Assembly (NCBI GenBank): GCA_030603445.1
Contig: JAUVXU010000007.1
Coordinates: forward strand, 1-64,000
Origin: Methanomicrobia archaeon
GTDB taxonomy: Archaea; Methanobacteriota_B; Thermococci; Methanofastidiosales; NM3
Reading direction: 5' to 3'
DNA: 64,000 nt
Part shown: positions 1 to 64,000 of the stretch, piece after piece
How the letters are laid out: each line of letters opens with the position of its first letter
How positions within the stretch are numbered: the stretch's first letter is position 1
Translations under genes and position numbers: made by a program
The notes under the pieces: generated by a model
The model's database searches: none
Told to the model about the DNA's origin: nothing
The model's input: only the letters and a program-made list of their open reading frames with translations

Positions 1-402
1 GACTGTGAATCATCCCCCACCCTTACCAACTGCATTTTCACTAATAACAAGGCGACACGAGGTAATGGAGGAGGTATGGTCAATTGGTGGCACACATACC
101 CGACCGCCACGAACTGCACGTTTGATCGCAACTATGCCGAAGAAGATGGCGGAGGTATGTACAATGAAGAATCATCCCCTACTGTCACGAACTGCACGTT
201 CATAAGTAATACTGCAACAAGAGGCGGGGGCATGTACAGTGGAGGTTCCTATCTGGATGTTACCGATTGTGTATTTACCAACAATGATGCAGAGTATGGT
301 GGGGGTATATACAGTTCAGGCTGTTTCTATCCAATCGCCACGAACTGCACGTTCGAAGGAAATGAAGGCGGAGATATATACGACCCTGACTTTGACAGTT
401 AG
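1..402 (+). CDS. Beta-helix repeat surface protein, C-terminal end (5' truncated by window)
   Basis: The frame is open from base 1 to the TAG at 400-402, so only the C-terminal 133 residues are visible. They consist of imperfect repeats of roughly 25-40 residues built around N-C-T-F followed by N-x-A and G-G-G-M-Y, as in the right-handed parallel beta-helix of polymorphic-outer-membrane-protein (Pmp-like) repeats. The coding DNA is itself repetitive: the string cacgaactgcacgtt recurs near 111, 185 and 340. Such proteins are normally exported and sit at the cell surface. No anchor or sorting signal is present at this end; it stops with an acidic tail. Family assignment is good; substrate or partner unknown. 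Confidence 0.75.
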   Translation, partial: DCESSPTLTNCIFTNNKATRGNGGGMVNWWHTYPTATNCTFDRNYAEEDGGGMYNEESSPTVTNCTFISNTATRGGGMYSGGSYLDVTDCVFTNNDAEYGGGIYSSGCFYPIATNCTFEGNEGGDIYDPDFDS

Positions 403-480
403 ATAAAAAACAAGTGCTTTTACATTATTGATATGAAATATTTAGGATAAATTATTTATTTGCTAGGATTAATTTCATTC

Positions 481-1149
481 ATGAATTTTAGTTCACATAG
501 TGGAGAAATAAGTATAATTGCGAATATTATCAGTGAATTAGGGATAATTACAGACCCTATACCTAAAATAGTTGCAATAGGGTTGATTAAGTACTTAACA
601 AAACATGATTTCGAATTTGATAAGGCTGTTGGAGATTCGATATTGGAACTGCAAGATAAATACGAACAGCTAAGGCCTGAAAATTTGAAAAATAATGAGG
701 AGTTTTGGTCGATGTTATTGAAGGCCTCAATGATTGCAGCAACTACGATGAAGAAGGAGAAAATAGAGGCTGCCAGAAATACAGTAATAAACGGACTATT
801 GTTAAATATTGAAGAAAGTAAGCAAGCCCTTTATTTAAGATTTATTGATGAGTTGGTAGTTGATGAATATATAATGTTAAAATTTTTCGACAATCCTTTT
901 TTATATTATCAATCGAAACATAAAGCTAATCCTGAATTTTCTGGTAAGATATCCAGATTAGACTACTTCTTAAAATGTTTCCCTAACTACAGTAAATCAA
1001 AAGATTATGTTATAATATTTTATGATCATTTGATAAATCAAGGATTACTGAAAAAGAAAGATTATAATGTTAGTATTATGAATCTCCACAATTCAAGTTC
1101 TACAAGTATAGGAAAAGAATTCCTCCATATCATTGAAAATCCAAAATAA
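481..1149 (+). CDS. Hypothetical protein, mostly helical, in accessory region
   Basis: A 222-residue protein if the ATG at 481 is used; an in-frame TTG at 460 would add seven residues. There is no convincing Shine-Dalgarno sequence, so the start is uncertain. The centre (about residues 90-150) reads K-K-E-K-I-E-A-A-R-N-T-V then a Leu-rich helix with L-R-F-I-D-E-L and a hydrophobic turn before F-F-D-N-P. From memory this resembles a conserved helical family of unknown function found in mobile and defence neighbourhoods of bacteria, but I cannot confirm it. No signal peptide, membrane segment or enzymatic motif is seen. It sits between the surface-protein remnant and a restriction-modification gene and is very AT-rich. 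Confidence 0.6.
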   Translation: MNFSSHSGEISIIANIISELGIITDPIPKIVAIGLIKYLTKHDFEFDKAVGDSILELQDKYEQLRPENLKNNEEFWSMLLKASMIAATTMKKEKIEAARNTVINGLLLNIEESKQALYLRFIDELVVDEYIMLKFFDNPFLYYQSKHKANPEFSGKISRLDYFLKCFPNYSKSKDYVIIFYDHLINQGLLKKKDYNVSIMNLHNSSSTSIGKEFLHIIENPK

Positions 1150-1189
1150 GTATAATGTTATTTTAACCTTTCGATTATATTGCAACGTC

Positions 1190-1511
1190 AAATACTCTAG
1201 CACCCTAAACGTACTTCTGTTGAAGTCCAGCAGTTCGTTTTTCTGGAGTAACATGATGTCAGGTAGTGATAAAAAGAGAATAGTAACTACACTTTCTTTT
1301 CTCCAGTTTCCTCATGATTGTCTCGTTCACCCCTTAACCACCCCGTCCGCAACGTATTTCCCGTCTATATCCTCCAAGGTGTCCCCTGTGACTATCCCCT
1401 CTAATGTCCTCTACACCAGAATAGTCCTTGAATTCCTCCTGCCCTCCTGAACACATCGAGAATCAGATCATAGTCGGGAAGGTCGAACTTTGCATCCATC
1501 TCCCCTCTCAT
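1190..1511 (-). pseudogene. Decayed reverse-strand gene with several frameshifts
   Basis: The 466-base gap between the flanking genes has no intact gene. On the minus strand, starting at the ATG at 1511, three protein-like stretches follow one another in different frames: M-R-G-E-M-D-A-K-F-D-L-P-D-Y-D-L-I-L-D-V-F-R-R-A, then E-F-K-D-Y-S-G-V-E-D-I-R-G, then I-V-T-G-D-T-L-E-D-I-D-G-K-Y-V-A-D-G. Near 1253-1195 another reads L-L-Q-K-N-E-L-L-D-F-N-R-S-T-F. Composition is more GC-rich than the neighbours. I infer a recently inactivated, possibly foreign gene. The family is not recognised. The plus-strand open frame here is a shadow. Confidence 0.35.
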
Positions 1512-1615
1512 GTTAGGGAACCATATGCGCCTTTGCTTTGTTATAGGGCCGTTAGCAATGAATTATTTTCCTATAGAAATACTATTTAAACTTAAAATAG
1601 TTAAACAATGTTGCA

Positions 1616-3448
1616 ATGTCAAATTTCAATGAAACAATGGAAATGTACAATAAATATGGGGGCAAAGAGCAAATACAATCATTAATCAGCAAGTATCAAG
1701 ATATTGCAAGTAAAGGAAAATTAAATCAATATAACGAAGAAATTACCAAGAAAGATTTCATTCTTCCGATGTTTCGTGCTTTGGGTTGGGATGAGGTGTT
1801 CGCAGAAGAAAAAGTTTCAAGAGGCCGTGTTGACTACGCTTTAAAGATCAATGGAATACCAAAACTATTTGTAAAATCAAAAGCTTTGAAAGTAGATCTA
1901 GACAAGGAGGAGTTTGCTAAACAAGCTATTAATTATGCTTGGCACAAAGGAGCTACGTGGGTGATACTTACTAATTTTAAGGAAATTAAAGTCTACAATG
2001 CTAAATGGAAGGGAACTAATCCTACTCAAAATCTTTTTTTTAGTACGGGGATGGACCAGTATGTGGATGAATCTGATAAAATTTGGATTCTCTCTCGCGA
2101 TAGTATGAAAAAAGGGCTTTTAGATAAAAAAGCCGAAAAACGGAAGAATAAATCAAAGAAGATTCCTATTGACAAACAACTGTTGAAAGATTTGGCACAA
2201 TTTAGGGAGGCGCTATCAAAGAGCATTGTTAGGTACAATCAAGACAAGCAGCTCTTAGAAGAAGATGTAGATGAAGCAGTTCAGCATATCCTTGATAAAC
2301 TGATGTTCATACGCTTACTAGAAGATAGGCAGATATGTCCTTTCATGCTGCAAGAGATGCTATGTGAGGCTAAGAAAAAGACAGTTCATATCAGGCTTGA
2401 TGAACTGTTCAAAAAAATAGATAAGATATACAACAACAAGCTTTCCAGAAAACATCTGCAAGAAGATCTTATCATCGATAATTATACTCTTGAAATGGTA
2501 ATATGCGGCTTGTATAGTTCTTCTGATGGGACAGTCTATGACTTCAGTTTAATCGATGCCGATATATTGGGAAATATGTATGAACAGTATCTAGGCAATA
2601 TCGTCAAAAAGACTGATAAGAGAAAAATACATCGCAAGGAACAAGGGGTATACTACACGCCCACATATCTTGTTGATTATATCATCAAAAATACAATCGG
2701 GGAATTGGTAAAGCAAAAGAAGTTTGACATTGATAAGATCAAAATACTTGACCCTGCATGTGGTTCGGGTTCTTTTCTTATGAAAGCGTATGATTACCTT
2801 TTAGCCCTGCACAGTGAGAAAAAAGGAATGGCAGAACAGACAAAGCTTGATATTACTACTAACATGGAACTACCCTATGAAAAAAAAGTTGGCATTCTAA
2901 AAAACAGCATTTTCGGTGTTGATATTGATCCAAAGGCTGTTGAGATAGCACAGTTCAACTTACTTCTAAAGGCTGCAGAAAAGAAGCATCAGCTTCCTAC
3001 TTTACAAGATAATATCAAATTAGGAAATAGCCTTGTTGACGATCCTAATTATGAAGGCAGCCGAGCTTTCAACTGGGAAAAGGAGTTCAAAGACATTTTT
3101 TCAACTGGCGGATTTGATGTGATAATTAGTAATCCTCCCTGGGGGGCGGATATTGATAGTATATCAGGGTATTTAAAAGAAAATTATCCTAATTCAACTA
3201 AAGCCCGTTTAGATATATACAAATGTTTTATAGAAAGAAGTTTAGGATTATTAAAAGAAAACGGGCTATTAGGATTTATAGTGCCCAGCACCATCTTATT
3301 CCAGTCAACATATAAAGATATTAGGCAGTTAATAAAGGAATATTCTATTATATATATCATTAATCTGGGTGAAAAAGTCTTTAAAGAGGTTGAAACGCCT
3401 TCATGTATCATAATTATAAAAAGCAAACAAATAAAAAAAATAAAGTAA
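1616..3448 (+). CDS. Type IIG-like restriction-modification enzyme, N-terminal part (nuclease-like plus N6-adenine methylase)
   Basis: 610 residues. Residues 1-150 match the HsdR_N/PD-(D/E)xK nuclease domain common at the front of Type IIG enzymes: R-V-D-Y-A-L with Asp73, then F-V-K-S-K-A at 85-90, where the usual catalytic E-x-K reads K-x-K (Glu replaced by Lys87). The methylase follows, with G-V-Y-Y-T-P near 345, SAM motif I D-P-A-C-G-S-G-S-F at 379-387 and catalytic N-P-P-W at 506-509, the signature of N6-adenine methyltransferases. The frame ends at TAA 3446-3448, just after an A8 run at 3433-3440. The specificity domain continues in the -1 frame in the next entry. A restored protein would be about 905 residues, normal for the family. 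Confidence 0.85.
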   Translation: MSNFNETMEMYNKYGGKEQIQSLISKYQDIASKGKLNQYNEEITKKDFILPMFRALGWDEVFAEEKVSRGRVDYALKINGIPKLFVKSKALKVDLDKEEFAKQAINYAWHKGATWVILTNFKEIKVYNAKWKGTNPTQNLFFSTGMDQYVDESDKIWILSRDSMKKGLLDKKAEKRKNKSKKIPIDKQLLKDLAQFREALSKSIVRYNQDKQLLEEDVDEAVQHILDKLMFIRLLEDRQICPFMLQEMLCEAKKKTVHIRLDELFKKIDKIYNNKLSRKHLQEDLIIDNYTLEMVICGLYSSSDGTVYDFSLIDADILGNMYEQYLGNIVKKTDKRKIHRKEQGVYYTPTYLVDYIIKNTIGELVKQKKFDIDKIKILDPACGSGSFLMKAYDYLLALHSEKKGMAEQTKLDITTNMELPYEKKVGILKNSIFGVDIDPKAVEIAQFNLLLKAAEKKHQLPTLQDNIKLGNSLVDDPNYEGSRAFNWEKEFKDIFSTGGFDVIISNPPWGADIDSISGYLKENYPNSTKARLDIYKCFIERSLGLLKENGLLGFIVPSTILFQSTYKDIRQLIKEYSIIYIINLGEKVFKEVETPSCIIIIKSKQIKKIK

Positions 3449-4335
3449 AAATAATGGACGTTTCTTATTCAAAAGATAATTTTTATAAAAAAAATAAGTT
3501 ATTATTCCCGAAGTATACGTTTTTTCCTCAAAAAATATATGAAAATACTATAGAGAATGTCTTTGTAACATTTTACAGGGAGCTAAAAAAAGATGAGGTG
3601 CCCCTTGAAGATGTTCTTTTATGCAAGGATACAGGCATCAACTATTCTTGCAAAGGGGTGGGGATGAAAAATAAGGGAAAAAGCAATTTATCAAAAAGGA
3701 TAATCTACTCTGGTAAACATCTTAATAAAAACGATCATGAATTTTTAAAAGGAATAGATATTAACAAGTATGTTGTGAACTATCATCCGGACAGGTATCT
3801 AAGAAATAATTATAATAGTTTGCTAAAGAAAAACGAGTTTGTTGGATATGATATTGTTACTTTTAATACGTGTCCAAAAATATTATGGCGCCAGACGGCC
3901 GATAGGCCCATAGCCGCTATTGATTATCAGGGAGTATGGTATGGGCGCAGCATTCATGCAGGAACATTAAAAGATGAAAGATTTGATCGTAGGTATATAG
4001 CCGCCCTGCTTAATTCAAATTATCTGGCCTATATTTACTCACAAATCTCAAAAGAGAAAGGAAGGATTTTCGCACAAGTTAAATTAAATAAGATAAAAAA
4101 ACTGCCTATAAAAATAGCAGGGCCAAAAGAACAAGAGATATTATCTGCTAGTGTGGAAATGATAGAAAAATATAAGACAAAACTACTGTCGCATCAAGGA
4201 AATAATAGTGACGAAAAGAAAATACTAGAAAATAAAATTAGGGATATTGAGACAAATATCAATAAGCATGTATATAGGATATACGAAGTACCAGAAAACG
4301 AAAAAAATATGATAGAAGAGATATATGGAAATTAA
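3403..4335 (+). CDS. Type IIG-like restriction-modification enzyme, C-terminal target-recognition part (-1 frame)
   Basis: This frame carries the TaqI-like specificity domain belonging to the preceding methylase: a segment with D-T-G-I-N-Y-S-C-K-G-V-G, then F-L-K-G-I-D-I-N-K-Y, R-Q-T-A-D-R-P-I-A-A-I-D and Y-I-A-A-L-L-N-S-N-Y near the end, all typical of DNA-recognition regions of Eco57I-class enzymes. The homologous reading enters this frame at about 3440, within the A8 tract, so the ATG at 3403 is probably not a natural start; residues before K-V-K-I-M-D-V are shadow translation. One extra A, or ribosomal -1 slippage on A-AAA-AAA, would join both parts. It is either a frameshift mutation, a sequencing error, or a phase-variable or programmed shift. 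Confidence 0.75.
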   Translation: MYHNYKKQTNKKNKVKIMDVSYSKDNFYKKNKLLFPKYTFFPQKIYENTIENVFVTFYRELKKDEVPLEDVLLCKDTGINYSCKGVGMKNKGKSNLSKRIIYSGKHLNKNDHEFLKGIDINKYVVNYHPDRYLRNNYNSLLKKNEFVGYDIVTFNTCPKILWRQTADRPIAAIDYQGVWYGRSIHAGTLKDERFDRRYIAALLNSNYLAYIYSQISKEKGRIFAQVKLNKIKKLPIKIAGPKEQEILSASVEMIEKYKTKLLSHQGNNSDEKKILENKIRDIETNINKHVYRIYEVPENEKNMIEEIYGN

Positions 4336-4442
4336 AAATCCACGTAAACCCTTGTTTCTTAGTTGTGAGTACTAAAATTTATTAAATTACAACTTGAACA
4401 TGGTCTCTGTTTATCATTAGTTTTCATGAAGCTTACCACAAC

Positions 4443-4456
4443 TATTAAAATATATC
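4443..4456 (+). promoter_or_regulatory. TATA-type promoter of the YprB-like gene
   Basis: The AT-only string tattaaaatatatc ends 16 bases before the ATG at 4473. There is no Shine-Dalgarno sequence, which fits a leaderless archaeal transcript starting at or next to the ATG. Confidence 0.45.
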
Positions 4457-4472
4457 ATACAAATGTTAACCG

Positions 4473-5228
4473 ATGATAGAGAGTAGTTTTATCCTGCTTG
4501 ATGGCGTGGGAAATACACTTGAACGCAGGCTTTGGGCAGATGATATAACATCGTGGGAGAAGTTCATATCGTCCTCTTCACTTCCGAGAATTTCTGATAA
4601 AAGAAAATATGCCCATGACAATATGTTGCGTAAGGCAATAGCTAATCTGTCCTGTAGAAATGATGCCTTTTTTGCTTATCACATGCCCTCTAACGAACAT
4701 TGGCGCTTGTATGACAAGTTCAAGGATAGTGTGGCATATCTCGATATAGAGACTACTGGGCATTATGCAGGAAACATCACTACTATGGTCGGAATATATG
4801 ATGGGAACGAGTTTACTACACTAATTAAGGGCGAGAATCTGTCAAAAGAATCCATCCAAAAAGCACTTGATGGAAAGAAGATGCTTGTGACGTTTTTTGG
4901 CAGAGGTTTTGATGTTCCTGTCCTTAAGAGAGAGTTTGGAATCACACCCCCTGCACTTCATGTTGATTTGTGCTTTGCCGGCAAGCGGTTAGGTTATAGG
5001 GGGGGACTTAAAAAAATAGAGATAGAATTGGGAATTGCAAGATCCGATGAAACGTGTGGCCTTAGCGGTGCTGATGCTGTGCATCTCTGGAATGCATATG
5101 TTACGCGTGGGAACGATGCGGCTTTAGATACTCTTGTCAAGTATAATAAGGAAGATGTCATAAATCTTGAAACTCTAGCAAACATTATATACCCTGCTCT
5201 TACAAAGCATACGATGGAACTGTTTTAG
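4473..5228 (+). CDS. YprB-like RNase H-fold 3'-5' exonuclease
   Basis: 251 residues. A DEDD-type exonuclease core is visible: Y-L-D-I-E-T-T-G supplies Asp91 and Glu93, F-G-R-G-F-D-V-P supplies Asp147, and Y-N-K-E-D gives Tyr224 and Asp228, i.e. a DEDDy arrangement. This is the COG3359 (YprB) family of predicted nucleases, whose substrate is unclear. The first 80 residues form the short N-terminal extension usual for the family, with no helicase part. It stands alone with its own TATA box; the following gene starts 112 bases downstream behind its own ribosome-binding site. Fold and metal-dependent nuclease chemistry are well supported; physiological role is not. Confidence 0.85.
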   Translation: MIESSFILLDGVGNTLERRLWADDITSWEKFISSSSLPRISDKRKYAHDNMLRKAIANLSCRNDAFFAYHMPSNEHWRLYDKFKDSVAYLDIETTGHYAGNITTMVGIYDGNEFTTLIKGENLSKESIQKALDGKKMLVTFFGRGFDVPVLKREFGITPPALHVDLCFAGKRLGYRGGLKKIEIELGIARSDETCGLSGADAVHLWNAYVTRGNDAALDTLVKYNKEDVINLETLANIIYPALTKHTMELF

Positions 5229-5340
5229 GAAACCTTAAACTAAAGTTTCATTTCCACATATATGCACTATGTTTGTTAGTTAATTATTTAAATTATCATA
5301 AGATATATGTGATTGTTACAACTATTACATTGGTGGGTTA

Positions 5341-7754
<2,414 letters not shown>

Positions 7755-7927
7755 TCACCACTAAGAAGTATGTCATTATCATAGTATTGTTCTTTAAAAA
7801 GGTTGCTCTGTTTACAAGGGATAAATTTATCTAAATAGGCGATTATTTTTCTCTAAAAAATCACACTTCACTAAGTATATTGAAATATTGAATAGATAGT
7901 TTGCATTCCAAAAAAAGAGCATATGTT

Positions 7928-9232
7928 TTATTCATTCCATATATGTTCTCTTTTGTCGATGATGCGCTTGGCTTTATGCGTTGCTCTAGGCAGAGTATCT
8001 TCGCTATAAACAACTACACGAGGAGCAACCCCGAGTGCAGCTTTTATTTCTGTTTGTATGCGAAGCTCCAAATTAAGGAGATTTCCCTTAAAATTTTTCA
8101 CATGTTCTGTTTCAATGGTAAGAGCATCAAGGTGATTTTCGCGCGTAACAATAAGTCTATATTCTCCTGTTAGGTCTTTATTTGCGCGTACAATAGCCTC
8201 AATTGCGGATGGCATGACGTTTACTCCTTTTATTATAAGCATGTCATCAACTCGTCCATGTACACCTATTAGGCGTTTATGCGTCCTTCCACATGCACAT
8301 TTATCTAGTTCGTATGTAACAATGTCGCCTGTTCTAAAACGAATTAATGGGCGAGCCATTTTTTTTAAGGTGGTAATGTACATTTCCCCTCTTTCCCCTT
8401 CTGCTACATGTTCTCCAGTTTCACGATCTATAACCTCGACAAGAATGTGGTCTTCAGCTACGTGGAGCCCTGCTTGTTCGGTGCATTCCCCTGCACATGC
8501 TCCGAAGATGTCAGAAATGCCATAATAATCGTAGACTTTTGCATCCCACAGTTCTTCTATGCGGCGGCGCGTGTTATCAATAGATCCCCCTGGTTCCCCT
8601 GCAACAAATAGTTTCTTGATGGATGAAGAGGTAGGTTCAAAGCCCATTTTTGCTGCCGTTTCACCAAGGTACCATGCATAGGACGGTGTTGTCCATATTA
8701 CGGTAGGTTTGTATTGATCGATGATTTTTATAAGCCTCTCTGATGCAATAGTCCCGGCGTGTATTGATAGGGCGCCTACGCGTTGTGCCCCCAGCACACA
8801 AGGGCCACCAACAAAAAGTGAAAAATTAAGCGCATGACAATACCTGTCATTTTTCCTGAGGCCCGAAGAATAAAAAAGTCTTGCTTCATAGTCAATCCAT
8901 TCATCAAAGTCTTGTGCAGTGAATGGCGATGCTGTAGGGTTTCCTGTGGAACCCGATGACGATGAAATGTAGACTATATCGTCCTCTGGCACACAGATCA
9001 TTTTCCCAAGTGGAGGAAAACTTTCTTGGTCCAATCGGATATCCTCTTTTGACATAGTTGGAAGTTTTTCAATATCTTTTATAGAATGCAGGTCTTCACA
9101 TGCATCTGGAATCCTATTGGCGTAATAGGTGCTTCTATTTATTGCATGCTTCAATGTATATTTAAGTAGTTTTAACTGCAGTTTTTCTAGTTCTTCTCGT
9201 TTAAGAGTTTCAACAGAATCCCAACATGGCAC
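7928..9232 (-). CDS. Phenylacetate-CoA ligase (PaaK)-family AMP-forming ligase
   Basis: 434 residues, the usual PaaK length. The adenylation core has the P-loop-like S-S-S-S-G-S-T-G-N-P-T at about residue 95, Y-Y-G-I-S-D in the middle, and the hinge motif R-F-R-T-G-D-I-V-T-Y, followed by C-x-C-G-R-T-H and G-R-V-D-D-M-L-I-I-K-G-V-N-V, the PaaK-specific C-terminal entry. The enzyme activates an aryl acetate or related carboxylate to its CoA thioester with ATP. In anaerobic archaea these ligases often serve aromatic amino-acid fermentation with indolepyruvate oxidoreductases, none of which is here. It starts with GTG behind ggatgtga. The exact substrate cannot be read from sequence. Confidence 0.88.
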   Translation of the reverse strand: MPCWDSVETLKREELEKLQLKLLKYTLKHAINRSTYYANRIPDACEDLHSIKDIEKLPTMSKEDIRLDQESFPPLGKMICVPEDDIVYISSSSGSTGNPTASPFTAQDFDEWIDYEARLFYSSGLRKNDRYCHALNFSLFVGGPCVLGAQRVGALSIHAGTIASERLIKIIDQYKPTVIWTTPSYAWYLGETAAKMGFEPTSSSIKKLFVAGEPGGSIDNTRRRIEELWDAKVYDYYGISDIFGACAGECTEQAGLHVAEDHILVEVIDRETGEHVAEGERGEMYITTLKKMARPLIRFRTGDIVTYELDKCACGRTHKRLIGVHGRVDDMLIIKGVNVMPSAIEAIVRANKDLTGEYRLIVTRENHLDALTIETEHVKNFKGNLLNLELRIQTEIKAALGVAPRVVVYSEDTLPRATHKAKRIIDKREHIWNE

Positions 9233-9321
9233 TTTTTCACATCCGTAATATTAGGTCAAAGGCAAGAATTTTATTAATATATTTTATTGAGAGAAATATT
9301 CCTATTATACTTATCTTAACC

Positions 9322-9335
9322 ACTAAATATATTTA
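9322..9335 (+). promoter_or_regulatory. TATA-type promoter of nth
   Basis: The string ctaaatatatttac lies about 21-34 bases before the ATG of the endonuclease III gene, and no ribosome-binding site intervenes. This is the expected layout for a leaderless transcript. Confidence 0.45.
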
Positions 9336-9355
9336 CGTGTTGATATACTAATGTC

Positions 9356-10042
9356 ATGAAGGGTGTTGTTTCTCAACTTCAATTAATACGTGAGATGGTA
9401 TATAGAGATGATGTGCAGCTTGGAGATCCATTCAAGGTATTGATAAAGACCATTTTATCTCACAGAACTCGTGATGAGAACACGGACAAGGCGGCAGACA
9501 GGCTTTTTGCAAAGTATCCTACTGCCATGATACTGAAATCTGCACCTTTAGAAGAAGTCGAGGAGCTTATACGCTCCACAGGTTTTTACAATGTCAAGGC
9601 AGCCAGGATAATAGAAGTTTCCCGCATCATAGATGAGGATTTAGGAGGTAAAGTTCCAAGGTCAAAGGAAGAATTGATGCGTTTACCAGGAGTAGGCCCA
9701 AAAACCGCTAACTGTGTTCTTGTTTTCGCATATGGTTTAAATGCAATCCCTGTAGATACCCATGTACATCGTATTTCTAATAGAATTGGATGGGTCAACA
9801 CAAAAACACCTGAAGAAACTGAAGTGGCACTTGAGAAAATCGTGCCGAGGAACAACTGGCGTATAATAAACGAGCTGTTGGTGCCATTCGGGAAGAGCAT
9901 ATGTCGCCCTATAAAACCCAAGTGTGATTTATGCATGATTGAACGTTCGTGCAGGCATAATCAATATGTACTTCACAAAAAAAGGAAATCTAGTAAGACA
10001 AATGACATATCAAAAACCAATAGGCTTAAAAATTACGAATGA
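9356..10042 (+). CDS. nth: Endonuclease III-type DNA glycosylase/AP lyase
   Basis: 228 residues. The helix-hairpin-helix motif L-P-G-V-G-P-K-T-A (110-118) carries catalytic Lys116, and I-P-V-D-T-H-V gives catalytic Asp134, so it should be bifunctional: it removes oxidised pyrimidines and nicks the abasic strand. The C-terminal [4Fe-4S] loop is complete (Cys183, Cys190, Cys193, Cys199; spacing 6-2-5). About 28 further lysine-rich residues extend past the cluster. It is followed after ten bases by an unknown small gene, probably on the same transcript. Confidence 0.95.
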   Translation: MKGVVSQLQLIREMVYRDDVQLGDPFKVLIKTILSHRTRDENTDKAADRLFAKYPTAMILKSAPLEEVEELIRSTGFYNVKAARIIEVSRIIDEDLGGKVPRSKEELMRLPGVGPKTANCVLVFAYGLNAIPVDTHVHRISNRIGWVNTKTPEETEVALEKIVPRNNWRIINELLVPFGKSICRPIKPKCDLCMIERSCRHNQYVLHKKRKSSKTNDISKTNRLKNYE

Positions 10043-10051
10043 AATGTTGTA

Positions 10052-10366
10052 ATGGTGAGGCATGTGAGCGATTTAGAATTGAAAAAAGCTAGGAAGACGG
10101 ACAGGATAGTCATTTACAATAAAAAAGGTGCAATCGATGAGACTGCATGTCTGTTCTGTGGTAAGGTAAAGAGTGACGGAGTCTCAAAGATGGCTATAGA
10201 TTATGGCGCAGGCGTCTTGTTTGCTAGGGTCTGTCAAGAAGACCGCAATAAGACCGTGGGGGAGTTTATTGCTGAGGCAGTATATGCTGCATCCGAAGTA
10301 GAGCTAGATCCTGATTCAAATATGCAAATAGACCTAGTGCTTCGTCAACTTAAGGAAGAAGAATAA
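10052..10366 (+). CDS. Small hypothetical protein with a CxxC pair
   Basis: 104 residues, starting ten bases after nth and so probably co-transcribed. A basic N-terminus leads to C-L-F-C-G-K near residue 30, which could be half of a metal site, and one more cysteine near residue 59. The C-terminal half is acidic and helical with E-F-I-A-E-A-V-Y-A-A. I do not recognise the family. Codon use resembles the neighbouring genes, which supports a real gene. No membrane segment or signal. Confidence 0.65.
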   Translation: MVRHVSDLELKKARKTDRIVIYNKKGAIDETACLFCGKVKSDGVSKMAIDYGAGVLFARVCQEDRNKTVGEFIAEAVYAASEVELDPDSNMQIDLVLRQLKEEE

Positions 10367-10398
10367 AATAATCTAAAATTTTTCTTTATTTTGTAATT

Positions 10399-10950
10399 TT
10401 AATACATTTCAGGCGATATCCTTGGAATCATTGCCATAAGCACGGATTGCATACTGAATTCTTTGCGATTTATAATTCCTTTTGAGAGCATACCAATAGC
10501 GCCATTTTCATGTTTTATATTTTTATTTCCACTAATGGATGCGAAAATATCACCTATTTCTTTTCCCAATTCGACTTCCTCAATGACTGAGGGGGGATAT
10601 GCAAATCCGCCACTATGTCCTATTGTTATTCGTCCATCCCTATCACTAATAACACAAAACTGCAAATCCAAATGTGTCGCTGCTATTTTGTATATTCCTG
10701 CTTCTAACCCGATACCATAATCAACATCATGGTATTTCATGACTGCATCTGCCCTATTGAAGGCCCCATGATAAATCTCTTCTAACCCGATTGGTTGGTG
10801 TGGCACTCCAGAATCAACCGTATACCCCTTTACACGGTAATTTGTGTCTTTTTTCAAGCTTCTTGTTACTAATCGGATTGTATCATCTACTGCCGCTATT
10901 TTAATTGGATTAGAAGAACCCACTCCAAAATGTACAATATGCTTCTTCAT
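10399..10950 (-). CDS. Inosine/xanthosine triphosphatase (YjjX/NTPase family)
   Basis: 183 residues. The N-terminus reads V-G-V-G-S-S-N-P-I-K-I-A-A-V, the phosphate-binding strand-turn of this family; further on come D-S-G-V-P-H-Q-P-I-G, E-I-Y-H-G-A-F-N-R-A, D-Y-G-I-G-L-E-A-G-I and G-H-S-G-G-F-A-Y-P-P. These proteins hydrolyse ITP/XTP or damaged nucleotides to keep them out of nucleic acids. Length is typical. It lies eight bases behind the TPR gene on the same strand, so the two likely share a transcript. Confidence 0.9.
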   Translation of the reverse strand: MKKHIVHFGVGSSNPIKIAAVDDTIRLVTRSLKKDTNYRVKGYTVDSGVPHQPIGLEEIYHGAFNRADAVMKYHDVDYGIGLEAGIYKIAATHLDLQFCVISDRDGRITIGHSGGFAYPPSVIEEVELGKEIGDIFASISGNKNIKHENGAIGMLSKGIINRKEFSMQSVLMAMIPRISPEMY

Positions 10951-10958
10951 ATATTTCC

Positions 10959-11567
10959 CTATATCCTATCTGTTCTTGACCTTTGTTCGCGGCGTATATC
11001 TTCAAGCAGTGTTTTTGCTTCAGTCAGCCTGTTGTCAATTTCAACTGCCATTTCAAGAAATTCCTGGGCTTCCATAAGATCCCCTTCCTCAAAAGCTATC
11101 TTGCCTCGATAGAACCAAGGCTCCGCATATTTATTTATTCGTCCATTCAATAAGTGTTCGAGCACTATTTTTGATTCGGTAATTTTACCCATATTATACA
11201 ATGCAATTGCAAATTGGCTGTTTATACGTTCATTATTTGGTTTTTTCTCTAGTGCGAGATTAAAGAGGCTTTCAGCTTCTTCATATTTTCCAATGCGAAC
11301 GAGCACTGATGCTTTCATAGCTAGTAGCTCCGGATTTCCTTTATCAAGTCCACATGCCACTTCATAACACTGCAAAGCTTCCTCGTATTGCTCCAATTTA
11401 GCAAGGAAGTAGCATTTGTTTGCCATAAATACCTTGTTGTATGGTTTTTCTTGCAATGCTTCTTCAATAAGCGCCAAGGCCATTTTGTAATCGCCATCTT
11501 TGCTGGCTTTCACAGCTTTTTTATTGAGGCGTTCTGCTGTGAATTTGATTTTATTTAAAAAACCCAT
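10959..11567 (-). CDS. TPR-repeat protein
   Basis: 202 residues. After a short amphipathic start (M-G-F-L-N-K-I-K-F) the protein is an array of about five tetratricopeptide repeats, recognisable by A-L-x-x-I-E-E-A-L-x-x-x-P, E-E-A-L-Q-C-Y-E-V-A and E-E-A-E-S-L-F-N-L-A-L-E-x-x-P-N. Such arrays bind partner proteins; no catalytic domain is attached. It belongs to a minus-strand run with the PHP and MPN/TPR genes upstream (60 bases away) and the NTPase downstream. Confidence 0.85.
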   Translation of the reverse strand: MGFLNKIKFTAERLNKKAVKASKDGDYKMALALIEEALQEKPYNKVFMANKCYFLAKLEQYEEALQCYEVACGLDKGNPELLAMKASVLVRIGKYEEAESLFNLALEKKPNNERINSQFAIALYNMGKITESKIVLEHLLNGRINKYAEPWFYRGKIAFEEGDLMEAQEFLEMAVEIDNRLTEAKTLLEDIRREQRSRTDRI

Positions 11568-11626
11568 AGACTACATTGTAGGAAGGCATAAATAATATTT
11601 GTGTTTTTCTATATTTGGTATTTTCT

Positions 11627-12196
11627 TTAGCGGCCTATTTTTAACTCTTCAAAAGGCGTCACAAATTTTGGGATAATACAATAAGATTCATTAGGCGCAT
11701 GCGCATCGCTTCCAAAGGATACAGAGACCCCTTTATTTACGGCAGATTGGTATAGTGTTTCGTCAGATGAATATTTTGCATTATATTCAAGAGCAATTCC
11801 GTGTTCGAGAAGAGCTTCAAATAGATATTCCCAATCTGAGCACCATGTGTTTTGTGTTAGTGGGTGAGCTATAATGTCTATCTTCTTTTTTGCTATCAGA
11901 TCAATAAGATCGAGGATATCAAAACCATCAGATACATGTGCAAGGCGGTAGTCGTACCCTTTTGCAATATGACCTACGATTGGAAAGCGAAGTTCAATTC
12001 CGTACAATACTTCAAAATCTAACACTTTTTTAAAGTCTGGCTTCCCGCTATGCTTTACGAATCCAATAATCTCTCTTTCTTGCTCGATTATAGGTAAGGC
12101 GTAATCAAGGATGCTGTATCGTTTTCCAACATGTGTATCAAAATGGATATGTAGGTCATAGTTTTTCCCTTTTCCATAAAAATTGTTGTTTCGCAT
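11627..12196 (-). CDS. PHP-domain metal-dependent phosphoesterase-like protein
   Basis: 189 residues. Metal-binding PHP motifs appear in order: D-L-H-I-H-F-D near residue 14, H-S-G-K-P, G-I-E-L-R-F, I-I-A-H-P-L and G-S-D-A-H-A-P near 165. The domain is short, like archaeal PHP/RNase P p30-type barrels, but p30 proteins usually lack several of these histidines; here they are kept, so phosphoesterase activity is plausible. The start overlaps the end of the upstream TPR gene by 41 bases in another frame, which implies translational coupling. Confidence 0.75.
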   Translation of the reverse strand: MRNNNFYGKGKNYDLHIHFDTHVGKRYSILDYALPIIEQEREIIGFVKHSGKPDFKKVLDFEVLYGIELRFPIVGHIAKGYDYRLAHVSDGFDILDLIDLIAKKKIDIIAHPLTQNTWCSDWEYLFEALLEHGIALEYNAKYSSDETLYQSAVNKGVSVSFGSDAHAPNESYCIIPKFVTPFEELKIGR

Positions 12197-13631
12197 ACGA
12201 ATCCCGTTTTTTTAATACAACAGTTAGGCTGTCGCGTGCTAATCTGAATTCAGGATTAATGTCCAAAGCTTTTTTGTAGTTGTTAATGGCTTCCTCAAGG
12301 TCGCCTTCTTCGAACATAATAAATCCAAGGTTATAGTAAGGGTCTGCATATTCTGGATCTACTTGTATGGCTTTGACAAAATACTCAATAGCATTCTTGT
12401 ATATGCACTTCAGTTTGTAGATCATTCCAATGTTATTGAGCAAGATGCTATTTTTAGGCGTCTTTTTGAGTTGTTGTATATAGGAACCTAGCGATTTATC
12501 AAGATCTCCGGCACCAAAATAACAATCTCCTAACTCACCCCATGCCCACGTATTATGTGGATCCTCATTTATTGATTTTTTTAGCAATTCTATCTTTTCT
12601 TGGATGTTATCGGTGTTTTCTAGTTGTGATAAGGTGTCTTTTGCTCCTTCATATAGATTTGATGAAAACATTTCTGATTCAAATTCTTCGATATTAAGAA
12701 TTGGTTCTAAATCTTCATCTATATAATTTGCTTCCTCTTCTTTGTCAAGGGGTGTTTTTTCGTAAATAGAGGAGAGTTCAAAGAACGCTTCTTTGTAGGA
12801 CCTCATGTTGTAGTATTGTGATGCTCTTTCAATTAACATTTCTATATCATAATCTCCTGTTGCATCGTTCCCAACAGATTTTTTCTCCATTTTTGATTTT
12901 ATTGTCGTTAAAAGTGCATCGTATTTTTCTTTGTATCTGTAAATTACTACGTCATTTTCTATATTTTTTCGGGCACGTTTTAGATAGAACAATGCTCTTC
13001 CAAAAAGTCCATTTGTTGCGAGTTCTTCAGCTTTTTCAAAATCAGGGTAATTTGAGGCTGAAATATTATGGCCTTGCAGGAATGATACATTTTCTCTAAG
13101 ATCCGTCAATGCATCAATTACCATTTCTTTTTTAGTGATGATATGATGTTCTTCTGGTAAGGATGTATCATAATCTGTGAATCGTGCAAGAGTTTTTTGT
13201 TGGGAAATATAATCATCATAATTATTATTAAGTTCATCTATTATTATAAAAGGAACCTTTTCCAAACGCAGTTTGCTAAGATGCATAAATCTGATGTTTT
13301 TTTCTGGGTCTGAATTAACAACTGCCATAACAGTAGTTGGTTTAATATCTTGAATTCGTGTTTGTATTTTAAAGTTTTTAAACGAAATAAAGCTAGCATT
13401 TGGGTCACTTAGATATCCCCATCCAACTATTTCTAGGTTTTCCTTGGTTTTATCAACGTTTCTCGGGAAGTCATTTGTATATTGTGTTTCTACAGCATCA
13501 ATAATATATGTGCATTTTTCAGTATTTGCATAAAATCCGTAAAGAATGAAAATATCTTCTATTTTTTGGGGATTTTTCAAATTTTCCCAAACACGCCTTA
13601 AAATTTTTACCTTAAAGGACATATTTATCAA
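12156..13631 (-). CDS. Degenerate MPN/JAB-like domain fused to TPR repeats
   Basis: 491 residues. The C-terminal third has clear TPRs (A-W-G-E-L-G-D-C-Y-F, L-L-N-N-I-G-M-I-Y, P-Y-Y-N-L-G-F-I-M-F). The first 150 residues resemble a JAB/MPN fold: L-Y-G-F-Y at about 30, then I-V-G-W-G-Y-L-S-D-P (68-77) where an active JAMM enzyme has V-G-W-Y-H-S-H-P, and a downstream V-M-A-V-V-N-S-D. Both metal histidines are missing, so I infer a non-catalytic MPN domain. The middle is acidic and coiled. It is first in a minus-strand operon with the PHP and TPR genes. TPR assignment is firm; MPN is an inference from pattern. Confidence 0.7.
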   Translation of the reverse strand: MINMSFKVKILRRVWENLKNPQKIEDIFILYGFYANTEKCTYIIDAVETQYTNDFPRNVDKTKENLEIVGWGYLSDPNASFISFKNFKIQTRIQDIKPTTVMAVVNSDPEKNIRFMHLSKLRLEKVPFIIIDELNNNYDDYISQQKTLARFTDYDTSLPEEHHIITKKEMVIDALTDLRENVSFLQGHNISASNYPDFEKAEELATNGLFGRALFYLKRARKNIENDVVIYRYKEKYDALLTTIKSKMEKKSVGNDATGDYDIEMLIERASQYYNMRSYKEAFFELSSIYEKTPLDKEEEANYIDEDLEPILNIEEFESEMFSSNLYEGAKDTLSQLENTDNIQEKIELLKKSINEDPHNTWAWGELGDCYFGAGDLDKSLGSYIQQLKKTPKNSILLNNIGMIYKLKCIYKNAIEYFVKAIQVDPEYADPYYNLGFIMFEEGDLEEAINNYKKALDINPEFRLARDSLTVVLKKRDSYAKQQFLWKREKL

Positions 13632-13765
13632 TATATTCTCTCTTACATACCTTATTAAATATTTTTCTGTCTCCTAGTGCGATGGCCTATTTTCTACAAC
13701 AATAATTCATTTGCTATGTGTTCAAAAATATTGTGAAGTATTGGCTTTTTCATACATCATTGGAA

Positions 13766-13777
13766 ATATTTATAAAT
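13766..13777 (+). promoter_or_regulatory. TATA box of the MobB-like gene
   Basis: The string atatttataaat, preceded by tggaa (a BRE-like element), ends 26 bases before the ATG at 13804. It sets the start of that gene at 13804 rather than at an in-frame ATG 93 bases upstream that would precede the promoter. Confidence 0.55.
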
Positions 13778-13803
13778 TAAGAATATATTATCATATTGAT
13801 ATT

Positions 13804-14538
13804 ATGAAAGTATTTGGTGTGTACGGATTCAAAAATTCAGGCAAAACGGCTGTTGTTACCTCTATTGTGCGTGAATTGCGCAGAAGAGGAAAAAGCGTAG
13901 CTGCTATAAAACAAGTTTCTCATCCCGATTTCTCTATAGACACTCCCGGAGTTGATACGGATTTGTTCTCAAAGGCAGGGGCGCGCAGCATAGGTGTTGT
14001 TAGTGAGAATGAAACGTCAATTATCTATAAGAATAGAAAATCTCTTATGGATCTCATTCCATTTTTTAATGCAGATTACCTGATCCTCGAAGGATTTAGG
14101 CAAGCGCTTGTTCCAAAGATCATAACTGCACGCAACAAAGAGGAACTTGAAAAGGATTTTCGTCGAGAAGTGTTTGCTGTCAGTGGGCTTGTAGCTAATG
14201 AAATATTAGAATACAAGGGAAAGAAAGCAATATCAATAGGCAAGATTGAAAAACTTGTGGATATAGTGGAAGAGAAGAGTTTTGAGAAGATCCCTGAGCT
14301 AAATTGTAAAGGTTGTGGCCTCACTTGTGAGGAAATGATGTATGCGGTAGTTGAGGGTGAACGTTCTATAGAGGAATGTCTTACGCTCAAGAAAGATGTA
14401 AAAATAATGGTTGGCGATAAGGAGCTGCAAATAAATATCTTTGTTCAAAATATTATAAAGAACACTATTCAAGGCATGCTTTCATCTCTTAATAACTATA
14501 CCGACGACACTGTGCAAATAACGATAGAATATCCGTGA
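13804..14538 (+). CDS. MobB-like molybdopterin-guanine dinucleotide biosynthesis protein with C-terminal Cys domain
   Basis: 244 residues from the ATG chosen by promoter position. The N-terminal P-loop G-F-K-N-S-G-K-T (about 8-15) and the MobB-type V-A-A-I-K-Q-V-S-H-P-D-F, D-T-P-G-V-D-T-D and L-I-L-E-G-F-R mark a GTP-binding MobB protein, an accessory to attaching GMP to molybdopterin. From about residue 165 a second part begins with C-x-x-C-x-x-x-C (C-K-G-C-G-L-T-C) and a fourth Cys (E-E-C-L), probably a metal or Fe-S site. The window also has mobA and a molybdopterin formate dehydrogenase, giving it a client. The tail continues into taw2 after four bases. Confidence 0.82.
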   Translation: MKVFGVYGFKNSGKTAVVTSIVRELRRRGKSVAAIKQVSHPDFSIDTPGVDTDLFSKAGARSIGVVSENETSIIYKNRKSLMDLIPFFNADYLILEGFRQALVPKIITARNKEELEKDFRREVFAVSGLVANEILEYKGKKAISIGKIEKLVDIVEEKSFEKIPELNCKGCGLTCEEMMYAVVEGERSIEECLTLKKDVKIMVGDKELQINIFVQNIIKNTIQGMLSSLNNYTDDTVQITIEYP

Positions 14539-14542
14539 TGGC

Positions 14543-15376
14543 ATGGAGGGGCGCCATTTTCGCGATATCAAGAATTCTTTGTCTTCTTTTCTATCCGAGA
14601 GGGAGCTTAGCATGCTTCCTATGCATTATGATTCATTAGGCGACATAATATTACTGCATATCCCCCCTATCTTGGTTAAACATAAGCATCGTATAGCAAG
14701 AGCATATAAGACGACATTGGGTGCCAAGGCAGTGTTAGAAAAACAATACATTTCGGGAGAATTCAGAAAACCCATGCACACCCTTCTTGCTGGTTCAGGA
14801 ACAGAAACCGTACATAAGGAGAATGGCATCAAATACAAAATGGACCTTTTACAAGTAATGTTCTCTACAGGCAATATATCAGAGAGGATTCGCATGTCAA
14901 GAGTTAAAAATGTTGGCCCGGTGGTAGATATGTTTGCAGGCATAGGTTACTTCTCACTACCTATTGCAAAATATACTGGTGCGGATGTAATTGCACTAGA
15001 AAAGAACCCAATATCTTTTAATTATCTCAAAGAAAATATAGTCCTTAACAAACTTTCGGACAAAGTGGTTGCATATAATATGGACTGTAGAGATTATACA
15101 GGAGAACCTGCATCCCGCATCGTGATGGGATATGTAGGCACGACAAATGTATTTCTTGACAAGGCTTTCTCTATTGCTGCAGATGGCTGCATCATACATT
15201 TTCATCAGACGATTCATCAACAGAATATGCAATATGAGCTTTTAGGACAGATTAAAGAGGCGGCTGAGAGGAACAATTGTGAGGTATCTGCCAACGATGC
15301 AAGGGTCGTAAAGAAGTATTCTCCAGGAGTTGTACATGCTGTTGTGGACTTTGCTGTGAAAAAGATTTATAAATAA
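14543..15376 (+). CDS. taw2: tRNA(Phe) wyosine aminocarboxypropyltransferase Taw2 (TYW2)
   Basis: 277 residues with the Trm5/TYW2 fold: a short N-terminal part, then SAM motif V-V-D-M-F-A-G-I-G-Y-F-S and A-L-E-K-N-P. The discriminating loop reads M-G-Y-V-G-T-T, as in TYW2 enzymes, rather than the N-L-P-type loop of the m1G37 methylase Trm5. It should therefore transfer the 3-amino-3-carboxypropyl group of SAM to 4-demethylwyosine at position 37 of tRNA-Phe. It is followed 19 bases later by another tRNA-modification gene, tgtA, an operon that makes functional sense. Confidence 0.85.
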   Translation: MEGRHFRDIKNSLSSFLSERELSMLPMHYDSLGDIILLHIPPILVKHKHRIARAYKTTLGAKAVLEKQYISGEFRKPMHTLLAGSGTETVHKENGIKYKMDLLQVMFSTGNISERIRMSRVKNVGPVVDMFAGIGYFSLPIAKYTGADVIALEKNPISFNYLKENIVLNKLSDKVVAYNMDCRDYTGEPASRIVMGYVGTTNVFLDKAFSIAADGCIIHFHQTIHQQNMQYELLGQIKEAAERNNCEVSANDARVVKKYSPGVVHAVVDFAVKKIYK

Positions 15377-15395
15377 TAAGGGGAATGATGCCCAG

Positions 15396-17108
15396 ATGTT
15401 TGAGATAAAAGCGAAAGATGGCCTTGGAAGGATTGGACGTTTACAGATAAGGAATAAAGTGGTCGAGACGCCCACGATAATGCCTGTTATTAATCCTGGA
15501 AAATTGGTAATATCTCCAAGTGAAATGAAAGATAAGTTTGACACTAAGATCATTATCACAAATTCATATATTATCTATTCATCCCCCCGCTTAAAGGAGA
15601 AAGCATTGGAGCATGGCGTTCATAATCTTCTTGAATATGGTGGAATAGTTGTAACAGATTCTGGTTCTTTTCAACTGGCGCAGTACCACGATGTAAATGT
15701 CACTAATAGCGAGATTGTACAGTTCCAAAACGATATAGATGTCGATGTGGCTACGTTCCTTGACATACCTACACCGCCTGATGTTACTTATGAAAAGGCT
15801 AAAAATGACCTGAACATAACATTGGAACGTGCAAGAGAGGCACGCATACTGCGTGAGGGATATCTCAATGGCACTGTACAAGGCTCAACACACCTTTCTC
15901 TTCGTAAAAAATCTGCTCGCGATATAGGGAAAATCGACTTTGAGATACACCCAATTGGGGCAGTAGTGCCTCTTTTTTTACAGTACAGATTCAAAGATGT
16001 TGTAGATATAGTGCTTACGGCGAAAAAAGAGCTTTCACCTGCAAAGCCGGTACACCTTTTTGGTGCTGGACACCCTATGGCGTTTTCTCTCTTCGTCTTG
16101 CTTGGATGCGATCTTTTTGATTCTGCAGCATATGTTCTATATGCGCGAGACAATCGCTACTTAACTATCACAGGCACTAAGAAATTAGATGAACTTGCTT
16201 ATTTCCCATGCAAATGCCCGGTATGTAGTAGCCATACTCCAAAAGAGCTAATGGCAATGCCTTCAAATGAAAGAATCCGTCTTTTGGCAATGCATAATCT
16301 TCACGTTACGTATGAGGAACTTGCATGTATAAAACAAGCAATACATGAAGGTTCATTGTGGGATCTTGTTGAAATGCGCGTGAGGAGCCACCCGAAACTA
16401 TATTATGCATTCAAGGAGGTCAAGAAATATCGCGATTTTATTAGAAAGTACGATCCCTTAGTAAAACGTTCAACAGCTTTTTACACAGGTCTAGAATCCA
16501 AATCTCGCCCTGTATTTCATACAGCTAAACTTCGCGCCCAAGACCGTGTTTCACCTATGAAAACTTTGGTCCATCCGATAATTGGACAATTTCCAGAATC
16601 TTTAGCGCACACATATCCCTTCAATGTTGAGATGGATAAAGAATTTGAGATCAATGTACCAGAACGAACTATGGTAGAAGAGATAGCTGATTATCAGTTC
16701 GGGCGCGATATCGGAAAACGCTTGTTCAAAGACACTACGATAAGTTATTCACGTAACGATAGGGTACGCACCCTTATTTCTGATGGGGTGGTCGTTGCAA
16801 CGCTACGTGCACGTGATGGTCTTTTGATACTTGGAGACGAGGGCCAGAGGAGATTGCATAATATACTTCCATCTCCTTCTTATCGTGTTATAGTCGATGA
16901 TGAAGTTGCACCATATATAAAATCCCATGGGGACGTATTTTCAAAATTCGTAAAGGGAATTGATACAAATCTCTATAGTGGCGAGGAAGTATTAATCGTT
17001 GATGAAAACGACTCATTGCTAGGTTCTGGATGGCTGTTGCTCTCACCATCTGAAATACCTTTTTTCACGAGAGGAATAGCAGTTAAAACGCGCAGGGGAA
17101 CAAAATAA
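15396..17108 (+). CDS. tgtA: Archaeosine tRNA-guanine(15) transglycosylase
   Basis: 570 residues. The TIM-barrel catalytic part contains T-P-T-I-M-P-V-I-N-P-G, G-I-V-V-T-D-S-G-S-F-Q, V-A-T-F-L-D-I-P-T-P-P-D and the zinc motif C-K-C-P-V-C-S-S-H near residue 270. The C-terminal 80 residues are a PUA domain (G-E-E-V-L-I-V-D, ending G-I-A-V-K-T-R). The enzyme replaces G15 of archaeal tRNAs with preQ0, the first step toward archaeosine. Complete at both ends, slightly shorter than many homologues. The ATG at 15396 is preceded by a weak aagggga sequence. Confidence 0.95.
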   Translation: MFEIKAKDGLGRIGRLQIRNKVVETPTIMPVINPGKLVISPSEMKDKFDTKIIITNSYIIYSSPRLKEKALEHGVHNLLEYGGIVVTDSGSFQLAQYHDVNVTNSEIVQFQNDIDVDVATFLDIPTPPDVTYEKAKNDLNITLERAREARILREGYLNGTVQGSTHLSLRKKSARDIGKIDFEIHPIGAVVPLFLQYRFKDVVDIVLTAKKELSPAKPVHLFGAGHPMAFSLFVLLGCDLFDSAAYVLYARDNRYLTITGTKKLDELAYFPCKCPVCSSHTPKELMAMPSNERIRLLAMHNLHVTYEELACIKQAIHEGSLWDLVEMRVRSHPKLYYAFKEVKKYRDFIRKYDPLVKRSTAFYTGLESKSRPVFHTAKLRAQDRVSPMKTLVHPIIGQFPESLAHTYPFNVEMDKEFEINVPERTMVEEIADYQFGRDIGKRLFKDTTISYSRNDRVRTLISDGVVVATLRARDGLLILGDEGQRRLHNILPSPSYRVIVDDEVAPYIKSHGDVFSKFVKGIDTNLYSGEEVLIVDENDSLLGSGWLLLSPSEIPFFTRGIAVKTRRGTK

Positions 17109-17188
17109 ATAAATTTCATGCCAATACATTTATATTTATATGTGATATTTAAGATGATACTTCTGCTCTGTTATGGATGTGAACTACT

Positions 17189-17524
17189 ATGGAATTTTGT
17201 CCCGAGTGTGAATCATTAATAATTCCAACGAAAAAGGATGGAAAGACACTTCTTATCTGTAAGAAGTGTGGTTATGCCAGAGATGTGGATTTGAATGATT
17301 CAAATTCTAAATTTATTGTACAAGAAAAGATATCTCATTCTCCAAAGGAAAAATTGATTGTCATTGAGGAAAATGTAGACACCCTTCCAAAGACACGCGA
17401 AGAATGCCCAAAATGCGGGAACAGGGAAGCATTTTGGTGGGAGATACAAACACGTTCTAGTGACGAGCCTTCAACTAAATTTTACCGTTGTGTAAAATGT
17501 TCTCATACGTGGAGGGAGTACTAA
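17189..17524 (+). CDS. tfs: Transcription factor S (TFIIS-like RNA polymerase cleavage factor)
   Basis: 111 residues with two zinc ribbons: N-terminal C-P-E-C ... C-x-x-C (as in RPB9) and C-terminal C-P-K-C-G-N ... C-V-K-C. The hairpin tip of the second ribbon carries R-S-S-D-E-P, with the Asp-Glu pair that enters the polymerase active site to promote cleavage of backtracked RNA, so it should be active. It opens the information-processing cluster and its stop codon shares one base with the next start. Confidence 0.93.
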   Translation: MEFCPECESLIIPTKKDGKTLLICKKCGYARDVDLNDSNSKFIVQEKISHSPKEKLIVIEENVDTLPKTREECPKCGNREAFWWEIQTRSSDEPSTKFYRCVKCSHTWREY

Positions 17525-17835
17525 TGTCACGCAGGATGCGACGTATCCCTGCTAAAATTGTGCAAATAGACAAACTTCAAGAATCATCACGCGTAGCGGT
17601 ATTGGGCACAATAATACAAAAGAGTGATAGTGCTGTGATAATCGATGATGGGACCGGGCAGGTTGAGGTAGTTCTCAACGAGAATGTGCCTTATGATGTC
17701 AAAGATATCGTGCGTGTATTTGGAAGAGTTTATGGACAAACGATTGAGGCAGAGCTTATTCAAGATACAAAAGATATAAATACGGATTTGTATAAAAAAT
17801 CAGTGAATATCATAAAAAAATATCATGAATTTTAG
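17524..17835 (+). CDS. Small OB-fold nucleic-acid-binding protein
   Basis: 103 residues from the ATG that overlaps the TFS stop (taATG), a coupled start preferred to an upstream in-frame ATG inside tfs. The sequence V-A-V-L-G-T-I-I-Q-K-S, V-I-I-D-D-G-T-G-Q-V-E-V and V-R-V-F-G-R-V-Y-G is a single OB fold of the RPA/tRNA-helicase type. Related archaeal proteins are presumed single-strand DNA-binding accessories of RPA. Lying between TFS and PCNA, it fits replication or repair. No zinc finger is attached. Confidence 0.75.
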   Translation: MSRRMRRIPAKIVQIDKLQESSRVAVLGTIIQKSDSAVIIDDGTGQVEVVLNENVPYDVKDIVRVFGRVYGQTIEAELIQDTKDINTDLYKKSVNIIKKYHEF

Positions 17836-18068
17836 TTTGTTTTTAAAGTTATTTCTATAGATTAGTTTACATATTGCTTAACTTATCGGGCTTGTTCATT
17901 GGATATTTATCGCATTATAATTATTAACCGGGGCAAAATCGTTTTTAAGTTTTCATACAGTTTAAAGATATAAATGTTTGACTTATAAATGAATTTATAC
18001 AATACAACAAGTATATTAAGAAAACCTTTTAATAAAAAACATGAGTAGTAATCTTATTGGTGGTAGAG

Positions 18069-18803
18069 ATGTTTGAAGCTAAAATTGAAGCGAAAAATTG
18101 GAAAAATATTATTTCGATAATAGGAAGTATCATTGAAGAAGCACCTTTAAAGTTTACCGCTGAAGCTTTGACGCTTCGTGCAATGGATCCGTCCCACATT
18201 TCTTTAATAGATCTTGAGCTTCCAAAAGACCAGTTCATTGAGTACTCCATTGATAATGAGCGAGTTATTGGAATAGATGTAGATGAGATGGCGCGAGTCA
18301 TGAGCAGAAGTAAACCAACTGACATAATGATAATAAAAGCAGACGAAGATGCAAATAAAATTTTTATCACTTTTGTAGGGGAATCAAAGCGACGTTTTGG
18401 CCTTCCTATTATCGACACACCTGAACAATCCCAGTTAAAACTTCCAGACTTTCCAACAAATTCAATTGTTGGAATAGATGCATCTCTTTTCAAAGATGGC
18501 ATCAAAGATGCCTCTATCGTTGCGGATCATATTACCCTTGAGACAACAGAAGAAGCTTTTATAATGGGGGCAGAAGGCGACATAGGAGACATTGAAACGA
18601 AGATAGAAAAGGATTCCTTAGTTGAATTCAAATTACAAGAAACATGCAGAGCAACGTTTAATTTGAGTTATTTGGCAGATGTCTCTAGTTCTATAACAGG
18701 CCCCATAACACTCGAGTTAGGTCTAGATGCACCGATCCTGATGAACTTTGAAGCAGGAGGCGCAACAATTAAATTTGTCCTTGCACCCAGGATAGAACGA
18801 TGA
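18069..18803 (+). CDS. pcn: DNA polymerase sliding clamp PCNA
   Basis: 244 residues from the ATG at 18069 (M-F-E-A-K-I), the conventional PCNA start, with ggtgg just upstream; the TTG at 18057 would add only four residues. Typical motifs are L-R-A-M-D-P-S-H-I-S-L near residue 40, the interdomain linker, and the C-terminal L-A-P-R-I-E-R. It forms the trimeric clamp for DNA polymerases, FEN1 and ligase. The stop overlaps the GINS start (ATGA). About 230 bases of AT-rich intergenic DNA precede it, with ttttaataaaa near 18028 as a candidate TATA box. Confidence 0.96.
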   Translation: MFEAKIEAKNWKNIISIIGSIIEEAPLKFTAEALTLRAMDPSHISLIDLELPKDQFIEYSIDNERVIGIDVDEMARVMSRSKPTDIMIIKADEDANKIFITFVGESKRRFGLPIIDTPEQSQLKLPDFPTNSIVGIDASLFKDGIKDASIVADHITLETTEEAFIMGAEGDIGDIETKIEKDSLVEFKLQETCRATFNLSYLADVSSSITGPITLELGLDAPILMNFEAGGATIKFVLAPRIER

Positions 18804-19294
18804 TAGAGCTTGATACAGCCCTTACACAAGAGATTGAAACAGAACAGCTTGGAGACATAGACGAGAGTTTCTTTGAGCGAGTGGCTCATTATATAAAAAA
18901 ATTGGAAAATCATGCATACAAAACAAGTGGAATAGATAATGATATATTAATTGCAGAAATCTCCGAAGTTAAAAATAAAATTTCACAGTTATTTGATTTG
19001 CGCATGAGAAAGATAGTTTGCTTTAACGATTCAAATCTTATTACAGATGAGCAAAAGATTTTTAAACAAGTCTTATCATTGAAAATGCAATACCGTAAAG
19101 AACTACTTGAGCCAATTTTAAGGGGCGAGTATGCTTTCGAGAGAGACGGATTTATAAAGGCAAAGGTGAGAATACAAATTCCCTCCTTTTTAGGAGAGGA
19201 TTTAAGAAAATATGGGCCCTACAAACCGGGTGATGTTGATCATTTTCCAGAAAAAATTCATACACTTTTAAAAGAGCGCGGCTTAATAGATTAA
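18800..19294 (+). CDS. GINS complex subunit (Gins51-type)
   Basis: 164 residues, starting inside the pcn stop. The long helical A-domain occupies the first 110 residues; the small B-domain at the end reads [13 protein letters not shown] and [13 protein letters not shown], ending in L-L-K-E-R-G-L, the conserved tail of archaeal Gins51. GINS joins MCM and Cdc45/RecJ (GAN) in the CMG helicase. The pcn-gins-eL42 order is common in Euryarchaeota and supports the call. Confidence 0.85.
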
Positions 19295-19307
19295 GAAGGT
19301 GAAAAAA

Positions 19308-19592
19308 ATGATAATGCCAAAAACAAGGAGAACTTACTGTCCTAATTGTAAAAAACATACTGTTCATAAGATTAAGGTTGTAAAAAAGAAGAAAAGAGGC
19401 GAGTTATCTAGTGGTCAAAGAAGATTTAGGCGCAAGCTGGCAGGGTATGGCGGATACCCAAGGCCGAAACCTTCTGGTGAGAAACCTACTCGAAAGCATG
19501 ATTTGCGTTTTGTTTGCACAGAATGTAAAAAAGCACAGACAAAAAAAGGTTTCAGAGTAAAGAAATTAGAGTTTAGGGAGGTGCATGCATGA
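19308..19592 (+). CDS. rpl44e: Ribosomal protein eL42 (L44e)
   Basis: 94 residues. The start is set at the ATG 19308 because aaggtg at 19296-19301 is correctly spaced for it; the GTG at 19299 lies within that ribosome-binding site. [12 protein letters not shown] opens a zinc site closed by C-T-E-C near residue 73. The basic centre G-Y-G-G-Y-P-R-P-K is the universally conserved loop that reaches the E-site of the large subunit. It overlaps the S27e start by four bases. Confidence 0.95.
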
Positions 19593-19762
19593 TTACAAAG
19601 TCCAAGTTTGTCAAGGTAAAATGCGAAGATTGTGGCAATGAACAGAATGTTTTTAACAAACCTTCCACTAATGTGAGATGCATCGTTTGCGGAAAAACAT
19701 TAGTTGAATGTAAGGGGGGGCTTGGCGAATTTAAATCTAAAATCATCGCTGAGCTGGAGTGA
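19589..19762 (+). CDS. rps27e: Ribosomal protein eS27 (S27e)
   Basis: 57 residues. The ATG at 19589 overlaps the end of eL42. The zinc ribbon is complete: C-E-D-C-G and C-I-V-C-G-K, with F-V-K-V-K-C at the front, as in all archaeal S27e proteins. It is a small-subunit protein. The string ggagtga across its stop codon is the ribosome-binding site for the next gene. Confidence 0.95.
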
Positions 19763-19767
19763 AAACA

Positions 19768-20553
19768 ATGTTTGAAATGGAAGAGGGATTCCCTGAAGTT
19801 GGAAACTTTATTATAGGCACAGTATCGGAAATATTTCCTTACGGGGCAATGGTAACACTTGATGAGTATGGTTTAGAGGGAATGGTGCCAATTAGGGAGA
19901 TCTCTTCAAGCTGGGTCAAAAATATACGAAATCATGTAAAGGAGAATCAAAAGGTCGTTTGCAAAGTATTACGTGTTGATGAGGCCAGACGACATATTGA
20001 TCTATCTTTACGAAAAGTTACAAATCAACAAAAGAAAGTAGCAATACAACGCTATAAGATAAAGAAGAAGGGAAACAAACTCTTGGAGTATTTTGGAACC
20101 CAAAATGGTATTTCATCCGATCAGCTTCAAGACATTTATTATAAGGTTCTTGAAAAATTTCCTTCCGTGTATGAATGTTTTGAGGAAGTAATATCAAAAG
20201 ACAAGAAAGTACTTGATGATTTTGTCCCGCCACAATATGTGGATATATTGCATGAGCTAATAATCTCCAATATCGAATCGCCATTGATAGAAATAAATGG
20301 CGAGATTTCCGTTAATTGCCCAAGTGGGGATGGGGTGCTCGCTATTAAGAATTCTCTTGCACAGGCACGTGATGATAACACTATAGATGATATTTCAGTT
20401 GACATACGTCTTCTTGGATCCCCCCGACATAGTATCAAGATAGTGGCTCCAGACTATAAGCTAGCTGAATCTACACTTGATAACATTGTTACTCAAATTA
20501 CTCGTTCAATTAAATCCTGTGGAGGAGATTGTTCCTTTAAACGTATAAAATAG
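19768..20553 (+). CDS. eif2a: Translation initiation factor aIF2 subunit alpha
   Basis: 261 residues from the ATG at 19768, which is spaced properly from ggagtga; a GTG nine bases earlier is possible. The S1 RNA-binding domain is at the front (V-G-N-F-I-I-G-T-V, G-L-E-G-M-V-P-I-R-E-I-S, H-I-D-L-S-L-R-K-V), followed by the helical domain and the C-terminal alpha-beta domain that docks to aIF2-gamma (S-V-D-I-R-L-L-G-S-P-R-H). Part of the heterotrimer that delivers initiator tRNA. nop10 starts immediately after the stop. Confidence 0.95.
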   Translation: MFEMEEGFPEVGNFIIGTVSEIFPYGAMVTLDEYGLEGMVPIREISSSWVKNIRNHVKENQKVVCKVLRVDEARRHIDLSLRKVTNQQKKVAIQRYKIKKKGNKLLEYFGTQNGISSDQLQDIYYKVLEKFPSVYECFEEVISKDKKVLDDFVPPQYVDILHELIISNIESPLIEINGEISVNCPSGDGVLAIKNSLAQARDDNTIDDISVDIRLLGSPRHSIKIVAPDYKLAESTLDNIVTQITRSIKSCGGDCSFKRIK

Positions 20554-20724
20554 ATGAACGACATGAAGATCCGTAAATGCGTTATTTGTAAGGAGTATAC
20601 TCTGCGAGATAAATGTCCCGTGTGCGGAGGTAAGGCATCAATCGCTAAACCTATAAAATTCTCACCCGAAGATAGATACGCTAACTATAGGCGGAAATGG
20701 AAAAAACAAACTGAAGAGAAGTGA
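20554..20724 (+). CDS. nop10: H/ACA RNP protein Nop10
   Basis: 56 residues, starting on the base after the aIF2-alpha stop. The zinc ribbon R-K-C-V-I-C-K-E-Y-T-L and K-C-P-V-C-G-G-K is complete, followed by the Cbf5-binding linear tail with P-I-K-F-S-P-E-D-R-Y-A-N-Y-R-R-K, a Nop10 hallmark. It is a subunit of the guide-RNA pseudouridine synthase with Cbf5, Gar1 and L7Ae. The aIF2-alpha/nop10/PAC2 order is conserved in many archaea. Confidence 0.95.
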   Translation: MNDMKIRKCVICKEYTLRDKCPVCGGKASIAKPIKFSPEDRYANYRRKWKKQTEEK

Positions 20725-21506
20725 TTTCAGTGAAAAAAACATATATTAAAGATTTTAAAAAAATTGATGCAAAAAAAGTTATGTTCATAGAAGGATTGCC
20801 TGGTATTGGACTTATAGGAAAGTTGGCAGCCGAACACCTTATACAAGAAATTGATGCTGAGAAAATAGCAGAGCTATACTCCCCTCATTTTCCCCATCAA
20901 GCACTTATTAAGGAAGATTCATCCCTTAGGCTAATGAAGAACAAGTTTTACCATGGCAAGGTTGAAGACTTAGATTTGATAATTCTTGTTGGCGATACCC
21001 AACCTTCACCATCAAATTCCTGTGGGCATTATGAGATAGTTTCAACTATATTAGATTATTTGGAACAGTTCGATGTTTCTATGATGTTTACACTTGGTGG
21101 TTACTCTACAGGAGGGGAAGTCATAGAAAAACCTCGTGTTCTGGGGGCTGTTAGCCATTCTGAACTAGTTGAGACGTTCAAGGATAAGGGTATTACATTC
21201 AGAGACGACCCTGGCGCCGCTATTGTTGGAGCCTCAGGACTGCTTTTAGCAATGGGCCGCCAAACTGACAAAAAAGGGGTTTGTCTGCTTGGAGAGTCCC
21301 CCGGATATATGTATATCGACGCCAAGGCTGCGAAAAGTGTTCTTGAAGTGCTGGCAAATCTTCTTGATATAAAGATAGACATGACCGCACTTGAGGAACG
21401 TGCCGTGGAAACAGAGAATCTTATAAAGAAGATTCAAGATATGCAGAGAACCTCTATGTCTCAAAACGTCCCAGATATGGGCAAAGATTTGGGTTATATA
21501 AGGTAA
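20721..21506 (+). CDS. PAC2-family proteasome assembly chaperone homologue
   Basis: 261 residues; GTG at 20721 overlaps the nop10 stop, and a second GTG nine bases later is an alternative. The PAC2 fold is shown by F-I-E-G-L-P-G-I-G-L-I-G-K near residue 22, I-L-V-G-D-T-Q-P-S, L-G-G-Y-S-T-G-G and V-G-A-S-G-L-L-L-A-M-G. Archaeal members (PbaB-like) bind proteasome alpha rings or serve as ATP-independent unfoldases. The C-terminus ends L-G-Y-I-R, near to but not exactly the HbYX proteasome-docking motif. It converges with the dehydrogenase gene, overlapping by 13 bases. Confidence 0.88.
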   Translation: MISVKKTYIKDFKKIDAKKVMFIEGLPGIGLIGKLAAEHLIQEIDAEKIAELYSPHFPHQALIKEDSSLRLMKNKFYHGKVEDLDLIILVGDTQPSPSNSCGHYEIVSTILDYLEQFDVSMMFTLGGYSTGGEVIEKPRVLGAVSHSELVETFKDKGITFRDDPGAAIVGASGLLLAMGRQTDKKGVCLLGESPGYMYIDAKAAKSVLEVLANLLDIKIDMTALEERAVETENLIKKIQDMQRTSMSQNVPDMGKDLGYIR

Positions 21507-22450
21507 TCTTCTTTTTTTACCTTATTTTTTACTTCTTTTTTATTTATGAATCTTCTTACATTCTCACAACAAAATTGTATCATTTCTTCCTTCCACATAT
21601 CGACCATAGCTGCATTATGGGGGGTTATTTGCACGTTAGGAAGCGTTTCAATCGGATATTTCTGCTTCCACCGCTCTTTTTTCTTGGGGTAATGCCACCA
21701 AACATCTATTCCTGCCTTGAATGCAGGATGGTGCAACAGATGTTCATATAGATCTTTTTCATTTACAATCTCGCCTCTTGCTACGTTGACAAGAATGGCA
21801 TTATCTTTCATAGCTTCTAACTCCTTACGTGTGATTACATTTCTTGTTTTTTTTGTAAGGGCTAGTGTTATAATAATATAATCAAGTTGCGGAATTATGT
21901 CATGAAGATTATCTAGCGTTACAGTAACATCGGCATCACTTTCTCCAGAAGTGTTCACTGCATACGTTTTCATACCTAATATCTTTGTTATTGCGCCGAT
22001 GCGTTTCCCAACTGTTCCATATCCTATTATGCCAATGTTTTTTCCAGCAAGCTTCATGTTAAGAGGGGATAATTGTGAAAAAATACCTGATTTTAATGCA
22101 TTTTGATGTATGGTTAGATTTTTTGATAGGGATAATAAGAGTGCGAGTGCATGTTCAGTAACAGATGCTGCGTTACTCCCTGAACCAGAAGCAACTAAAA
22201 TTTTATTTGGAATAATGGAAAAATCAATTCTATCCACTCCAGCAAAAAGAAACTGAATAAAACAGATATTATTCATCTTTGGTATTAGTGGGGCTACCTC
22301 CCTCCATGCTGGAACTAGAAGTATATCGGCCCCGGATATATTGCACACCGGCGGCCCCTCATCAAGGAAATGTAAAGATTGGCCGCTCAATAATCGTTTG
22401 TATAGGGATTTTTCCTTTTTAGTATATTTTCCGCCGATAAAGATTTCCAT
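21494..22450 (-). CDS. D-isomer-specific 2-hydroxyacid dehydrogenase
   Basis: 318 residues. The NAD-binding Rossmann motif G-I-I-G-Y-G-T-V-G-K-R sits near 140; the catalytic arginine lies in L-V-N-V-A-R-G-E-I-V-N; the histidine is in I-T-P-H-N-A-A. The substrate is some D-2-hydroxy acid/2-oxo acid pair; specificity (glyoxylate, phosphoglycerate, formate-like) cannot be read. It lacks the extra regulatory domains of SerA. A GlcD-type 2-hydroxyacid dehydrogenase is encoded elsewhere in the window, so the two could share a substrate (inference). Confidence 0.88.
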   Translation of the reverse strand: MEIFIGGKYTKKEKSLYKRLLSGQSLHFLDEGPPVCNISGADILLVPAWREVAPLIPKMNNICFIQFLFAGVDRIDFSIIPNKILVASGSGSNAASVTEHALALLLSLSKNLTIHQNALKSGIFSQLSPLNMKLAGKNIGIIGYGTVGKRIGAITKILGMKTYAVNTSGESDADVTVTLDNLHDIIPQLDYIIITLALTKKTRNVITRKELEAMKDNAILVNVARGEIVNEKDLYEHLLHHPAFKAGIDVWWHYPKKKERWKQKYPIETLPNVQITPHNAAMVDMWKEEMIQFCCENVRRFINKKEVKNKVKKEDYLI

Positions 22451-22537
22451 ATTAATAATATTGTGATACTACATTATATTATTAATTGTTCTTGAAAAAA
22501 ATATGATCTTGTGGACGATGCGATTGAATTCTTTATA

Positions 22538-23029
22538 TTATAAGAAATCGTTATCTGCCAACCAAGTGTCTATCTGTTCATCGACTTCATCTTGTTTCTT
22601 ATTCATGTACTCTATGATAGATTCGTACTGTTTTGCAAGTTCAGTCTCTTTTAACCATTCCCCAATAGCAACGTTGGCCTCATCTTCTTTTTTCTCAATA
22701 TGCTCTTCGATTTTTCCATAGACTTCCATAAGGTCATTTTTCTCTAACCAATTGTCTATTTGTTCATCATTTAGGTCTTCATCTTGCATATACGCCTCTA
22801 TTTTTTTATATTCGTCTTTACAGCTGTTATCTTCTAGCCATTTGTCAATTGATTTGTTTATTTCTACTTCTTTTTCTTGAATGAATGAATTTATCTTATC
22901 GTAGGATTCCTTAAGGTCATTTTCCTCCAACCAACTGTCTATTTGTTTATCGACTTCATCTTGTCTTGACTGTATGTATTCTATTATCTTGTTTTGTGCT
23001 TCAAGATTCTCTGCAGTGTTATTTTCCAT
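22538..23029 (-). CDS. Five-repeat helical protein (about 31-residue W-L-E repeats)
   Basis: 163 residues if the ATG at 23029 is used; it is eight bases from a ggaggg ribosome-binding site, which itself contains part of an upstream in-frame ATG (23044). Nearly the whole protein is five tandem units of about 31 residues with consensus I-x-x-Y-x-x-x-K-x-D-E-x-x-x-x-I-D-x-W-L-E-x-N-D-L-x-x-x-Y. Each unit predicts as two short helices; the protein is strongly acidic and has no cysteine-rich, membrane or signal segment. I do not recognise the family. An isolated gene, between two intergenic gaps, with its own promoter region. Confidence 0.7.
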   Translation of the reverse strand: MENNTAENLEAQNKIIEYIQSRQDEVDKQIDSWLEENDLKESYDKINSFIQEKEVEINKSIDKWLEDNSCKDEYKKIEAYMQDEDLNDEQIDNWLEKNDLMEVYGKIEEHIEKKEDEANVAIGEWLKETELAKQYESIIEYMNKKQDEVDEQIDTWLADNDFL

Positions 23030-23235
23030 TTTTATTCCCTCCATTCTAATAATTTATATTATAATAGGTATGTTTTGGTAAGAGAGTTAATACGCCTTTT
23101 ATTACTTTTGGTGATTAGTGGGGTTTAGGATAAATTGGATGGATAAAAATATTTTTGTATTTTTAAAAGTTATAAAGAATGTAATCTATATTATTAAATG
23201 ATGTTTTTATTACTATTCAAAAAACCATGCCACAG

Positions 23236-23562
23236 TTAAATTAAAGATACATCTTTCCAAAAATCGGAGTCAAGTTTAAGTTCTTCAGAAGATTTTATCC
23301 ATAAACAAAGTTCATCTAGTTTTTCTTGGACCCACCTTTTTTCTTTTTTTATAGAGTTATACCACAGATATTCTAAATAATGCCCTAGTGTAGGAGGGTA
23401 ATCTACTTGATCCAAGTTTAGCATATCATAGAGGTATGGTTCTCCTCTTTTATCACAGTCGCCACTAATTCCTGCATGTTTTACATACCAACCATTATTT
23501 GTAAATTTGATGCCATAAACATTTTCATGTTTCCACTTGTTTGAATATACTGTAAACTTCAT
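23236..23562 (-). CDS. Small conserved hypothetical protein, cassette-like
   Basis: 108 residues. The core pattern N-N-G-W-Y-V-K-H-A-G-I-S-G-D-C-D-K-R-G-E, followed by Y-P-P-T-L-G-H-Y-L-E-Y-L-W and a C-terminal E-K-L-D-E-L-C-L-W-I-K, resembles a small family I recall from bacterial gene cassettes and immunity-like neighbourhoods; function unknown. The surrounding DNA is very AT-rich and no operon partner is evident. It may have been acquired horizontally, but this is inference only. Confidence 0.6.
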   Translation of the reverse strand: MKFTVYSNKWKHENVYGIKFTNNGWYVKHAGISGDCDKRGEPYLYDMLNLDQVDYPPTLGHYLEYLWYNSIKKEKRWVQEKLDELCLWIKSSEELKLDSDFWKDVSLI

Positions 23563-23618
23563 TTTATTATCACTTTGATTAATTTATATCCGTGGCTATT
23601 GCAATTATGCACTCTTTT

Positions 23619-24182
23619 TTAGATATTTCTATTTTTAAGTGAGAATCCATAGCTGCCTATGATATCTCCTATCGCGTAATATTGGCCTTGTGTATACACT
23701 AGAATGTCCATATTATCCAGGTCAGGTGCATTGTTTTTCAAAATACTGGAATCTATTGCAACATTGACTATCTGTCCTATAAACAGGTCATGGGAGCCTA
23801 TATGTATTGTTTTGTCAAGATAACACTCTATACTGATTGGGCATTCTTTTATGCGAGGGGAGTTGACTTTAGTTGATCTTTCTATGGTAAAATCACATAC
23901 ATCGAATTTAGAATGGTTCCTTCCAGAAATATTTCCGCACAAATCTACTTTCTCTACATCGGAAGCGCGGGGCAAATTTATTACAAAATCTTTGTTCTCA
24001 AGTATCAGGTTGTATGAGTATCTTGAAGGTGTCATAGCTATAGAAACCATTGGAGGATCACGGCATACTGTGGAAGCCCATGCAATTGTTATGATGTTTG
24101 GGTTTTCGAATGTTCCACATGAAACGAGTAGTGCAGGATTTGGAAAAAGCGCTGTAAACGGCGGTACATCTTGCTTTCGCAT
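23619..24182 (-). CDS. Flavin reductase-like (FMN-binding split barrel) protein
   Basis: 187 residues. The split-barrel flavoprotein pattern is clear: N-P-A-L-L-V-S-C-G, N-I-I-T-I-A-W-A-S-T-V-C-R-D-P-P-M-V-S-I-A-M near residues 30-50, then Y-S-Y-N-L-I-L-E-N-K-D-F-V-I-N-L-P, and G-S-H-D-L-F-I-G-Q-I-V-N-V. These proteins bind FMN and act as NAD(P)H:flavin or iron-chelate reductases; archaeal relatives (ferric reductase/flavoredoxin type) carry electrons in anaerobes. No partner gene adjoins. Confidence 0.87.
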   Translation of the reverse strand: MRKQDVPPFTALFPNPALLVSCGTFENPNIITIAWASTVCRDPPMVSIAMTPSRYSYNLILENKDFVINLPRASDVEKVDLCGNISGRNHSKFDVCDFTIERSTKVNSPRIKECPISIECYLDKTIHIGSHDLFIGQIVNVAIDSSILKNNAPDLDNMDILVYTQGQYYAIGDIIGSYGFSLKNRNI

Positions 24183-24222
24183 AATATATCTTTTGAATCA
24201 ATAATATAAAAACTTACGGTAA

Positions 24223-24597
24223 TTATAAAGTGGATTGCCTTTGATATTTATCAAGACCCATTTTTTGATCTCCTAAAAAATAAGACAATATAAATTCCCA
24301 AGCATGTTCATATCCTATCATTGCATTGTCTCTGAAGTTTTGTTTTATCCTACGTTTGCATATTTCTCGTTGATTATTTATCATCTCTGCGGGCAACTGC
24401 GAATTCACAAGTTTATAAAAAATACTGTCTTTTTCTTTGTTAACGCATGCGCCAACAAGTCCATTAAGTGCTAACTGGTATCCCTTTTCATAATTTGACT
24501 CCGGGGATTTAAATGTGGAGAGTATGTCACGGGCCTTAGGAATATCATCTTTTTCAAGAAATCTTACAATAGATATTATGTCTAGTTCTGTAATCAT
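24223..24597 (-). CDS. Hypothetical protein coupled to FAU-1
   Basis: 124 residues, starting in the FAU-1 stop (ATGA), so it is translationally coupled to that ribonuclease-like gene. The sequence predicts all helix: V-R-F-L-E-K-D-D-I-P-K-A-R-D-I-L, then G-Y-Q-L-A-L-N-G-L-V-G-A and a conserved-looking end Y-E-H-A-W-E-F-I-L-S-Y-F-L-G-D. The end suggests a small archaeal family with the K-M-G-L-D-K-Y tail. I do not know its function; the coupling hints at RNA metabolism. Confidence 0.65.
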   Translation of the reverse strand: MITELDIISIVRFLEKDDIPKARDILSTFKSPESNYEKGYQLALNGLVGACVNKEKDSIFYKLVNSQLPAEMINNQREICKRRIKQNFRDNAMIGYEHAWEFILSYFLGDQKMGLDKYQRQSTL

Positions 24598-25973
24598 AGT
24601 ATCTCACTTTCGTCTAAGTTTTTCAATGTGACTGCTTCATTCATTACAATCTCTGCTATTTTTTTTGAGAAAATACCTTCTTCCACACGTTTATAGACAA
24701 CGTCCTCGTTTAGTATCTTAGATACGCCATCAGGATATTTTATGACAGCTGCTTCAAGGTCAACATAGCGAATTTTTGTTGGAAATATTTCTATTGGTGT
24801 GCATATGTTGTAATATTCGCCTTTTATGTTGTTGTTCTTGTCGTAATATACATATTTAAAATGCCATTGTCCTTCTTCCATCTCTGTTAAGGCATAATCT
24901 CCGTTTTCTTTTTTTATGTTTAATCCTTCATAGTAGCCACGTGGAAGAAAATATCGTTTTAGCTTAATATAGGGGGGCGCGTATTTTTTTACTTTGCCAC
25001 CTTCAATATAAATGGGGCGGGCTGCAGGTTTTACATGTTCTAATACAATATCGTCTCCAATCTTTGGGCCTTTTATTTGCCTGAATACAGAATGAAATAT
25101 TTGATCTATAGTTGGAACATCGCACTCTACTTTGATTTTTTCGACGACATCTACTGCAAAAGATACGTCCCTTCCTGATGATTTTAGCATATGATGGAGA
25201 GATAGAGTTGGGGCAATGCTACTTCTTAAGTTGTCAAGTTTTTTCTTTGCAGGGCCCCCGAATATTATATTCATGTGGCTTTTACCTGCTTTAATTATGC
25301 CTGGTTCTTCAAGTTGTGCAAATTTTTCCATGACGTACTCTGCATTGCTTGAAAGCTTTTCTGCTTCACCAAGCAATATTTTCTCTTCCACATATTCAGA
25401 GGACGTCCTCCACAATATACCAAAGTTTTTCTGCTTTGCTTTGTTCCCTATATCAAATAGTCTTCTACGTTCGTTTTCGTCATGTATCTTTCTTGATATT
25501 TTGACATCGTCTTCTGGAATAATCACGCAATACTCTCCGGAGAATGTAATACGCATTGTCAGAATGGGTTTATCATTCATTTCAAGTACTTGTACTAATA
25601 CATCCTCATCTTTTGTGAGTTCGGGCAATATTCCTACGTCCTGTCCAAGGTTAACGATTGATTCGTTATTGGTTTTAATTACCCTGCCTTTGTATATGCC
25701 ATATAAATCGATATTTGATTTTAGGATAAATATGTCAGTGAAAGATTCTTCAAAGTCTTTGGCTATCTTGTTTAAAGATTCCCTGTCCCCGACTAATGAG
25801 ATTCCATTTAAGTCTCTGGAATGTTTTATATCTACATTTGGCGCATCATGCGTTTCTTGATTTGGAAAACGTTCGCGCATTGCGTCTGACATCTGATTTA
25901 CCATATACCCTTTGCTAACTAAGAATTTTGTAAGGGCAGAAGTGTAAATTCCCCTAATCCTTATTATTGTCAT
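24594..25973 (-). CDS. FAU-1 family probable ribonuclease (RNase E/G-related)
   Basis: 459 residues. The ATG at 25973 is chosen because ggtga lies five bases upstream and the product then starts M-T-I-I-R-I-R-G-I-Y, the family's usual beginning. Domains: an S1/RNase E-G-like half with D-L-Y-G-I-Y-K-G-R-V and V-N-L-G-Q-D-V-G-I-L-P, W-R-T-S-S-E, and a C-terminal DUF402 part with Y-I-K-L-K-R-Y-F-L-P-R-G-Y-Y. FAU-1 of Pyrococcus binds AU-rich RNA and is implicated in 5S rRNA processing. It overlaps the upstream coiled-coil gene by 20 bases. Confidence 0.88.
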   Translation of the reverse strand: MTIIRIRGIYTSALTKFLVSKGYMVNQMSDAMRERFPNQETHDAPNVDIKHSRDLNGISLVGDRESLNKIAKDFEESFTDIFILKSNIDLYGIYKGRVIKTNNESIVNLGQDVGILPELTKDEDVLVQVLEMNDKPILTMRITFSGEYCVIIPEDDVKISRKIHDENERRRLFDIGNKAKQKNFGILWRTSSEYVEEKILLGEAEKLSSNAEYVMEKFAQLEEPGIIKAGKSHMNIIFGGPAKKKLDNLRSSIAPTLSLHHMLKSSGRDVSFAVDVVEKIKVECDVPTIDQIFHSVFRQIKGPKIGDDIVLEHVKPAARPIYIEGGKVKKYAPPYIKLKRYFLPRGYYEGLNIKKENGDYALTEMEEGQWHFKYVYYDKNNNIKGEYYNICTPIEIFPTKIRYVDLEAAVIKYPDGVSKILNEDVVYKRVEEGIFSKKIAEIVMNEAVTLKNLDESEIL

Positions 25974-26751
25974 CTTGTTCACCATATTTGTATACTTTTA
26001 TTCCCCCTCGCATTTTGTATTGTAATATTTCATATTGTGCGAGCTCTTCAAGTGCTTCATCTATTCTCTTTTTTGTAATAGGAAGTGTCTTTTCTATAAA
26101 TCTTGGTTCAATCCATGAGACATTTTGTTTGTGTAATTCAATAACCTCTTTTAGGACATGGGCTTCATCATTTTCTAAAAAGTCTGTAGGATTCTTCTTT
26201 ATCATAAGAGATATTTTCTTTTCGCATTTCTCTACTCTACTATTGAGCTGGGCCATATTTTTTGTTAGTTCTTCTGTTTTTGTTGTGATGTTCTGTGTTT
26301 TTTTCTCTTCAATTAGCGGTCTGAAGAGTGATTCAGTTATCTCAGATGCAAGTTCACCAATAAGTAAAGAGAGTACGTATTCTGTACTTGTGATGTTTCG
26401 TTTTAATGATGTTAAATATTTGTTGTAAGTTGTTCTATCCTTTGCAAGGTATGCTTCTTTTAGGGATTCGATTTTCAATAAGATCTGATAGAAATATTTT
26501 GAGAGTTCGGTTGAATCAGTGTATAGATTTTTATTTACAAATAGTGCACTACTTTTTTTTCCAATTTCTTCCATGTTAAAAATTAAGTATGAAAAGGAGT
26601 TGTAAAGCACATTTAGAGTTTCTATTTCGGGCTTATTTAATTCCATTTGTTGTATTAAATCAGTAATTTGTAGAAATTCATTTTTTATGTCCTTTATTTG
26701 ATTTTGTAAAACATCTATTTCATCTTTGTGTAGGGATTTCATATTTTCCAT
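25954..26751 (-). CDS. Coiled-coil protein with C-terminal winged helix
   Basis: 265 residues. The first 190 are long amphipathic helices typical of coiled coils; from about 195 there is a winged-helix-like unit: V-L-K-E-V-I-E-L, I-E-P-R-F-I-E-K-T-L-P-I-T-K-K-R-I-D-E-A and Q-Y-K-M-R-G-G-I-K-V-Y-K-Y as the wing. Probably a DNA-binding or complex-scaffold protein. It overlaps the FAU-1 start, so the three genes down to 24223 form one operon. Family not recognised. Confidence 0.65.
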   Translation of the reverse strand: MENMKSLHKDEIDVLQNQIKDIKNEFLQITDLIQQMELNKPEIETLNVLYNSFSYLIFNMEEIGKKSSALFVNKNLYTDSTELSKYFYQILLKIESLKEAYLAKDRTTYNKYLTSLKRNITSTEYVLSLLIGELASEITESLFRPLIEEKKTQNITTKTEELTKNMAQLNSRVEKCEKKISLMIKKNPTDFLENDEAHVLKEVIELHKQNVSWIEPRFIEKTLPITKKRIDEALEELAQYEILQYKMRGGIKVYKYGEQDDNNKD

Positions 26752-26899
26752 TGTATATCTATTGTTTATTTTTTATATATTAATATTTTGTATTTTTTGT
26801 TTGTTTAATGAACAAAAGAATCAATTAATTATAATTTTCTTGATATTGGCATAATATTCTAATAGTGGAGTAGAACATAACTTCTTTTGGTGACAATAA

Positions 26900-27238
26900 A
26901 TGTCTAAAGAAAAATCGACTAAAAATGTTATTTTATATTATACCCGTGGCATGCATAGTCAGGAGATTGCAGCTAGGCTGCTAATGGACGTATCCTCAGT
27001 AACTGAGATTATTAATGATTATGAAAAAGAAGCAAAAGGAATCATAAAAAATGATAAGCAATACTCTTTCGTATTAGATCAACTTCATAATATTATTATT
27101 GCATTACAAAAAAACATCGAAAGTTTCCTTGAAGAAAAAAAATATATGGAACACAATAGAAGTTATGACAACTTATTATCGGCTATTGAGTTATATATCA
27201 AGGCTTTGGAACTAAAAGAGAAGAAAAAATCAGAATAG
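26900..27238 (+). CDS. Small helix-turn-helix regulator
   Basis: 112 residues; the ATG follows ggtga. Residues 10-45 (Y-Y-T-R-G-M-H-S-Q-E-I-A-A-R-L-L then V-S-S-V-T-E-I-I) make a helix-turn-helix like that of sigma-region-4/resolvase-type proteins. The remaining 65 residues are a charged helix that probably dimerises. It stands alone, divergent from the coiled-coil operon and upstream of a membrane protein, and could regulate either. Confidence 0.65.
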   Translation: MSKEKSTKNVILYYTRGMHSQEIAARLLMDVSSVTEIINDYEKEAKGIIKNDKQYSFVLDQLHNIIIALQKNIESFLEEKKYMEHNRSYDNLLSAIELYIKALELKEKKKSE

Positions 27239-27302
27239 AATTCTTGACAAAAAGTATTAATAACTTTGAGGACAATATTTTTTAGAATTAGGGAGTTAAA
27301 TT

Positions 27303-27683
27303 ATGATAGAGGAAATAATTGGACTTAGCATAGTTCTGTTTATAATTGGTGTTATAATATCTTTTCTGACCTTAGCACTCTTTATATGGTTCGGTGCAAA
27401 AGTTGCATCAATAAAAAATGCATCATACGGTAAAGCATTTTCTGCAGCAATTGCTATCACTATTTTTATTACGATAATAAATATAGTATTTATGACATTA
27501 AATATAGTTAGTAATGGTATTATAGGTGTTTTAATTACTATATTGATAGCTATATGGGTTATAAAGTCTATTTTTTCTACTAATTGGGGAAAAGCATTCA
27601 TAGCGTGGATATTTTCAATAGTTGGCGCTATTTTAGCATGGATTTTCCTGATATTTGTTCTTGGTGCATCCTTTTTGTTCTAA
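27303..27683 (+). CDS. Small four-helix membrane protein
   Basis: 126 residues, preceded by a tagggag ribosome-binding site. Hydrophobic segments at about 5-30, 43-65, 70-90 and 98-124 give four membrane helices, with short polar loops such as K-N-A-S-Y-G-K-A-F and S-T-N-W-G-K-A-F, a weak internal repeat around G-K-A-F. No transporter or enzyme motif is visible. It looks like one of the small archaeal integral membrane families of unknown function. Confidence 0.7.
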   Translation: MIEEIIGLSIVLFIIGVIISFLTLALFIWFGAKVASIKNASYGKAFSAAIAITIFITIINIVFMTLNIVSNGIIGVLITILIAIWVIKSIFSTNWGKAFIAWIFSIVGAILAWIFLIFVLGASFLF

Positions 27684-27823
27684 TCTCTTTTTTTCCTTCT
27701 TCTTCAGAAAAAAAATATTATTTGGAATTTTGTGAAAGATTGTTTCACTTGTTTTAGAAATACTTTTATAATAATTATTTATATTGGTATTTAAAATATT
27801 AAAGATTTTAATAAAGTGTCATG

Positions 27824-27857
27824 TTTTTTGACAATAAATATTTAAATAGTCAAAAAA
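27824..27857 (+). promoter_or_regulatory. Inverted repeat flanking a TATA box upstream of hdr locus 1
   Basis: TTTTTTGAC (27824-27832) and GTCAAAAAA (27849-27857) are perfect inverted repeats of nine bases, separated by aataaatatttaaata, which contains a TATA-like tatttaaata. A second, nested pair TGTCA/TGACA lies at 27817-27833. This is the layout of an archaeal operator around a promoter, about 82 bases before the first gene of the Hdr operon. The regulator is unknown. Confidence 0.5.
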
Positions 27858-27938
27858 AGTGAACGTTTCAATGATTAATAACTTTGTATTATTTAGAAAA
27901 TAAACATTTAGTTTTATGTTAACACACGGTGGACATGT

Positions 27939-28376
27939 ATGTTGAATAGTATACACTCCTGCATGAAATGCGGAACATGTACTGGTTCTTGCCCTTCGGG
28001 TAGGGTCGTATCTTTTAGGACTCGCCAGCTTGTGGAGGAGCATTGTCTTGGTGAGATAGATCTTGATGACATTGCAATATGGTACTGTACTACTTGTTAT
28101 AATTGTATGGAGCGGTGCCCACGAAATATTGATATAACTGATGATATTTTGCGTATTCGTGAGGAAGCATATAAACAAGGAAAAGTCTTACCTCAACACA
28201 AAGATATAATGTCTTATATTTATAGAACGGGGCATGCAGTGCCCATTAATGAGGAGATAAAAGACCTTCGTGAATCATTAGGTTTATCTCGTATTCCGCC
28301 TACGACGCATAAATTCGAGGAAGCGCTCGGAATTGTCAGACTGTTGTTAGAAGAGGGGGGCTTTAATGACAAATGA
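27939..28376 (+). CDS. hdrC: Heterodisulfide reductase subunit C-like (locus 1)
   Basis: 145 residues with two [4Fe-4S] motifs: C-M-K-C-G-T-C-T-G-S-C-P near residue 8 and C-T-T-C-Y-N-C-M-E-R-C-P near 50, the HdrC pattern. HdrC carries electrons between HdrA and HdrB. The ATG has ggtgga upstream. It overlaps the HdrB start by 11 bases and begins the six-gene locus hdrC-hdrB-hdrA-mvhD-frhB-like-fdhA-like. Whether the true acceptor is a heterodisulfide is not known. Confidence 0.92.
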   Translation: MLNSIHSCMKCGTCTGSCPSGRVVSFRTRQLVEEHCLGEIDLDDIAIWYCTTCYNCMERCPRNIDITDDILRIREEAYKQGKVLPQHKDIMSYIYRTGHAVPINEEIKDLRESLGLSRIPPTTHKFEEALGIVRLLLEEGGFNDK

Positions 28377-29181
28377 TGAATTTGCTTTTTTTCTAGGATG
28401 TTTAATTCCAAACAGGTTACCTGCGATCGAAAAAGCTTCACGTCTTGTTTGTGATAAGCTTGGTATTCGTCTATATGATATGGATGGGGCATCATGCTGC
28501 CCTGCGCCAGGCGTGATGAAGTCATTTGATAAGAATTTATGGTTAAAACTTGCTGCACGAAACCTCCAAATTAGTGAAAAAATGGGATATGATCTAATTA
28601 CCATGTGCAATGGTTGTTATGGCACCTTAAAGGACGCTTCAATGGAGCTAAAAGAAGATAAAGAGAAGTTATCTGATGTTAAGGAAACTCTAAATCGATT
28701 GGGGTTGTCTTTTGAAAATGTGCCTAATGTATATCATCTCGTAGAGTACCTATACTTTGACTATGGGCTAGATAGGATAAGAGAGACTATTACAAACAAA
28801 TTAAATCTTAATGTAGCAGTACATTATGGATGTCATTTGCTAAAACCAGTAAAGTATAGGCGCAGCGAGAATTTTGAGGTACCACAATTCTTCGATGAAC
28901 TTGTTGAAATTACTGGTGCAAAAAGCATAAATTACCCAGAAAAAAGCACTTGCTGTGGCGCAGGTGGGGGCGTCCGCTCCGGAATGAAAGATGTTTCTCT
29001 TGAAATTGCTAAGAGAAAAGTTGCTTCGATTAAAGGAGCAGATTGTATTGTAACACCTTGTCCATTTTGTCATATGCAGTTAGAACAAGTCTCAAATATC
29101 CCTGTTTTGTATTATACACAACTTTTGGCACTGGCAATGGATATTCCAAAAGATGTTTTGGGATTGGAGGTGGAGCTATGA
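28366..29181 (+). CDS. hdrB: Heterodisulfide reductase subunit B-like (locus 1)
   Basis: 271 residues with two complete CCG domains: first F-L-G-C, S-C-C-P-A-P-G and M-C-N-G-C-Y-G; second H-Y-G-C-H, S-T-C-C-G-A-G-G-G and C-P-F-C-H. Each can bind the non-cubane [4Fe-4S] cluster at which HdrB reduces disulfides, so the catalytic subunit of this locus looks intact. The start lies inside hdrC and the end overlaps hdrA (ATGA), meaning tight translational coupling. Confidence 0.92.
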   Translation: MTNDEFAFFLGCLIPNRLPAIEKASRLVCDKLGIRLYDMDGASCCPAPGVMKSFDKNLWLKLAARNLQISEKMGYDLITMCNGCYGTLKDASMELKEDKEKLSDVKETLNRLGLSFENVPNVYHLVEYLYFDYGLDRIRETITNKLNLNVAVHYGCHLLKPVKYRRSENFEVPQFFDELVEITGAKSINYPEKSTCCGAGGGVRSGMKDVSLEIAKRKVASIKGADCIVTPCPFCHMQLEQVSNIPVLYYTQLLALAMDIPKDVLGLEVEL

Positions 29182-32171
29182 ACAAGACCGCGGCTGTTGT
29201 GGGAGCAGGAATATCTGGAATGCAGGCTGCCCTTAGCCTAGCAGAACGGGGTGTTAAAGTATATCTTATTGAAAAAACATCAAGTATTGGCGGCATTATG
29301 GCTCGTCTTGATAAGACAATGCCGACACTTGACTGTTCTATATGTATTCTTTCTCCATTCATGCTTGCAGTAGATAGGAATCCTATGATAGACATACTTA
29401 CCTTAACTGATATTATCGGCGCTGAAAAAAGCGATATTGGTTACAAGCTAACGTTGCGAAAACGTCCGCGCTATGTCGATATGGACAAGTGTACTGGATG
29501 TCGTGATTGTATGTCAAAGTGCCCAAAGAAGATAACGCTCGAACATGAGGAGCCGTTTGGGACTGTAAAGGCCATTCACTTTGATTTTGACCAGGCAATA
29601 CCTGCTGTGCCATATATAGATGCAGAGAACTGCCTTATGCTAATAAAGGGAACATGTGGCAACTGTGCCAAGTTTTGTGACAAAGATGCAATTGATTTTG
29701 AACAAAAGGAAGAAATTGTTCCCTTAGAAGTTAGTAGTGTTATTTTGGCCACCGGTGCCCGCCCATACATTCCGCTGGATCGTATGGAGTACGGCTATGG
29801 GAGATATAAGAATGTTATTACTGCCATGGAGCTTGAACGCCTGCTTTCTGCATCAGGCCCGACCGAGGGTAATGTAGTACGGGCAAGTGATGGTAAAGAA
29901 CCAAAGAATATAGCATTTATAAATTGTGTTGGTTCTAGGGATTTGAAAACAGGGCGAGGATACTGTTCAAAAGTATGTTGCATGTATGGGATTAAAGAGG
30001 CCCTTCTTGTAAAGGACCACGACCCGGGTGCAAATGTTACAATATTTTATATTGATATTCGTGCAAGCGGGAAAGGCTATGAGGAGTTTTTCCAAAATGC
30101 TAAGGATTCTATTCGCTTTGTGCGAGGCCGACCGGGTGAAATATTAGAACATGAGGGCAACGATTTATTAATTCGTTATGAGAATACGGAGACCCAGGAA
30201 GTTATTGAAGAATGTTTTGATATGGTTGTCCTAAATACGGCGCTTGTTCCCTGCGAGGAAACACAACAACTTTCTGAGATGTTTGATATTTCTGTAAATA
30301 ACTATGGTTTTTTCATGCCATCCAAAGACATTTCATGTCCGATTGATACAAAACAAGACAACGTATTTGTTGTTGGTGCTTGTCAGGGTCCAAATGATAT
30401 AACCGATTGCGTTTCACAATCAATAGGGGCTGTTTCAAAAACTTTCTCTATGAAAGGAGATATCAAACAAAAGGAGAAAAGGTCTTTGCCCGGGGCGTCA
30501 GGTAAAGATCCACGCATAGGAGTATTTGTTTGTCATTGTGGGAAAAATATAGGCAAGTATGTGGATGTGAAGGATGTTGTAGAGTATGCAAAAAAGCTCC
30601 CCGATGTTGTTTATGCGGAAGATTCGCTGTTCACCTGTTCAGATCAAGGTCAAAAATCAATTAAGGACACGATAAAAAAGGAAAAGCTAAATCGCGTCGT
30701 CGTTGCCGCATGTTCACCAAAAACACATGAAAACACATTTCAAGAGGCTCTGATTGAAGCAGGATTGAACCCGTATATGCTTGAAATGGCAAATATCAGA
30801 AATCAGTGCTCATGGGTGCACTCGAAACAATACGATTTGGCGACCCAGAAAACTAAAGATCTTGTTCGTATGTCTGTTGCAAAAGCCAGATTGCTAGAGC
30901 CATTGTATCAACGCGAAGTTGATGTAGTTCAGCATGTTGCTGTTATTGGCGGGGGATTTACCGGTATGGCTAGCGCGTTGGAAATGGCAAAAAATGGTTT
31001 TAGGGTCTCTCTTATCGAACGTGAGTCTAAGCTTGGGGGAAAAGCAAGCGTTACAAACAAACAAAAAGATGGCACTATTCCCGAGGAATTGGCGGAAATG
31101 ATGGCAAATCATCTAGAAGAGAGTAATAACATTTCCGTGTTCTTATCAAGCGAAGTTGAAAATGTCGAAGGGTTTGTTGGAGATTTTATACTAGACGTGT
31201 CAACTCCTAATGGTATTGAAAAGATAGAATGCGGCACAGTTATAATTGCTACTGGATTCGATTCTGCTGATGTAAAAAGCAGTGGTTACACAACTTCTGA
31301 AAGTGTAATTACCGATGAAAAGTTCAGTTCAATGGTTAATTGTGGCATGCTTGATGGGAAGAATTATGTCTTTATTTTATGTGTTGGCGCACGAAATGAA
31401 CAAAATCCATATTGTTCTAAGTTTTGTTGTATTTCTTCTCTTAATCATGTGCGGTGTCTGTTAGAGGATAAACCAGATGCAAATGTAACGGTTCTGTATC
31501 GTGACATAAGGGCGTATGGTTATCATGAGGATACATACAGGGAGGTATCAGAGAAAGGTGCTAACTTCATACGTTACAGCCCCGAGATGATGCCACATAT
31601 AGATATAGATAAAAAAGTAGTGGAAGTGTACGATACAACATCTTCCAAAACAAGGACTATAGAGTTTGATTACTGTGTGTTAGAACGAGGAGCCATACCT
31701 TCAAAAGGTACAACAAAATTACGTAAACTATTCAAAATGTCTGTTGTTTCATCTGGATTTTTTGCTGAAGCGCACCTCAAGCTCGCTCCTTTAGACACGG
31801 CACTTGATGGGGTCTTTATTGCAGGTAGCTGCCAGTATCCAAAAGGGATATCAGAGGCCATAACACAGGCAGTATCTGCTGCAGGAAGGGCATCTATAGC
31901 CATGGGGGGAGGTACGTATAGTGCAATTCCAATAACTGCATCAATTGATGAGAATAAGTGCATTGCTTGTAAATTATGTATGGATATGTGCCCATACAAG
32001 GCGCTGCAGATGTCAGAGAACGGAATACATATGGAAGTAATCACAGTTTCTTGTAAGGGGTGTGGCACTTGTGCAGCATTTTGCCCATCAAATGCAATAA
32101 CAATCTCAGGTTTTACTTACAAGCAAGAAAAAGAGAAGTTAAAGGCTATTTTTGAGGGGTCGATGGAATGA
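29178..32171 (+). CDS. hdrA: Double-length HdrA (two fused FAD modules)
   Basis: 997 residues from the ATG at 29178, which overlaps the hdrB stop; earlier in-frame ATGs lie inside hdrB. Module 1 (1-440): Rossmann G-A-G-I-S-G-M, the P-T-L-D-C-S-I-C pair at 53/56, and an inserted ferredoxin [12 protein letters not shown] near 105. Module 2 starts with the HdrA N-terminal domain (V-C-H-C-G-K-N near 453), a second Rossmann G-G-G-F-T-G-M near 590, and a C-terminal ferredoxin with [12 protein letters not shown] near 928 and C-K-G-C-G-T-C near 958. Module 2 lacks the P-T-L-D-C pair and the inserted ferredoxin. Ordinary HdrA is about 650 residues; fused HdrAA forms occur in BamE-like proteins. Probably the flavin hub for electron bifurcation. 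Confidence 0.9.
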
Positions 32172-32584
32172 GCTTTGAACCCAAGATATTGGCATTTTTG
32201 TGCAACTGGTGCTCGTATGGGGCAGCAGATATGGCAGGGACCTCCCGTTTGCAATACCCTTCCAATATTCGCATCATTCGATTCATGTGTAGTGGAAGGA
32301 TAGATCCAAATTTTGTAATTGAAGCATTCTTGCGCGGCGCTGACGGGGTGATGATAACTGGATGTCATATTGGCGACTGTCACTATATAGATGGAAATTA
32401 CAAGACTGTGCATCGTTATGAATTCCTTAAAGAATATCTTGACACACTTGGAATTGGCTCAGAGCGTCTTACATTAGAGTGGTGCTCTGCGGCAGAGGGG
32501 ATGAAATTCTCCCAAAAAGTTACCGAATTCACAGAACGTATTCGAAAACTTGGACCAAGCCCAATAAAAGGTGATGAGCAATGA
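32168..32584 (+). CDS. mvhD: MvhD-like [2Fe-2S] protein (locus 1)
   Basis: 138 residues, overlapping the hdrA stop (ATGA). The motif [12 protein letters not shown] and later F-M-C-S-G-R-I and [10 protein letters not shown] hold the [2Fe-2S] ligands of MvhD. In Mvh-Hdr and Fdh-Hdr complexes this subunit links the electron-donating module to HdrA, consistent with its place between hdrA and the F420/FDH-like genes here. Confidence 0.92.
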
Positions 32585-33738
32585 ATTCAAAATCATTTTG
32601 GGGTTGGTCATCAACTGAAGCATTGCGTGAGGGTGGTGAGTCAGGGGGATTTGTCACATCGTTTCTTGAAAGTATTGTGGGTAAGTACGACAATATACTA
32701 GCAGTACGCAAGACAGGCACCGTTTTTGAGGGGGCGGTCATGTCAATTGACAGTAAAGAGGATGCGATAAAGACGCAGGGCGCTTTGCATGCTGTATGTA
32801 TGGAGCTATCCCATTACATCAAGAAAGGAGAAAGGACCGCCATTGTCCTAAAACCATGTGATGCACGTGCGGTCATAGAGAATATGAAAAGGAATCATGT
32901 CGAACGCGAAAATGTGCTGTTGATAGGTTTAAATTGCGGTGGGACTCTGCCGCCAGTAGACACAATGAGATTTATTGACAATTATTTTGAATTGGCTCCA
33001 GAAGATATTGTAAAGGAAGAAATAGCTAAAGGAAAAATCATTTTTAAAACCACTTCTGGTAAAGAGTTTTGGAAAACCATCGATGAAATCGAGGAAGAAG
33101 GATTTGGCAGGCGTGAGAACTGCAGATACTGCGATGTTAAGATCCCTTCGATGTGCGATATAGCTTGTGGAAATTGGGGCACTCCAGCAGGAAAGAACAT
33201 CACATTTGTAGAAGTATTCACTGAAAATGGAAATAATGCGCTCGAACAGGCTGTTAGAGAAGGTTTCATTAATGTCGGGGAGCCTTCTGAGAAGATGATA
33301 GCCGTCCGATCAAAGATAAATGGCATCATGAAGAAGATGGCAGGTGGCTGGAATAAAAGAATAATTGGCCGTTTGCGAAATATGCCAAACGAGGAGCGCC
33401 TGGCATATATTAAAAATGTGCTATCTCCTTGTATCGCATGTTACGCATGCAGAAAGGCATGTCCAGTGTGCAAATGTGGCGATGATTGTAAATGCATGCA
33501 GATGGATCCTGACGATTCCCTCCCTATATCTATTTTTCATTCAATACGTTTGTTGCACCTTACAGAGTCATGCATAGGGTGTGGAAATTGTAGTGACGTC
33601 TGTCCTGTTGACATACCACTAGCACATTTGCATCAGCTTTTTGCTAGAAACTATGAGAAAAAGACAGGATATAAACCTGGGATGTCTATTGAGGACATAC
33701 CACCCTTATCTCGAGGTGATCTGCCTGAAGGTTATTGA
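32581..33738 (+). CDS. FrhB/FdhB-type F420-binding iron-sulfur subunit (locus 1)
   Basis: 385 residues. The front is a full FrhB domain: [10 protein letters not shown] at 20-29, [10 protein letters not shown], and C-R-Y-C-D ... C-D-I-A-C-G near 180, the pattern that binds FAD and docks F420. The C-terminal third adds two ferredoxin motifs, [12 protein letters not shown] and [12 protein letters not shown]. It would exchange electrons between F420 and the Hdr core. Start overlaps mvhD (ATGA). The paralogue in locus 3 is much shorter. Confidence 0.85.
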
Positions 33739-35155
33739 TTCACATTGTCCTGGATGTAGCATACTATGCGGTGTTCATATAATCGATGATGATGAAGGGA
33801 TTGATATAGAATTTATGAAAAGTTGTACTATTAATAGCGGAAAGCTATGTAAGTTTGGAATAGATCTTCCAAAATTTTATTCTTCTCCAAAACAGGAACC
33901 TTATGTCTATGGGAAAAAGGTTTCATATGACGATGCAATAGCGGCAACAGCAGATGCACTAAAATCATGGGAAAATACTCGTGGCATGAGTGAAGGAGTA
34001 ATATTGTGTACAGGCGATGCAACATGTGAAGAATTGTTGGTATTGGGCAAGCTTGCTAAAAAAGCAGATATGGTCTGTGCAACAGGTCTTGGGAAGATAG
34101 TTAGCACGATAGGAGGTACGACACTACTTCGCAAGTCATCTAATTTTAACATAATAGAATATGCAAAATCGATTATTCTTGTAGATATAGACCCCTATTA
34201 TCAGTATCCATTAATTGCCAGAAAGCTACAAATTGCTAAATCCAACGGCGCCCATATTATTTCAATTGGAACAGAAAAGCCCCATATAGACCATATTGTG
34301 GATGAGGTAAAACTCATACATCCCTCCAAAATGCAAAAGGAACTTGAATCTTTGTGCGAATCGGTTTCCTCAGAAACACTGTTTATAACATCATTAGGAA
34401 TATATTCAGATCTTTCTACTATAGCAGCGATAAACAATAATTGTACAAAACAATATTCTCGCATAATGTATATGAAAGACTTTGCAAATACTGAAGGGTC
34501 TTTAGTACTTGGTATTGATACCAAGAATAATAGTATTGAGGATATCATAGAAGGCATGGAATCAGGAAAGATAACAGCTCTTTTTTTGATAGAATCTCCC
34601 CTTTATGAGAGTTATATAGACAATGAACGTTTTAGGAATGCTTGTCAGAATCTACAACACCTAATAATCTTGCAATCACGTGCTACATCTGTTCCAAACA
34701 ACGCAATAATGCTACCATTACCCTTGTTTTATGAACGAAAGGGCACTCTTATAAACGTTTGTGGTAGATTTCTTTCCCTCAAGGGAGACAAGGAAGGTGT
34801 AGCAGGGGTAAGCAATGACATATTAGAAAAATTAGGTGCTAAGAAACTTAGCTTTGAAACGCTTACACAAGAAGCAGTGGATCGTTATAGTAAGTGGAAG
34901 TCATTGATACCAGAACGTAGCACTGTAGAGGTCCCAAAATCCGCAGTAGATAGTGGTCCGTGCCACAAGTATATTTCTAATCCTTTCTTAGTTAGAGGTT
35001 TGCCATATACGCCTTGCAAGAGGGTTGGCAAAGGACTATATCCTAAGGCAAAGAAAAAGGAACGATACGCAGTGTTACAAGATATCGCTGAGAATGTTGT
35101 TTTATCGTATGAAAAGGACACAAGGTTTAGAAAGGTATTAGATATTTATGAATAA
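33716..35155 (+). CDS. Molybdopterin-oxidoreductase-fold protein without catalytic Cys/Sec (NuoG/FdhA-like)
   Basis: 479 residues from GTG 33716; the ribosome-binding-site-like gaggtga overlaps this codon and could instead serve a rare CTG start at 33725, while the ATG at 33641 would overlap the previous gene by 98 bases. The [4Fe-4S] site is intact (Cys11, 14, 18, 45), followed by molybdopterin-domain blocks such as G-E-V-type A-T-G-L-G-K-I and F-A-N-T-E-G-S-L-V-L-G-I, as in NuoG. Where FdhA has H-C-A-R-L-C/U-H, no Cys or Sec is present, and the C-terminal pterin domain is short. It cannot be a formate dehydrogenase by this sequence; an electron-conducting scaffold is more likely. Confidence 0.72.
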   Translation: MICLKVIDSHCPGCSILCGVHIIDDDEGIDIEFMKSCTINSGKLCKFGIDLPKFYSSPKQEPYVYGKKVSYDDAIAATADALKSWENTRGMSEGVILCTGDATCEELLVLGKLAKKADMVCATGLGKIVSTIGGTTLLRKSSNFNIIEYAKSIILVDIDPYYQYPLIARKLQIAKSNGAHIISIGTEKPHIDHIVDEVKLIHPSKMQKELESLCESVSSETLFITSLGIYSDLSTIAAINNNCTKQYSRIMYMKDFANTEGSLVLGIDTKNNSIEDIIEGMESGKITALFLIESPLYESYIDNERFRNACQNLQHLIILQSRATSVPNNAIMLPLPLFYERKGTLINVCGRFLSLKGDKEGVAGVSNDILEKLGAKKLSFETLTQEAVDRYSKWKSLIPERSTVEVPKSAVDSGPCHKYISNPFLVRGLPYTPCKRVGKGLYPKAKKKERYAVLQDIAENVVLSYEKDTRFRKVLDIYE

Positions 35156-35182
35156 CCTAATATCTCATTATATTTTTTTTAA

Positions 35183-35374
35183 TCATTCAACATTTGATAT
35201 CTTTAGCTCTGCTTCTTTGAGTAGTGTGTTGCAATGATCGATTATTTTTTTTCCAAGTTCGTAGTTATCCATAGCATCATTAAGTGAAATATCTCCTATA
35301 TCAAGTTCTTTTACTATCTTTTCTAGCTCTTGGATACTATCCTCAAAACTTAATGTTTCAATATTACTGCTCAT
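35183..35374 (-). CDS. xseB: Exonuclease VII small subunit
   Basis: 63 residues. S-F-E-D-S-I-Q-E-L-E-K-I-V-K-E-L and S-L-N-D-A-M-D-N-Y-E-L-G-K form the two-helix XseB hairpin. It overlaps the xseA end by 11 bases. ExoVII degrades single-stranded DNA from both ends and is mainly bacterial; here both subunits are present and adjacent, so the enzyme should assemble. Confidence 0.9.
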   Translation of the reverse strand: MSSNIETLSFEDSIQELEKIVKELDIGDISLNDAMDNYELGKKIIDHCNTLLKEAELKISNVE

Positions 35375-36596
35375 TTTTGTTGTCTCCTTTTCTTATTTCT
35401 GCCTGCAACGTACCATCCTTTAGTTGCAGTGTTACTATATCACCCAAATGCACAGATTTCACTGATCTTATCAATTTTCCTTCTTTATATACTAACGTAT
35501 AGCCACGCTCCAACACGGCAAGTGGGTTAATAGATTCGAGCACTTCTATTTTTTTAGATATCAGATTGGACATCTTTTCAAGTGTGCGCTTATATGTTGT
35601 GTCAAGATCGCGGGAAGTATAAACTAATGCTTGCTGTTTTTGTTCAAGCATTATGCGGGGGCTCTTTCTTTCTAACTTTAGGTCCAATGCTTCTAGCGTC
35701 TGTTTGCTTGAGGCCATATAGTATATTGTGGCCTTCTTGAGCTGTTCAAACATGCGCTTCATTTTGGCCATTTCATCATAAACATTAACAGTGGCCTTCT
35801 CTGCAGCTTGGGTAGGCGTTGTTGCTACAACGTCTGAAACGAACTCTGCTATGGTGTGGTCTACTTCGTGTCCCACTCCACATATCACCGGCTTCTTTGT
35901 TTTAGCTATTGCTCTAGCAACTATCTCTTCATTAAAAGGCCATAGTTCTTCTATGGATCCCCCGCCTCGTGCTAGAATAATTGTGTCAATTGAAGGGATG
36001 TCATCTGCTAACATTAGAGAGTGTGCAATATCTTTTTCAGCTCCTTGCCCCTGAACGCGGGTGGGTATTACAATAAGCTCAACGAAAGGATTGCGTCTAA
36101 AGAATTGGTCTATGATGTCTTGTAGTGCAGCACCGTCTTTTGATGTAACTATTGCAATTTTTTTAGGAAATGGGGTTATACTCTTTTTTTCGGAAATATC
36201 AAAGAGGCCTTCTTGGCTTAGCTTGGATTTAAGGGTCAAGAATTGGGCATATAGTGCTCCTTTTCCTTTGTCAATTACATCTTTTACAATGCAGCTAATT
36301 TGTCCATAAGGGGCATAGAAGTTTATCTTGCCTCTAACGATTATAGTTTTTCCTTCCAAAGGGAGGGATGTACATTTACTCACGTTATTTGAGAACAAGG
36401 CACATTTTATCCTTGCGTGTTCATCTTTTAAATCAAAATACATATTCCCGTGGGAATGTGACACGCGAAATATCTCTCCAACTACATAGACGTCTTTAAG
36501 CATTTCTTGATTATCAATAGCTATTGAAACCTCTCTACAAAGTTCCTTTACAGTTATTGGGTGTTCTGGGTCCATTTGTATAAAAAGCATTTTCAT
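35364..36596 (-). CDS. xseA: Exonuclease VII large subunit
   Basis: 410 residues. N-terminal OB fold with V-V-G-E-I-F-R-V-S-H-S-H-G-N-M-Y-F-D-L-K; the catalytic core includes I-A-I-V-T-S-K-D-G-A-A, I-I-L-A-R-G-G-G-S-I-E-E-L-W-P-F-N and G-V-G-H-E-V-D-H-T-I, all diagnostic of XseA; a long coiled-coil region for XseB binding follows, and a C-terminal E-R-G-Y-T-L-V beta segment closes it. Complete length. Its presence in an archaeon suggests an old transfer from bacteria (inference). Confidence 0.95.
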   Translation of the reverse strand: MKMLFIQMDPEHPITVKELCREVSIAIDNQEMLKDVYVVGEIFRVSHSHGNMYFDLKDEHARIKCALFSNNVSKCTSLPLEGKTIIVRGKINFYAPYGQISCIVKDVIDKGKGALYAQFLTLKSKLSQEGLFDISEKKSITPFPKKIAIVTSKDGAALQDIIDQFFRRNPFVELIVIPTRVQGQGAEKDIAHSLMLADDIPSIDTIILARGGGSIEELWPFNEEIVARAIAKTKKPVICGVGHEVDHTIAEFVSDVVATTPTQAAEKATVNVYDEMAKMKRMFEQLKKATIYYMASSKQTLEALDLKLERKSPRIMLEQKQQALVYTSRDLDTTYKRTLEKMSNLISKKIEVLESINPLAVLERGYTLVYKEGKLIRSVKSVHLGDIVTLQLKDGTLQAEIRKGDNKNEQ

Positions 36597-36619
36597 TTTA
36601 TTTAAAGATTATGAACAGA

Positions 36620-37036
36620 TTAATTTTTCTGTTTTGAAATGCGGTATTCTTTCCAGGATACGTTTCCCTTTAATATCGTTTCACGCAAATTGCGTTCAGT
36701 TGTTGAAAGTTTTGAATTTCCAGTTTTTACTTCTACAAAGACCACTTCATTAATATTTTTATGTTCCATGCCTTTGAAGACTATGAAGTCTATTGGTTTA
36801 CCGATAAATCTTACTTCTGTCGGTGCATAAGGAAAATCAGGAAGGTAAGGTGCAAGTTGTTCTGTGAACTGTCCTTCTAGTACAGCGCGCGAACGGGTCG
36901 TGGCGTCTTTGCGTATAGATGGCACTTCTTTTTCCCACATCCTGTTAGTTTTTGCAATTCCTAGTTTAACTCCAAAATATGTGCCTATAATCAAAAAAAT
37001 AATGGCTATTATTAGAAATATCGTTAAATCATACAT
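36620..37036 (-). CDS. Membrane-anchored Holliday-junction-resolvase-like endonuclease (COG4741 type)
   Basis: 138 residues from the ATG at 37036, which follows aggtga; a TTG at 37051 is part of that leader. A single membrane helix (T-I-F-L-I-I-A-I-I-F-L-I-I-G) fills residues 4-25. The rest shows the archaeal-resolvase nuclease pattern: R-S-R-A-V-L-E-G-Q (Glu), K-P-I-D-F-I-V-F-K-G (Asp) and V-V-F-V-E-V-K-T-G (Glu-x-Lys). A PD-(D/E)xK enzyme tethered to the membrane; topology undetermined. It follows the same direction as xseAB and may be co-transcribed. Confidence 0.82.
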   Translation of the reverse strand: MYDLTIFLIIAIIFLIIGTYFGVKLGIAKTNRMWEKEVPSIRKDATTRSRAVLEGQFTEQLAPYLPDFPYAPTEVRFIGKPIDFIVFKGMEHKNINEVVFVEVKTGNSKLSTTERNLRETILKGNVSWKEYRISKQKN

Positions 37037-37129
37037 TTTTTCACCTAACAATTATGCCTTTGGGCGCATGGTATTTGTTTATATGTTTAATAAAATAAAT
37101 TCTTGAAAATATAATTTGGAAGAAATGTG

Positions 37130-37145
37130 TTGTTTATATAAACAA
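37130..37145. promoter_or_regulatory. 16-base perfect palindrome containing a TATA-like core
   Basis: ttgtttatataaacaa is its own reverse complement. It lies about 95 bases upstream of the minus-strand nuclease gene. Another AT-rich TATA-like stretch (atttatatattt) starts near 37159, heading toward the tRNA. It could be an operator or a bidirectional promoter core; there is no plus-strand protein gene close by. Confidence 0.35.
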
Positions 37146-37272
37146 TTATCTGACATGCAATTTATATATTTAGTTAGAGAGAGCGATTAAAAGTAAAGAT
37201 ATACGTGTTATATTCTCCACGTTTTGTAATAATTTGCGGGATTTGTCTTTTTTTTATTATATTGTGAAAATA

Positions 37273-37360
37273 TGGTGCGGGGGAAGGGATTTGAACCCTC
37301 GAACCTCTACAAGACTAGGCCCTGAACCTAGCGCCTTTGACCAATCTCGGCAACCCCCGC
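37273..37360 (-). tRNA. tRNA-Leu (anticodon CAG), CCA encoded
   Basis: On the minus strand the molecule starts GCGGGGG and ends CCCCCGC-A-CCA, giving a perfect seven-pair acceptor stem and a genome-encoded CCA. The anticodon stem CTAGG/CCTAG encloses TTCAGGG, so the anticodon is CAG (reads CUG). A class II long variable arm and the T-loop GGTTCAAATCC-type sequence follow. No intron is seen. It is transcribed from a promoter at about 37400. Confidence 0.95.
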
Positions 37361-37395
37361 AAAACACTTTGATAATTTGGTGTTCAGTCTGTATG

Positions 37396-37413
37396 TTTAT
37401 ATTTAAAGTTTTC
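37396..37413 (-). promoter_or_regulatory. BRE/TATA promoter of tRNA-Leu
   Basis: Read on the minus strand: gaaaactttaaatataaa, a purine-rich BRE followed by a canonical archaeal TATA box, about 36 bases before the mature 5' end of the tRNA, which leaves a short leader for RNase P. Confidence 0.6.
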
Positions 37414-37500
37414 TTTTTTGATTTGTGCATAAAAAAGAGACCATTTTATTTCATATATCTTATTATGGGCACCATACATAAGGCCGCCCTATCAGCCCCT

Positions 37501-38355
37501 TTAGTTTAGGGGGATGAATTCGAACTTGTTTATTATTACTTCTATATCGTCCTCAGTAGAGGGAGGGGTATTTTCAAGAACATATAGATTCATATGTACT
37601 TTCTCATTTCCTTCAGGCGGGATATACTTTCCTCTGTATACCCATGAGGCCAGAATATAATCTTTTGTCAGCGGATGGAAGGGGTATCTTTGGATACTTA
37701 TGAAGGATATGGATTGTGGCGTCCAGTGGAAGAGATGGATTGAAGAACAAGACCACTGATCTGGGGAAAAGTAATAAATATTTTTATCAATGCAGCTTGG
37801 TTGCACCACGTATTGTGCGCCATTATTATTTTTATCCCCCCATTTTGCGAATTCAATATCTATTTCAGTGTGGTAATTCTTTTTTTTATCACTATAGGTA
37901 AATAGGCCAAGAACAGTATCTGCACTGAATTGATCTACTCTACTATCTAAAGAGAATATATATGTGCCATAACCAAAACTTTGTTCTGTGTATACTTCTG
38001 TACAATACCAGACCCCCCCTCTACAGTGGAGTGTCATGTGCAAATATCCAAACTCGTCAACCCAGATATCTTCCCCACTATTGGAGAATATGTTATTTTG
38101 TGGTCCAACACGATTTTCTGATTTTTTTACATCCCAAATATAATTAGAAAATTCTATTTTATCATATATTGCATTAGGTTGCGGGGATAATTGGAACGAT
38201 ATTGTGCTAGGCTTGATTAAGGAATCAATCGTTAAAGTTAATGCTTGCTTTTCATTCTCTTTAGATGAACAATTCAACGTTATTGGCATAATAATGATTG
38301 TAATTATTATAACAATTGCAAATATTATGGGGATTTTCTTTTTTATTTTATTCAT
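37501..38355 (-). CDS. Exported GH16-like (concanavalin A-fold) protein
   Basis: 284 residues. A basic start and a hydrophobic helix (I-F-A-I-V-I-I-I-T-I-I-I-M) at 10-27 serve as signal anchor; C29 directly after it could be a lipobox-like residue. The rest is a beta-sandwich: F-G-Y-L-H-M-T-L, S-F-G-Y-G-T-Y-I-F-S and the GH16 catalytic pattern E-I-D-I-E-F at 164-169 (Glu164, Asp166, Glu168). GH16 enzymes cleave beta-glucans or galactans. The active-site pattern is complete, so hydrolase activity outside the cell is plausible; substrate unknown. Isolated gene. Confidence 0.75.
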   Translation of the reverse strand: MNKIKKKIPIIFAIVIIITIIIMPITLNCSSKENEKQALTLTIDSLIKPSTISFQLSPQPNAIYDKIEFSNYIWDVKKSENRVGPQNNIFSNSGEDIWVDEFGYLHMTLHCRGGVWYCTEVYTEQSFGYGTYIFSLDSRVDQFSADTVLGLFTYSDKKKNYHTEIDIEFAKWGDKNNNGAQYVVQPSCIDKNIYYFSPDQWSCSSIHLFHWTPQSISFISIQRYPFHPLTKDYILASWVYRGKYIPPEGNEKVHMNLYVLENTPPSTEDDIEVIINKFEFIPLN

Positions 38356-38436
38356 TAGTGTCGATATTTATTATTATCGTCTTTTTTATAATTTGCTTGG
38401 ATAATCGGTTAATTTTAATAAACAAATACATACTCC

Positions 38437-38456
38437 CCGAAAGATTTTTATTAATA
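38437..38456 (+). promoter_or_regulatory. BRE/TATA promoter of pheST
   Basis: ccgaaag followed by atttttattaata. A start site about 25 bases downstream would leave a leader of roughly 90 bases before the pheS start at 38570; no clear riboswitch or T-box fold is seen in that leader. Confidence 0.5.
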
Positions 38457-38569
38457 AATTCTCTGTGTAACCCTGTGGATGTGTGATATGTGCCAATTTT
38501 GAGTGATGCATTAGAACGATGTAACAAATTGTGCATTGATGAATTTTTTATTACTAGGGGGCTTCTTCT

Positions 38570-40081
38570 TTGAATGTTTCAGATAATTCTAGCATTATCA
38601 ATAATTTATCAAATGATGAGAAGTTATTGTTAAAGCGTTTAATTGCGATTAAGAATGAAAAAGCAACTGTGACAGAGCTTGAGGACAAGGACATGCCATC
38701 AGTTGCAATCAATCGCGCTGCACTTGGATTGGAGTCAAAAAGGCTTATTACAATAAAAGAATCTTTAAAAAAACGTATTATTATTACCAAAGAAGGAAAA
38801 TCTCTCAAAAAATCAGTGCCAGAGCGCGAAGTTGGGGAGAAGATTGTTTCTAGTGGATGTAAAGTTGTATTTCTTGATGATCTGGGCATTGACAAGCGCG
38901 TAGTAGGAATTGCTATGGGCTGGCTTAGAAAACGAGAATGGGCAATAGTATCCAAAGAAGATGGAAAAATTAAGGTTTCTTTAACCGAGAAAGGCATAAA
39001 GGAGCTTTCTAGCCCTTCATGGATTCAGGAGATATTAAGTAAGGTAGAAAAAGAATGCGTTTATCTTGACGAGGGTATATCATCTGAACAATATTCTATC
39101 TTGAAAGGTAGAAAAGCTGTCGATATAAGGGAGGAGAAGGAACGCTATCTTGAACTTGAAGTCAGAGGCAGGGAAATAGCACCAGAAGAGCTGTTGGTTC
39201 ATAAGAAGATTTCACAGCTAACAGCAGAGCTGCTAAGAAATAATAAGTGGCGCGATTGCGAATTCAAGCGTTTTGACGTCTCTTTGCCTGTGAAAAGAAT
39301 TTATCCTGGCAAGAAACAACCTTATCTCGCTTTTCTCGATGATTTAAGATCTACTCTTGTTGCATTGGGATTCCAAGAGATGCGTGGCCCTCTAATAGAA
39401 ACAGAGTTCTGGAACTTTGATGCACTGTTCCAACCACAGAATCATCCTGCCAGGGACTGGACAGATACATATCGTTTAATACACCCAAAAAAGGGGCATT
39501 TGATAGATGAAGGTGTGGTTCAGGCAGTAAAGGCGGCCCATGAATCTTCTTGGAAATATATGTGGGGGCCAGAAAAAGCAAGAAATCTCATGCCTCGTGC
39601 ACACGGCACTTGCCTTTCTGCACGACAATTGCAAATGGGTATTGAAGTGCCAGGGAAATACTTCTCTATCGCCCGTTGTTTCAGACCAGATGTGCTCGAT
39701 AAGACGCACCTTATAGAATTCAATCAGATTGAGGGCATAATTTGCGATCCTTCTTTAAATTTCAAGAATTTGCTTGGAGTATTAAAACAGTTCGCAATCG
39801 AGATTGCGGGCGCAAAAGATGTACGTTTTTATCCAGATTATTATCCATTTACTGAACCTTCAGTACAGATGTCTGCAAAACACCCAGAACTTGGGTGGGT
39901 GGAATTTGGTGGAGCCGGTATTTTCAGAAAAGAGCTTACAGAACCATTGGACGTATCAATACCTGTTATCGCATGGGGGCTTGGAGTAGATAGGCTTGCC
40001 ATGTTCAAGTTAGAGATTGACGATATTCGCTTCTTGTTTTCGGATGATATTGTTTGGTTGCGTGATGAGGCGATGATCTAA
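38570..40081 (+). CDS. pheS: Phenylalanyl-tRNA synthetase alpha subunit
   Basis: 503 residues, the long archaeal form. A TTG start is used, eight bases after aggggg. The N-terminal 180 residues contain winged-helix DNA-binding-like repeats usual in archaeal/eukaryotic PheS. The class II core follows: F-Q-E-M-R-G-P-L-I-E-T-E-F-W-N-F-D-A-L-F (motif 1-2 region), H-T-type R-A-H-G-T, F-R-P-D, and motif 3 G-L-G-V-D-R-L-A-M-F near the end. It shares one base with pheT. Confidence 0.96.
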   Translation: MNVSDNSSIINNLSNDEKLLLKRLIAIKNEKATVTELEDKDMPSVAINRAALGLESKRLITIKESLKKRIIITKEGKSLKKSVPEREVGEKIVSSGCKVVFLDDLGIDKRVVGIAMGWLRKREWAIVSKEDGKIKVSLTEKGIKELSSPSWIQEILSKVEKECVYLDEGISSEQYSILKGRKAVDIREEKERYLELEVRGREIAPEELLVHKKISQLTAELLRNNKWRDCEFKRFDVSLPVKRIYPGKKQPYLAFLDDLRSTLVALGFQEMRGPLIETEFWNFDALFQPQNHPARDWTDTYRLIHPKKGHLIDEGVVQAVKAAHESSWKYMWGPEKARNLMPRAHGTCLSARQLQMGIEVPGKYFSIARCFRPDVLDKTHLIEFNQIEGIICDPSLNFKNLLGVLKQFAIEIAGAKDVRFYPDYYPFTEPSVQMSAKHPELGWVEFGGAGIFRKELTEPLDVSIPVIAWGLGVDRLAMFKLEIDDIRFLFSDDIVWLRDEAMI

Positions 40082-41742
40082 TGCCTACCATTACAATTTC
40101 TAAGGACGATATTTCTCGCCTTTTGGGAAAAGAAATATCTTTAGAAGAACTTGATGAACTTATCTTGTATGCAAAAGGAGAGATCGATGGAGTCGATGGG
40201 GATTTGATTAAAGTAGATCAAAAGGACACGAATCGCCCTGATTTATGGTCTACTGAAGGTATAGTTCGCCAGCTGCGCGGAACGTTAGGTGTGGAAAGTG
40301 GGATGCCCAATTATGAAATAATAAAAAGCGATATCAACATCTATGTGGACCCCCTACTAAAAGATGTACGGCCTTGTTGCGTCAATGCAGTGGTAAAAGG
40401 GCTTGATATCGATGAGGCGTTTTTGTCCCAAATAATACAATTACAGGAAAAGATAGCTCTGACATTTGGCAGGAAGAGACGCGAGGTGGCTGTTGGAATA
40501 ATAGATTTTGATAAGATAACTCCACCGATATACTACAAGGCAACTAAACCAGATGAGAATGCTTTTATCCCGCTTGCTTTTGAAAAGCCACTTACTCCTA
40601 GAGATATACTTGAGCGGCACCCAAAGGGAAAGGAGTATAGGCATCTAGTAGATAAAAGCGAGATATACCCCATTTTGGTAGATTCAGATGGTGTCGTTCT
40701 TACCATGCCGCCAATAATAAATTCGGAGCATACAGGAAAAGTTACCACAGAAACAAAAAATATATTCATCGATGTGACCGGATTTAACATAGAAACCCTT
40801 AAGACAGCGCTCAATGTGATCGTATCTGCATTTGCAGAGCGTGGAGGTAAGGTATACAGCGTGACCGTTAATTATCCTGATGAATCTATAAGTGTCCCAG
40901 ACATGACGCCTGTAACTTTTTCAATTGAAAAACAATACATTTGCTCAACGCTTGGAATAGATTTAGATAATTCAGATATCATACGCTTGTTAGGCAATAT
41001 GCGCTATGATGCAACGATAAAGGATGAAACGATAAGTGTGACCTATTTGCCGTATCGCAAGGATATAATGCATGCAAGCGATGTCATAGAGGATATCTGC
41101 ATAGCATATGGCTATAATAATATTCTCCCAGAAACACCCACTCTTTACACTATAGGAAGACAGTTGCCCATTTCCAGGAAATTGCTTATTGCCCGTGAGC
41201 TAATGATAGGGCTTGGTTTTCAGGAGATTGTGTCTTTCACGTTATCTAACAACGAGGCATTATTTGGGAAAATGAGGCTTTCACGTCCAGATGATATAGT
41301 TGAGATAGAGAATCCTGTTGCCGTGTCATGGTCTGTATTGAGGAACTGGCTAACACCATCATTGATGGCGTTCTTATCTAAGAACACGCATCATGATTAT
41401 CCTCAAAATCTCTTTGAGGTATCTGAAGTGGTAAGTACAGATGAAAACAAAGAGACGATGGTTGACAGCAGATATAAGCTAGCTTTCTCAATTTGTCATT
41501 CACAGGCGAATTACACAAAAGCAAGAGAGGTCCTGGATAGCTTTATGTTAAACACAGGCATATCATACTGTGTGGAGACAGATACTCACCCGTCATTTCT
41601 TGATGGGCGCATAGGTAAGATAATGGTAAATGGAAAGGAACGGGGCATCATAGGAGAGATACACCCAGAAGTTATTGAAAATTGGGGAATTGAGTCTCCT
41701 ATAGCGATAGTAGAGTTTGAATTAGAAAAGATTTTAGAATGA
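40081..41742 (+). CDS. pheT: Phenylalanyl-tRNA synthetase beta subunit
   Basis: 553 residues, typical of archaeal PheT, which lacks the bacterial tRNA-binding and anticodon domains. B1 domain at the front, B3/B4 editing region with P-P-I-I-N-S-E-H-T-G-K-V and the B5 domain near 280, then the catalytic-like core with E-I-E-N-P-V and F-E-V-S-E-V. It starts on the last base of the pheS stop codon. It ends nine bases into the convergent asparagine-synthetase-like gene. Confidence 0.96.
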   Translation: MPTITISKDDISRLLGKEISLEELDELILYAKGEIDGVDGDLIKVDQKDTNRPDLWSTEGIVRQLRGTLGVESGMPNYEIIKSDINIYVDPLLKDVRPCCVNAVVKGLDIDEAFLSQIIQLQEKIALTFGRKRREVAVGIIDFDKITPPIYYKATKPDENAFIPLAFEKPLTPRDILERHPKGKEYRHLVDKSEIYPILVDSDGVVLTMPPIINSEHTGKVTTETKNIFIDVTGFNIETLKTALNVIVSAFAERGGKVYSVTVNYPDESISVPDMTPVTFSIEKQYICSTLGIDLDNSDIIRLLGNMRYDATIKDETISVTYLPYRKDIMHASDVIEDICIAYGYNNILPETPTLYTIGRQLPISRKLLIARELMIGLGFQEIVSFTLSNNEALFGKMRLSRPDDIVEIENPVAVSWSVLRNWLTPSLMAFLSKNTHHDYPQNLFEVSEVVSTDENKETMVDSRYKLAFSICHSQANYTKAREVLDSFMLNTGISYCVETDTHPSFLDGRIGKIMVNGKERGIIGEIHPEVIENWGIESPIAIVEFELEKILE

Positions 41743-43047
41743 GTTTACTATCATTTCAAGAGGTCCAGTATATCCCTCTTCTTTTGCCTTTTCTTTAGTG
41801 TACGAGCGTTCTTTTGCCATTTTTTGTAATATGGTGTGTATGCCACAACCATATTGCATTGCCTTTTTGTTGCGAATACATATTTCCATAGGGAGGCAGT
41901 TTTTTTCAGCTATTTTCCTAAGCACGATTTTATTATGTAGTACATTAATTTTTGTCATAGTTTCTGTAGACAGTGCAATAGATGCGAGTTCTGGTGTGAG
42001 GTATGGTGTTGAGAGGTGGCTTCCTCCTGCTTTTACAGCGAGCTGATCTCTTTCCAAGTTTTTTTCGCTTAGATTAATAATATCATACAGCTGTATTTTC
42101 TCGAATTCTTCTGGTGATTTTTTATATGCTTCATTATATCTGAAATATCCTCCGAAAAGCTCATCGGCCCCCTGTCCAGATATCAAAAGATCCGCTTTAG
42201 TGTGGAGTGCTGCAAGATAAGAAGGCAAGGCAATCTCAAAGTCAAGCACGCTCCTGCTTCCAATGGCATCGATAACAGTTCTAGCATGCTTTTCTACTAC
42301 TTCTGGATCTAGCTCGATTATATCAAGTTTCAATCCAAATAGATCCTCAAGCTTTTCGGCATTTATCCTGTCTTCTGCACATTCTGAGCCTATGGTGACA
42401 AGTGAAATATCTGCGTATTTCATACCAATCTTTGCGAGCAGGGTGCTATCAAGCCCTCCTGAGAACATAATAGTGAGTTTTTTGTGGTGCTGTGCCCGTC
42501 GTTCTATGGCCGCCCCAAGCTCTTTTTGGATAAGTGGCATTGCAGTGAAAAAATCCAAACGTTTTTTCTTGAATTTTAGTTTTGGCCTAATATGGCGTTT
42601 TGTTATCTTTCCGTTTTTTACAACAACAGAAGAACCTTCGGGTACTCTAGCCACATTTTTTGATTTTTCAAATCCTTTTTGTGAAGTGGAAAATTGGAAA
42701 ACTGGTTTCTTTTGAAAAAATAGGGGCATCTTTCCAAAATAATCTCTAGATATGCATAATTTATCAGAGTGAAATGCTGTTATGATAAATTCGCCATCTG
42801 CTTTTCTCGCTATTGCAGCAAAGGATTTAGCTATATCATCTATTGTGCCTTCATAACATGCATCTATCTCTTCATCAGAATATATATTTCCATAAAAGAA
42901 TCCATCACCAAAACAGCGGCCTCTATTGCCTATCAAGGCAACACCGGGGTTTTTTACATATAATTCTCTTTCATCATTTTCTCTTATTTTTTTTGCAATG
43001 GACTCAAGTTGGGCACTGCTTCCAAAAGAACCACATATTCCCCCCAT
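41734..43047 (-). CDS. Asparagine-synthetase-like protein lacking the glutaminase cysteine
   Basis: 437 residues. The C-terminal synthetase domain has the PP-loop M-F-S-G-G-L-D-S-T and S-G-Q-G-A-D-E-L-F-G-G-Y, so ATP-dependent adenylation should work. The N-terminal class II glutaminase domain starts M-G-G-I-C-G: the nucleophile that must be residue 2 (M-C-G-I) is Gly. It cannot hydrolyse glutamine by the usual route and may use free ammonia, or another amine, or have a different role. The gene is shorter than AsnB (about 500 residues and up). Single gene, convergent with pheT. Confidence 0.82.
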   Translation of the reverse strand: MGGICGSFGSSAQLESIAKKIRENDERELYVKNPGVALIGNRGRCFGDGFFYGNIYSDEEIDACYEGTIDDIAKSFAAIARKADGEFIITAFHSDKLCISRDYFGKMPLFFQKKPVFQFSTSQKGFEKSKNVARVPEGSSVVVKNGKITKRHIRPKLKFKKKRLDFFTAMPLIQKELGAAIERRAQHHKKLTIMFSGGLDSTLLAKIGMKYADISLVTIGSECAEDRINAEKLEDLFGLKLDIIELDPEVVEKHARTVIDAIGSRSVLDFEIALPSYLAALHTKADLLISGQGADELFGGYFRYNEAYKKSPEEFEKIQLYDIINLSEKNLERDQLAVKAGGSHLSTPYLTPELASIALSTETMTKINVLHNKIVLRKIAEKNCLPMEICIRNKKAMQYGCGIHTILQKMAKERSYTKEKAKEEGYTGPLEMIVNSF

Positions 43048-43194
43048 AATGCTAGTTTGGGATTCTCTTATATATAATTATAGCTTATTTATGAATGGGC
43101 ATTTTTAAACTATTATTATATGGGCGGCATCTATACTTAAATTTAAAAATCTCTAATTACCAAAGAACTGTAAAGATCAAAAGGTTGAGTGCAT

Positions 43195-43476
43195 ATGTGC
43201 AAGTGTATTAGAATTGTAGTTAAGGGAAAAGTTCAGGGAGTTTATTATAGGGATTCAACAAGGGCAAAAGCACAATCATTAGGAATTGTTGGGTGGGTGC
43301 GAAATCTTTCCAATGGGGATGTGGAAGCTATGGCGATTGGAAAGGAAGAGGATTTGAAAAAAATCGTTGACTGGATGTGGGAAGGACCCACCATAGCGAA
43401 AGTTGATGAAGTATTGGTATATGAAGAGAGGCTTATTGATGAGTTTAAAATATTTAAAGTGTTATATGCTCGTTAA
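43195..43476 (+). CDS. acyP: Acylphosphatase
   Basis: 93 residues from the ATG at 43195, chosen because the aaggttgag sequence just upstream is too close to the alternative GTG at 43189. Catalytic Arg in G-K-V-Q-G-V-Y-Y-R-D and Asn in G-W-V-R-N-L-S-N-G-D-V-E are both present. Hydrolyses carboxyl-phosphate bonds. It ends by overlapping the convergent gene by four bases. Confidence 0.92.
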   Translation: MCKCIRIVVKGKVQGVYYRDSTRAKAQSLGIVGWVRNLSNGDVEAMAIGKEEDLKKIVDWMWEGPTIAKVDEVLVYEERLIDEFKIFKVLYAR

Positions 43477-43790
43477 TCCTCTTTGGTAATTTCTATTGTA
43501 ACATCTTTTGGCACTGCCAGCTCCGCTTCAACTTCAATAGTTTTTAGGATAGCACATGGAACAGGGCATGCAACGTGTTTTATACATTCAGATGCCTTCT
43601 TGTATACCTTGGAGTTATTATATCCATTGAATAGATCTTTCGTAGCATCCACAATCCCAATGTTCATTTTTAAAACGTCTTCGCATCCGGATTTAATTGA
43701 AACATATACATGGCATGGTGCAACTTTTTTGGCTTCAATTATAGTTACAAAGCCACAAGGACCAGGTTCTACTTTTGTAGTCGTCGTCAT
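43473..43790 (-). CDS. Conserved cysteine-containing small protein of anaerobes
   Basis: 105 residues with a distinctive pattern: P-G-P-C-G-F near residue 10, S-G-C-E-D near 35, and A-S-E-C-I-K-H-V-A-C-P-V-P-C-A-I-L-K at 67-84, followed by V-P-K-D-V-T-I-E. I recall similar small proteins in methanogens and anaerobic bacteria as an uncharacterised family (DUF6951-like). Six cysteines suggest a metal or Fe-S site. It lies just upstream and divergent from the GlcD-type operon. Confidence 0.75.
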   Translation of the reverse strand: MTTTTKVEPGPCGFVTIIEAKKVAPCHVYVSIKSGCEDVLKMNIGIVDATKDLFNGYNNSKVYKKASECIKHVACPVPCAILKTIEVEAELAVPKDVTIEITKED

Positions 43791-43933
43791 ATAAAATAAA
43801 ATATATTAGATGGCATTTATACTTTTCTGTAGGGAAAAAAGCGTATAATATTCCATAAGTAATGAATAAAATACACATACGATATATGAAAATGTCTTGT
43901 GATTTTTTTATTTTAAATTATGTTTGAAACAAT

Positions 43934-43953
43934 AACGAAAGTTTTTTATATAA
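43934..43953 (+). promoter_or_regulatory. Strong BRE/TATA promoter of redox locus 2
   Basis: aacgaaag followed by ttttttatataa is a near-ideal archaeal core promoter. A start site near 43977 would give a leader of about 65 bases ending in aggaggaag just before the TTG start at 44044. The promoter and ribosome-binding site both suggest high expression. Confidence 0.65.
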
Positions 43954-44043
43954 CACCATAAATGTTTCAACAGCGGTAGTAATTAGATATATATTTAATA
44001 CTTTTAAAGAACTACCGACCTACATTAATAAGGAGGAAGAAAT

Positions 44044-45474
44044 TTGGCAGGAGATCCAAATATCTTAAAAGAACTTCAAGGGATAGTCGGCGAAGAGCAC
44101 GCAACCTCAGACACACATATCATGTACGCATATTCGTACGATATGTCATTTGTTAAGAATAGGTTGCCAGCATATGTCGTCATGCCCCAAACAGTCGAAG
44201 AAATTCAACAAGTAATGAAGTTTGCCAACAAAACTAAAACCCCTGTGATACCATACACAGCAGGTACTAATATAGGCGGACTTTGTATTCCAGAGAAAGA
44301 CGGTACTATTGTAATGGACCTTAAGAGGATGGATAAAATCATCAAAATCGATGAGGAATCCAGATACGCAATAATCGAACCAGGCGTATCCCATGCGCAA
44401 CTTGCAGAAGAACTCTATAAAAGGGGATTAAGGTTCGGTTGGCCTGTTGGCCCACCATCTGGGTCTGTCATGGCCTGTGCACTTTGTCATGGTATCGGGG
44501 GCATAACTGGACGATATGGCCTTAACAGTGAGCAGATTACTAGTATGGAGGTAGTCCTTCCAACTGGTGAGCTTACCCGTGCTGGGTCATGCGCCCTTCA
44601 AAAGGATGCATGGCATTCACTTTTGCCGCTGCCTTTGGTAAATGGCTTATTTACAGGATGGCTTGGAACTACAGGTATTGTTACAAAGTTGGGTATTTTT
44701 ACGCCAGCAGTACCACCACATGTAGACATTGTTACCACAGCAACTGATAACTTAAAGGATATGTATAAGTACATGCTTGAGTTTTCAAAGTACGAGGCAG
44801 CTGATGATCTTACAGCTGTAAGTTGGTGGCTTTCACAAGTTCCAATTCCATACCCATTCAAGGCGAAACCAAAAGATGCGCCAGAATGGAACAGTTATGC
44901 TGTTTTGTATGGTTATACGGAAAAAGAGTTGGAAGCGAAGGTCGAGATGTTCGAAACAACTGTAAAGAATCAGCAAAAGAACGGCAGCTCACTTTCAGTT
45001 ACCCAGTATCCTGAGGAAGCAAAAAGGGCAAGAACAGCACTTCCATCACAAATTATCGGTTCTACGAAGAACTACTCAAAACAGGCTGGTGGAGGAATTT
45101 CATGGCCAGGCACATTTACACCTGCTAACAAGTGGGTAGAGGTGTGGAATAAATGGGAAAAGATTTATGAGAAGAGGAACTTGTCACCGGCAGTTCGTGT
45201 CACCATGTATAGAGGTACACACTACGGTATGCTTAGAGCAATGACACCAATCAATAAACATTACCCAGACCAGGTAGAAAATGCAAGACTTGCTATTGTA
45301 GAAGCTCTTATGGCTATTCTCGATGCAGGAGGCATCCCCTACAAGCCACCAGTAGATTTCGCAAAGGAGATTTACTCTCGTGCGGATCCAGGGTATGTAG
45401 AGCTCCTAAAACGTGTTAAGGACTTCATAGATCCAAATCAGATCATGAATCCTGGGAAGTTATGGATTAGGTGA
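44044..45474 (+). CDS. GlcD-type FAD-linked 2-hydroxyacid dehydrogenase
   Basis: 476 residues. A TTG start is preferred because aggaggaag precedes it by four bases and no ATG fits. The FAD_binding_4 domain spans about 35-210 (P-Q-T-V-E-E-I-Q-Q, T-A-G-T-N-I-G-G, E-P-G-V-S-H-A-Q-L, G-P-P-S-G-S-V, G-I-T-G-R-Y-G), and the C-terminal FAD-oxidase domain ends in D-P-N-Q-I-M-N-P-G-K-L. The family oxidises D-lactate, glycolate or similar. Its gene overlaps the CCG protein's leader, the usual GlcD/HdrD-like pair. The substrate is not determined; a 2-hydroxyacid is the family expectation. Confidence 0.88.
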   Translation: MAGDPNILKELQGIVGEEHATSDTHIMYAYSYDMSFVKNRLPAYVVMPQTVEEIQQVMKFANKTKTPVIPYTAGTNIGGLCIPEKDGTIVMDLKRMDKIIKIDEESRYAIIEPGVSHAQLAEELYKRGLRFGWPVGPPSGSVMACALCHGIGGITGRYGLNSEQITSMEVVLPTGELTRAGSCALQKDAWHSLLPLPLVNGLFTGWLGTTGIVTKLGIFTPAVPPHVDIVTTATDNLKDMYKYMLEFSKYEAADDLTAVSWWLSQVPIPYPFKAKPKDAPEWNSYAVLYGYTEKELEAKVEMFETTVKNQQKNGSSLSVTQYPEEAKRARTALPSQIIGSTKNYSKQAGGGISWPGTFTPANKWVEVWNKWEKIYEKRNLSPAVRVTMYRGTHYGMLRAMTPINKHYPDQVENARLAIVEALMAILDAGGIPYKPPVDFAKEIYSRADPGYVELLKRVKDFIDPNQIMNPGKLWIR

Positions 45475-45479
45475 TATCG

Positions 45480-46802
45480 ATGCAGTGGAATTTTAAAAAC
45501 ATAGACGATGAGGGAGAATTTAACCTCGAACACTTTTTCTGGAAGTGTACAGCATGTGGTACATGTAAGAGTGGTTATACCTATGGTCCACCACCTACTT
45601 TCAGGAGGATTTGTCCCCAAGGTGAGAAATTTGGATTTGAGGGTTTCTTCGCTTCAAAAGGCAAAGCAGCACTTGCGCGCTGGATGACGTCTGATCCTAT
45701 CCTCAAAAATAAATTTGAATGGACTCCGGAGTACCTTAATACTCTTTACACCTGTATAGGATGCGGAGGTTGTCAGAATCAGTGCCTTGTTGATTTCAAG
45801 CCATTCATTATCGAAACTATAGAAGCTATGAGGGCAAAAGCTGTAGAGGATGGACAAGGCCCTTTGAGAGAACACCACATACTTGTTACTTCAATGAAGA
45901 ACAATGACAACCCGTACACCGGACCCAGAGGTATAAGAGCTAAATGGATGAAAGGTTTGGATGTCAAAGACATTAATAAAGAAAGTTCACCTGTGCTATA
46001 CTATGCCGGGTGCACACCAGCTTACAATGCGCCAGTGCGTCAGCTAGCTGTTAAGACTGTTAGCGTCTTTAATAAAATAGGCGTTGACTTCGGTGCACTT
46101 GGAAAGAAAGAAGTATGTTGTGGTTCAACAGTCCTAAGACTTGGTGCAAGAGATGAATTCAAGCGTATTGCTGAGAAGAATCTGGAACAATTTAAGTACC
46201 TCCACGATGAGCGTGGTGTTGATACAATAGTTTCATCTTGTGCAGGTTGTTACCGTTCTCTTCTTGAAGACTACGCAATCTCGGAGGAATACAAGGATTA
46301 CATGGATGGCATAAAGGTCATGCATACTGCAGACTACCTCTACAAACTTTACAAGGAAGGAAAGTTCGAACCTAAGAACGAGATTAAGATGAAAGTAACC
46401 TACCACGACCCATGCCATCTTGGCCGCCACATCAAAGAGTGGATCATAGATTGGGATGGAAGCAAGCAGTGGAAGGGTTCTTACATGGATCTTGTAGACA
46501 AAGGAACCTTTGAATCACCACGTGAACTCATTAAAGCCATTCCTGGAATCCAGTTCGAGGAGATGCGACGCAACCAGAACAACTCATATTGTTGTGGTTC
46601 TGGCGGAGGCGTAAAGACAGCATTCCCTGATTGGGCAGCCGAGAACGCAGCTTTGAGGGTTGAAGAAGCAGAGCAAACTGGAGCAGAGAAGATAATAACC
46701 TGCTGCCCATTCTGCCACGCCAACCTTAACGATGGTGCCAAGGTTAAAAACTCTGCACTGAAAACTATCGATTTAGTAGAGCTTCTTGACGAAGCACTCT
46801 AA
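45480..46802 (+). CDS. HdrD-like iron-sulfur CCG-domain protein
   Basis: 440 residues from ATG 45480, spaced five bases from aggtgat; GTG 45471 overlaps the previous stop. Two [4Fe-4S] motifs come first (C-T-A-C-G-T-C near 21 and C-I-G-C-G-G-C-Q-N-Q-C near 92), then two CCG domains: Y-A-G-C, V-C-C-G-S, S-C-A-G-C-Y and D-P-C-H, Y-C-C-G-S-G-G-G, C-C-P-F-C-H. It corresponds to HdrD, GlcF or BamD, passing electrons between the FAD protein and a quinone, disulfide or other partner. Paired with the GlcD-type subunit. Confidence 0.9.
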   Translation: MQWNFKNIDDEGEFNLEHFFWKCTACGTCKSGYTYGPPPTFRRICPQGEKFGFEGFFASKGKAALARWMTSDPILKNKFEWTPEYLNTLYTCIGCGGCQNQCLVDFKPFIIETIEAMRAKAVEDGQGPLREHHILVTSMKNNDNPYTGPRGIRAKWMKGLDVKDINKESSPVLYYAGCTPAYNAPVRQLAVKTVSVFNKIGVDFGALGKKEVCCGSTVLRLGARDEFKRIAEKNLEQFKYLHDERGVDTIVSSCAGCYRSLLEDYAISEEYKDYMDGIKVMHTADYLYKLYKEGKFEPKNEIKMKVTYHDPCHLGRHIKEWIIDWDGSKQWKGSYMDLVDKGTFESPRELIKAIPGIQFEEMRRNQNNSYCCGSGGGVKTAFPDWAAENAALRVEEAEQTGAEKIITCCPFCHANLNDGAKVKNSALKTIDLVELLDEAL

Positions 46803-46803
46803 T

Positions 46804-46836
46804 CTTTTTTTTTCTTTTTTATTTTTTAGGAGGTTT
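46804..46836 (+). promoter_or_regulatory. Poly-T tracts plus aggaggt between HdrD-like and ferredoxin genes
   Basis: Three T-runs (nine, six and six) separated by single bases fill the 38-base gap, followed by aggaggt, a strong ribosome-binding site for the ferredoxin. Archaeal RNA polymerase terminates at such T-tracts without hairpins, so partial termination could give the first two genes a different RNA level from the last two. Confidence 0.45.
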
Positions 46837-46840
46837 AAAT

Positions 46841-47176
46841 ATGACTATTCAAGTTGACCCACAAAAATGCATTAACTGTGGTGCCTGTGAATTAGGCTGT
46901 AGCTTTTACAGGGATGAAGTTTTCACCACGATGTCTTCATCTGTTATGATGTACCGAGAGGAAAAGAGAAATTACTTTGGACTTATGCTAAAAAGAGAAG
47001 ATGATATGATTCTCGGACGACCCGAAGGCGTTGAAATACAGAAGGAAGGAGAGGCTTCCGACAGCGATGCAGGAGCATCAGCGAAACCTATTCTCCTAAG
47101 GGAACCTTGTGATGAGTGCAAAGACGCATTATGTGTGCGTTTCTGCCCAACAGGCTGTTTGATAGAGGTGGACTAA
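46841..47176 (+). CDS. Two-cluster ferredoxin of the AOR/DMSO-reductase partner type
   Basis: 111 residues. C-I-N-C-G-A-C-E-L-G-C near residue 10 and C-D-E-C-K-D-A-L-C-V-R-F-C-P near 91 each supply ligands of a [4Fe-4S] cluster; the extra residues between them are like those of the DMSO-reductase B or AOR-associated (WOR-S, BamC) electron-transfer proteins. It stops exactly one base before the AOR-like gene and must be its electron partner. It begins after aggaggt. Confidence 0.85.
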   Translation: MTIQVDPQKCINCGACELGCSFYRDEVFTTMSSSVMMYREEKRNYFGLMLKREDDMILGRPEGVEIQKEGEASDSDAGASAKPILLREPCDECKDALCVRFCPTGCLIEVD

Positions 47177-48409
47177 ATGGATAACATGTATACTGAATAT
47201 TATCTTGTAGTTGATCTTGCCACTGGCGAAGCCGAGGAGATTGAACTCGAAGAGGAGTTCGTACAAGAATATGTTGGTGGAGCAAAACTAAATATGGCGC
47301 TCTACGAAGAGCACAAGGATGGAGACCCAATTGTTCTGGGTACAGGATTACTCACTGGCACACTTGTTCCAGGTTCTTGCTTGGGCGTAATAACAGCAAA
47401 AAGTCCGGTCACCGGAAAAGTTGCTCATGCACCATTCACATGGAGCGCAGGAGCTGAACTAAAGCTGACTGGTTACTCCTTTGTCGTCATAAAGAATAAG
47501 GCTGCAAATCCAACCTACTTGTGGTTACACGATGAGATAGCTGATTTTGTGGATGCTTCAGAACTATGGGGAAAGAACACATGGGATGCTGTTGATGTAA
47601 TTAGGGATGAACAAGGAGAGGACAGGATCCAGCTTCTATCAATAGGGAAGGCAGGAGAAAATAAACTAAGCACTGCAATGATTACGAACAATTACTGGGG
47701 CACCGGAGACAGATTTGGTTTCGGAGCACTTTTCGGAGAAAAGAATCTTAAATCAGTTGCAATGAGGGGAATGGGCGAGCTTGAGGTCGACGATCCCGAT
47801 GCATTTATTGAAAAAACTAAAAGTGTTTTTGATGATGTAAAATCCCAGGTAGGGGATGCAAAAGGATTAGATGCCATTGACTATGCCAAGATCCCAGCAG
47901 ATCTCAAAGATGCGGCAAAGAAGCAGCTACATCGTGTTGAAGCAGACTTTAATAGTCCTCTTGCATACAAGTTCTTTCTAAAGTACAGGGAGGATCCAAG
48001 CGTCATGCTATCCACAGATGTGGAAGAACCTGGCGTTCTTGTATCAGATCCTATTGGTTACGCAGCAATTGCAAATGCAGGTGTTGTGCCAGCTGATGCA
48101 GGAGAGGTACTAGAAGCAATGTTCAAGTTAGGTCTTAATCCGGTAGCTGTGGCATCAAAGCTTACAGCAAAAGACAAGGCCGGCGCAATTGCAGAACTTG
48201 AGAAGTTTGCAGAGTCCTCAGAGGCTGACAAGTTTGATGCTGTATTTAGCCCAATTGCTCCAATGAGTGATAGAACCGAGGCAGCTTATATAGCGGGAAT
48301 ATGCCCGGTACTTGTTGCAAAGGCTGAGGCACTAAATGCAGATATCTTTGCAGAACTTGCAAGCATAGGAACAGGTCTAGACTTTAAAGCAGATGCTTTT
48401 AAAATGTAG
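47177..48409 (+). CDS. Short aldehyde:ferredoxin oxidoreductase-like protein without Fe-S cysteines
   Basis: 410 residues; full AOR family enzymes are around 600. The first 205 residues match the AFOR_N tungstopterin-binding domain (V-D-L-A-T-G-E-A-E, Y-V-G-G-A-K-L-N, S-P-V-T-G-K-V, G-A-L-F-G-E-K-N-L-K-S-V-A-M-R-G). The remaining acidic helical half lacks C-x-x-x-C-x-x-C-type cluster ligands; only two cysteines exist (G-S-C-L-G and G-I-C-P-V). It may hold a pterin cofactor, or only the scaffold. With the ferredoxin it forms the second half of locus 2. Whether it still oxidises an aldehyde is open. Confidence 0.78.
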   Translation: MDNMYTEYYLVVDLATGEAEEIELEEEFVQEYVGGAKLNMALYEEHKDGDPIVLGTGLLTGTLVPGSCLGVITAKSPVTGKVAHAPFTWSAGAELKLTGYSFVVIKNKAANPTYLWLHDEIADFVDASELWGKNTWDAVDVIRDEQGEDRIQLLSIGKAGENKLSTAMITNNYWGTGDRFGFGALFGEKNLKSVAMRGMGELEVDDPDAFIEKTKSVFDDVKSQVGDAKGLDAIDYAKIPADLKDAAKKQLHRVEADFNSPLAYKFFLKYREDPSVMLSTDVEEPGVLVSDPIGYAAIANAGVVPADAGEVLEAMFKLGLNPVAVASKLTAKDKAGAIAELEKFAESSEADKFDAVFSPIAPMSDRTEAAYIAGICPVLVAKAEALNADIFAELASIGTGLDFKADAFKM

Positions 48410-48411
48410 AT

Positions 48412-48438
48412 GGGACCATATTTTTGGTTCCTTTTTTT
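48412..48438 (+). terminator. Hairpin plus T-run after locus 2
   Basis: gggacca and tggttcc form a stem with a six-base loop, followed directly by seven T residues, two bases after the stop codon. It should end the 44.0-48.4 kb transcript. Confidence 0.65.
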
Positions 48439-48459
48439 ATCTTTTTTGTGGAGTGGAGG

Positions 48460-49632
48460 GTGAAAAGCATCTCTTTGTCATTAAAGATAGGGATATTCAT
48501 AGGCAAAGGCGCATCCTATTCATGGATTTGGTTCGTAAAGACTTTTGATTTACTAGATTTCAATGAAATATACTTCATTGATGAAAGTGATGTGCTAAAC
48601 GATGCTTTAACAAATTTTGATTGTTTCATTTTGCCTGGTGGAGATCCATTTCAAGTGGCCGAAGGCCTCGGCGAGATAGGTCTTACGAAAATTCGATCTT
48701 TTATAGAGTGTGGTGGAACATATATTGGGGTTTGTGCAGGTGCTTATTTATCAATAATGTTTTGCAACAATCCAATGCCTTGGTTGAATCTTGTTGATAT
48801 GCCAATCAATAACTATTCTTTGAATCCTCCCGAAGCGATACGGATGAAGTACAAGTATCTTGTGCCTTATCGCGATGGGTTTGTGTATCATCCTGTTCGG
48901 GGCCCTTTAGAAGTGTCATGCAATGGACAGTCTTTTAAAGCGCCTTTATTTGGGGGACCACCAATGCTGGCTCCAAAAGAGAATCAATTAGCGGAGTATA
49001 AGGGCTTTGATGACAAAACGTTGTACTTAACTAATGAAGAAGAAGCAAAAAGAACTATGTTAGGGTATGCAGCCGGAGTGAAGGTTTCAGTTGGGAAAGG
49101 CAATTTATTTCTTTTTGGCCCCCATTTTGAACATCCTAACTACCCAGAGGCAAACAAATTCTTATTTTCGCTTTTATGCACTCTGACACCATATGCAAGA
49201 GGACCTCCACGGCATGAAGTTTCTATTCTTGAGGGCAATGAATTCAAACGTTGGATAAAGAGTATAAAAAGAGAGCTTTCTTCAGCAAGAGTCATTGCTA
49301 ATGGTATGACAAATCTGAGGTGGAAGATCGGGGAGAAGATATGGGAAGATGAAAAAATCATATACTTCTTGAATGAAATTTGGAAGACTGTTAAGATCTT
49401 GCAGAAATACGGTGCACTACCCGTGGAGCGGCCTCAAGAGCTGGAAGAAAATGCAAGGAAAATACACTCCCTCCTTGCCGAGATTCATGTTTTATCCAAA
49501 GAAGGGAAAAGTACTAATATCCAGGCAAGCTATCTAATTGAACACACCAAAAAATTATCAAAAGGACTATTTGAATCATATTTTAATATAAAAAGAAATG
49601 AGTGGTGGACTAATGGAAGAAAAGACAGTTGA
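48460..49632 (+). CDS. BPL_N-type class I glutamine amidotransferase-like protein
   Basis: 390 residues from a GTG; ggaggg immediately precedes it, and an in-frame TTG at 48475 is possible too. N-terminal half is an amidotransferase fold: L-P-G-G-D-P-F-Q and the nucleophile elbow G-V-C-A-G-A-Y-L near 75, then F-G-P-H-F-E-H-P, the histidine and glutamate positions. It resembles the biotin-protein-ligase N-terminal family, whose substrate is unknown. The C-terminal 150 residues are helical and specific to this protein. It overlaps hdrC of locus 3 by 20 bases, so it is probably co-transcribed with it. Confidence 0.8.
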   Translation: MKSISLSLKIGIFIGKGASYSWIWFVKTFDLLDFNEIYFIDESDVLNDALTNFDCFILPGGDPFQVAEGLGEIGLTKIRSFIECGGTYIGVCAGAYLSIMFCNNPMPWLNLVDMPINNYSLNPPEAIRMKYKYLVPYRDGFVYHPVRGPLEVSCNGQSFKAPLFGGPPMLAPKENQLAEYKGFDDKTLYLTNEEEAKRTMLGYAAGVKVSVGKGNLFLFGPHFEHPNYPEANKFLFSLLCTLTPYARGPPRHEVSILEGNEFKRWIKSIKRELSSARVIANGMTNLRWKIGEKIWEDEKIIYFLNEIWKTVKILQKYGALPVERPQELEENARKIHSLLAEIHVLSKEGKSTNIQASYLIEHTKKLSKGLFESYFNIKRNEWWTNGRKDS

Positions 49633-50101
49633 AAGCATTGTGAATGAGGGGCGCGCGTATGCTTGCATACAATGCGGCAAGTGTACCGGGTCATGTCCTT
49701 CAGGAAGGGAATGTGGTCTAAGGACGCGAAAAGTCATACATATGGCCAGGCTTGGTATGGACATATATAAAACGGAAGAGCTATGGGACTGTACTACATG
49801 TTATACATGTCAGGAACGATGCCCAAAAGACGTTAAGATAACAGATATTATAATAGAACTGCGAAATATGGCAGTTAAGAATAGTTTCTATCCGACAATG
49901 GCCGAGGTACCAAAAATAATTATCCAAAATCTATATTCTACTGGAAATGGACAACCGTTGTCCCCAGAAGTATCCAAGATACGCTCTATCATAGGCTTGA
50001 ATAAGGAACCATTGGATGCTTCCACAAATAAGGATACACTTAAAAAATTCCAGAAACTTCTTGATGGATTGCCACTCATGCAATGGGGGGAAACACAATG
50101 A
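49613..50101 (+). CDS. hdrC: Heterodisulfide reductase subunit C-like (locus 3)
   Basis: 162 residues from the ATG at 49613, with gtggtgg upstream; an ATG fifteen bases earlier is inside that sequence. Two cluster motifs are intact: C-I-Q-C-G-K-C-T-G-S-C-P and C-T-T-C-Y-T-C-Q-E-R-C-P. Start lies within the BPL_N gene, end overlaps hdrB (ATGA). First subunit of the second Hdr-formate dehydrogenase locus. Confidence 0.92.
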   Translation: MEEKTVESIVNEGRAYACIQCGKCTGSCPSGRECGLRTRKVIHMARLGMDIYKTEELWDCTTCYTCQERCPKDVKITDIIIELRNMAVKNSFYPTMAEVPKIIIQNLYSTGNGQPLSPEVSKIRSIIGLNKEPLDASTNKDTLKKFQKLLDGLPLMQWGETQ

Positions 50102-50973
50102 AATATGCATTTTTCCCTGGCTGTATCGCTAAGAATGTCTATCCTGGAATAGAGAAGGCCACACGATTAGTATCTGCTAAGCTTGGCATTGACTTAGTTG
50201 ATTATGAATATTCCTGTTGTCCACCACCAGGTGTTATTGCCTGTTATGATAAGGACTCGTGGTTAACACTTGGCGCACGCAATCTTTCATTATCAGAAAA
50301 AGATAATCATGATATCATGACAATTTGTGCAGGATGTTATGGTACACTGCATAACGTTTGGCATACGCTAAAACAAGACCAAGATAAAATGGAATTTGTG
50401 AACGAGCATCTTTCCCGTATTGATACAGAATATAAGGGGAATATTAGGCCTGTTCATTTTGTTGATTTACTTTCAAAAATGAGAGATGAAATCAAGCAGA
50501 ATAAGGAGATTGATTTAGATTTTAGAGTGGCTGTGCATTATGGCTGCCACTATCTTAAACCCTCTGATGTAACAGGGGAAAACAGCGAGGCGCCTAAAAT
50601 TCTCGATGAAATAGTGTCGCTTCTTGGATGCGAGAGCGTTCCTTTCAAGGACCGTCTTACGTGCTGTGGTGCAGGAGGGGGCGTAATGAGCGGGGAACCA
50701 GATCTCTCTCTTAAGATAATAGATCGTAAATTGAAGAATATTGAAAAAGCAGATGTGGATTGTATAATAAATATTTGTTCTTTTTGCCACATGAACTTTG
50801 ACCAGAGCCAGAAGAAGTTGCATGCATATGATATACCTGTGCTTCATCTCAACCAATTACTTGGTCTTGCTTTTGGATTCAAGCATAAGCATCTGGGCCT
50901 TCATACGAATCTGGTGTCGACTCGTGACATAGTAAAGAAGGTTAAGGGCGCAAAAAGGGAGTCGATGAAATGA
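50098..50973 (+). CDS. hdrB: Heterodisulfide reductase subunit B-like (locus 3)
   Basis: 291 residues. Both CCG domains are complete: F-P-G-C, S-C-C-P-P-P-G, C-A-G-C-Y-G and H-Y-G-C-H, T-C-C-G-A-G-G-G, C-S-F-C-H. It therefore has the two non-cubane clusters needed for disulfide reduction. Coupled by four-base overlaps to hdrC and hdrA. Confidence 0.93.
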   Translation: MKYAFFPGCIAKNVYPGIEKATRLVSAKLGIDLVDYEYSCCPPPGVIACYDKDSWLTLGARNLSLSEKDNHDIMTICAGCYGTLHNVWHTLKQDQDKMEFVNEHLSRIDTEYKGNIRPVHFVDLLSKMRDEIKQNKEIDLDFRVAVHYGCHYLKPSDVTGENSEAPKILDEIVSLLGCESVPFKDRLTCCGAGGGVMSGEPDLSLKIIDRKLKNIEKADVDCIINICSFCHMNFDQSQKKLHAYDIPVLHLNQLLGLAFGFKHKHLGLHTNLVSTRDIVKKVKGAKRESMK

Positions 50974-52919
50974 AAGTAGGCGTGTACATTTGTCATTGTG
51001 GGGTTAATATTGCAAATATGGTTGATATCCCAAAAGTTGTTGAGGCGATAAGTGGCCAAACTAATGTTGCTGTTTGCAAAGAATACCAGTACATGTGTTC
51101 TGATCCTGGCCAAAACATGATAAGAAAGGATATTGAGGATATGGGGTTAGATCGTGTGGTAGTTGCCGCATGTTCTCCTCGTATGCATGAACCTACGTTT
51201 AGGGCGACAGTAGCTGACGCTGGCATGAACCCCTATTGTTTTGAGATGGCTAACATCCGTGAGCAGTGTTCATGGGTGCACGAGGATAAAGAAGAAGCTA
51301 CGCAAAAAGCTATAGACCTTGTAAAGAGCTCTGTTGCGAGAGCATCACTTCTTGAGCCACTACAAAGCACCGAGATACCTGTGACCCACAGCGCGCTTGT
51401 CATAGGTGGCGGAATTGCAGGCATACAGGCTGCACTTGATATTGCTAATTCAGGATTTAAGACATACCTTGTAGAGAAGGAACCATCTATTGGTGGACGC
51501 ATGGCACAATTTGATAAGACATTTCCAACACTGGACTGTGCCGCATGCATCCTGACACCAAAAATGGTGGATGTTGCCCGTCATCCTAACATAGATCTTT
51601 TGACCTATAGCGAGGTTGAGCATATCGATGGGTCTATTGGCAACTTCCATGTGCAAATTAAGAAGAAGCCACGATACGTTGATCCTGACCTGTGCACAGG
51701 ATGTGGCCTATGTGCGGAAGCATGCCGCTTGAAAGGGCGCATCTCTTCAGAGTTTGATATGGGTATTGGAAAGCGTGGTGCAATATACGTTCCTTTTCCA
51801 CAGGCAGTGCCTTTGCTATATACCATAGATCCTGAGAATTGTTTGTTATTAAAACACGGCAAATGCGGAAAATCACCAAAATGCGAAGATATATGTGATC
51901 CTGGAGCCATTCGTTTTGACCAGGAAGAGGAACATATAGATATTGATGTGGGTGCAATCGTTGTTGCCACAGGTTATAATGAATTCTCTCCTGTTGTAAA
52001 AGAGGAGTATGGATACGGTAAGTTCAAGAACGTTATGACTGGGCTTGAACTAGAGCGTATATTCTCCCCATCAGGACCAACAGGCGGTAATCCAATAATC
52101 AATGGCACCGAACCAAAGAATATCGTTTTTATCTCTTGTGTAGGTTCACGCGACAAACGCATAGGGAATCCTTACTGTTCACGTGTTTGTTGCATGTATA
52201 TTGCAAAACAGGCGCATTTGCTAAAGGAGAAGATCCCTGATGCCAATATCACAGTAATGTATACAGATATGCGGGCTTTTGGTAAAGGCTATGAAGAGTT
52301 CTACGAACGTGTACAAAAAGAAGGCATAAGATACAGAAGGGGAAATGCTGCTGAGGTGTATGAAGAGGATGACCTGCTTTTTGTGCGTGCAGAGGATACA
52401 CTTCTTGGTGAACCTTATGAACTGCCTGCTGATTTGGTTGTCTTGGGAACAGGCCTTGTGCCTTCCCCTGATGCAGATTCTATAGGACAAATGTTGCACT
52501 TATCACGAAGTGCTGACAAGTTCTTTTTAGAGGCGCATCCAAAACTCCGCCCAGTTGATACTGTCATTGATGGTGTTTTCTTGGCAGGTGCGGCTCAAGG
52601 GCCAAAGGATATCCCTGACTCGGTCGCACAGGCATCAGGTGCTGCTTCACATGTTGTCAATCTATTAGTTAAAGAGAAGATACATGCCGAACCTATCATC
52701 GCTGAGATAAATGAGGATGCCTGCGTAGGATGTAAGACTTGCATTGTACTTTGCCCGTATGAGGCCCCCTTGTATGACGATGAGAAGAAAGTCGTGACAA
52801 TCAATCGTGCTGTCTGCAAAGGATGTGGAAGCTGTGCTGCAGCATGCCCTTCTGGTTCTATAAAGATGAATCATTTCAAGAACGAACAGATAGTTGCACA
52901 GATACTTGAGGTGATCTAA
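50970..52919 (+). CDS. hdrA: HdrA flavoprotein, normal length (locus 3)
   Basis: 649 residues, standard for HdrA. N-terminal domain V-Y-I-C-H-C-G-V-N; the FAD Rossmann G-G-G-I-A-G-I-Q-A near 145; F-P-T-L-D-C-A-A-C-I-L; inserted ferredoxin C-T-G-C-G-L-C-A-E-A-C and a C-terminal ferredoxin C-V-G-C-K-T-C-I-V-L-C-P and C-K-G-C-G-S-C-A-A-A-C-P. All cluster and flavin motifs are intact, as required for flavin-based bifurcation. It contrasts with the fused HdrA of locus 1. Confidence 0.95.
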   Translation: MKVGVYICHCGVNIANMVDIPKVVEAISGQTNVAVCKEYQYMCSDPGQNMIRKDIEDMGLDRVVVAACSPRMHEPTFRATVADAGMNPYCFEMANIREQCSWVHEDKEEATQKAIDLVKSSVARASLLEPLQSTEIPVTHSALVIGGGIAGIQAALDIANSGFKTYLVEKEPSIGGRMAQFDKTFPTLDCAACILTPKMVDVARHPNIDLLTYSEVEHIDGSIGNFHVQIKKKPRYVDPDLCTGCGLCAEACRLKGRISSEFDMGIGKRGAIYVPFPQAVPLLYTIDPENCLLLKHGKCGKSPKCEDICDPGAIRFDQEEEHIDIDVGAIVVATGYNEFSPVVKEEYGYGKFKNVMTGLELERIFSPSGPTGGNPIINGTEPKNIVFISCVGSRDKRIGNPYCSRVCCMYIAKQAHLLKEKIPDANITVMYTDMRAFGKGYEEFYERVQKEGIRYRRGNAAEVYEEDDLLFVRAEDTLLGEPYELPADLVVLGTGLVPSPDADSIGQMLHLSRSADKFFLEAHPKLRPVDTVIDGVFLAGAAQGPKDIPDSVAQASGAASHVVNLLVKEKIHAEPIIAEINEDACVGCKTCIVLCPYEAPLYDDEKKVVTINRAVCKGCGSCAAACPSGSIKMNHFKNEQIVAQILEVI

Positions 52920-53351
52920 ATGACAGAGGAATTTAAACCTAAAATTGTTGGTTTTTTATGTAACTGGTGTTGTTACGCAGGTGCAGATATGGCAGGAACA
53001 TCACGCATGAAGTATCCTTCGAATATCCGTATTATACGCGTAATGTGTTCTTCGCGCATAAATACTGAGATGATAATAAAAGCATTTCAAACAGGTGCGG
53101 ACGCCGTATTTATCGGCGGATGCCATTTTGGGGACTGCCATTACGTAGATGGAAATTATCGCACTAAAAAACGCATCGATGTATTGAAGCGTCTGCTTTC
53201 TCACATGGGTATAGAGCAGGAACGCCTGCGCCTGGAATGGGTCTCGGCTGCAGAAGGCGAGAAGTTTTCCAAGACTATGGCTGAATTTACCGATACGATA
53301 ACATCCTTAGGCCCGAGTCCATTAAGGGAAATAAAAGAGGAGGCGATTTAG
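52920..53351 (+). CDS. mvhD: MvhD-like [2Fe-2S] protein (locus 3)
   Basis: 143 residues, starting on the base after the hdrA stop. F-L-C-N-W-C-C-Y-A-G-A-D, V-M-C-S-S-R-I and G-G-C-H-F-G-D-C-H-Y give the [2Fe-2S] ligands. It connects HdrA to the formate dehydrogenase module that follows directly. Confidence 0.93.
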   Translation: MTEEFKPKIVGFLCNWCCYAGADMAGTSRMKYPSNIRIIRVMCSSRINTEMIIKAFQTGADAVFIGGCHFGDCHYVDGNYRTKKRIDVLKRLLSHMGIEQERLRLEWVSAAEGEKFSKTMAEFTDTITSLGPSPLREIKEEAI

Positions 53352-54128
53352 ATGGAGCCTGAACTTAGAGATTACGTCGGAGAATTACTAGATTCAGGGA
53401 CCGTTGCCGGAGTTTTGGCACTAAAGGATGAATTAGGTGCAGTTAAACCATACTTGTTCACAAAAAATAATGAGATTGGCGATCTGGTTCTAACTTCAAA
53501 ATACCCATTGGCATCTGTTATGTCAATGTTACAAAAGGAAGATCCATCAATCAAACTTGCTATAGTATGCCGAGGTTGCGATGAAAGGGCACTTATAGAG
53601 TTGGCAAAGAGAAATCAGATCAATTTGGATAATATTGTCTTTGTCGGCATACCGTGTGATGAGGAAATGGCAGATAAATGCAACTGTTTACAACCATACC
53701 CTAAAGAGATAGTAACTGGTGAGAAACTTAGTAATTGGGTCCCTAAAAACAATTATGAGGATTTCAAAAACATGAGCACCGAAGAAAAGCTGATATTTTG
53801 GAAGGGGCAACTTGAGAAATGTAATAAGTGTTATGGTTGCAGAAATGCATGCCCGCTATGTTTTTGCAGTGATTGTGAACTTGAGAACGCTTTGTGGGTA
53901 AAACATGGCCGTTTGCCTCCAGAGTTTCCTATATATCACGTGATTAGAGCATTTCATCTGGCAGGAAAATGTGTTGGGTGTGGGGAATGTGAAAATGCAT
54001 GTCCCGTAGGCATACCTTTGATGACACTAAACCACCTCTTAAGGGAAGATATAAAAGATTTATTTGGGTATATGACAGGGCAGGATATCGAAGATGAGAA
54101 TCCAATAAACACAAAGGAGGAATACTAA
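53352..54128 (+). CDS. Shortened FrhB-like iron-sulfur protein (locus 3)
   Basis: 258 residues, 127 fewer than its locus-1 paralogue. The first 115 residues keep part of the FrhB N-terminal fold (V-C-R-G-C-D-E-R-A-L-I, V-G-I-P-C-D) but the S-G-G loop and the whole FrhB C-terminal F420 domain are missing. The Fe-S tail is complete: C-N-K-C-Y-G-C-R-N-A-C-P and C-V-G-C-G-E-C-E-N-A-C-P. It probably wires formate dehydrogenase to MvhD/HdrA and may not bind F420. Starts exactly after mvhD and stops exactly before fdhA. Confidence 0.82.
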   Translation: MEPELRDYVGELLDSGTVAGVLALKDELGAVKPYLFTKNNEIGDLVLTSKYPLASVMSMLQKEDPSIKLAIVCRGCDERALIELAKRNQINLDNIVFVGIPCDEEMADKCNCLQPYPKEIVTGEKLSNWVPKNNYEDFKNMSTEEKLIFWKGQLEKCNKCYGCRNACPLCFCSDCELENALWVKHGRLPPEFPIYHVIRAFHLAGKCVGCGECENACPVGIPLMTLNHLLREDIKDLFGYMTGQDIEDENPINTKEEY

Positions 54129-56180
54129 ATGAAGTATGACAATATTCTTACGACTTGCCCATATTGTGGATGTGGTTGCAAATATTATATTCAAGTCATC
54201 AACGGAGTTGCAAAAGGTGTTATGCCATGTAAGGAAGACCCCGTTAGTGAGGGCAAATTATGTATTAAAGGATGGAACGTTGTTGACTTTGTATATAGTG
54301 AAGGTAGACTTACAAAACCTCTTATTAAGGAAAATGGTAAATTTCGTGAAGCGTCATGGGATGAGGCATATAATTTAATTGTTTCTAAATTTAAGAAGAT
54401 AAAGGAGCAGCATGGTCCACAGGCATTTGGCCTGTTATCTTCTGCCAAGACGACTAACGAAGAGAACTACCTCATGCAGAAGTTTGCGCGCAGCATAATT
54501 GTTACCAATAATGTTGATCACTGTGCTCGCTTATGTCATGCATCTACGGTTGCAGGTCTTGCAGCAGCATTCGGGAGCGGGGCAATGACTAATAGCATAC
54601 CTGAATTTGAAGATGCCGACTGTTTCTTGATAACAGGGTCAAATACAACAGAGCAACATCCGCTTATTGGTTCACGCATCCTTCGTGCAAAGGAGAGGGG
54701 AGCAAAGATAATTCTTGTAGATCCCAGATTGATACAATTAGCAAAGTTTGCTGATATTCACTTAAGACAAAAGCCAGGAACCGATGTGGCATGGCTCAAT
54801 GGACTCATGTACGTCATAATAAAAGATGGTTTAGTCGATGAGGAGTTTGTGAAAAATCGCACCGAAAACTACGAGAAATTAAAAAAAGAAGTGATGAACT
54901 ACCCACCTGAAAAGGTGGAGGAGATAACAGGTGTCCCAAAAGAAGATATAATCTCTGCGGCCCATATATTTGGCAATGCCAAGACTGCTTCTATAATTTA
55001 TAGCATGGGTATCACTCAACACACAACAGGAGTTGATAACGTGAAGTCTTGCGCAAATCTTGCCATGATAACAGGAAATATGGGCAAGGCATGTACAGGT
55101 GTAAACCCACTAAGGGGACAAAACAATGTACAAGGCGCATGCGATCTTGGGGCACTTCCAAATGTGTTTCCTGGCTACCAGGCAGTGGCAAATGGAGAAT
55201 TTAGGGAAAAATTCGAGAAAGCCTGGAAAATGGATGATAAAATTCCAGAAAACGTTGGGTTAACTGTAGTAGAGATGACAAACGAAGCCCATGCTGGAAA
55301 TATCAAGTGCCTATATATTATGGGCGAAAATCCAATGGTATCAGATCCGGATATTAATCATGTTAAAGAGAGTTTGGAATCGTTGGATTTTCTTGTGGTG
55401 CAGGACATATTCCTCACCGAGACCGCCGAGCTTGCCGATGTAGTCCTTCCTGGAACATCGTTCCTTGAGAAGGATGGCACATTTACCGGAACTGATCGCA
55501 GGGTTCAAAGGGTGCGCAAGGCTATTGAACCTTTAGGAGAATCCAAACCAGATTGGCTTATTATATCCGAACTTGCTAGCAGGATGGGATCATCAGCCTT
55601 TGAATATAACTCGCCAAAGGAAATACAAGACGAGATTGCTTCATTAACGCCGCTTTACGGGGGGATATCCTATGAGCGACTAGATGATCTCGGGTATTTA
55701 CAATGGCCTTGCTTAGACAAAGATCATAAAGGGACCGTATTTTTACACAAAGGTAAATTTACCAGAGGCCTTGGATGTTTCTTTCCTATAACGTATAAAC
55801 CACCAGCTGAGCTTCCAGACAAAGAATACCCTTTTACTTTGACAACCGGGCGAATATTGTTCCATTTTCATACTGGAACGATGACGCGCTGTGTGCCAAA
55901 GCTTGACAAAGAGGTGCCAACTGGATACGTTGAGATACATCCTGTCGATGCTGATAGGCTAGGAATCAAAGATGGTGAAATTATAAAAGTAAGCACAAGA
56001 AGAGGAACAATTAATATTCCCGCATACATCACAAGAAAAGTTCCAGAAAAAATAGTGTTTATACCGTTCCACTTCAAAGAATGTGCTGCAAATATTTTAA
56101 CAAATCCTGCACTAGACCCAATAGCAAAGATACCTGAATTAAAAGTCTGTGCCTGTAAAGTAGAGTCAATAGGTGAATAA
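54129..56180 (+). CDS. fdhA: Formate dehydrogenase alpha subunit, cysteine type
   Basis: 683 residues, the full catalytic subunit. [4Fe-4S] motif C-P-Y-C-G-C-G-C ... C (Cys10, 13, 17, 45); the molybdenum ligand is Cys136 in V-D-H-C-A-R-L-C-H, with His137, so it uses Cys and not selenocysteine; R-G-Q-N-N-V-Q-G-A-C-D near 335 binds formate/pterin; the C-terminal molydopterin domain has T-T-G-R-I-L-F-H-F-H-T-G-T-M-T. Molybdenum or tungsten cannot be told apart. mobA and fdhD directly downstream support a molybdopterin enzyme. Electrons should pass through the two Fe-S proteins to HdrA. Confidence 0.95.
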   Translation: MKYDNILTTCPYCGCGCKYYIQVINGVAKGVMPCKEDPVSEGKLCIKGWNVVDFVYSEGRLTKPLIKENGKFREASWDEAYNLIVSKFKKIKEQHGPQAFGLLSSAKTTNEENYLMQKFARSIIVTNNVDHCARLCHASTVAGLAAAFGSGAMTNSIPEFEDADCFLITGSNTTEQHPLIGSRILRAKERGAKIILVDPRLIQLAKFADIHLRQKPGTDVAWLNGLMYVIIKDGLVDEEFVKNRTENYEKLKKEVMNYPPEKVEEITGVPKEDIISAAHIFGNAKTASIIYSMGITQHTTGVDNVKSCANLAMITGNMGKACTGVNPLRGQNNVQGACDLGALPNVFPGYQAVANGEFREKFEKAWKMDDKIPENVGLTVVEMTNEAHAGNIKCLYIMGENPMVSDPDINHVKESLESLDFLVVQDIFLTETAELADVVLPGTSFLEKDGTFTGTDRRVQRVRKAIEPLGESKPDWLIISELASRMGSSAFEYNSPKEIQDEIASLTPLYGGISYERLDDLGYLQWPCLDKDHKGTVFLHKGKFTRGLGCFFPITYKPPAELPDKEYPFTLTTGRILFHFHTGTMTRCVPKLDKEVPTGYVEIHPVDADRLGIKDGEIIKVSTRRGTINIPAYITRKVPEKIVFIPFHFKECAANILTNPALDPIAKIPELKVCACKVESIGE

Positions 56181-56181
56181 G

Positions 56182-57009
56182 ATGAAGATACTAAATAAAC
56201 CAGATATGATGATGATAGTAGCGGTGTTGGCAGGTACAATTAGTACATGGTACCTCAACAATGAATTAGAATTAGGCGCTGTCGTGGCTTCAGCAATAGT
56301 TGGACTTATCGGAGGGGCCTTGTTTAATAAATATTCTCCACAGATTTTTTGTGGATCTTTTGTGGGAATGTGTTCAATGATAGTTATTTTTAACATCTAT
56401 TATACACTTCTATTTGGATTTGTGGCAGGGCTAATATACGTGGCCTGGAAGGGATACTTCTATGGGCATGGAGGTAAATTAGGAACAACTGCGTTTATGG
56501 CCGTTCTTTTTTCCTTAATATTAGTTGCATTAGCAGGCAAAGACTATCAGGCAGTTAGCCATGCAGCTGTAGAGTCCCTGACAGTTAGCTGGTTCTTGCT
56601 AGTTTTAGTTGTAGGGGTCGTAGCCTCTGTAGCAACATATTACATGAGAAAGGATGTCTTCATAAGGCTGTTTTCTAACAAGTGTGCAGACGCTGTTTTA
56701 GGGTCTGCAACAATTGGACTAATAGCAGGACTGATATTCCCGGAGATCTCAGTAACATATGGCGCCACACTGTCTTTTGTAGCATACTCTGCTTCCTTTG
56801 CCGGAATGACAGCTTATCCACGTATTTTTGATAGCGTTTTGCATTATGCAGTCGCTGGTGTGTTCGTGGCCATACTATATACTGCTACTGTGGATTTGGT
56901 TCCCGGTGGCGGAGGAAAGCTTGGGACTATAGGTTTTACCTCTGTGATAATAACAAAATATATCTTTGAGCATTATAGGGAAGTACGATCCAATACTTGT
57001 GAATCATAG
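56182..57009 (+). CDS. Internally duplicated polytopic membrane protein in the fdh operon
   Basis: 275 residues from ATG 56182, five bases after aggtga. Eight or so membrane helices. Two halves are similar: A-S-A-I-V-G-L-I-G-G-A-L-F (36-48) with G-S-A-T-I-G-L-I-A-G-L-I-F (174-186), then G-S-F-V-G-M with A-S-F-A-G-M-T, and G-G-K-L-G-T-T-A-F (97-105) with G-G-K-L-G-T-I-G-F (244-252). No known formate channel (FocA) motif is present. Location directly after fdhA suggests a formate/proton-related transporter or membrane anchor for the FDH-Hdr complex, as inference only. Confidence 0.65.
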   Translation: MKILNKPDMMMIVAVLAGTISTWYLNNELELGAVVASAIVGLIGGALFNKYSPQIFCGSFVGMCSMIVIFNIYYTLLFGFVAGLIYVAWKGYFYGHGGKLGTTAFMAVLFSLILVALAGKDYQAVSHAAVESLTVSWFLLVLVVGVVASVATYYMRKDVFIRLFSNKCADAVLGSATIGLIAGLIFPEISVTYGATLSFVAYSASFAGMTAYPRIFDSVLHYAVAGVFVAILYTATVDLVPGGGGKLGTIGFTSVIITKYIFEHYREVRSNTCES

Positions 57010-57558
57010 GTCAGTTGGCCTATTGATGTTCTTGAACATCGATGCTTTAATGAATCCCTGTTCTATTAGGGATTCTATCCCTACTTTTTTTACATCAAAA
57101 TGATCGTAGATAGAAGATATCTTAAAATTCTCATTAAGAATGTTGTATTCTAACAAGGAGATTACCTTTTTAGAATAAATTGCACACAATGGTTCTAGAT
57201 TTCCATTTCTCCAAGATGGAACAACTATATCGTTTTTCATCTTGTCAAGATAGGAGACAAATACACGTGTTATATTTGGCATATCACACCCAACTATAAA
57301 CATACGTTTGTATTTTGCGTGTTTTAGCGCAGAATAGATTCCCCCTATCGGGCCCAAATCAAGGTAGTCGTCATTGTTTGAGTGCTCAGAGTACGATGCC
57401 GCATCTTTTTTCCCGCATTGTATAAATATGTCGTCTGTCATTGGAAGGAGCTTATCATACGCGTGCCTGTAAAGGGGAATTCCTTTATACATGTGGAATG
57501 ATTTATCCTTGCCAAACCTCCTCGAATATCCTCCACAAAGTATTGCTATGCTCAACAT
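57004..57558 (-). CDS. mobA: Molybdenum cofactor guanylyltransferase MobA
   Basis: 184 residues. L-C-G-G-Y-S-R-R-F-G-K-D-K is the nucleotide-binding loop, G-C-D-M-P the metal site and R-N-G-N-L-E-P-L-C-A-I-Y the pterin part, all standard MobA. It makes the dinucleotide form of the cofactor used by formate dehydrogenase. Convergent with the membrane-protein gene (6-base overlap) and seven bases from fdhD upstream. Confidence 0.93.
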   Translation of the reverse strand: MLSIAILCGGYSRRFGKDKSFHMYKGIPLYRHAYDKLLPMTDDIFIQCGKKDAASYSEHSNNDDYLDLGPIGGIYSALKHAKYKRMFIVGCDMPNITRVFVSYLDKMKNDIVVPSWRNGNLEPLCAIYSKKVISLLEYNILNENFKISSIYDHFDVKKVGIESLIEQGFIKASMFKNINRPTDL

Positions 57559-57564
57559 TGTGAT

Positions 57565-58239
57565 TCATCCTGTGTATATTGTAAAACGTTTTTCCCGTGA
57601 GAAACCTATAATCGTAATCCCCTCATCTTTTGCTTTTACAATGGATTCATAGAATGGGGGGGCTTTTGAGATAATATAAGGAATGTTAAGTGCTATGGCC
57701 TTTTCCACAGTTCGTTGTGATATGCGCCCAGTAGTATATAATATCTTATCAGAAAGAGGGATTTCTTCTATTATGCATTTCCCGCATGCTTTGTCAATGG
57801 CATTAAATCTGCCAATATCATAACCTTGTTTTATTTGTGTGCCATCAGACGCGAATATAAATGCATAGTGAAAAGCTCCAGTTAGTAGAAAGAGGGGGGT
57901 GTTATTTGTGACATATCTATTGATGGAGTAGATTGTTTTTGCAGAAGGGCGATGCATCTTGATTTTTGGGGACGTATATTTTCCATTATTTACAACAACC
58001 TTTGCATAGATTGTCTCATTTTCTTTTCTTATTACAATATCTCTAATATTTTCTGCTTTACTAATAATGCCTATTGAGGCAAGATGACCAGTAATAAATT
58101 CTGTTATTTCTTCAGGGGTCATGTAGGTAGTTAAATTATATTTATCACAGGAAAGTTCTAGTTTTTGCTCATGTGCAATATCATCATTTACCTTGTAACA
58201 TTTGTCTAATTTCCATTGGGTCACAGGTATTTTTTCCAT
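57565..58239 (-). CDS. fdhD: FdhD-like sulfurtransferase without the CxxC pair
   Basis: 224 residues from the ATG at 58239; an ATG 24 codons earlier exists but lies near the promoter of the divergent gene. FdhD blocks are clear: L-L-T-G-A-F-H-Y-A, Y-D-I-G-R-F-N-A-I-D-K, T-T-G-R-I-S and K-A-P-P-F. FdhD passes sulfur from IscS to FDH cofactor using a cysteine pair before the first block; the corresponding stretch here, K-M-H-R-P-S-A-K-T-I-Y, has none. It may use a different mechanism or be a cofactor-binding chaperone. Next to mobA and downstream of FDH. Confidence 0.82.
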   Translation of the reverse strand: MEKIPVTQWKLDKCYKVNDDIAHEQKLELSCDKYNLTTYMTPEEITEFITGHLASIGIISKAENIRDIVIRKENETIYAKVVVNNGKYTSPKIKMHRPSAKTIYSINRYVTNNTPLFLLTGAFHYAFIFASDGTQIKQGYDIGRFNAIDKACGKCIIEEIPLSDKILYTTGRISQRTVEKAIALNIPYIISKAPPFYESIVKAKDEGITIIGFSREKRFTIYTG

Positions 58240-58314
58240 TATGCTACAAATGTTAATTACTTCTTTTATATATTTTCCAATAAAGCTTATAAATGATAGT
58301 TGTAAAATCACTTT

Positions 58315-58965
58315 GTGACAGAATCAATTGATAGATCTTTTATTATTCAGCAAGCGAAACAATATTTCAATGATGCAAAACCTACTCACGATTGGTGTCA
58401 TGTAGTGCGCGTGCATGCATTATGTATGCATATTGGTCTTGTGGAAAATGCAGATATGGATATTTTGTCATGTGCTGCATATCTTCATGACATAGGCCGA
58501 ATTTTTGAAGAACAAGACGCTTCAGTATGCCACGCGGAAAAGGGAGCGGAGATAGCGCATGAGATTCTTTTGAAAGCGAATGCATATTCAACAGAATTTA
58601 TAGAATCAGTGCTTCATTGTATATTGGCCCATAGATTCAGGAATAATAATGTCCCAACGTCTATAGAAGCTAAAATATTGTATGATGCGGATAAGTTGGA
58701 TGCGATTGGCGCTATCGGTATTGCGAGGGCATACTCATATGCAGGAGAACATAATCAACAGCTTGTGACAAGCTTTGATAGCTTTTCTGAAGATCTTACT
58801 ATAGATCATAATACTCACTCCCCAGTTAAGGAATATAATGTAAAATTATCGAAAATAAGGGATAAAATGCTGACTGATGAAGGAAAACGTATAGCCAAGG
58901 GGCGTGATACATTTATGCGTCTATATTTTAGTAGATTACAAGATGAGATAGAGGGCGTGTTATAG
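58315..58965 (+). CDS. HD-domain phosphohydrolase
   Basis: 216 residues from a GTG. Metal motif H-D-W-C-H-V near 25, then L-H-D-I-G-R (His58, Asp59) and D-A-D-K-L-D-A-I near 123 make a metal-dependent HD hydrolase of the YedJ/metal-dependent-phosphohydrolase type. Substrate unknown; probably a nucleotide or cyclic nucleotide. Divergent from fdhD with only 75 bases between the starts. Confidence 0.87.
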   Translation: MTESIDRSFIIQQAKQYFNDAKPTHDWCHVVRVHALCMHIGLVENADMDILSCAAYLHDIGRIFEEQDASVCHAEKGAEIAHEILLKANAYSTEFIESVLHCILAHRFRNNNVPTSIEAKILYDADKLDAIGAIGIARAYSYAGEHNQQLVTSFDSFSEDLTIDHNTHSPVKEYNVKLSKIRDKMLTDEGKRIAKGRDTFMRLYFSRLQDEIEGVL

Positions 58966-58967
58966 TT

Positions 58968-59720
58968 ATGCGCAGAGACAGATATTATAAGATTTATAGG
59001 CGCCTAGAATCAGTAAAAGATATTCCTCATGTGGCGAAGAAGTATGAGGTAGATGACGATATTTTGTATAGTATCCTTTCCCAAAAAATAGTAAGAATGA
59101 CCAAGAAGGATTTCCATATAGTGGCCCGGCAAAGCGCCGCTATGTTGAGGGAATGGAATAGGGGAAAATCATTGTTACAAATAGCCGAGGAACGTAAATT
59201 TTCTCCAGTGCTCATTTCTTCATTTATTTTAAAGGAAAACGGCTTATCAAAGAGGGATTTCAAACAATACATATCACAGCCAGATATAATCAAGAATAAA
59301 CGTTTGAAGAATGAAATAATAGATGCGTTAAATGCTGATTTTATTTATTCTCCTTCTGGTTCAGACAGCCAAAGGGAGCGGGGAATATCTTGTGAGTGTC
59401 GTATGCAGGAATGGCTTGATATTGCGTCTATCTCTTATATGACTGAGGATGATTCAAGAAAAATGGGTAGGGAGAAAACCCCTGATTTTCTTTTTCATGA
59501 CGGGCAGATACTTCTTGGGAAAAAGGCGTATTGGTTTGAAAGCAAGGGTAGCTTTGGATCACCATACCAAGCGAAATCCGATTATAATAAACAACTCAAA
59601 CATTATGTAGATTTGTTTGGTCCAGGTATAGTTGCCTACTGGCCTGGTTTCGTGGATGATATTTCACTTAGTAGTGATATTATTATCGTTGACAAAACAT
59701 TTTTTGAAAAAAACAAATAG
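58968..59720 (+). CDS. TPD-domain nuclease-like protein (CDIN1/C15orf41 homologue)
   Basis: 250 residues. Helical/HTH-like first half; near residue 168 the family's namesake T-P-D-F-L-F and, later, Y-W-F-E-S-K-G-S-F-G form the Asp and Glu-x-Lys of a PD-(D/E)xK nuclease. This is an archaeal homologue of the human protein altered in congenital dyserythropoietic anaemia; its substrate is unknown, with a presumed role in chromatin/replication or DNA repair. It lies two bases after the HD gene, in the same transcript. Confidence 0.83.
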   Translation: MRRDRYYKIYRRLESVKDIPHVAKKYEVDDDILYSILSQKIVRMTKKDFHIVARQSAAMLREWNRGKSLLQIAEERKFSPVLISSFILKENGLSKRDFKQYISQPDIIKNKRLKNEIIDALNADFIYSPSGSDSQRERGISCECRMQEWLDIASISYMTEDDSRKMGREKTPDFLFHDGQILLGKKAYWFESKGSFGSPYQAKSDYNKQLKHYVDLFGPGIVAYWPGFVDDISLSSDIIIVDKTFFEKNK

Positions 59721-59848
59721 TTCAAGGAACTACATATTTGTATTGAACACCAATATTTTATCTATTTTTATGATATTATTACCGATAAATTTAAATAGTA
59801 TTGATGAGCAATATTATATACATTCGTTTAGCCTCCCCTCAAATAGGT

Positions 59849-59883
59849 GATAGGAGAATCCCCTCAGTTTCTCCTATCTTTTT
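59849..59883 (+). terminator. Perfect 10-base hairpin plus T-run
   Basis: gataggagaa and ttctcctatc pair perfectly around a ten-base loop and are followed by five T residues. It separates the TPD gene from a tiny gene that begins 22 bases later. Terminator of the HD/TPD transcript, or a leader hairpin controlling the small gene. Confidence 0.6.
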
Positions 59884-59904
59884 AAAAATGGCATGGTGAA
59901 AAAC

Positions 59905-60045
59905 ATGAAAAACATAGAAATAAAAAATTGTGAAGAAGAATTATATGAAAAGGCGTGGGACATGCGCCTTAAAATAAAGGCAAAATCATGGGCAGATTTT
60001 CTTGAGAGAGCAGTGGATTTGGTAGAAGGAACAAAAACCGTATAA
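59905..60045 (+). CDS. 46-residue RHH-like small protein
   Basis: 46 residues; ATG 59905 is five bases from ggtga, better spaced than the ATG twelve bases upstream. The sequence begins with one short strand (I-E-I-K-N-C), then two helices (E-L-Y-E-K-A-W-D-M-R and W-A-D-F-L-E-R-A-V-D-L-V-E), the outline of a ribbon-helix-helix antitoxin-like DNA-binding protein. No toxin gene adjoins. Confidence rests on good ribosome-binding site and codon use. Confidence 0.55.
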   Translation: MKNIEIKNCEEELYEKAWDMRLKIKAKSWADFLERAVDLVEGTKTV

Positions 60046-60067
60046 ACTTTTTTGTCACTTTAGCTAT

Positions 60068-61597
60068 ATGAAGCGATTATCTCTTTATGATGTTGCTAGC
60101 ATTATTATTATTTTTATCTTTATTATTTTAACAATCTACAGAAGATCGATTTTTCCTATTTTTGTAGATATGTATTATCACCTAGCCGTAATGCTGTCCT
60201 TTGACTATGCAGGTGGCATAGTACTGCATGATTTTTTACAATACTCACCTTTTGGGCGACCGCATATTTATCCCCCTTTTCTGCACCTCTTAATGCTTAT
60301 ACCATATAAGATGGGCTGTTCTGTTCTAAATATCGGCAAGTTTTTCAGTGCTGTTTTATATCCTATGACACTTTTGACGCTTTGGTTTGTTGTGCGAGAG
60401 CTTTTCTCACGCAAAGCTGCTTTTTTTTCATTGTTATTTATTATTTCCTCGTGGACGTTTTATGAGTCTACCGCTATAGTCACCGCGTCTGCACTTTCAA
60501 TAGTTTTGTCTTTTTGGGCATATTATTTTGTCTACAAGAGGCGCTTCATCGCTGCTACTATTATGTTGACGTTTTCACTATATTCACATTTGAGCATGCC
60601 ACACCTTCTTGTAATGCCGCTGATAATATGGGCTATTTTTGATGCAGTATATCGGCGAAAGATAATATATGCTGTTTTAGTATCATATCTACTTTATACT
60701 CCTTGGGCGCTTCATATATTTCTTAATCGAGAACATTTTCATACGTTGCATTTTTCAGCTTCATATAGTGTTGATGTCGTGCTTTTATTATTTGCATTAG
60801 TGGGGGCGTACGTATCTCTTTCTTCAATGCGTTTCAAAGGGAAACACTATATTCTTCCTTTCGCTATTTTGGTAGGAATGATGCCAATTCTTTTTTCATA
60901 CACTCAACGCTTTTGGTTTCATTCAAAAATCCCGCTAGCAGTGCTTGCAGGACTGGCATTGTCACATTTATCCATTTATTTGAAAAATAGATCTAAAAAT
61001 GCTTTTCCAGTATTGGCTGTATCTACATTAGCAATTACTTACCTTCTCCTTTTTCATAATGTTGTGTACACATCTCCTCAACAACATCAACCCAACGAAA
61101 TGATAGATGGCGGAATTAATGTGAAAGACACCACTCTTGAATGGCTGCTTGATAGTTCCTCACGTATGCGTCCTAATCTTATTTCCCCTCATACATTACA
61201 GCTTATGGAAACTATTATTGCTACAACATCTTCGGATGATATCATCGCTGTTAAGAATGGGCCATTTGGTTGCATGATAACTACGTTTACAGGAAGGGCA
61301 ACTACAAACGGCATGTTCAATGAAATTCAGCCAAATGTTGCTAATTTGCATAAGGTGCCTGTGAAAGCTTATGTTTTTGAAGGCCCAATCCCAGTACAGT
61401 TTCCGAACAGTGATGTGTACCGTTTTGGGAAAAATACCCTTATAGTAAGGAATAATCCATTAGAAGTTTCAAAATGTTCAATCTCTTCCTCTGCTTTTAA
61501 CGAAATTATGGCTTTAGGGATAATATTGTTTGGATTTTTACTTACCATTGGAGATCTTATTGGATTTAGACGTATATGCGATAAGTTTGTAAAGTAG
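60068..61597 (+). CDS. GT-C-fold membrane glycosyltransferase-like protein
   Basis: 509 residues with about ten or eleven membrane helices, starting at residue 8. After the first helix the loop contains F-V-D-M-Y-Y-H-L (Asp-x-x-x-His), typical of the catalytic aspartate of GT-C enzymes (PMT/AglB/ArnT), and Y-P-P-F-L-H. The extracytoplasmic C-terminal part (375-480) is soluble, and a last helix sits at the end. It would transfer a sugar from a lipid carrier to a surface acceptor. Which sugar or acceptor is not known. It runs into the convergent speB gene by 60 bases. Confidence 0.72.
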   Translation: MKRLSLYDVASIIIIFIFIILTIYRRSIFPIFVDMYYHLAVMLSFDYAGGIVLHDFLQYSPFGRPHIYPPFLHLLMLIPYKMGCSVLNIGKFFSAVLYPMTLLTLWFVVRELFSRKAAFFSLLFIISSWTFYESTAIVTASALSIVLSFWAYYFVYKRRFIAATIMLTFSLYSHLSMPHLLVMPLIIWAIFDAVYRRKIIYAVLVSYLLYTPWALHIFLNREHFHTLHFSASYSVDVVLLLFALVGAYVSLSSMRFKGKHYILPFAILVGMMPILFSYTQRFWFHSKIPLAVLAGLALSHLSIYLKNRSKNAFPVLAVSTLAITYLLLFHNVVYTSPQQHQPNEMIDGGINVKDTTLEWLLDSSSRMRPNLISPHTLQLMETIIATTSSDDIIAVKNGPFGCMITTFTGRATTNGMFNEIQPNVANLHKVPVKAYVFEGPIPVQFPNSDVYRFGKNTLIVRNNPLEVSKCSISSSAFNEIMALGIILFGFLLTIGDLIGFRRICDKFVK

Positions 61598-62395
61598 CTT
61601 TGCAGCGGCCAAGGCACTTGCATCTGGGGATCTGGAACAAAGTTCTACAATATCAAATCCAACAACGGTGTTGGAGTCTATTATCTTTTTGAGAAGTATG
61701 GTCATATCATTAAAAGATATTCCTCCTGGCACCGGATTGCCCACGTTAATATAACCTTCTAGCACATCAAGATCGATTGTTATATACAATTTTTTATTCT
61801 TTGGAGGAGAAAAAGAAGAAAGTTCTGATGGGTGTACTAATTGTATCTTGTGCTTGTTTGCATATTCGTACTCGTTTTTTGAACTTTCTCGTACACCAAT
61901 GACTGCACAATCTATTCCCTTTTCGTGAATGCGTCGCATCACACAGGAGTGGGAGAGGGATAAGCCCATATAGTCATTGCGTAAATCTGGGTGAGCGTCA
62001 AATGAAATTACAAAATCTGGTTGAAGTTCTTTTACAAGAGGAAACGTAATGGAGTGTTCGCCACCAAGCCCGATCCAGATGGGGCCATGTGGAATGTGTG
62101 AAGCAGTACTAGCTATCCTTTCAAACGTTTTTGATGGGGAACCTGGAACACAATCAACATCTCCTATATCATATACTGTGATTGTAGAAAGATCTACTGC
62201 AGTCTCTATATCGAAAAGTTCAAGTTCAAAAGTAGCATTGCGAATGCTTGTAGGCCCATATCTGGCGCCAGTATGTCCAGTTTGTGTGCCATCAAACGGT
62301 ATTCCCAATAGAATGTATGATGCCTCATCAATAGATGGAGATTTTAGTGGGATACAATTCTTTTTGAATGTGTAAAATGTAAGGTCTTCTGTCAT
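61538..62395 (-). CDS. speB: Agmatinase
   Basis: 285 residues. Ureohydrolase metal motifs are all present: G-L-G-G-E-H-S-I-T, S-F-D-A-H-P-D-L-R, and T-I-D-L-D-V-L with E-G-Y following. Converts agmatine to putrescine and urea. It follows the aIF5A gene with a one-base overlap, and arginine decarboxylase (agmatine supplier) lies on the other side; a coherent spermidine/hypusine neighbourhood. The start at 62395 is fixed by that overlap. Confidence 0.93.
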   Translation of the reverse strand: MTEDLTFYTFKKNCIPLKSPSIDEASYILLGIPFDGTQTGHTGARYGPTSIRNATFELELFDIETAVDLSTITVYDIGDVDCVPGSPSKTFERIASTASHIPHGPIWIGLGGEHSITFPLVKELQPDFVISFDAHPDLRNDYMGLSLSHSCVMRRIHEKGIDCAVIGVRESSKNEYEYANKHKIQLVHPSELSSFSPPKNKKLYITIDLDVLEGYINVGNPVPGGISFNDMTILLKKIIDSNTVVGFDIVELCSRSPDASALAAAKLLYKLIAYTSKSNKISNGK

Positions 62396-62793
62396 CAGGA
62401 CCCCTTTACACGTAAAATTTTCATCCGTCCCATGGTTTCCATATATTCTACTTGTACTCCTTCCTGGATGTCGCCTTCTATGTCATCATTAATGGGCAGT
62501 TCATAATATTCATATGTTGTCATATCCATTATTTGCACTGAAGATCCCATTATTGCAGTTACCATTCCACTTGCTTTGTCTATTATAGGTATATGGACCT
62601 TGGCATCTACTGGTTTAATAATGCTCTTTTTTTGATTATCAAAAATTCCTCTGGCGTCTATACGGGCCTTTGCAGACCCATGTTTTCCTGGTGAAGACGT
62701 CGAATATGCTATGATCTTACATGGTTCATCGTCAATGACAATATATCTTCCAATTTTTAATTGTCCTACTCTTTCTGGCTTAGTTGTACCCAT
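62395..62793 (-). CDS. eif5a: Translation factor aIF5A
   Basis: 132 residues from ATG 62793, which lies five bases behind aggtga; a GTG nine bases earlier is part of that site. N-terminal SH3-like domain with S-P-G-K-H-G-S-A-K, whose first Lys is the deoxyhypusine site, and a C-terminal OB fold. It relieves ribosomes stalled at proline-rich sequences. Operon with speB makes a direct link between the protein and the polyamine that modifies it. Confidence 0.95.
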   Translation of the reverse strand: MGTTKPERVGQLKIGRYIVIDDEPCKIIAYSTSSPGKHGSAKARIDARGIFDNQKKSIIKPVDAKVHIPIIDKASGMVTAIMGSSVQIMDMTTYEYYELPINDDIEGDIQEGVQVEYMETMGRMKILRVKGS

Positions 62794-62942
62794 TATTTTC
62801 ACCTGATAAGATATATACTAAAAAATATAATTTATAAAGTTATCTATATAATCTTACTTAAGTAAAACGTTCTATTGTTTCAATAAGTATTTGGATATAT
62901 CTGGCATATGCATTTTACGCATGGTGTCTTTTTATCCAAAAA

Positions 62943-62950
62943 CTTAAAAG
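62943..62950 (+). promoter_or_regulatory. TATA box of arginine decarboxylase gene
   Basis: cttaaaag (in the wider string ccaaaaacttaaaag) ends 22 bases before ATG 62973. It would put the transcript start at that ATG and so supports it over the ATG at 62958, only seven bases away from the TATA box. Confidence 0.45.
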
Positions 62951-62972
62951 CCATTCTATGATACTATCAGCA

Positions 62973-63440
62973 ATGATAACGCCACATACTTACGTTTTGC
63001 TATCGGGATCTGCAAACGGAAAAACACCATTAAACGCTTTTGACCAAGCATTGATTGATTTAGATATTGCAGATTTTAATTATATCACTGTTTCGTCCAT
63101 TCTTCCTAAAGAATGTAGTAAAGGTGATATACAGGATATAAAAAAAATTGAATTAGGTTCATTTGTTTATTGTGTGATGTCGCGCATTTATAGTGAAAAA
63201 CCTAAAGATAGGATATCTTCTGCAATAGCATGTGTTCAGACAAAAGAAACTGTTGGATGTATTACTGAATATAGTGGGCACTGCTCCAAGAAAGAAGCTG
63301 AACGACAAGCTTTGAAAAGAGCAGAGATTATGGTGGAGCAAAGAAAGGATGCCACAATAAATAACATCGATATAACATCCTCTACACTTGTTGTGGAGCA
63401 ATGTGGATGTAGTGTTTCTCTTTGTCTACTTTTGTATTGA
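62973..63440 (+). CDS. pdaD: Pyruvoyl-dependent arginine decarboxylase
   Basis: 155 residues from ATG 62973 (M-I-T-P-H-T-Y); an earlier ATG would add five. The pattern G-K-T-P-L-N-A-F-D-Q-A-L, and I-T-V-S-S-I-L-P where self-cleavage between the two serines creates the pyruvoyl group, define PvlArgDC. C-terminal Y-S-G-H-C-S and A-E-I-M-V are typical. Makes agmatine from arginine, feeding the agmatinase on the opposite strand. It precedes an IMPase-family gene by nine bases. Confidence 0.92.
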   Translation: MITPHTYVLLSGSANGKTPLNAFDQALIDLDIADFNYITVSSILPKECSKGDIQDIKKIELGSFVYCVMSRIYSEKPKDRISSAIACVQTKETVGCITEYSGHCSKKEAERQALKRAEIMVEQRKDATINNIDITSSTLVVEQCGCSVSLCLLLY

Positions 63441-63449
63441 GATGATATA

Positions 63450-64000
63450 ATGAATGATAGGATGCTTTGCTGGAAACTTTCAGAAATTATAAAATTGTCG
63501 CTTGAAAATACAATGCGATCAGGAAGGGCCCATGAGATTGTAGGTGAAGGTCAACTTGGAGGAACGACGCATTATCTTGATAAGGTGGCTGAAAATGCTG
63601 TAATCGACTATATAACTAAACATGAGCTTCCTGTAGAATTTGTAAGCGAAGAGATAGGCAGACTAAACTTCGGAAATGAGTATACAATATATTTGGACCC
63701 AATCGACGGGTCGAATAATGCGCTTTCTGGGCTTCCATTTTACTGTACATCTATTGCACTCTTTAGAAAAGAAAAACAGTATGGATTAGTACGAAATCTT
63801 GTATGGGATGAATGGTTTGAAGGAATAAGTTATTATGGTTCTCTTTTGAATGGAAAGCCATTAAAACAGCAGCTTCACTCTCAAATGATTTCTGTTTATA
63901 CAAAAAAAGGACGTTACATAGATGAATTACGTCAATCTTACAACAAGATGCGTTGCCTTGGGTCCGTGGCATTAGAACTATGTTATGTCGCAAAAGGAAG
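63450..64000 (+). CDS. Inositol monophosphatase-family phosphatase (3' truncated by window)
   Basis: 183 residues visible; the frame is open to the last base. gagatga precedes the ATG. E-E-I-G near residue 67 and D-P-I-D-G-S-N-N-A near 84 are the lithium-sensitive phosphatase metal sites; the third motif would lie beyond the window. Archaeal members are often both inositol-1-phosphatases and fructose-1,6-bisphosphatases, so either is possible. Probably the second gene of the arginine-decarboxylase transcript. Confidence 0.85.
   Translation, partial: MNDRMLCWKLSEIIKLSLENTMRSGRAHEIVGEGQLGGTTHYLDKVAENAVIDYITKHELPVEFVSEEIGRLNFGNEYTIYLDPIDGSNNALSGLPFYCTSIALFRKEKQYGLVRNLVWDEWFEGISYYGSLLNGKPLKQQLHSQMISVYTKKGRYIDELRQSYNKMRCLGSVALELCYVAKG

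Follow-up and report, generated by a model that had tools for sequence, protein, structure and literature searches.

Two Hdr operons in one archaeal genome

The presence of two Hdr operons with the same gene order in one archaeal genome raises the question of whether they encode two complexes with different electron donors or the separated halves of a formerly bifunctional system. Both lie in the window, that is, the whole stretch of 64,000 nucleotides analysed here, from an uncultured archaeon of the NM3 family (order Methanofastidiosales), whose members are predicted to be methyl-reducing methanogens. The two six-gene operons are intact, read hdrC-hdrB-hdrA-mvhD-fdhB-fdhA on the forward strand with overlapping or tightly packed genes, and span positions 27939-35155 (locus 1) and 49613-56180 (locus 3), in agreement with the common gene order given in a preliminary description. 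The search for the same paired layout in related genomes that was proposed there found both loci in all five NM3-family genomes examined and in none of 110 other genomes of the class. Since the two operons are found again in 5/5 genomes of the family examined, with proteins 43-89% identical, a chance origin of the arrangement is excluded.

Each locus has its own complete hdrCBA-mvhD set, and neither combines a catalytic FdhA with an FAD/F420-binding FdhB. In the Fdh-Hdr-Fmd complex of Methanospirillum hungatei (7bkb), the arm FdhA-FdhB-MvhD-HdrA is composed of homologous subunits as it is here, but formate and F420 are served by one complex, whereas in the window these functions seem to be split between two. 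Judging from the sequences, we consider it probable that the loci encode two separate, dedicated bifurcating Hdr complexes from different Hdr lineages, formate-only for locus 3 and F420-only for locus 1. The idea of two specialized complexes had been put forward before, and the separate Hdr sets as well as the conservation of the pair speak for it.

Locus 1 resembles known F420-only systems

The genes of locus 1 are the following:

27939..28376, forward strand: hdrC, 145 aa (TIGR03290 CoB_CoM_SS_C, 182 bits, cut-off 160)
28366..29181, forward strand: hdrB, 271 aa (TIGR03288 CoB_CoM_SS_B, 345.8 bits, barely above the cut-off)
29178..32171, forward strand: hdrA of type II, about 997 aa, two tandem thioredoxin-reductase-like domains
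32168..32584, forward strand: mvhD (PF02662, 186 bits)
32581..33738, forward strand: fdhB/elpB-like gene, 385 aa, full FAD/F420 domain and C-terminal Fe-S domain
33716..35155, forward strand: fdhA-like (ElpA-like) gene, about 479 aa, GTG start at 33716, product without Mo/W ligand

The FdhB of locus 1 is indeed a complete FrhB/F420 subunit, as first described. It matches FrhB_FdhB_N and FrhB_FdhB_C (105.8 bits), and its closest solved structures, 8rvu_E (1e-80), 9t1s_M, and 7bkb_E (1e-71), align over nearly its full length. The cysteines of the FAD-proximal cluster (Cys 93, 119, 181, and 184) and the GG helix motif are present in 4/4 locus-1 FdhB sequences examined. The neighbouring molybdopterin protein was said to have no catalytic Cys/Sec, and a profile alignment with the FdhA of locus 3, to which it is very distant (21% identity), places a gap in the column of the catalytic Cys136; the surrounding region is not conserved among the five locus-1 orthologues. 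The protein lacks the Mo/W ligand, the catalytic His and Arg, and the C-terminal cofactor domain, and a domain search detected the Molybdopterin domain alone (48 bits) and no Molydop_binding (PF01568). Its four N-terminal Fe-S cysteines are invariant in all five orthologues, and the GTG start is common to the relatives. A single-sequence structure model of this protein reached a pLDDT of 37 and was set aside. The HdrA of locus 1 carries the two thioredoxin-reductase domains that are the hallmark of type II: Pyr_redox_2 is matched twice, the chain matches HdrA residues 138-565, then 2-230, and then 325-640, and the orthologues have 992-997 residues.

Similar arms are known from other archaea. 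The F420-only Elp-Hdr complex of Methanothermobacter marburgensis (8rvu), for which a cryo-EM structure and measured F420H2-dependent activity are available (PMC12350162, Nature 2025), consists like locus 1 of an FAD-containing FdhB, an MvhD homologue, and an FdhA homologue devoid of molybdopterin; F420H2 donates electrons to HdrABC, and among solved structures ElpB is the one most closely related to the locus-1 FdhB. However, ElpA comprises about 340 residues and gives only a weak profile match (8rvu_D, 33 bits) to the FdhA-like protein of about 479 residues, and the HdrA of M. marburgensis is single-domain whereas that of locus 1 is a tandem type II protein. The NM3 genome also differs in having no Fmd/Fwd; a search for PF00384 finds nothing in the genome but the two MopB proteins of the window, and hence no FwdB is seen. 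Locus 1 fits the description of the type II HdrA-HdrBC-MvhD-FdhB-Molybdop clusters of ANME-2/3, Methanolobus, and Methanosarcina, reported in 2025 with a dead Molybdop protein (PMC12054007), in gene content, in its tandem HdrA, and in a non-catalytic MopB protein beside FdhB. Those clusters were reported from Methanosarcinia-type archaea, whereas locus 1 occurs in the Methanofastidiosales and alongside a formate-only unit.

Locus 3 holds a complete Cys-type FdhA

Locus 3 and its neighbours comprise:

49613..50101, forward strand: hdrC (79.6% identity with the same-position gene of a relative)
50098..50973, forward strand: hdrB (78.8% identity with the relative's gene, 45% with HdrB of locus 1)
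50970..52919, forward strand: hdrA of type I, 649 aa (HdrA2 model, 881 bits in a single stretch, 2-647)
52920..53351, forward strand: mvhD (PF02662, 187 bits)
53352..54128, forward strand: truncated fdhB, 258 aa, product lacking the FAD/F420 part but retaining 15 Cys that are invariant across the family
54129..56180, forward strand: fdhA, complete Cys-type formate dehydrogenase alpha subunit, 683 aa
56188..57009, forward strand: conserved membrane protein directly 3' of fdhA, next to fdhA in 5/5 genomes
57004..57558, reverse strand: mobA-like gene, molybdopterin guanylyltransferase (name read from the sequence), adjoining locus 3 in 5/5 genomes
57565..58311, reverse strand: fdhD, formate dehydrogenase sulfur-insertion factor (PF02634 FdhD-NarQ, 140 bits), adjoining locus 3 in 5/5 genomes

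That locus 3 holds a complete Cys-type FdhA, as had been suggested, is evident from the curated Fdh-alpha model TIGR01591 (891 bits, cut-off 666) and from an alignment with 9t1s_L of 849 bits over residues 1-681. The protein has the marks of Fdh-H/FdhF, namely the Cys-His pair, the distal Arg, the Fe4S4 motif, and MopB together with Molydop_binding. Cys136-His137 and Arg329 are invariant in the five genomes and presumably play the same catalytic roles as their counterparts in E. coli FdhH.

The membrane protein downstream of fdhA has no Pfam match and is, by its position, a candidate formate entry protein. The formate/nitrite transporter family (PF01226, FocA/FdhC) was considered as another route of entry and set aside: the genome gave no match, and the control methanogens gave none either, which says little about other transporters. 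The missing PF01226 transporter counts against a formate-driven reading of locus 3.

It is unlikely, though worth keeping in mind, that the FdhA of locus 3 acts on a substrate other than formate or in the direction of a reductase. Such a role would agree with the absence from the genome of the known formate transporter family, direction cannot be told from sequence, and Chadwick et al. advise caution about the substrate of Hdr-linked FdhA homologues of ANME (PMC9012536). In contrast, FdhA exceeds the curated Fdh-alpha cut-off by 225 bits, the solved structures closest to it belong to true formate dehydrogenases, HDCR FdhF among them, and fdhD adjoins the operon, all of which argue for formate as substrate.

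The closest known clusters to locus 3 are the HdrBCA-MvhD-FdhBA units annotated in Chloroflexi and in Desulfobacula toluolica (PMC5736913), which share with it the type I HdrA, MvhD, a short Fe-S FdhB, a full FdhA, and the same order; hdrA-mvhD-short fdhB-fdhA is common to locus 3 and the Chloroflexi clusters, and the HdrA proteins are 50% identical. Chloroflexi HdrB and HdrC are distant from those of locus 3 (27% and 37%), and FocA follows fdhA in Chloroflexi whereas an unrelated membrane protein occupies this place in locus 3. Chloroflexi FdhAs, with an in-frame TGA in L060 and L062, have Sec at the position of Cys136; where DscP3 has a selenocysteine FdhA, locus 3 has the Cys form. For methanogens, a formate-to-Hdr route has been proposed for the Methanothrix cluster fdhA-hdrABC-ferredoxin MCON_3277-83, in which 'ferredoxins' replace FdhB (PMC7382037); it was compared by its description only.

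With these precedents (PMC12350162, PMC12054007, PMC5736913), the split cannot be called new, as it had been. Each arm type, formate-only or F420-only, was already known singly, and in the NM3 family the two are kept together throughout. New here are this stable pairing, an FAD-free FdhB in archaea, and the mechanism by which this FdhB preserves its cluster.

The two Hdr cores probably belong to different lineages

The preliminary description allowed for shared Hdr cores or for an exchange of subunits, for which no evidence was found. HdrB is 45%, HdrC 36%, and MvhD 63% identical between the loci, whereas HdrB and HdrC are each 63-80% identical to their own orthologues. Mixed complexes, in which one Hdr half bearing a formate arm and another bearing an F420 arm would pair as a heterodimer and link formate, F420, ferredoxin, and disulfide, draw some appeal from the organization of Hdr complexes, in which two heterohexamers dimerize and the donor arms are mobile (PMC12350162), and from the similarity of the MvhD proteins. 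The different HdrA types, type II in locus 1 and type I in locus 3, together with the divergence of HdrB and HdrC and the self-sufficiency of every operon, make such particles very improbable.

The short FdhB has a single origin

The FrhB-like protein of locus 3 (258 aa) was thought to have lost its F420 domain. This stands for the FAD/F420 part, which is gone, but not for the fold as a whole, since the first 115 residues still match FrhB (8rvu_E, Z 10.4 over 112 residues, in a comparison covering mainly residues 1-127). FrhB_FdhB Pfam domains find no match in it. It aligns with M. hungatei FdhB at 93-131 and 269-382 alone, so that about 137 central residues are missing in addition to the FAD-binding N-terminus, and the [E/S]xxGG FAD-helix motif and the GSLH loop occur in 7/7 full-length but 0/36 truncated FdhBs. 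In FrhB, the cluster ligands are Cys104/134/192/195 and the FAD pyrophosphate is bound at the N-terminal helix (PMC3591093); these sites map onto the kept and the lost parts of the short FdhB, respectively. Four retained cysteines of the short protein correspond, exactly or nearly, to the ligands of the FAD-proximal cluster. The structure model is confident for residues 1-110 only, and no cluster geometry can be read from it. C73 was considered as a fifth ligand, being invariant in the first 8 sequences, and was dropped when the larger set did not conserve it.

The central deletion and a relocated Cys ligand (CxC) occur in 36/36 short FdhB sequences. The NM3 proteins form one clade with 31 Chloroflexi proteins (96-100% support), set against full-length FdhB at 100/100, and the Chloroflexi members have the deletion and the 15 Cys as in locus 3. 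The short FdhB has a single origin, and because clade, deletion, and CxC are common to the Chloroflexi proteins, the truncation predates this genome. A restriction of the short form to hosts without F420 was rejected: CofD scores above the cut-off in three Chloroflexi hosts, and absence of F420 is therefore not why the site was lost.

The identical gene order and complementary defects had suggested reciprocal losses from one layout, a bifunctional Fdh-Hdr operon that was duplicated and lost one function per copy, but the grouping of the short FdhB with Chloroflexi proteins of like deletion and CxC, an FdhB tree opposite to a sister pairing of the two loci, the different HdrA types, and the 21% identity of the FdhA-like proteins leave this the least probable reading. 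A derivation of the loci from different Hdr module lineages is the best explanation.

Possible electron flow

From the gene content, the residues kept or missing, the conservation of the pair, and the single origin of the short FdhB we infer how the two dedicated complexes may be assembled, with which cofactors and substrates, and in which direction they may work. In locus 3, formate would be oxidized by FdhA at a Cys-ligated Mo/W-bisMGD site. By analogy with homologous structures, electrons might then pass through the Fe-S clusters of the FAD-free short FdhB to MvhD and from there to type I HdrA, whose bifurcating FAD would deliver them to CoM-S-S-CoB and ferredoxin. The locus-1 complex, of the Elp-Hdr or type II HdrA kind, would oxidize F420H2 (or reduce F420) at the FAD of its FdhB, with the FdhA homologue as a putative scaffold, free of cofactor apart from one Fe-S cluster, and tandem type II HdrA as the core. 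The genome contains an Frh operon with CofE and CofD, as well as mcr, and the F420-reducing hydrogenase sits on a contig other than that of the window. Because the search of the genome revealed no Hdr cluster with a hydrogenase large subunit next to it, H2 may enter locus 1 by way of this hydrogenase. It is a rather speculative thought, with a small chance of being correct, that formate and F420 run on parallel tracks into the reduction of the heterodisulfide, or that mixed particles carry both arms on one Hdr dimer and exchange electrons between them, with formate as a direct, F420-independent donor of methyl-reducing methanogenesis.

Significance for the NM3 family

The FAD-free FdhB illustrates how a flavin can be deleted while the adjacent Fe-S cluster stays, with one Cys ligand moved, and provides a natural cut-out for testing how electrons travel between FdhA and HdrA. 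If the two complexes are separate and dedicated, formate and F420H2, and hence H2, would feed methane formation via distinct bifurcating enzymes, in contrast to the bifunctional Fdh-Hdr complex studied in methanogens, and formate-dependent methyl-reducing methanogenesis would be predicted for the uncultured NM3 family.

Two complementary Hdr-Fdh loci

Our analysis supports the earlier reading of locus 1 and locus 3 as two specialised complexes, one for F420 and one for formate.

27939-35155, + strand: locus 1, hdrC, hdrB, type II hdrA, mvhD, full-length fdhB, fdhA-like gene
49613-56180, + strand: locus 3, hdrC, hdrB, type I hdrA, mvhD, short fdhB (258 aa), full-length fdhA

The pair is kept in all five family genomes: the short FdhB and the FdhA-like protein of locus 1 both occur in each of them and in none of 110 other genomes of the class, where the other matches were to generic FdhAs (at most 41 bits) or were partial Fe-S matches.

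The gene content of both operons agrees with the preliminary description, which had assigned a complete FrhB/F420 subunit and an FdhA-like protein devoid of a catalytic Cys/Sec to locus 1, and a complete Cys-type FdhA to locus 3. FdhB of locus 1 is of full length and matches ElpB/FdhB of the solved Elp-Hdr and Fdh-Hdr complexes (1e-80 to 1e-71). In all five orthologues examined, the FdhA-like protein retains the four Fe-S cysteines of its N-terminus; no Molydop_binding domain was found in it, and in the alignment it has no residue in the catalytic cysteine column. It evolves faster, with 43-49% identity among family genomes, than its operon partners (63-89%) and FdhA of locus 3 (78-80%), which fits a scaffold role with no active site. 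In FdhA of locus 3, Cys136, His137, and Arg329 are invariant in five genomes, and the protein exceeds the curated formate dehydrogenase cut-off. Genes for FdhD, a MobA-like protein, and a membrane protein lie beside locus 3 in all five family genomes.

The region between the two loci (44044-49632) encodes a GlcD-like FAD oxidase, an HdrD-like protein with CCG domains, a small ferredoxin, an AFOR_N protein, and a BPL_N-domain protein, and it also adjoins locus 3 in a relative (G015). The AFOR_N protein (410 aa) consists of the N-terminal AOR domain alone (no AFOR_C) and is possibly a second "enzyme" reduced to a cofactor domain. Elsewhere in the window are a type II restriction-modification-like gene in two frames overlapping at 3403-3448 (1616-4335), an exonuclease VII large-subunit-like gene (35364-36596), presumably xseA, which is usually bacterial and here resides in an archaeon, and adjacent agmatinase-like, eIF5A-like, and PdaD-like genes (61538-63440), which we take to be a polyamine/hypusine-type set.

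The short FdhB and its origin

The short FdhB can be aligned with residues 93-131 and 269-382 of M. hungatei FdhB. In an alignment of 7 full-length and 36 truncated proteins, for which three solved-chain sequences were taken as printed in the matches of locus-1 FdhB to solved structures, two features are absent from the truncated forms: the GSLH loop, and the conserved GG motif with which the first helix begins. For FrhB, the FAD is described with its pyrophosphate at the N-terminal helix and its isoalloxazine ring close to a loop that is conserved, and the cluster ligands are Cys104, 134, 192, and 195 (PMC3591093). Equivalents of all four are present in full-length FdhBs; all 36 truncated proteins keep ligands one, two, and four, have lost the third, and carry a new cysteine two residues past the fourth (C76, C102, C110, C112), and eleven C-terminal cysteines are likewise kept throughout. 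Judging from these residues, the flavin has most likely been removed and the neighbouring cluster retained, an Fe-S cluster presumably being bound at the shifted cysteine set. The N-terminal 115 residues of the short-FdhB model superpose on 8rvu_E, the ElpB chain of Elp-Hdr (Z 10.4, rmsd 2.5, 112 residues). The parts consulted of the literature on these Hdr systems contain no description of FAD loss with a ligand shift in FdhB, which does not in itself prove novelty.

A genome scan with short FdhB identified four NM3-family and three Chloroflexi contigs, the latter with short fdhB downstream of mvhD. In two Chloroflexi loci (L060 and L062) it precedes an fdhA whose reading frame is interrupted by a TGA precisely where Cys136 would lie; by this position, the TGA would be a selenocysteine codon. 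Strong matches occur in 36 (counted by hand from the match listing) of 396 Anaerolineae-class genomes searched, and in 30 fetched loci short fdhB neighbours mvhD in 27 and fdhA in 25. In the FdhB tree, NM3 and Chloroflexi short FdhBs form a single clade that excludes full-length FdhB (100/100), so that reciprocal loss from one layout, as previously proposed, is unsupported. Since NM3 and Chloroflexi sequences each form one group (96% bootstrap), the tree gives no direction of transfer. Locus 3 has methanogen-type HdrB and HdrC, distant from their Chloroflexi counterparts (27% and 37%), and therefore at most part of the operon was transferred.

Other families of the order (L017, L018, L020) encode a protein of 666-682 aa that combines Fe-S and FNR-like parts and is presumably NAD(P)H-linked; it adjoins an FdhA in L018 and L020, a different formate wiring in sister families.

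Host genome and proposed electron paths

The host genome (1.62 Mb, 96% complete; the window lies on contig C40) has as close relatives "archaeon isolate NM3", two "Candidatus Methanofastidiosia archaeon" bins, and SpSt-1146. NM3 ("Acherontia") is listed among predicted methyl-reducing methanogens whose H4MPT branch is partly or wholly missing (PMC9723798). McrA and CofD are present, and a search for PF00384 (Molybdopterin family) proteins in this genome revealed no FwdB/FmdB, since its only two members are the FdhA homologues of loci 1 and 3. On C21 lies an operon for an F420-reducing hydrogenase in which FrhG and FrhB are fused, together with a CofE-like gene; the fusion (514 aa, L044 8405-9949) adjoins FrhA and an FrhD-like gene. 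A membrane hydrogenase-like operon is on C5. In a 648-aa protein (L007, C47:30693), an FrhB domain precedes a sulfite-reductase-like region, and the protein is presumably an F420-dependent sulfite reductase. A third Hdr cluster, without Fdh, resembles ANME multi-HdrA clusters.

L041 7609-18176 (contig C7): type II HdrA (1008 aa), MvhD, HdrD-like (386 aa), HdrA (759 aa), HdrD-like (657 aa, four CCG stretches), HdrC, HdrB

Elp-Hdr, with a cryo-EM structure, is a known F420-only Hdr complex, in which the FdhA homologue ElpA is truncated and lacks molybdopterin (PMC12350162). For Methanothrix, a route from formate to Hdr that does not involve FdhB has been proposed (PMC7382037). The claim that the split would be new holds for the pairing alone and not for its halves, F420-only and formate-linked Hdr units each being known, the latter annotated as HdrBCA-MvhD-FdhBA in Chloroflexi DscP3 and Desulfobacula (PMC12350162, PMC5736913).

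Past gene content and conserved residues, we infer the electron paths from the cited homologous structures. In locus 3, electrons from formate would pass the Mo/W site and cluster of FdhA, the clusters of short FdhB, the [2Fe-2S] of MvhD, and the FAD of HdrA to ferredoxin and HdrB. In locus 1, they would pass from F420H2 via the FAD and clusters of FdhB, MvhD, and type II HdrA, again to ferredoxin and HdrB. No hydrogenase large subunit adjoins any Hdr cluster in the host genome, and therefore H2 would enter by Frh and then as F420H2. In either complex, electron flow may be reversed.
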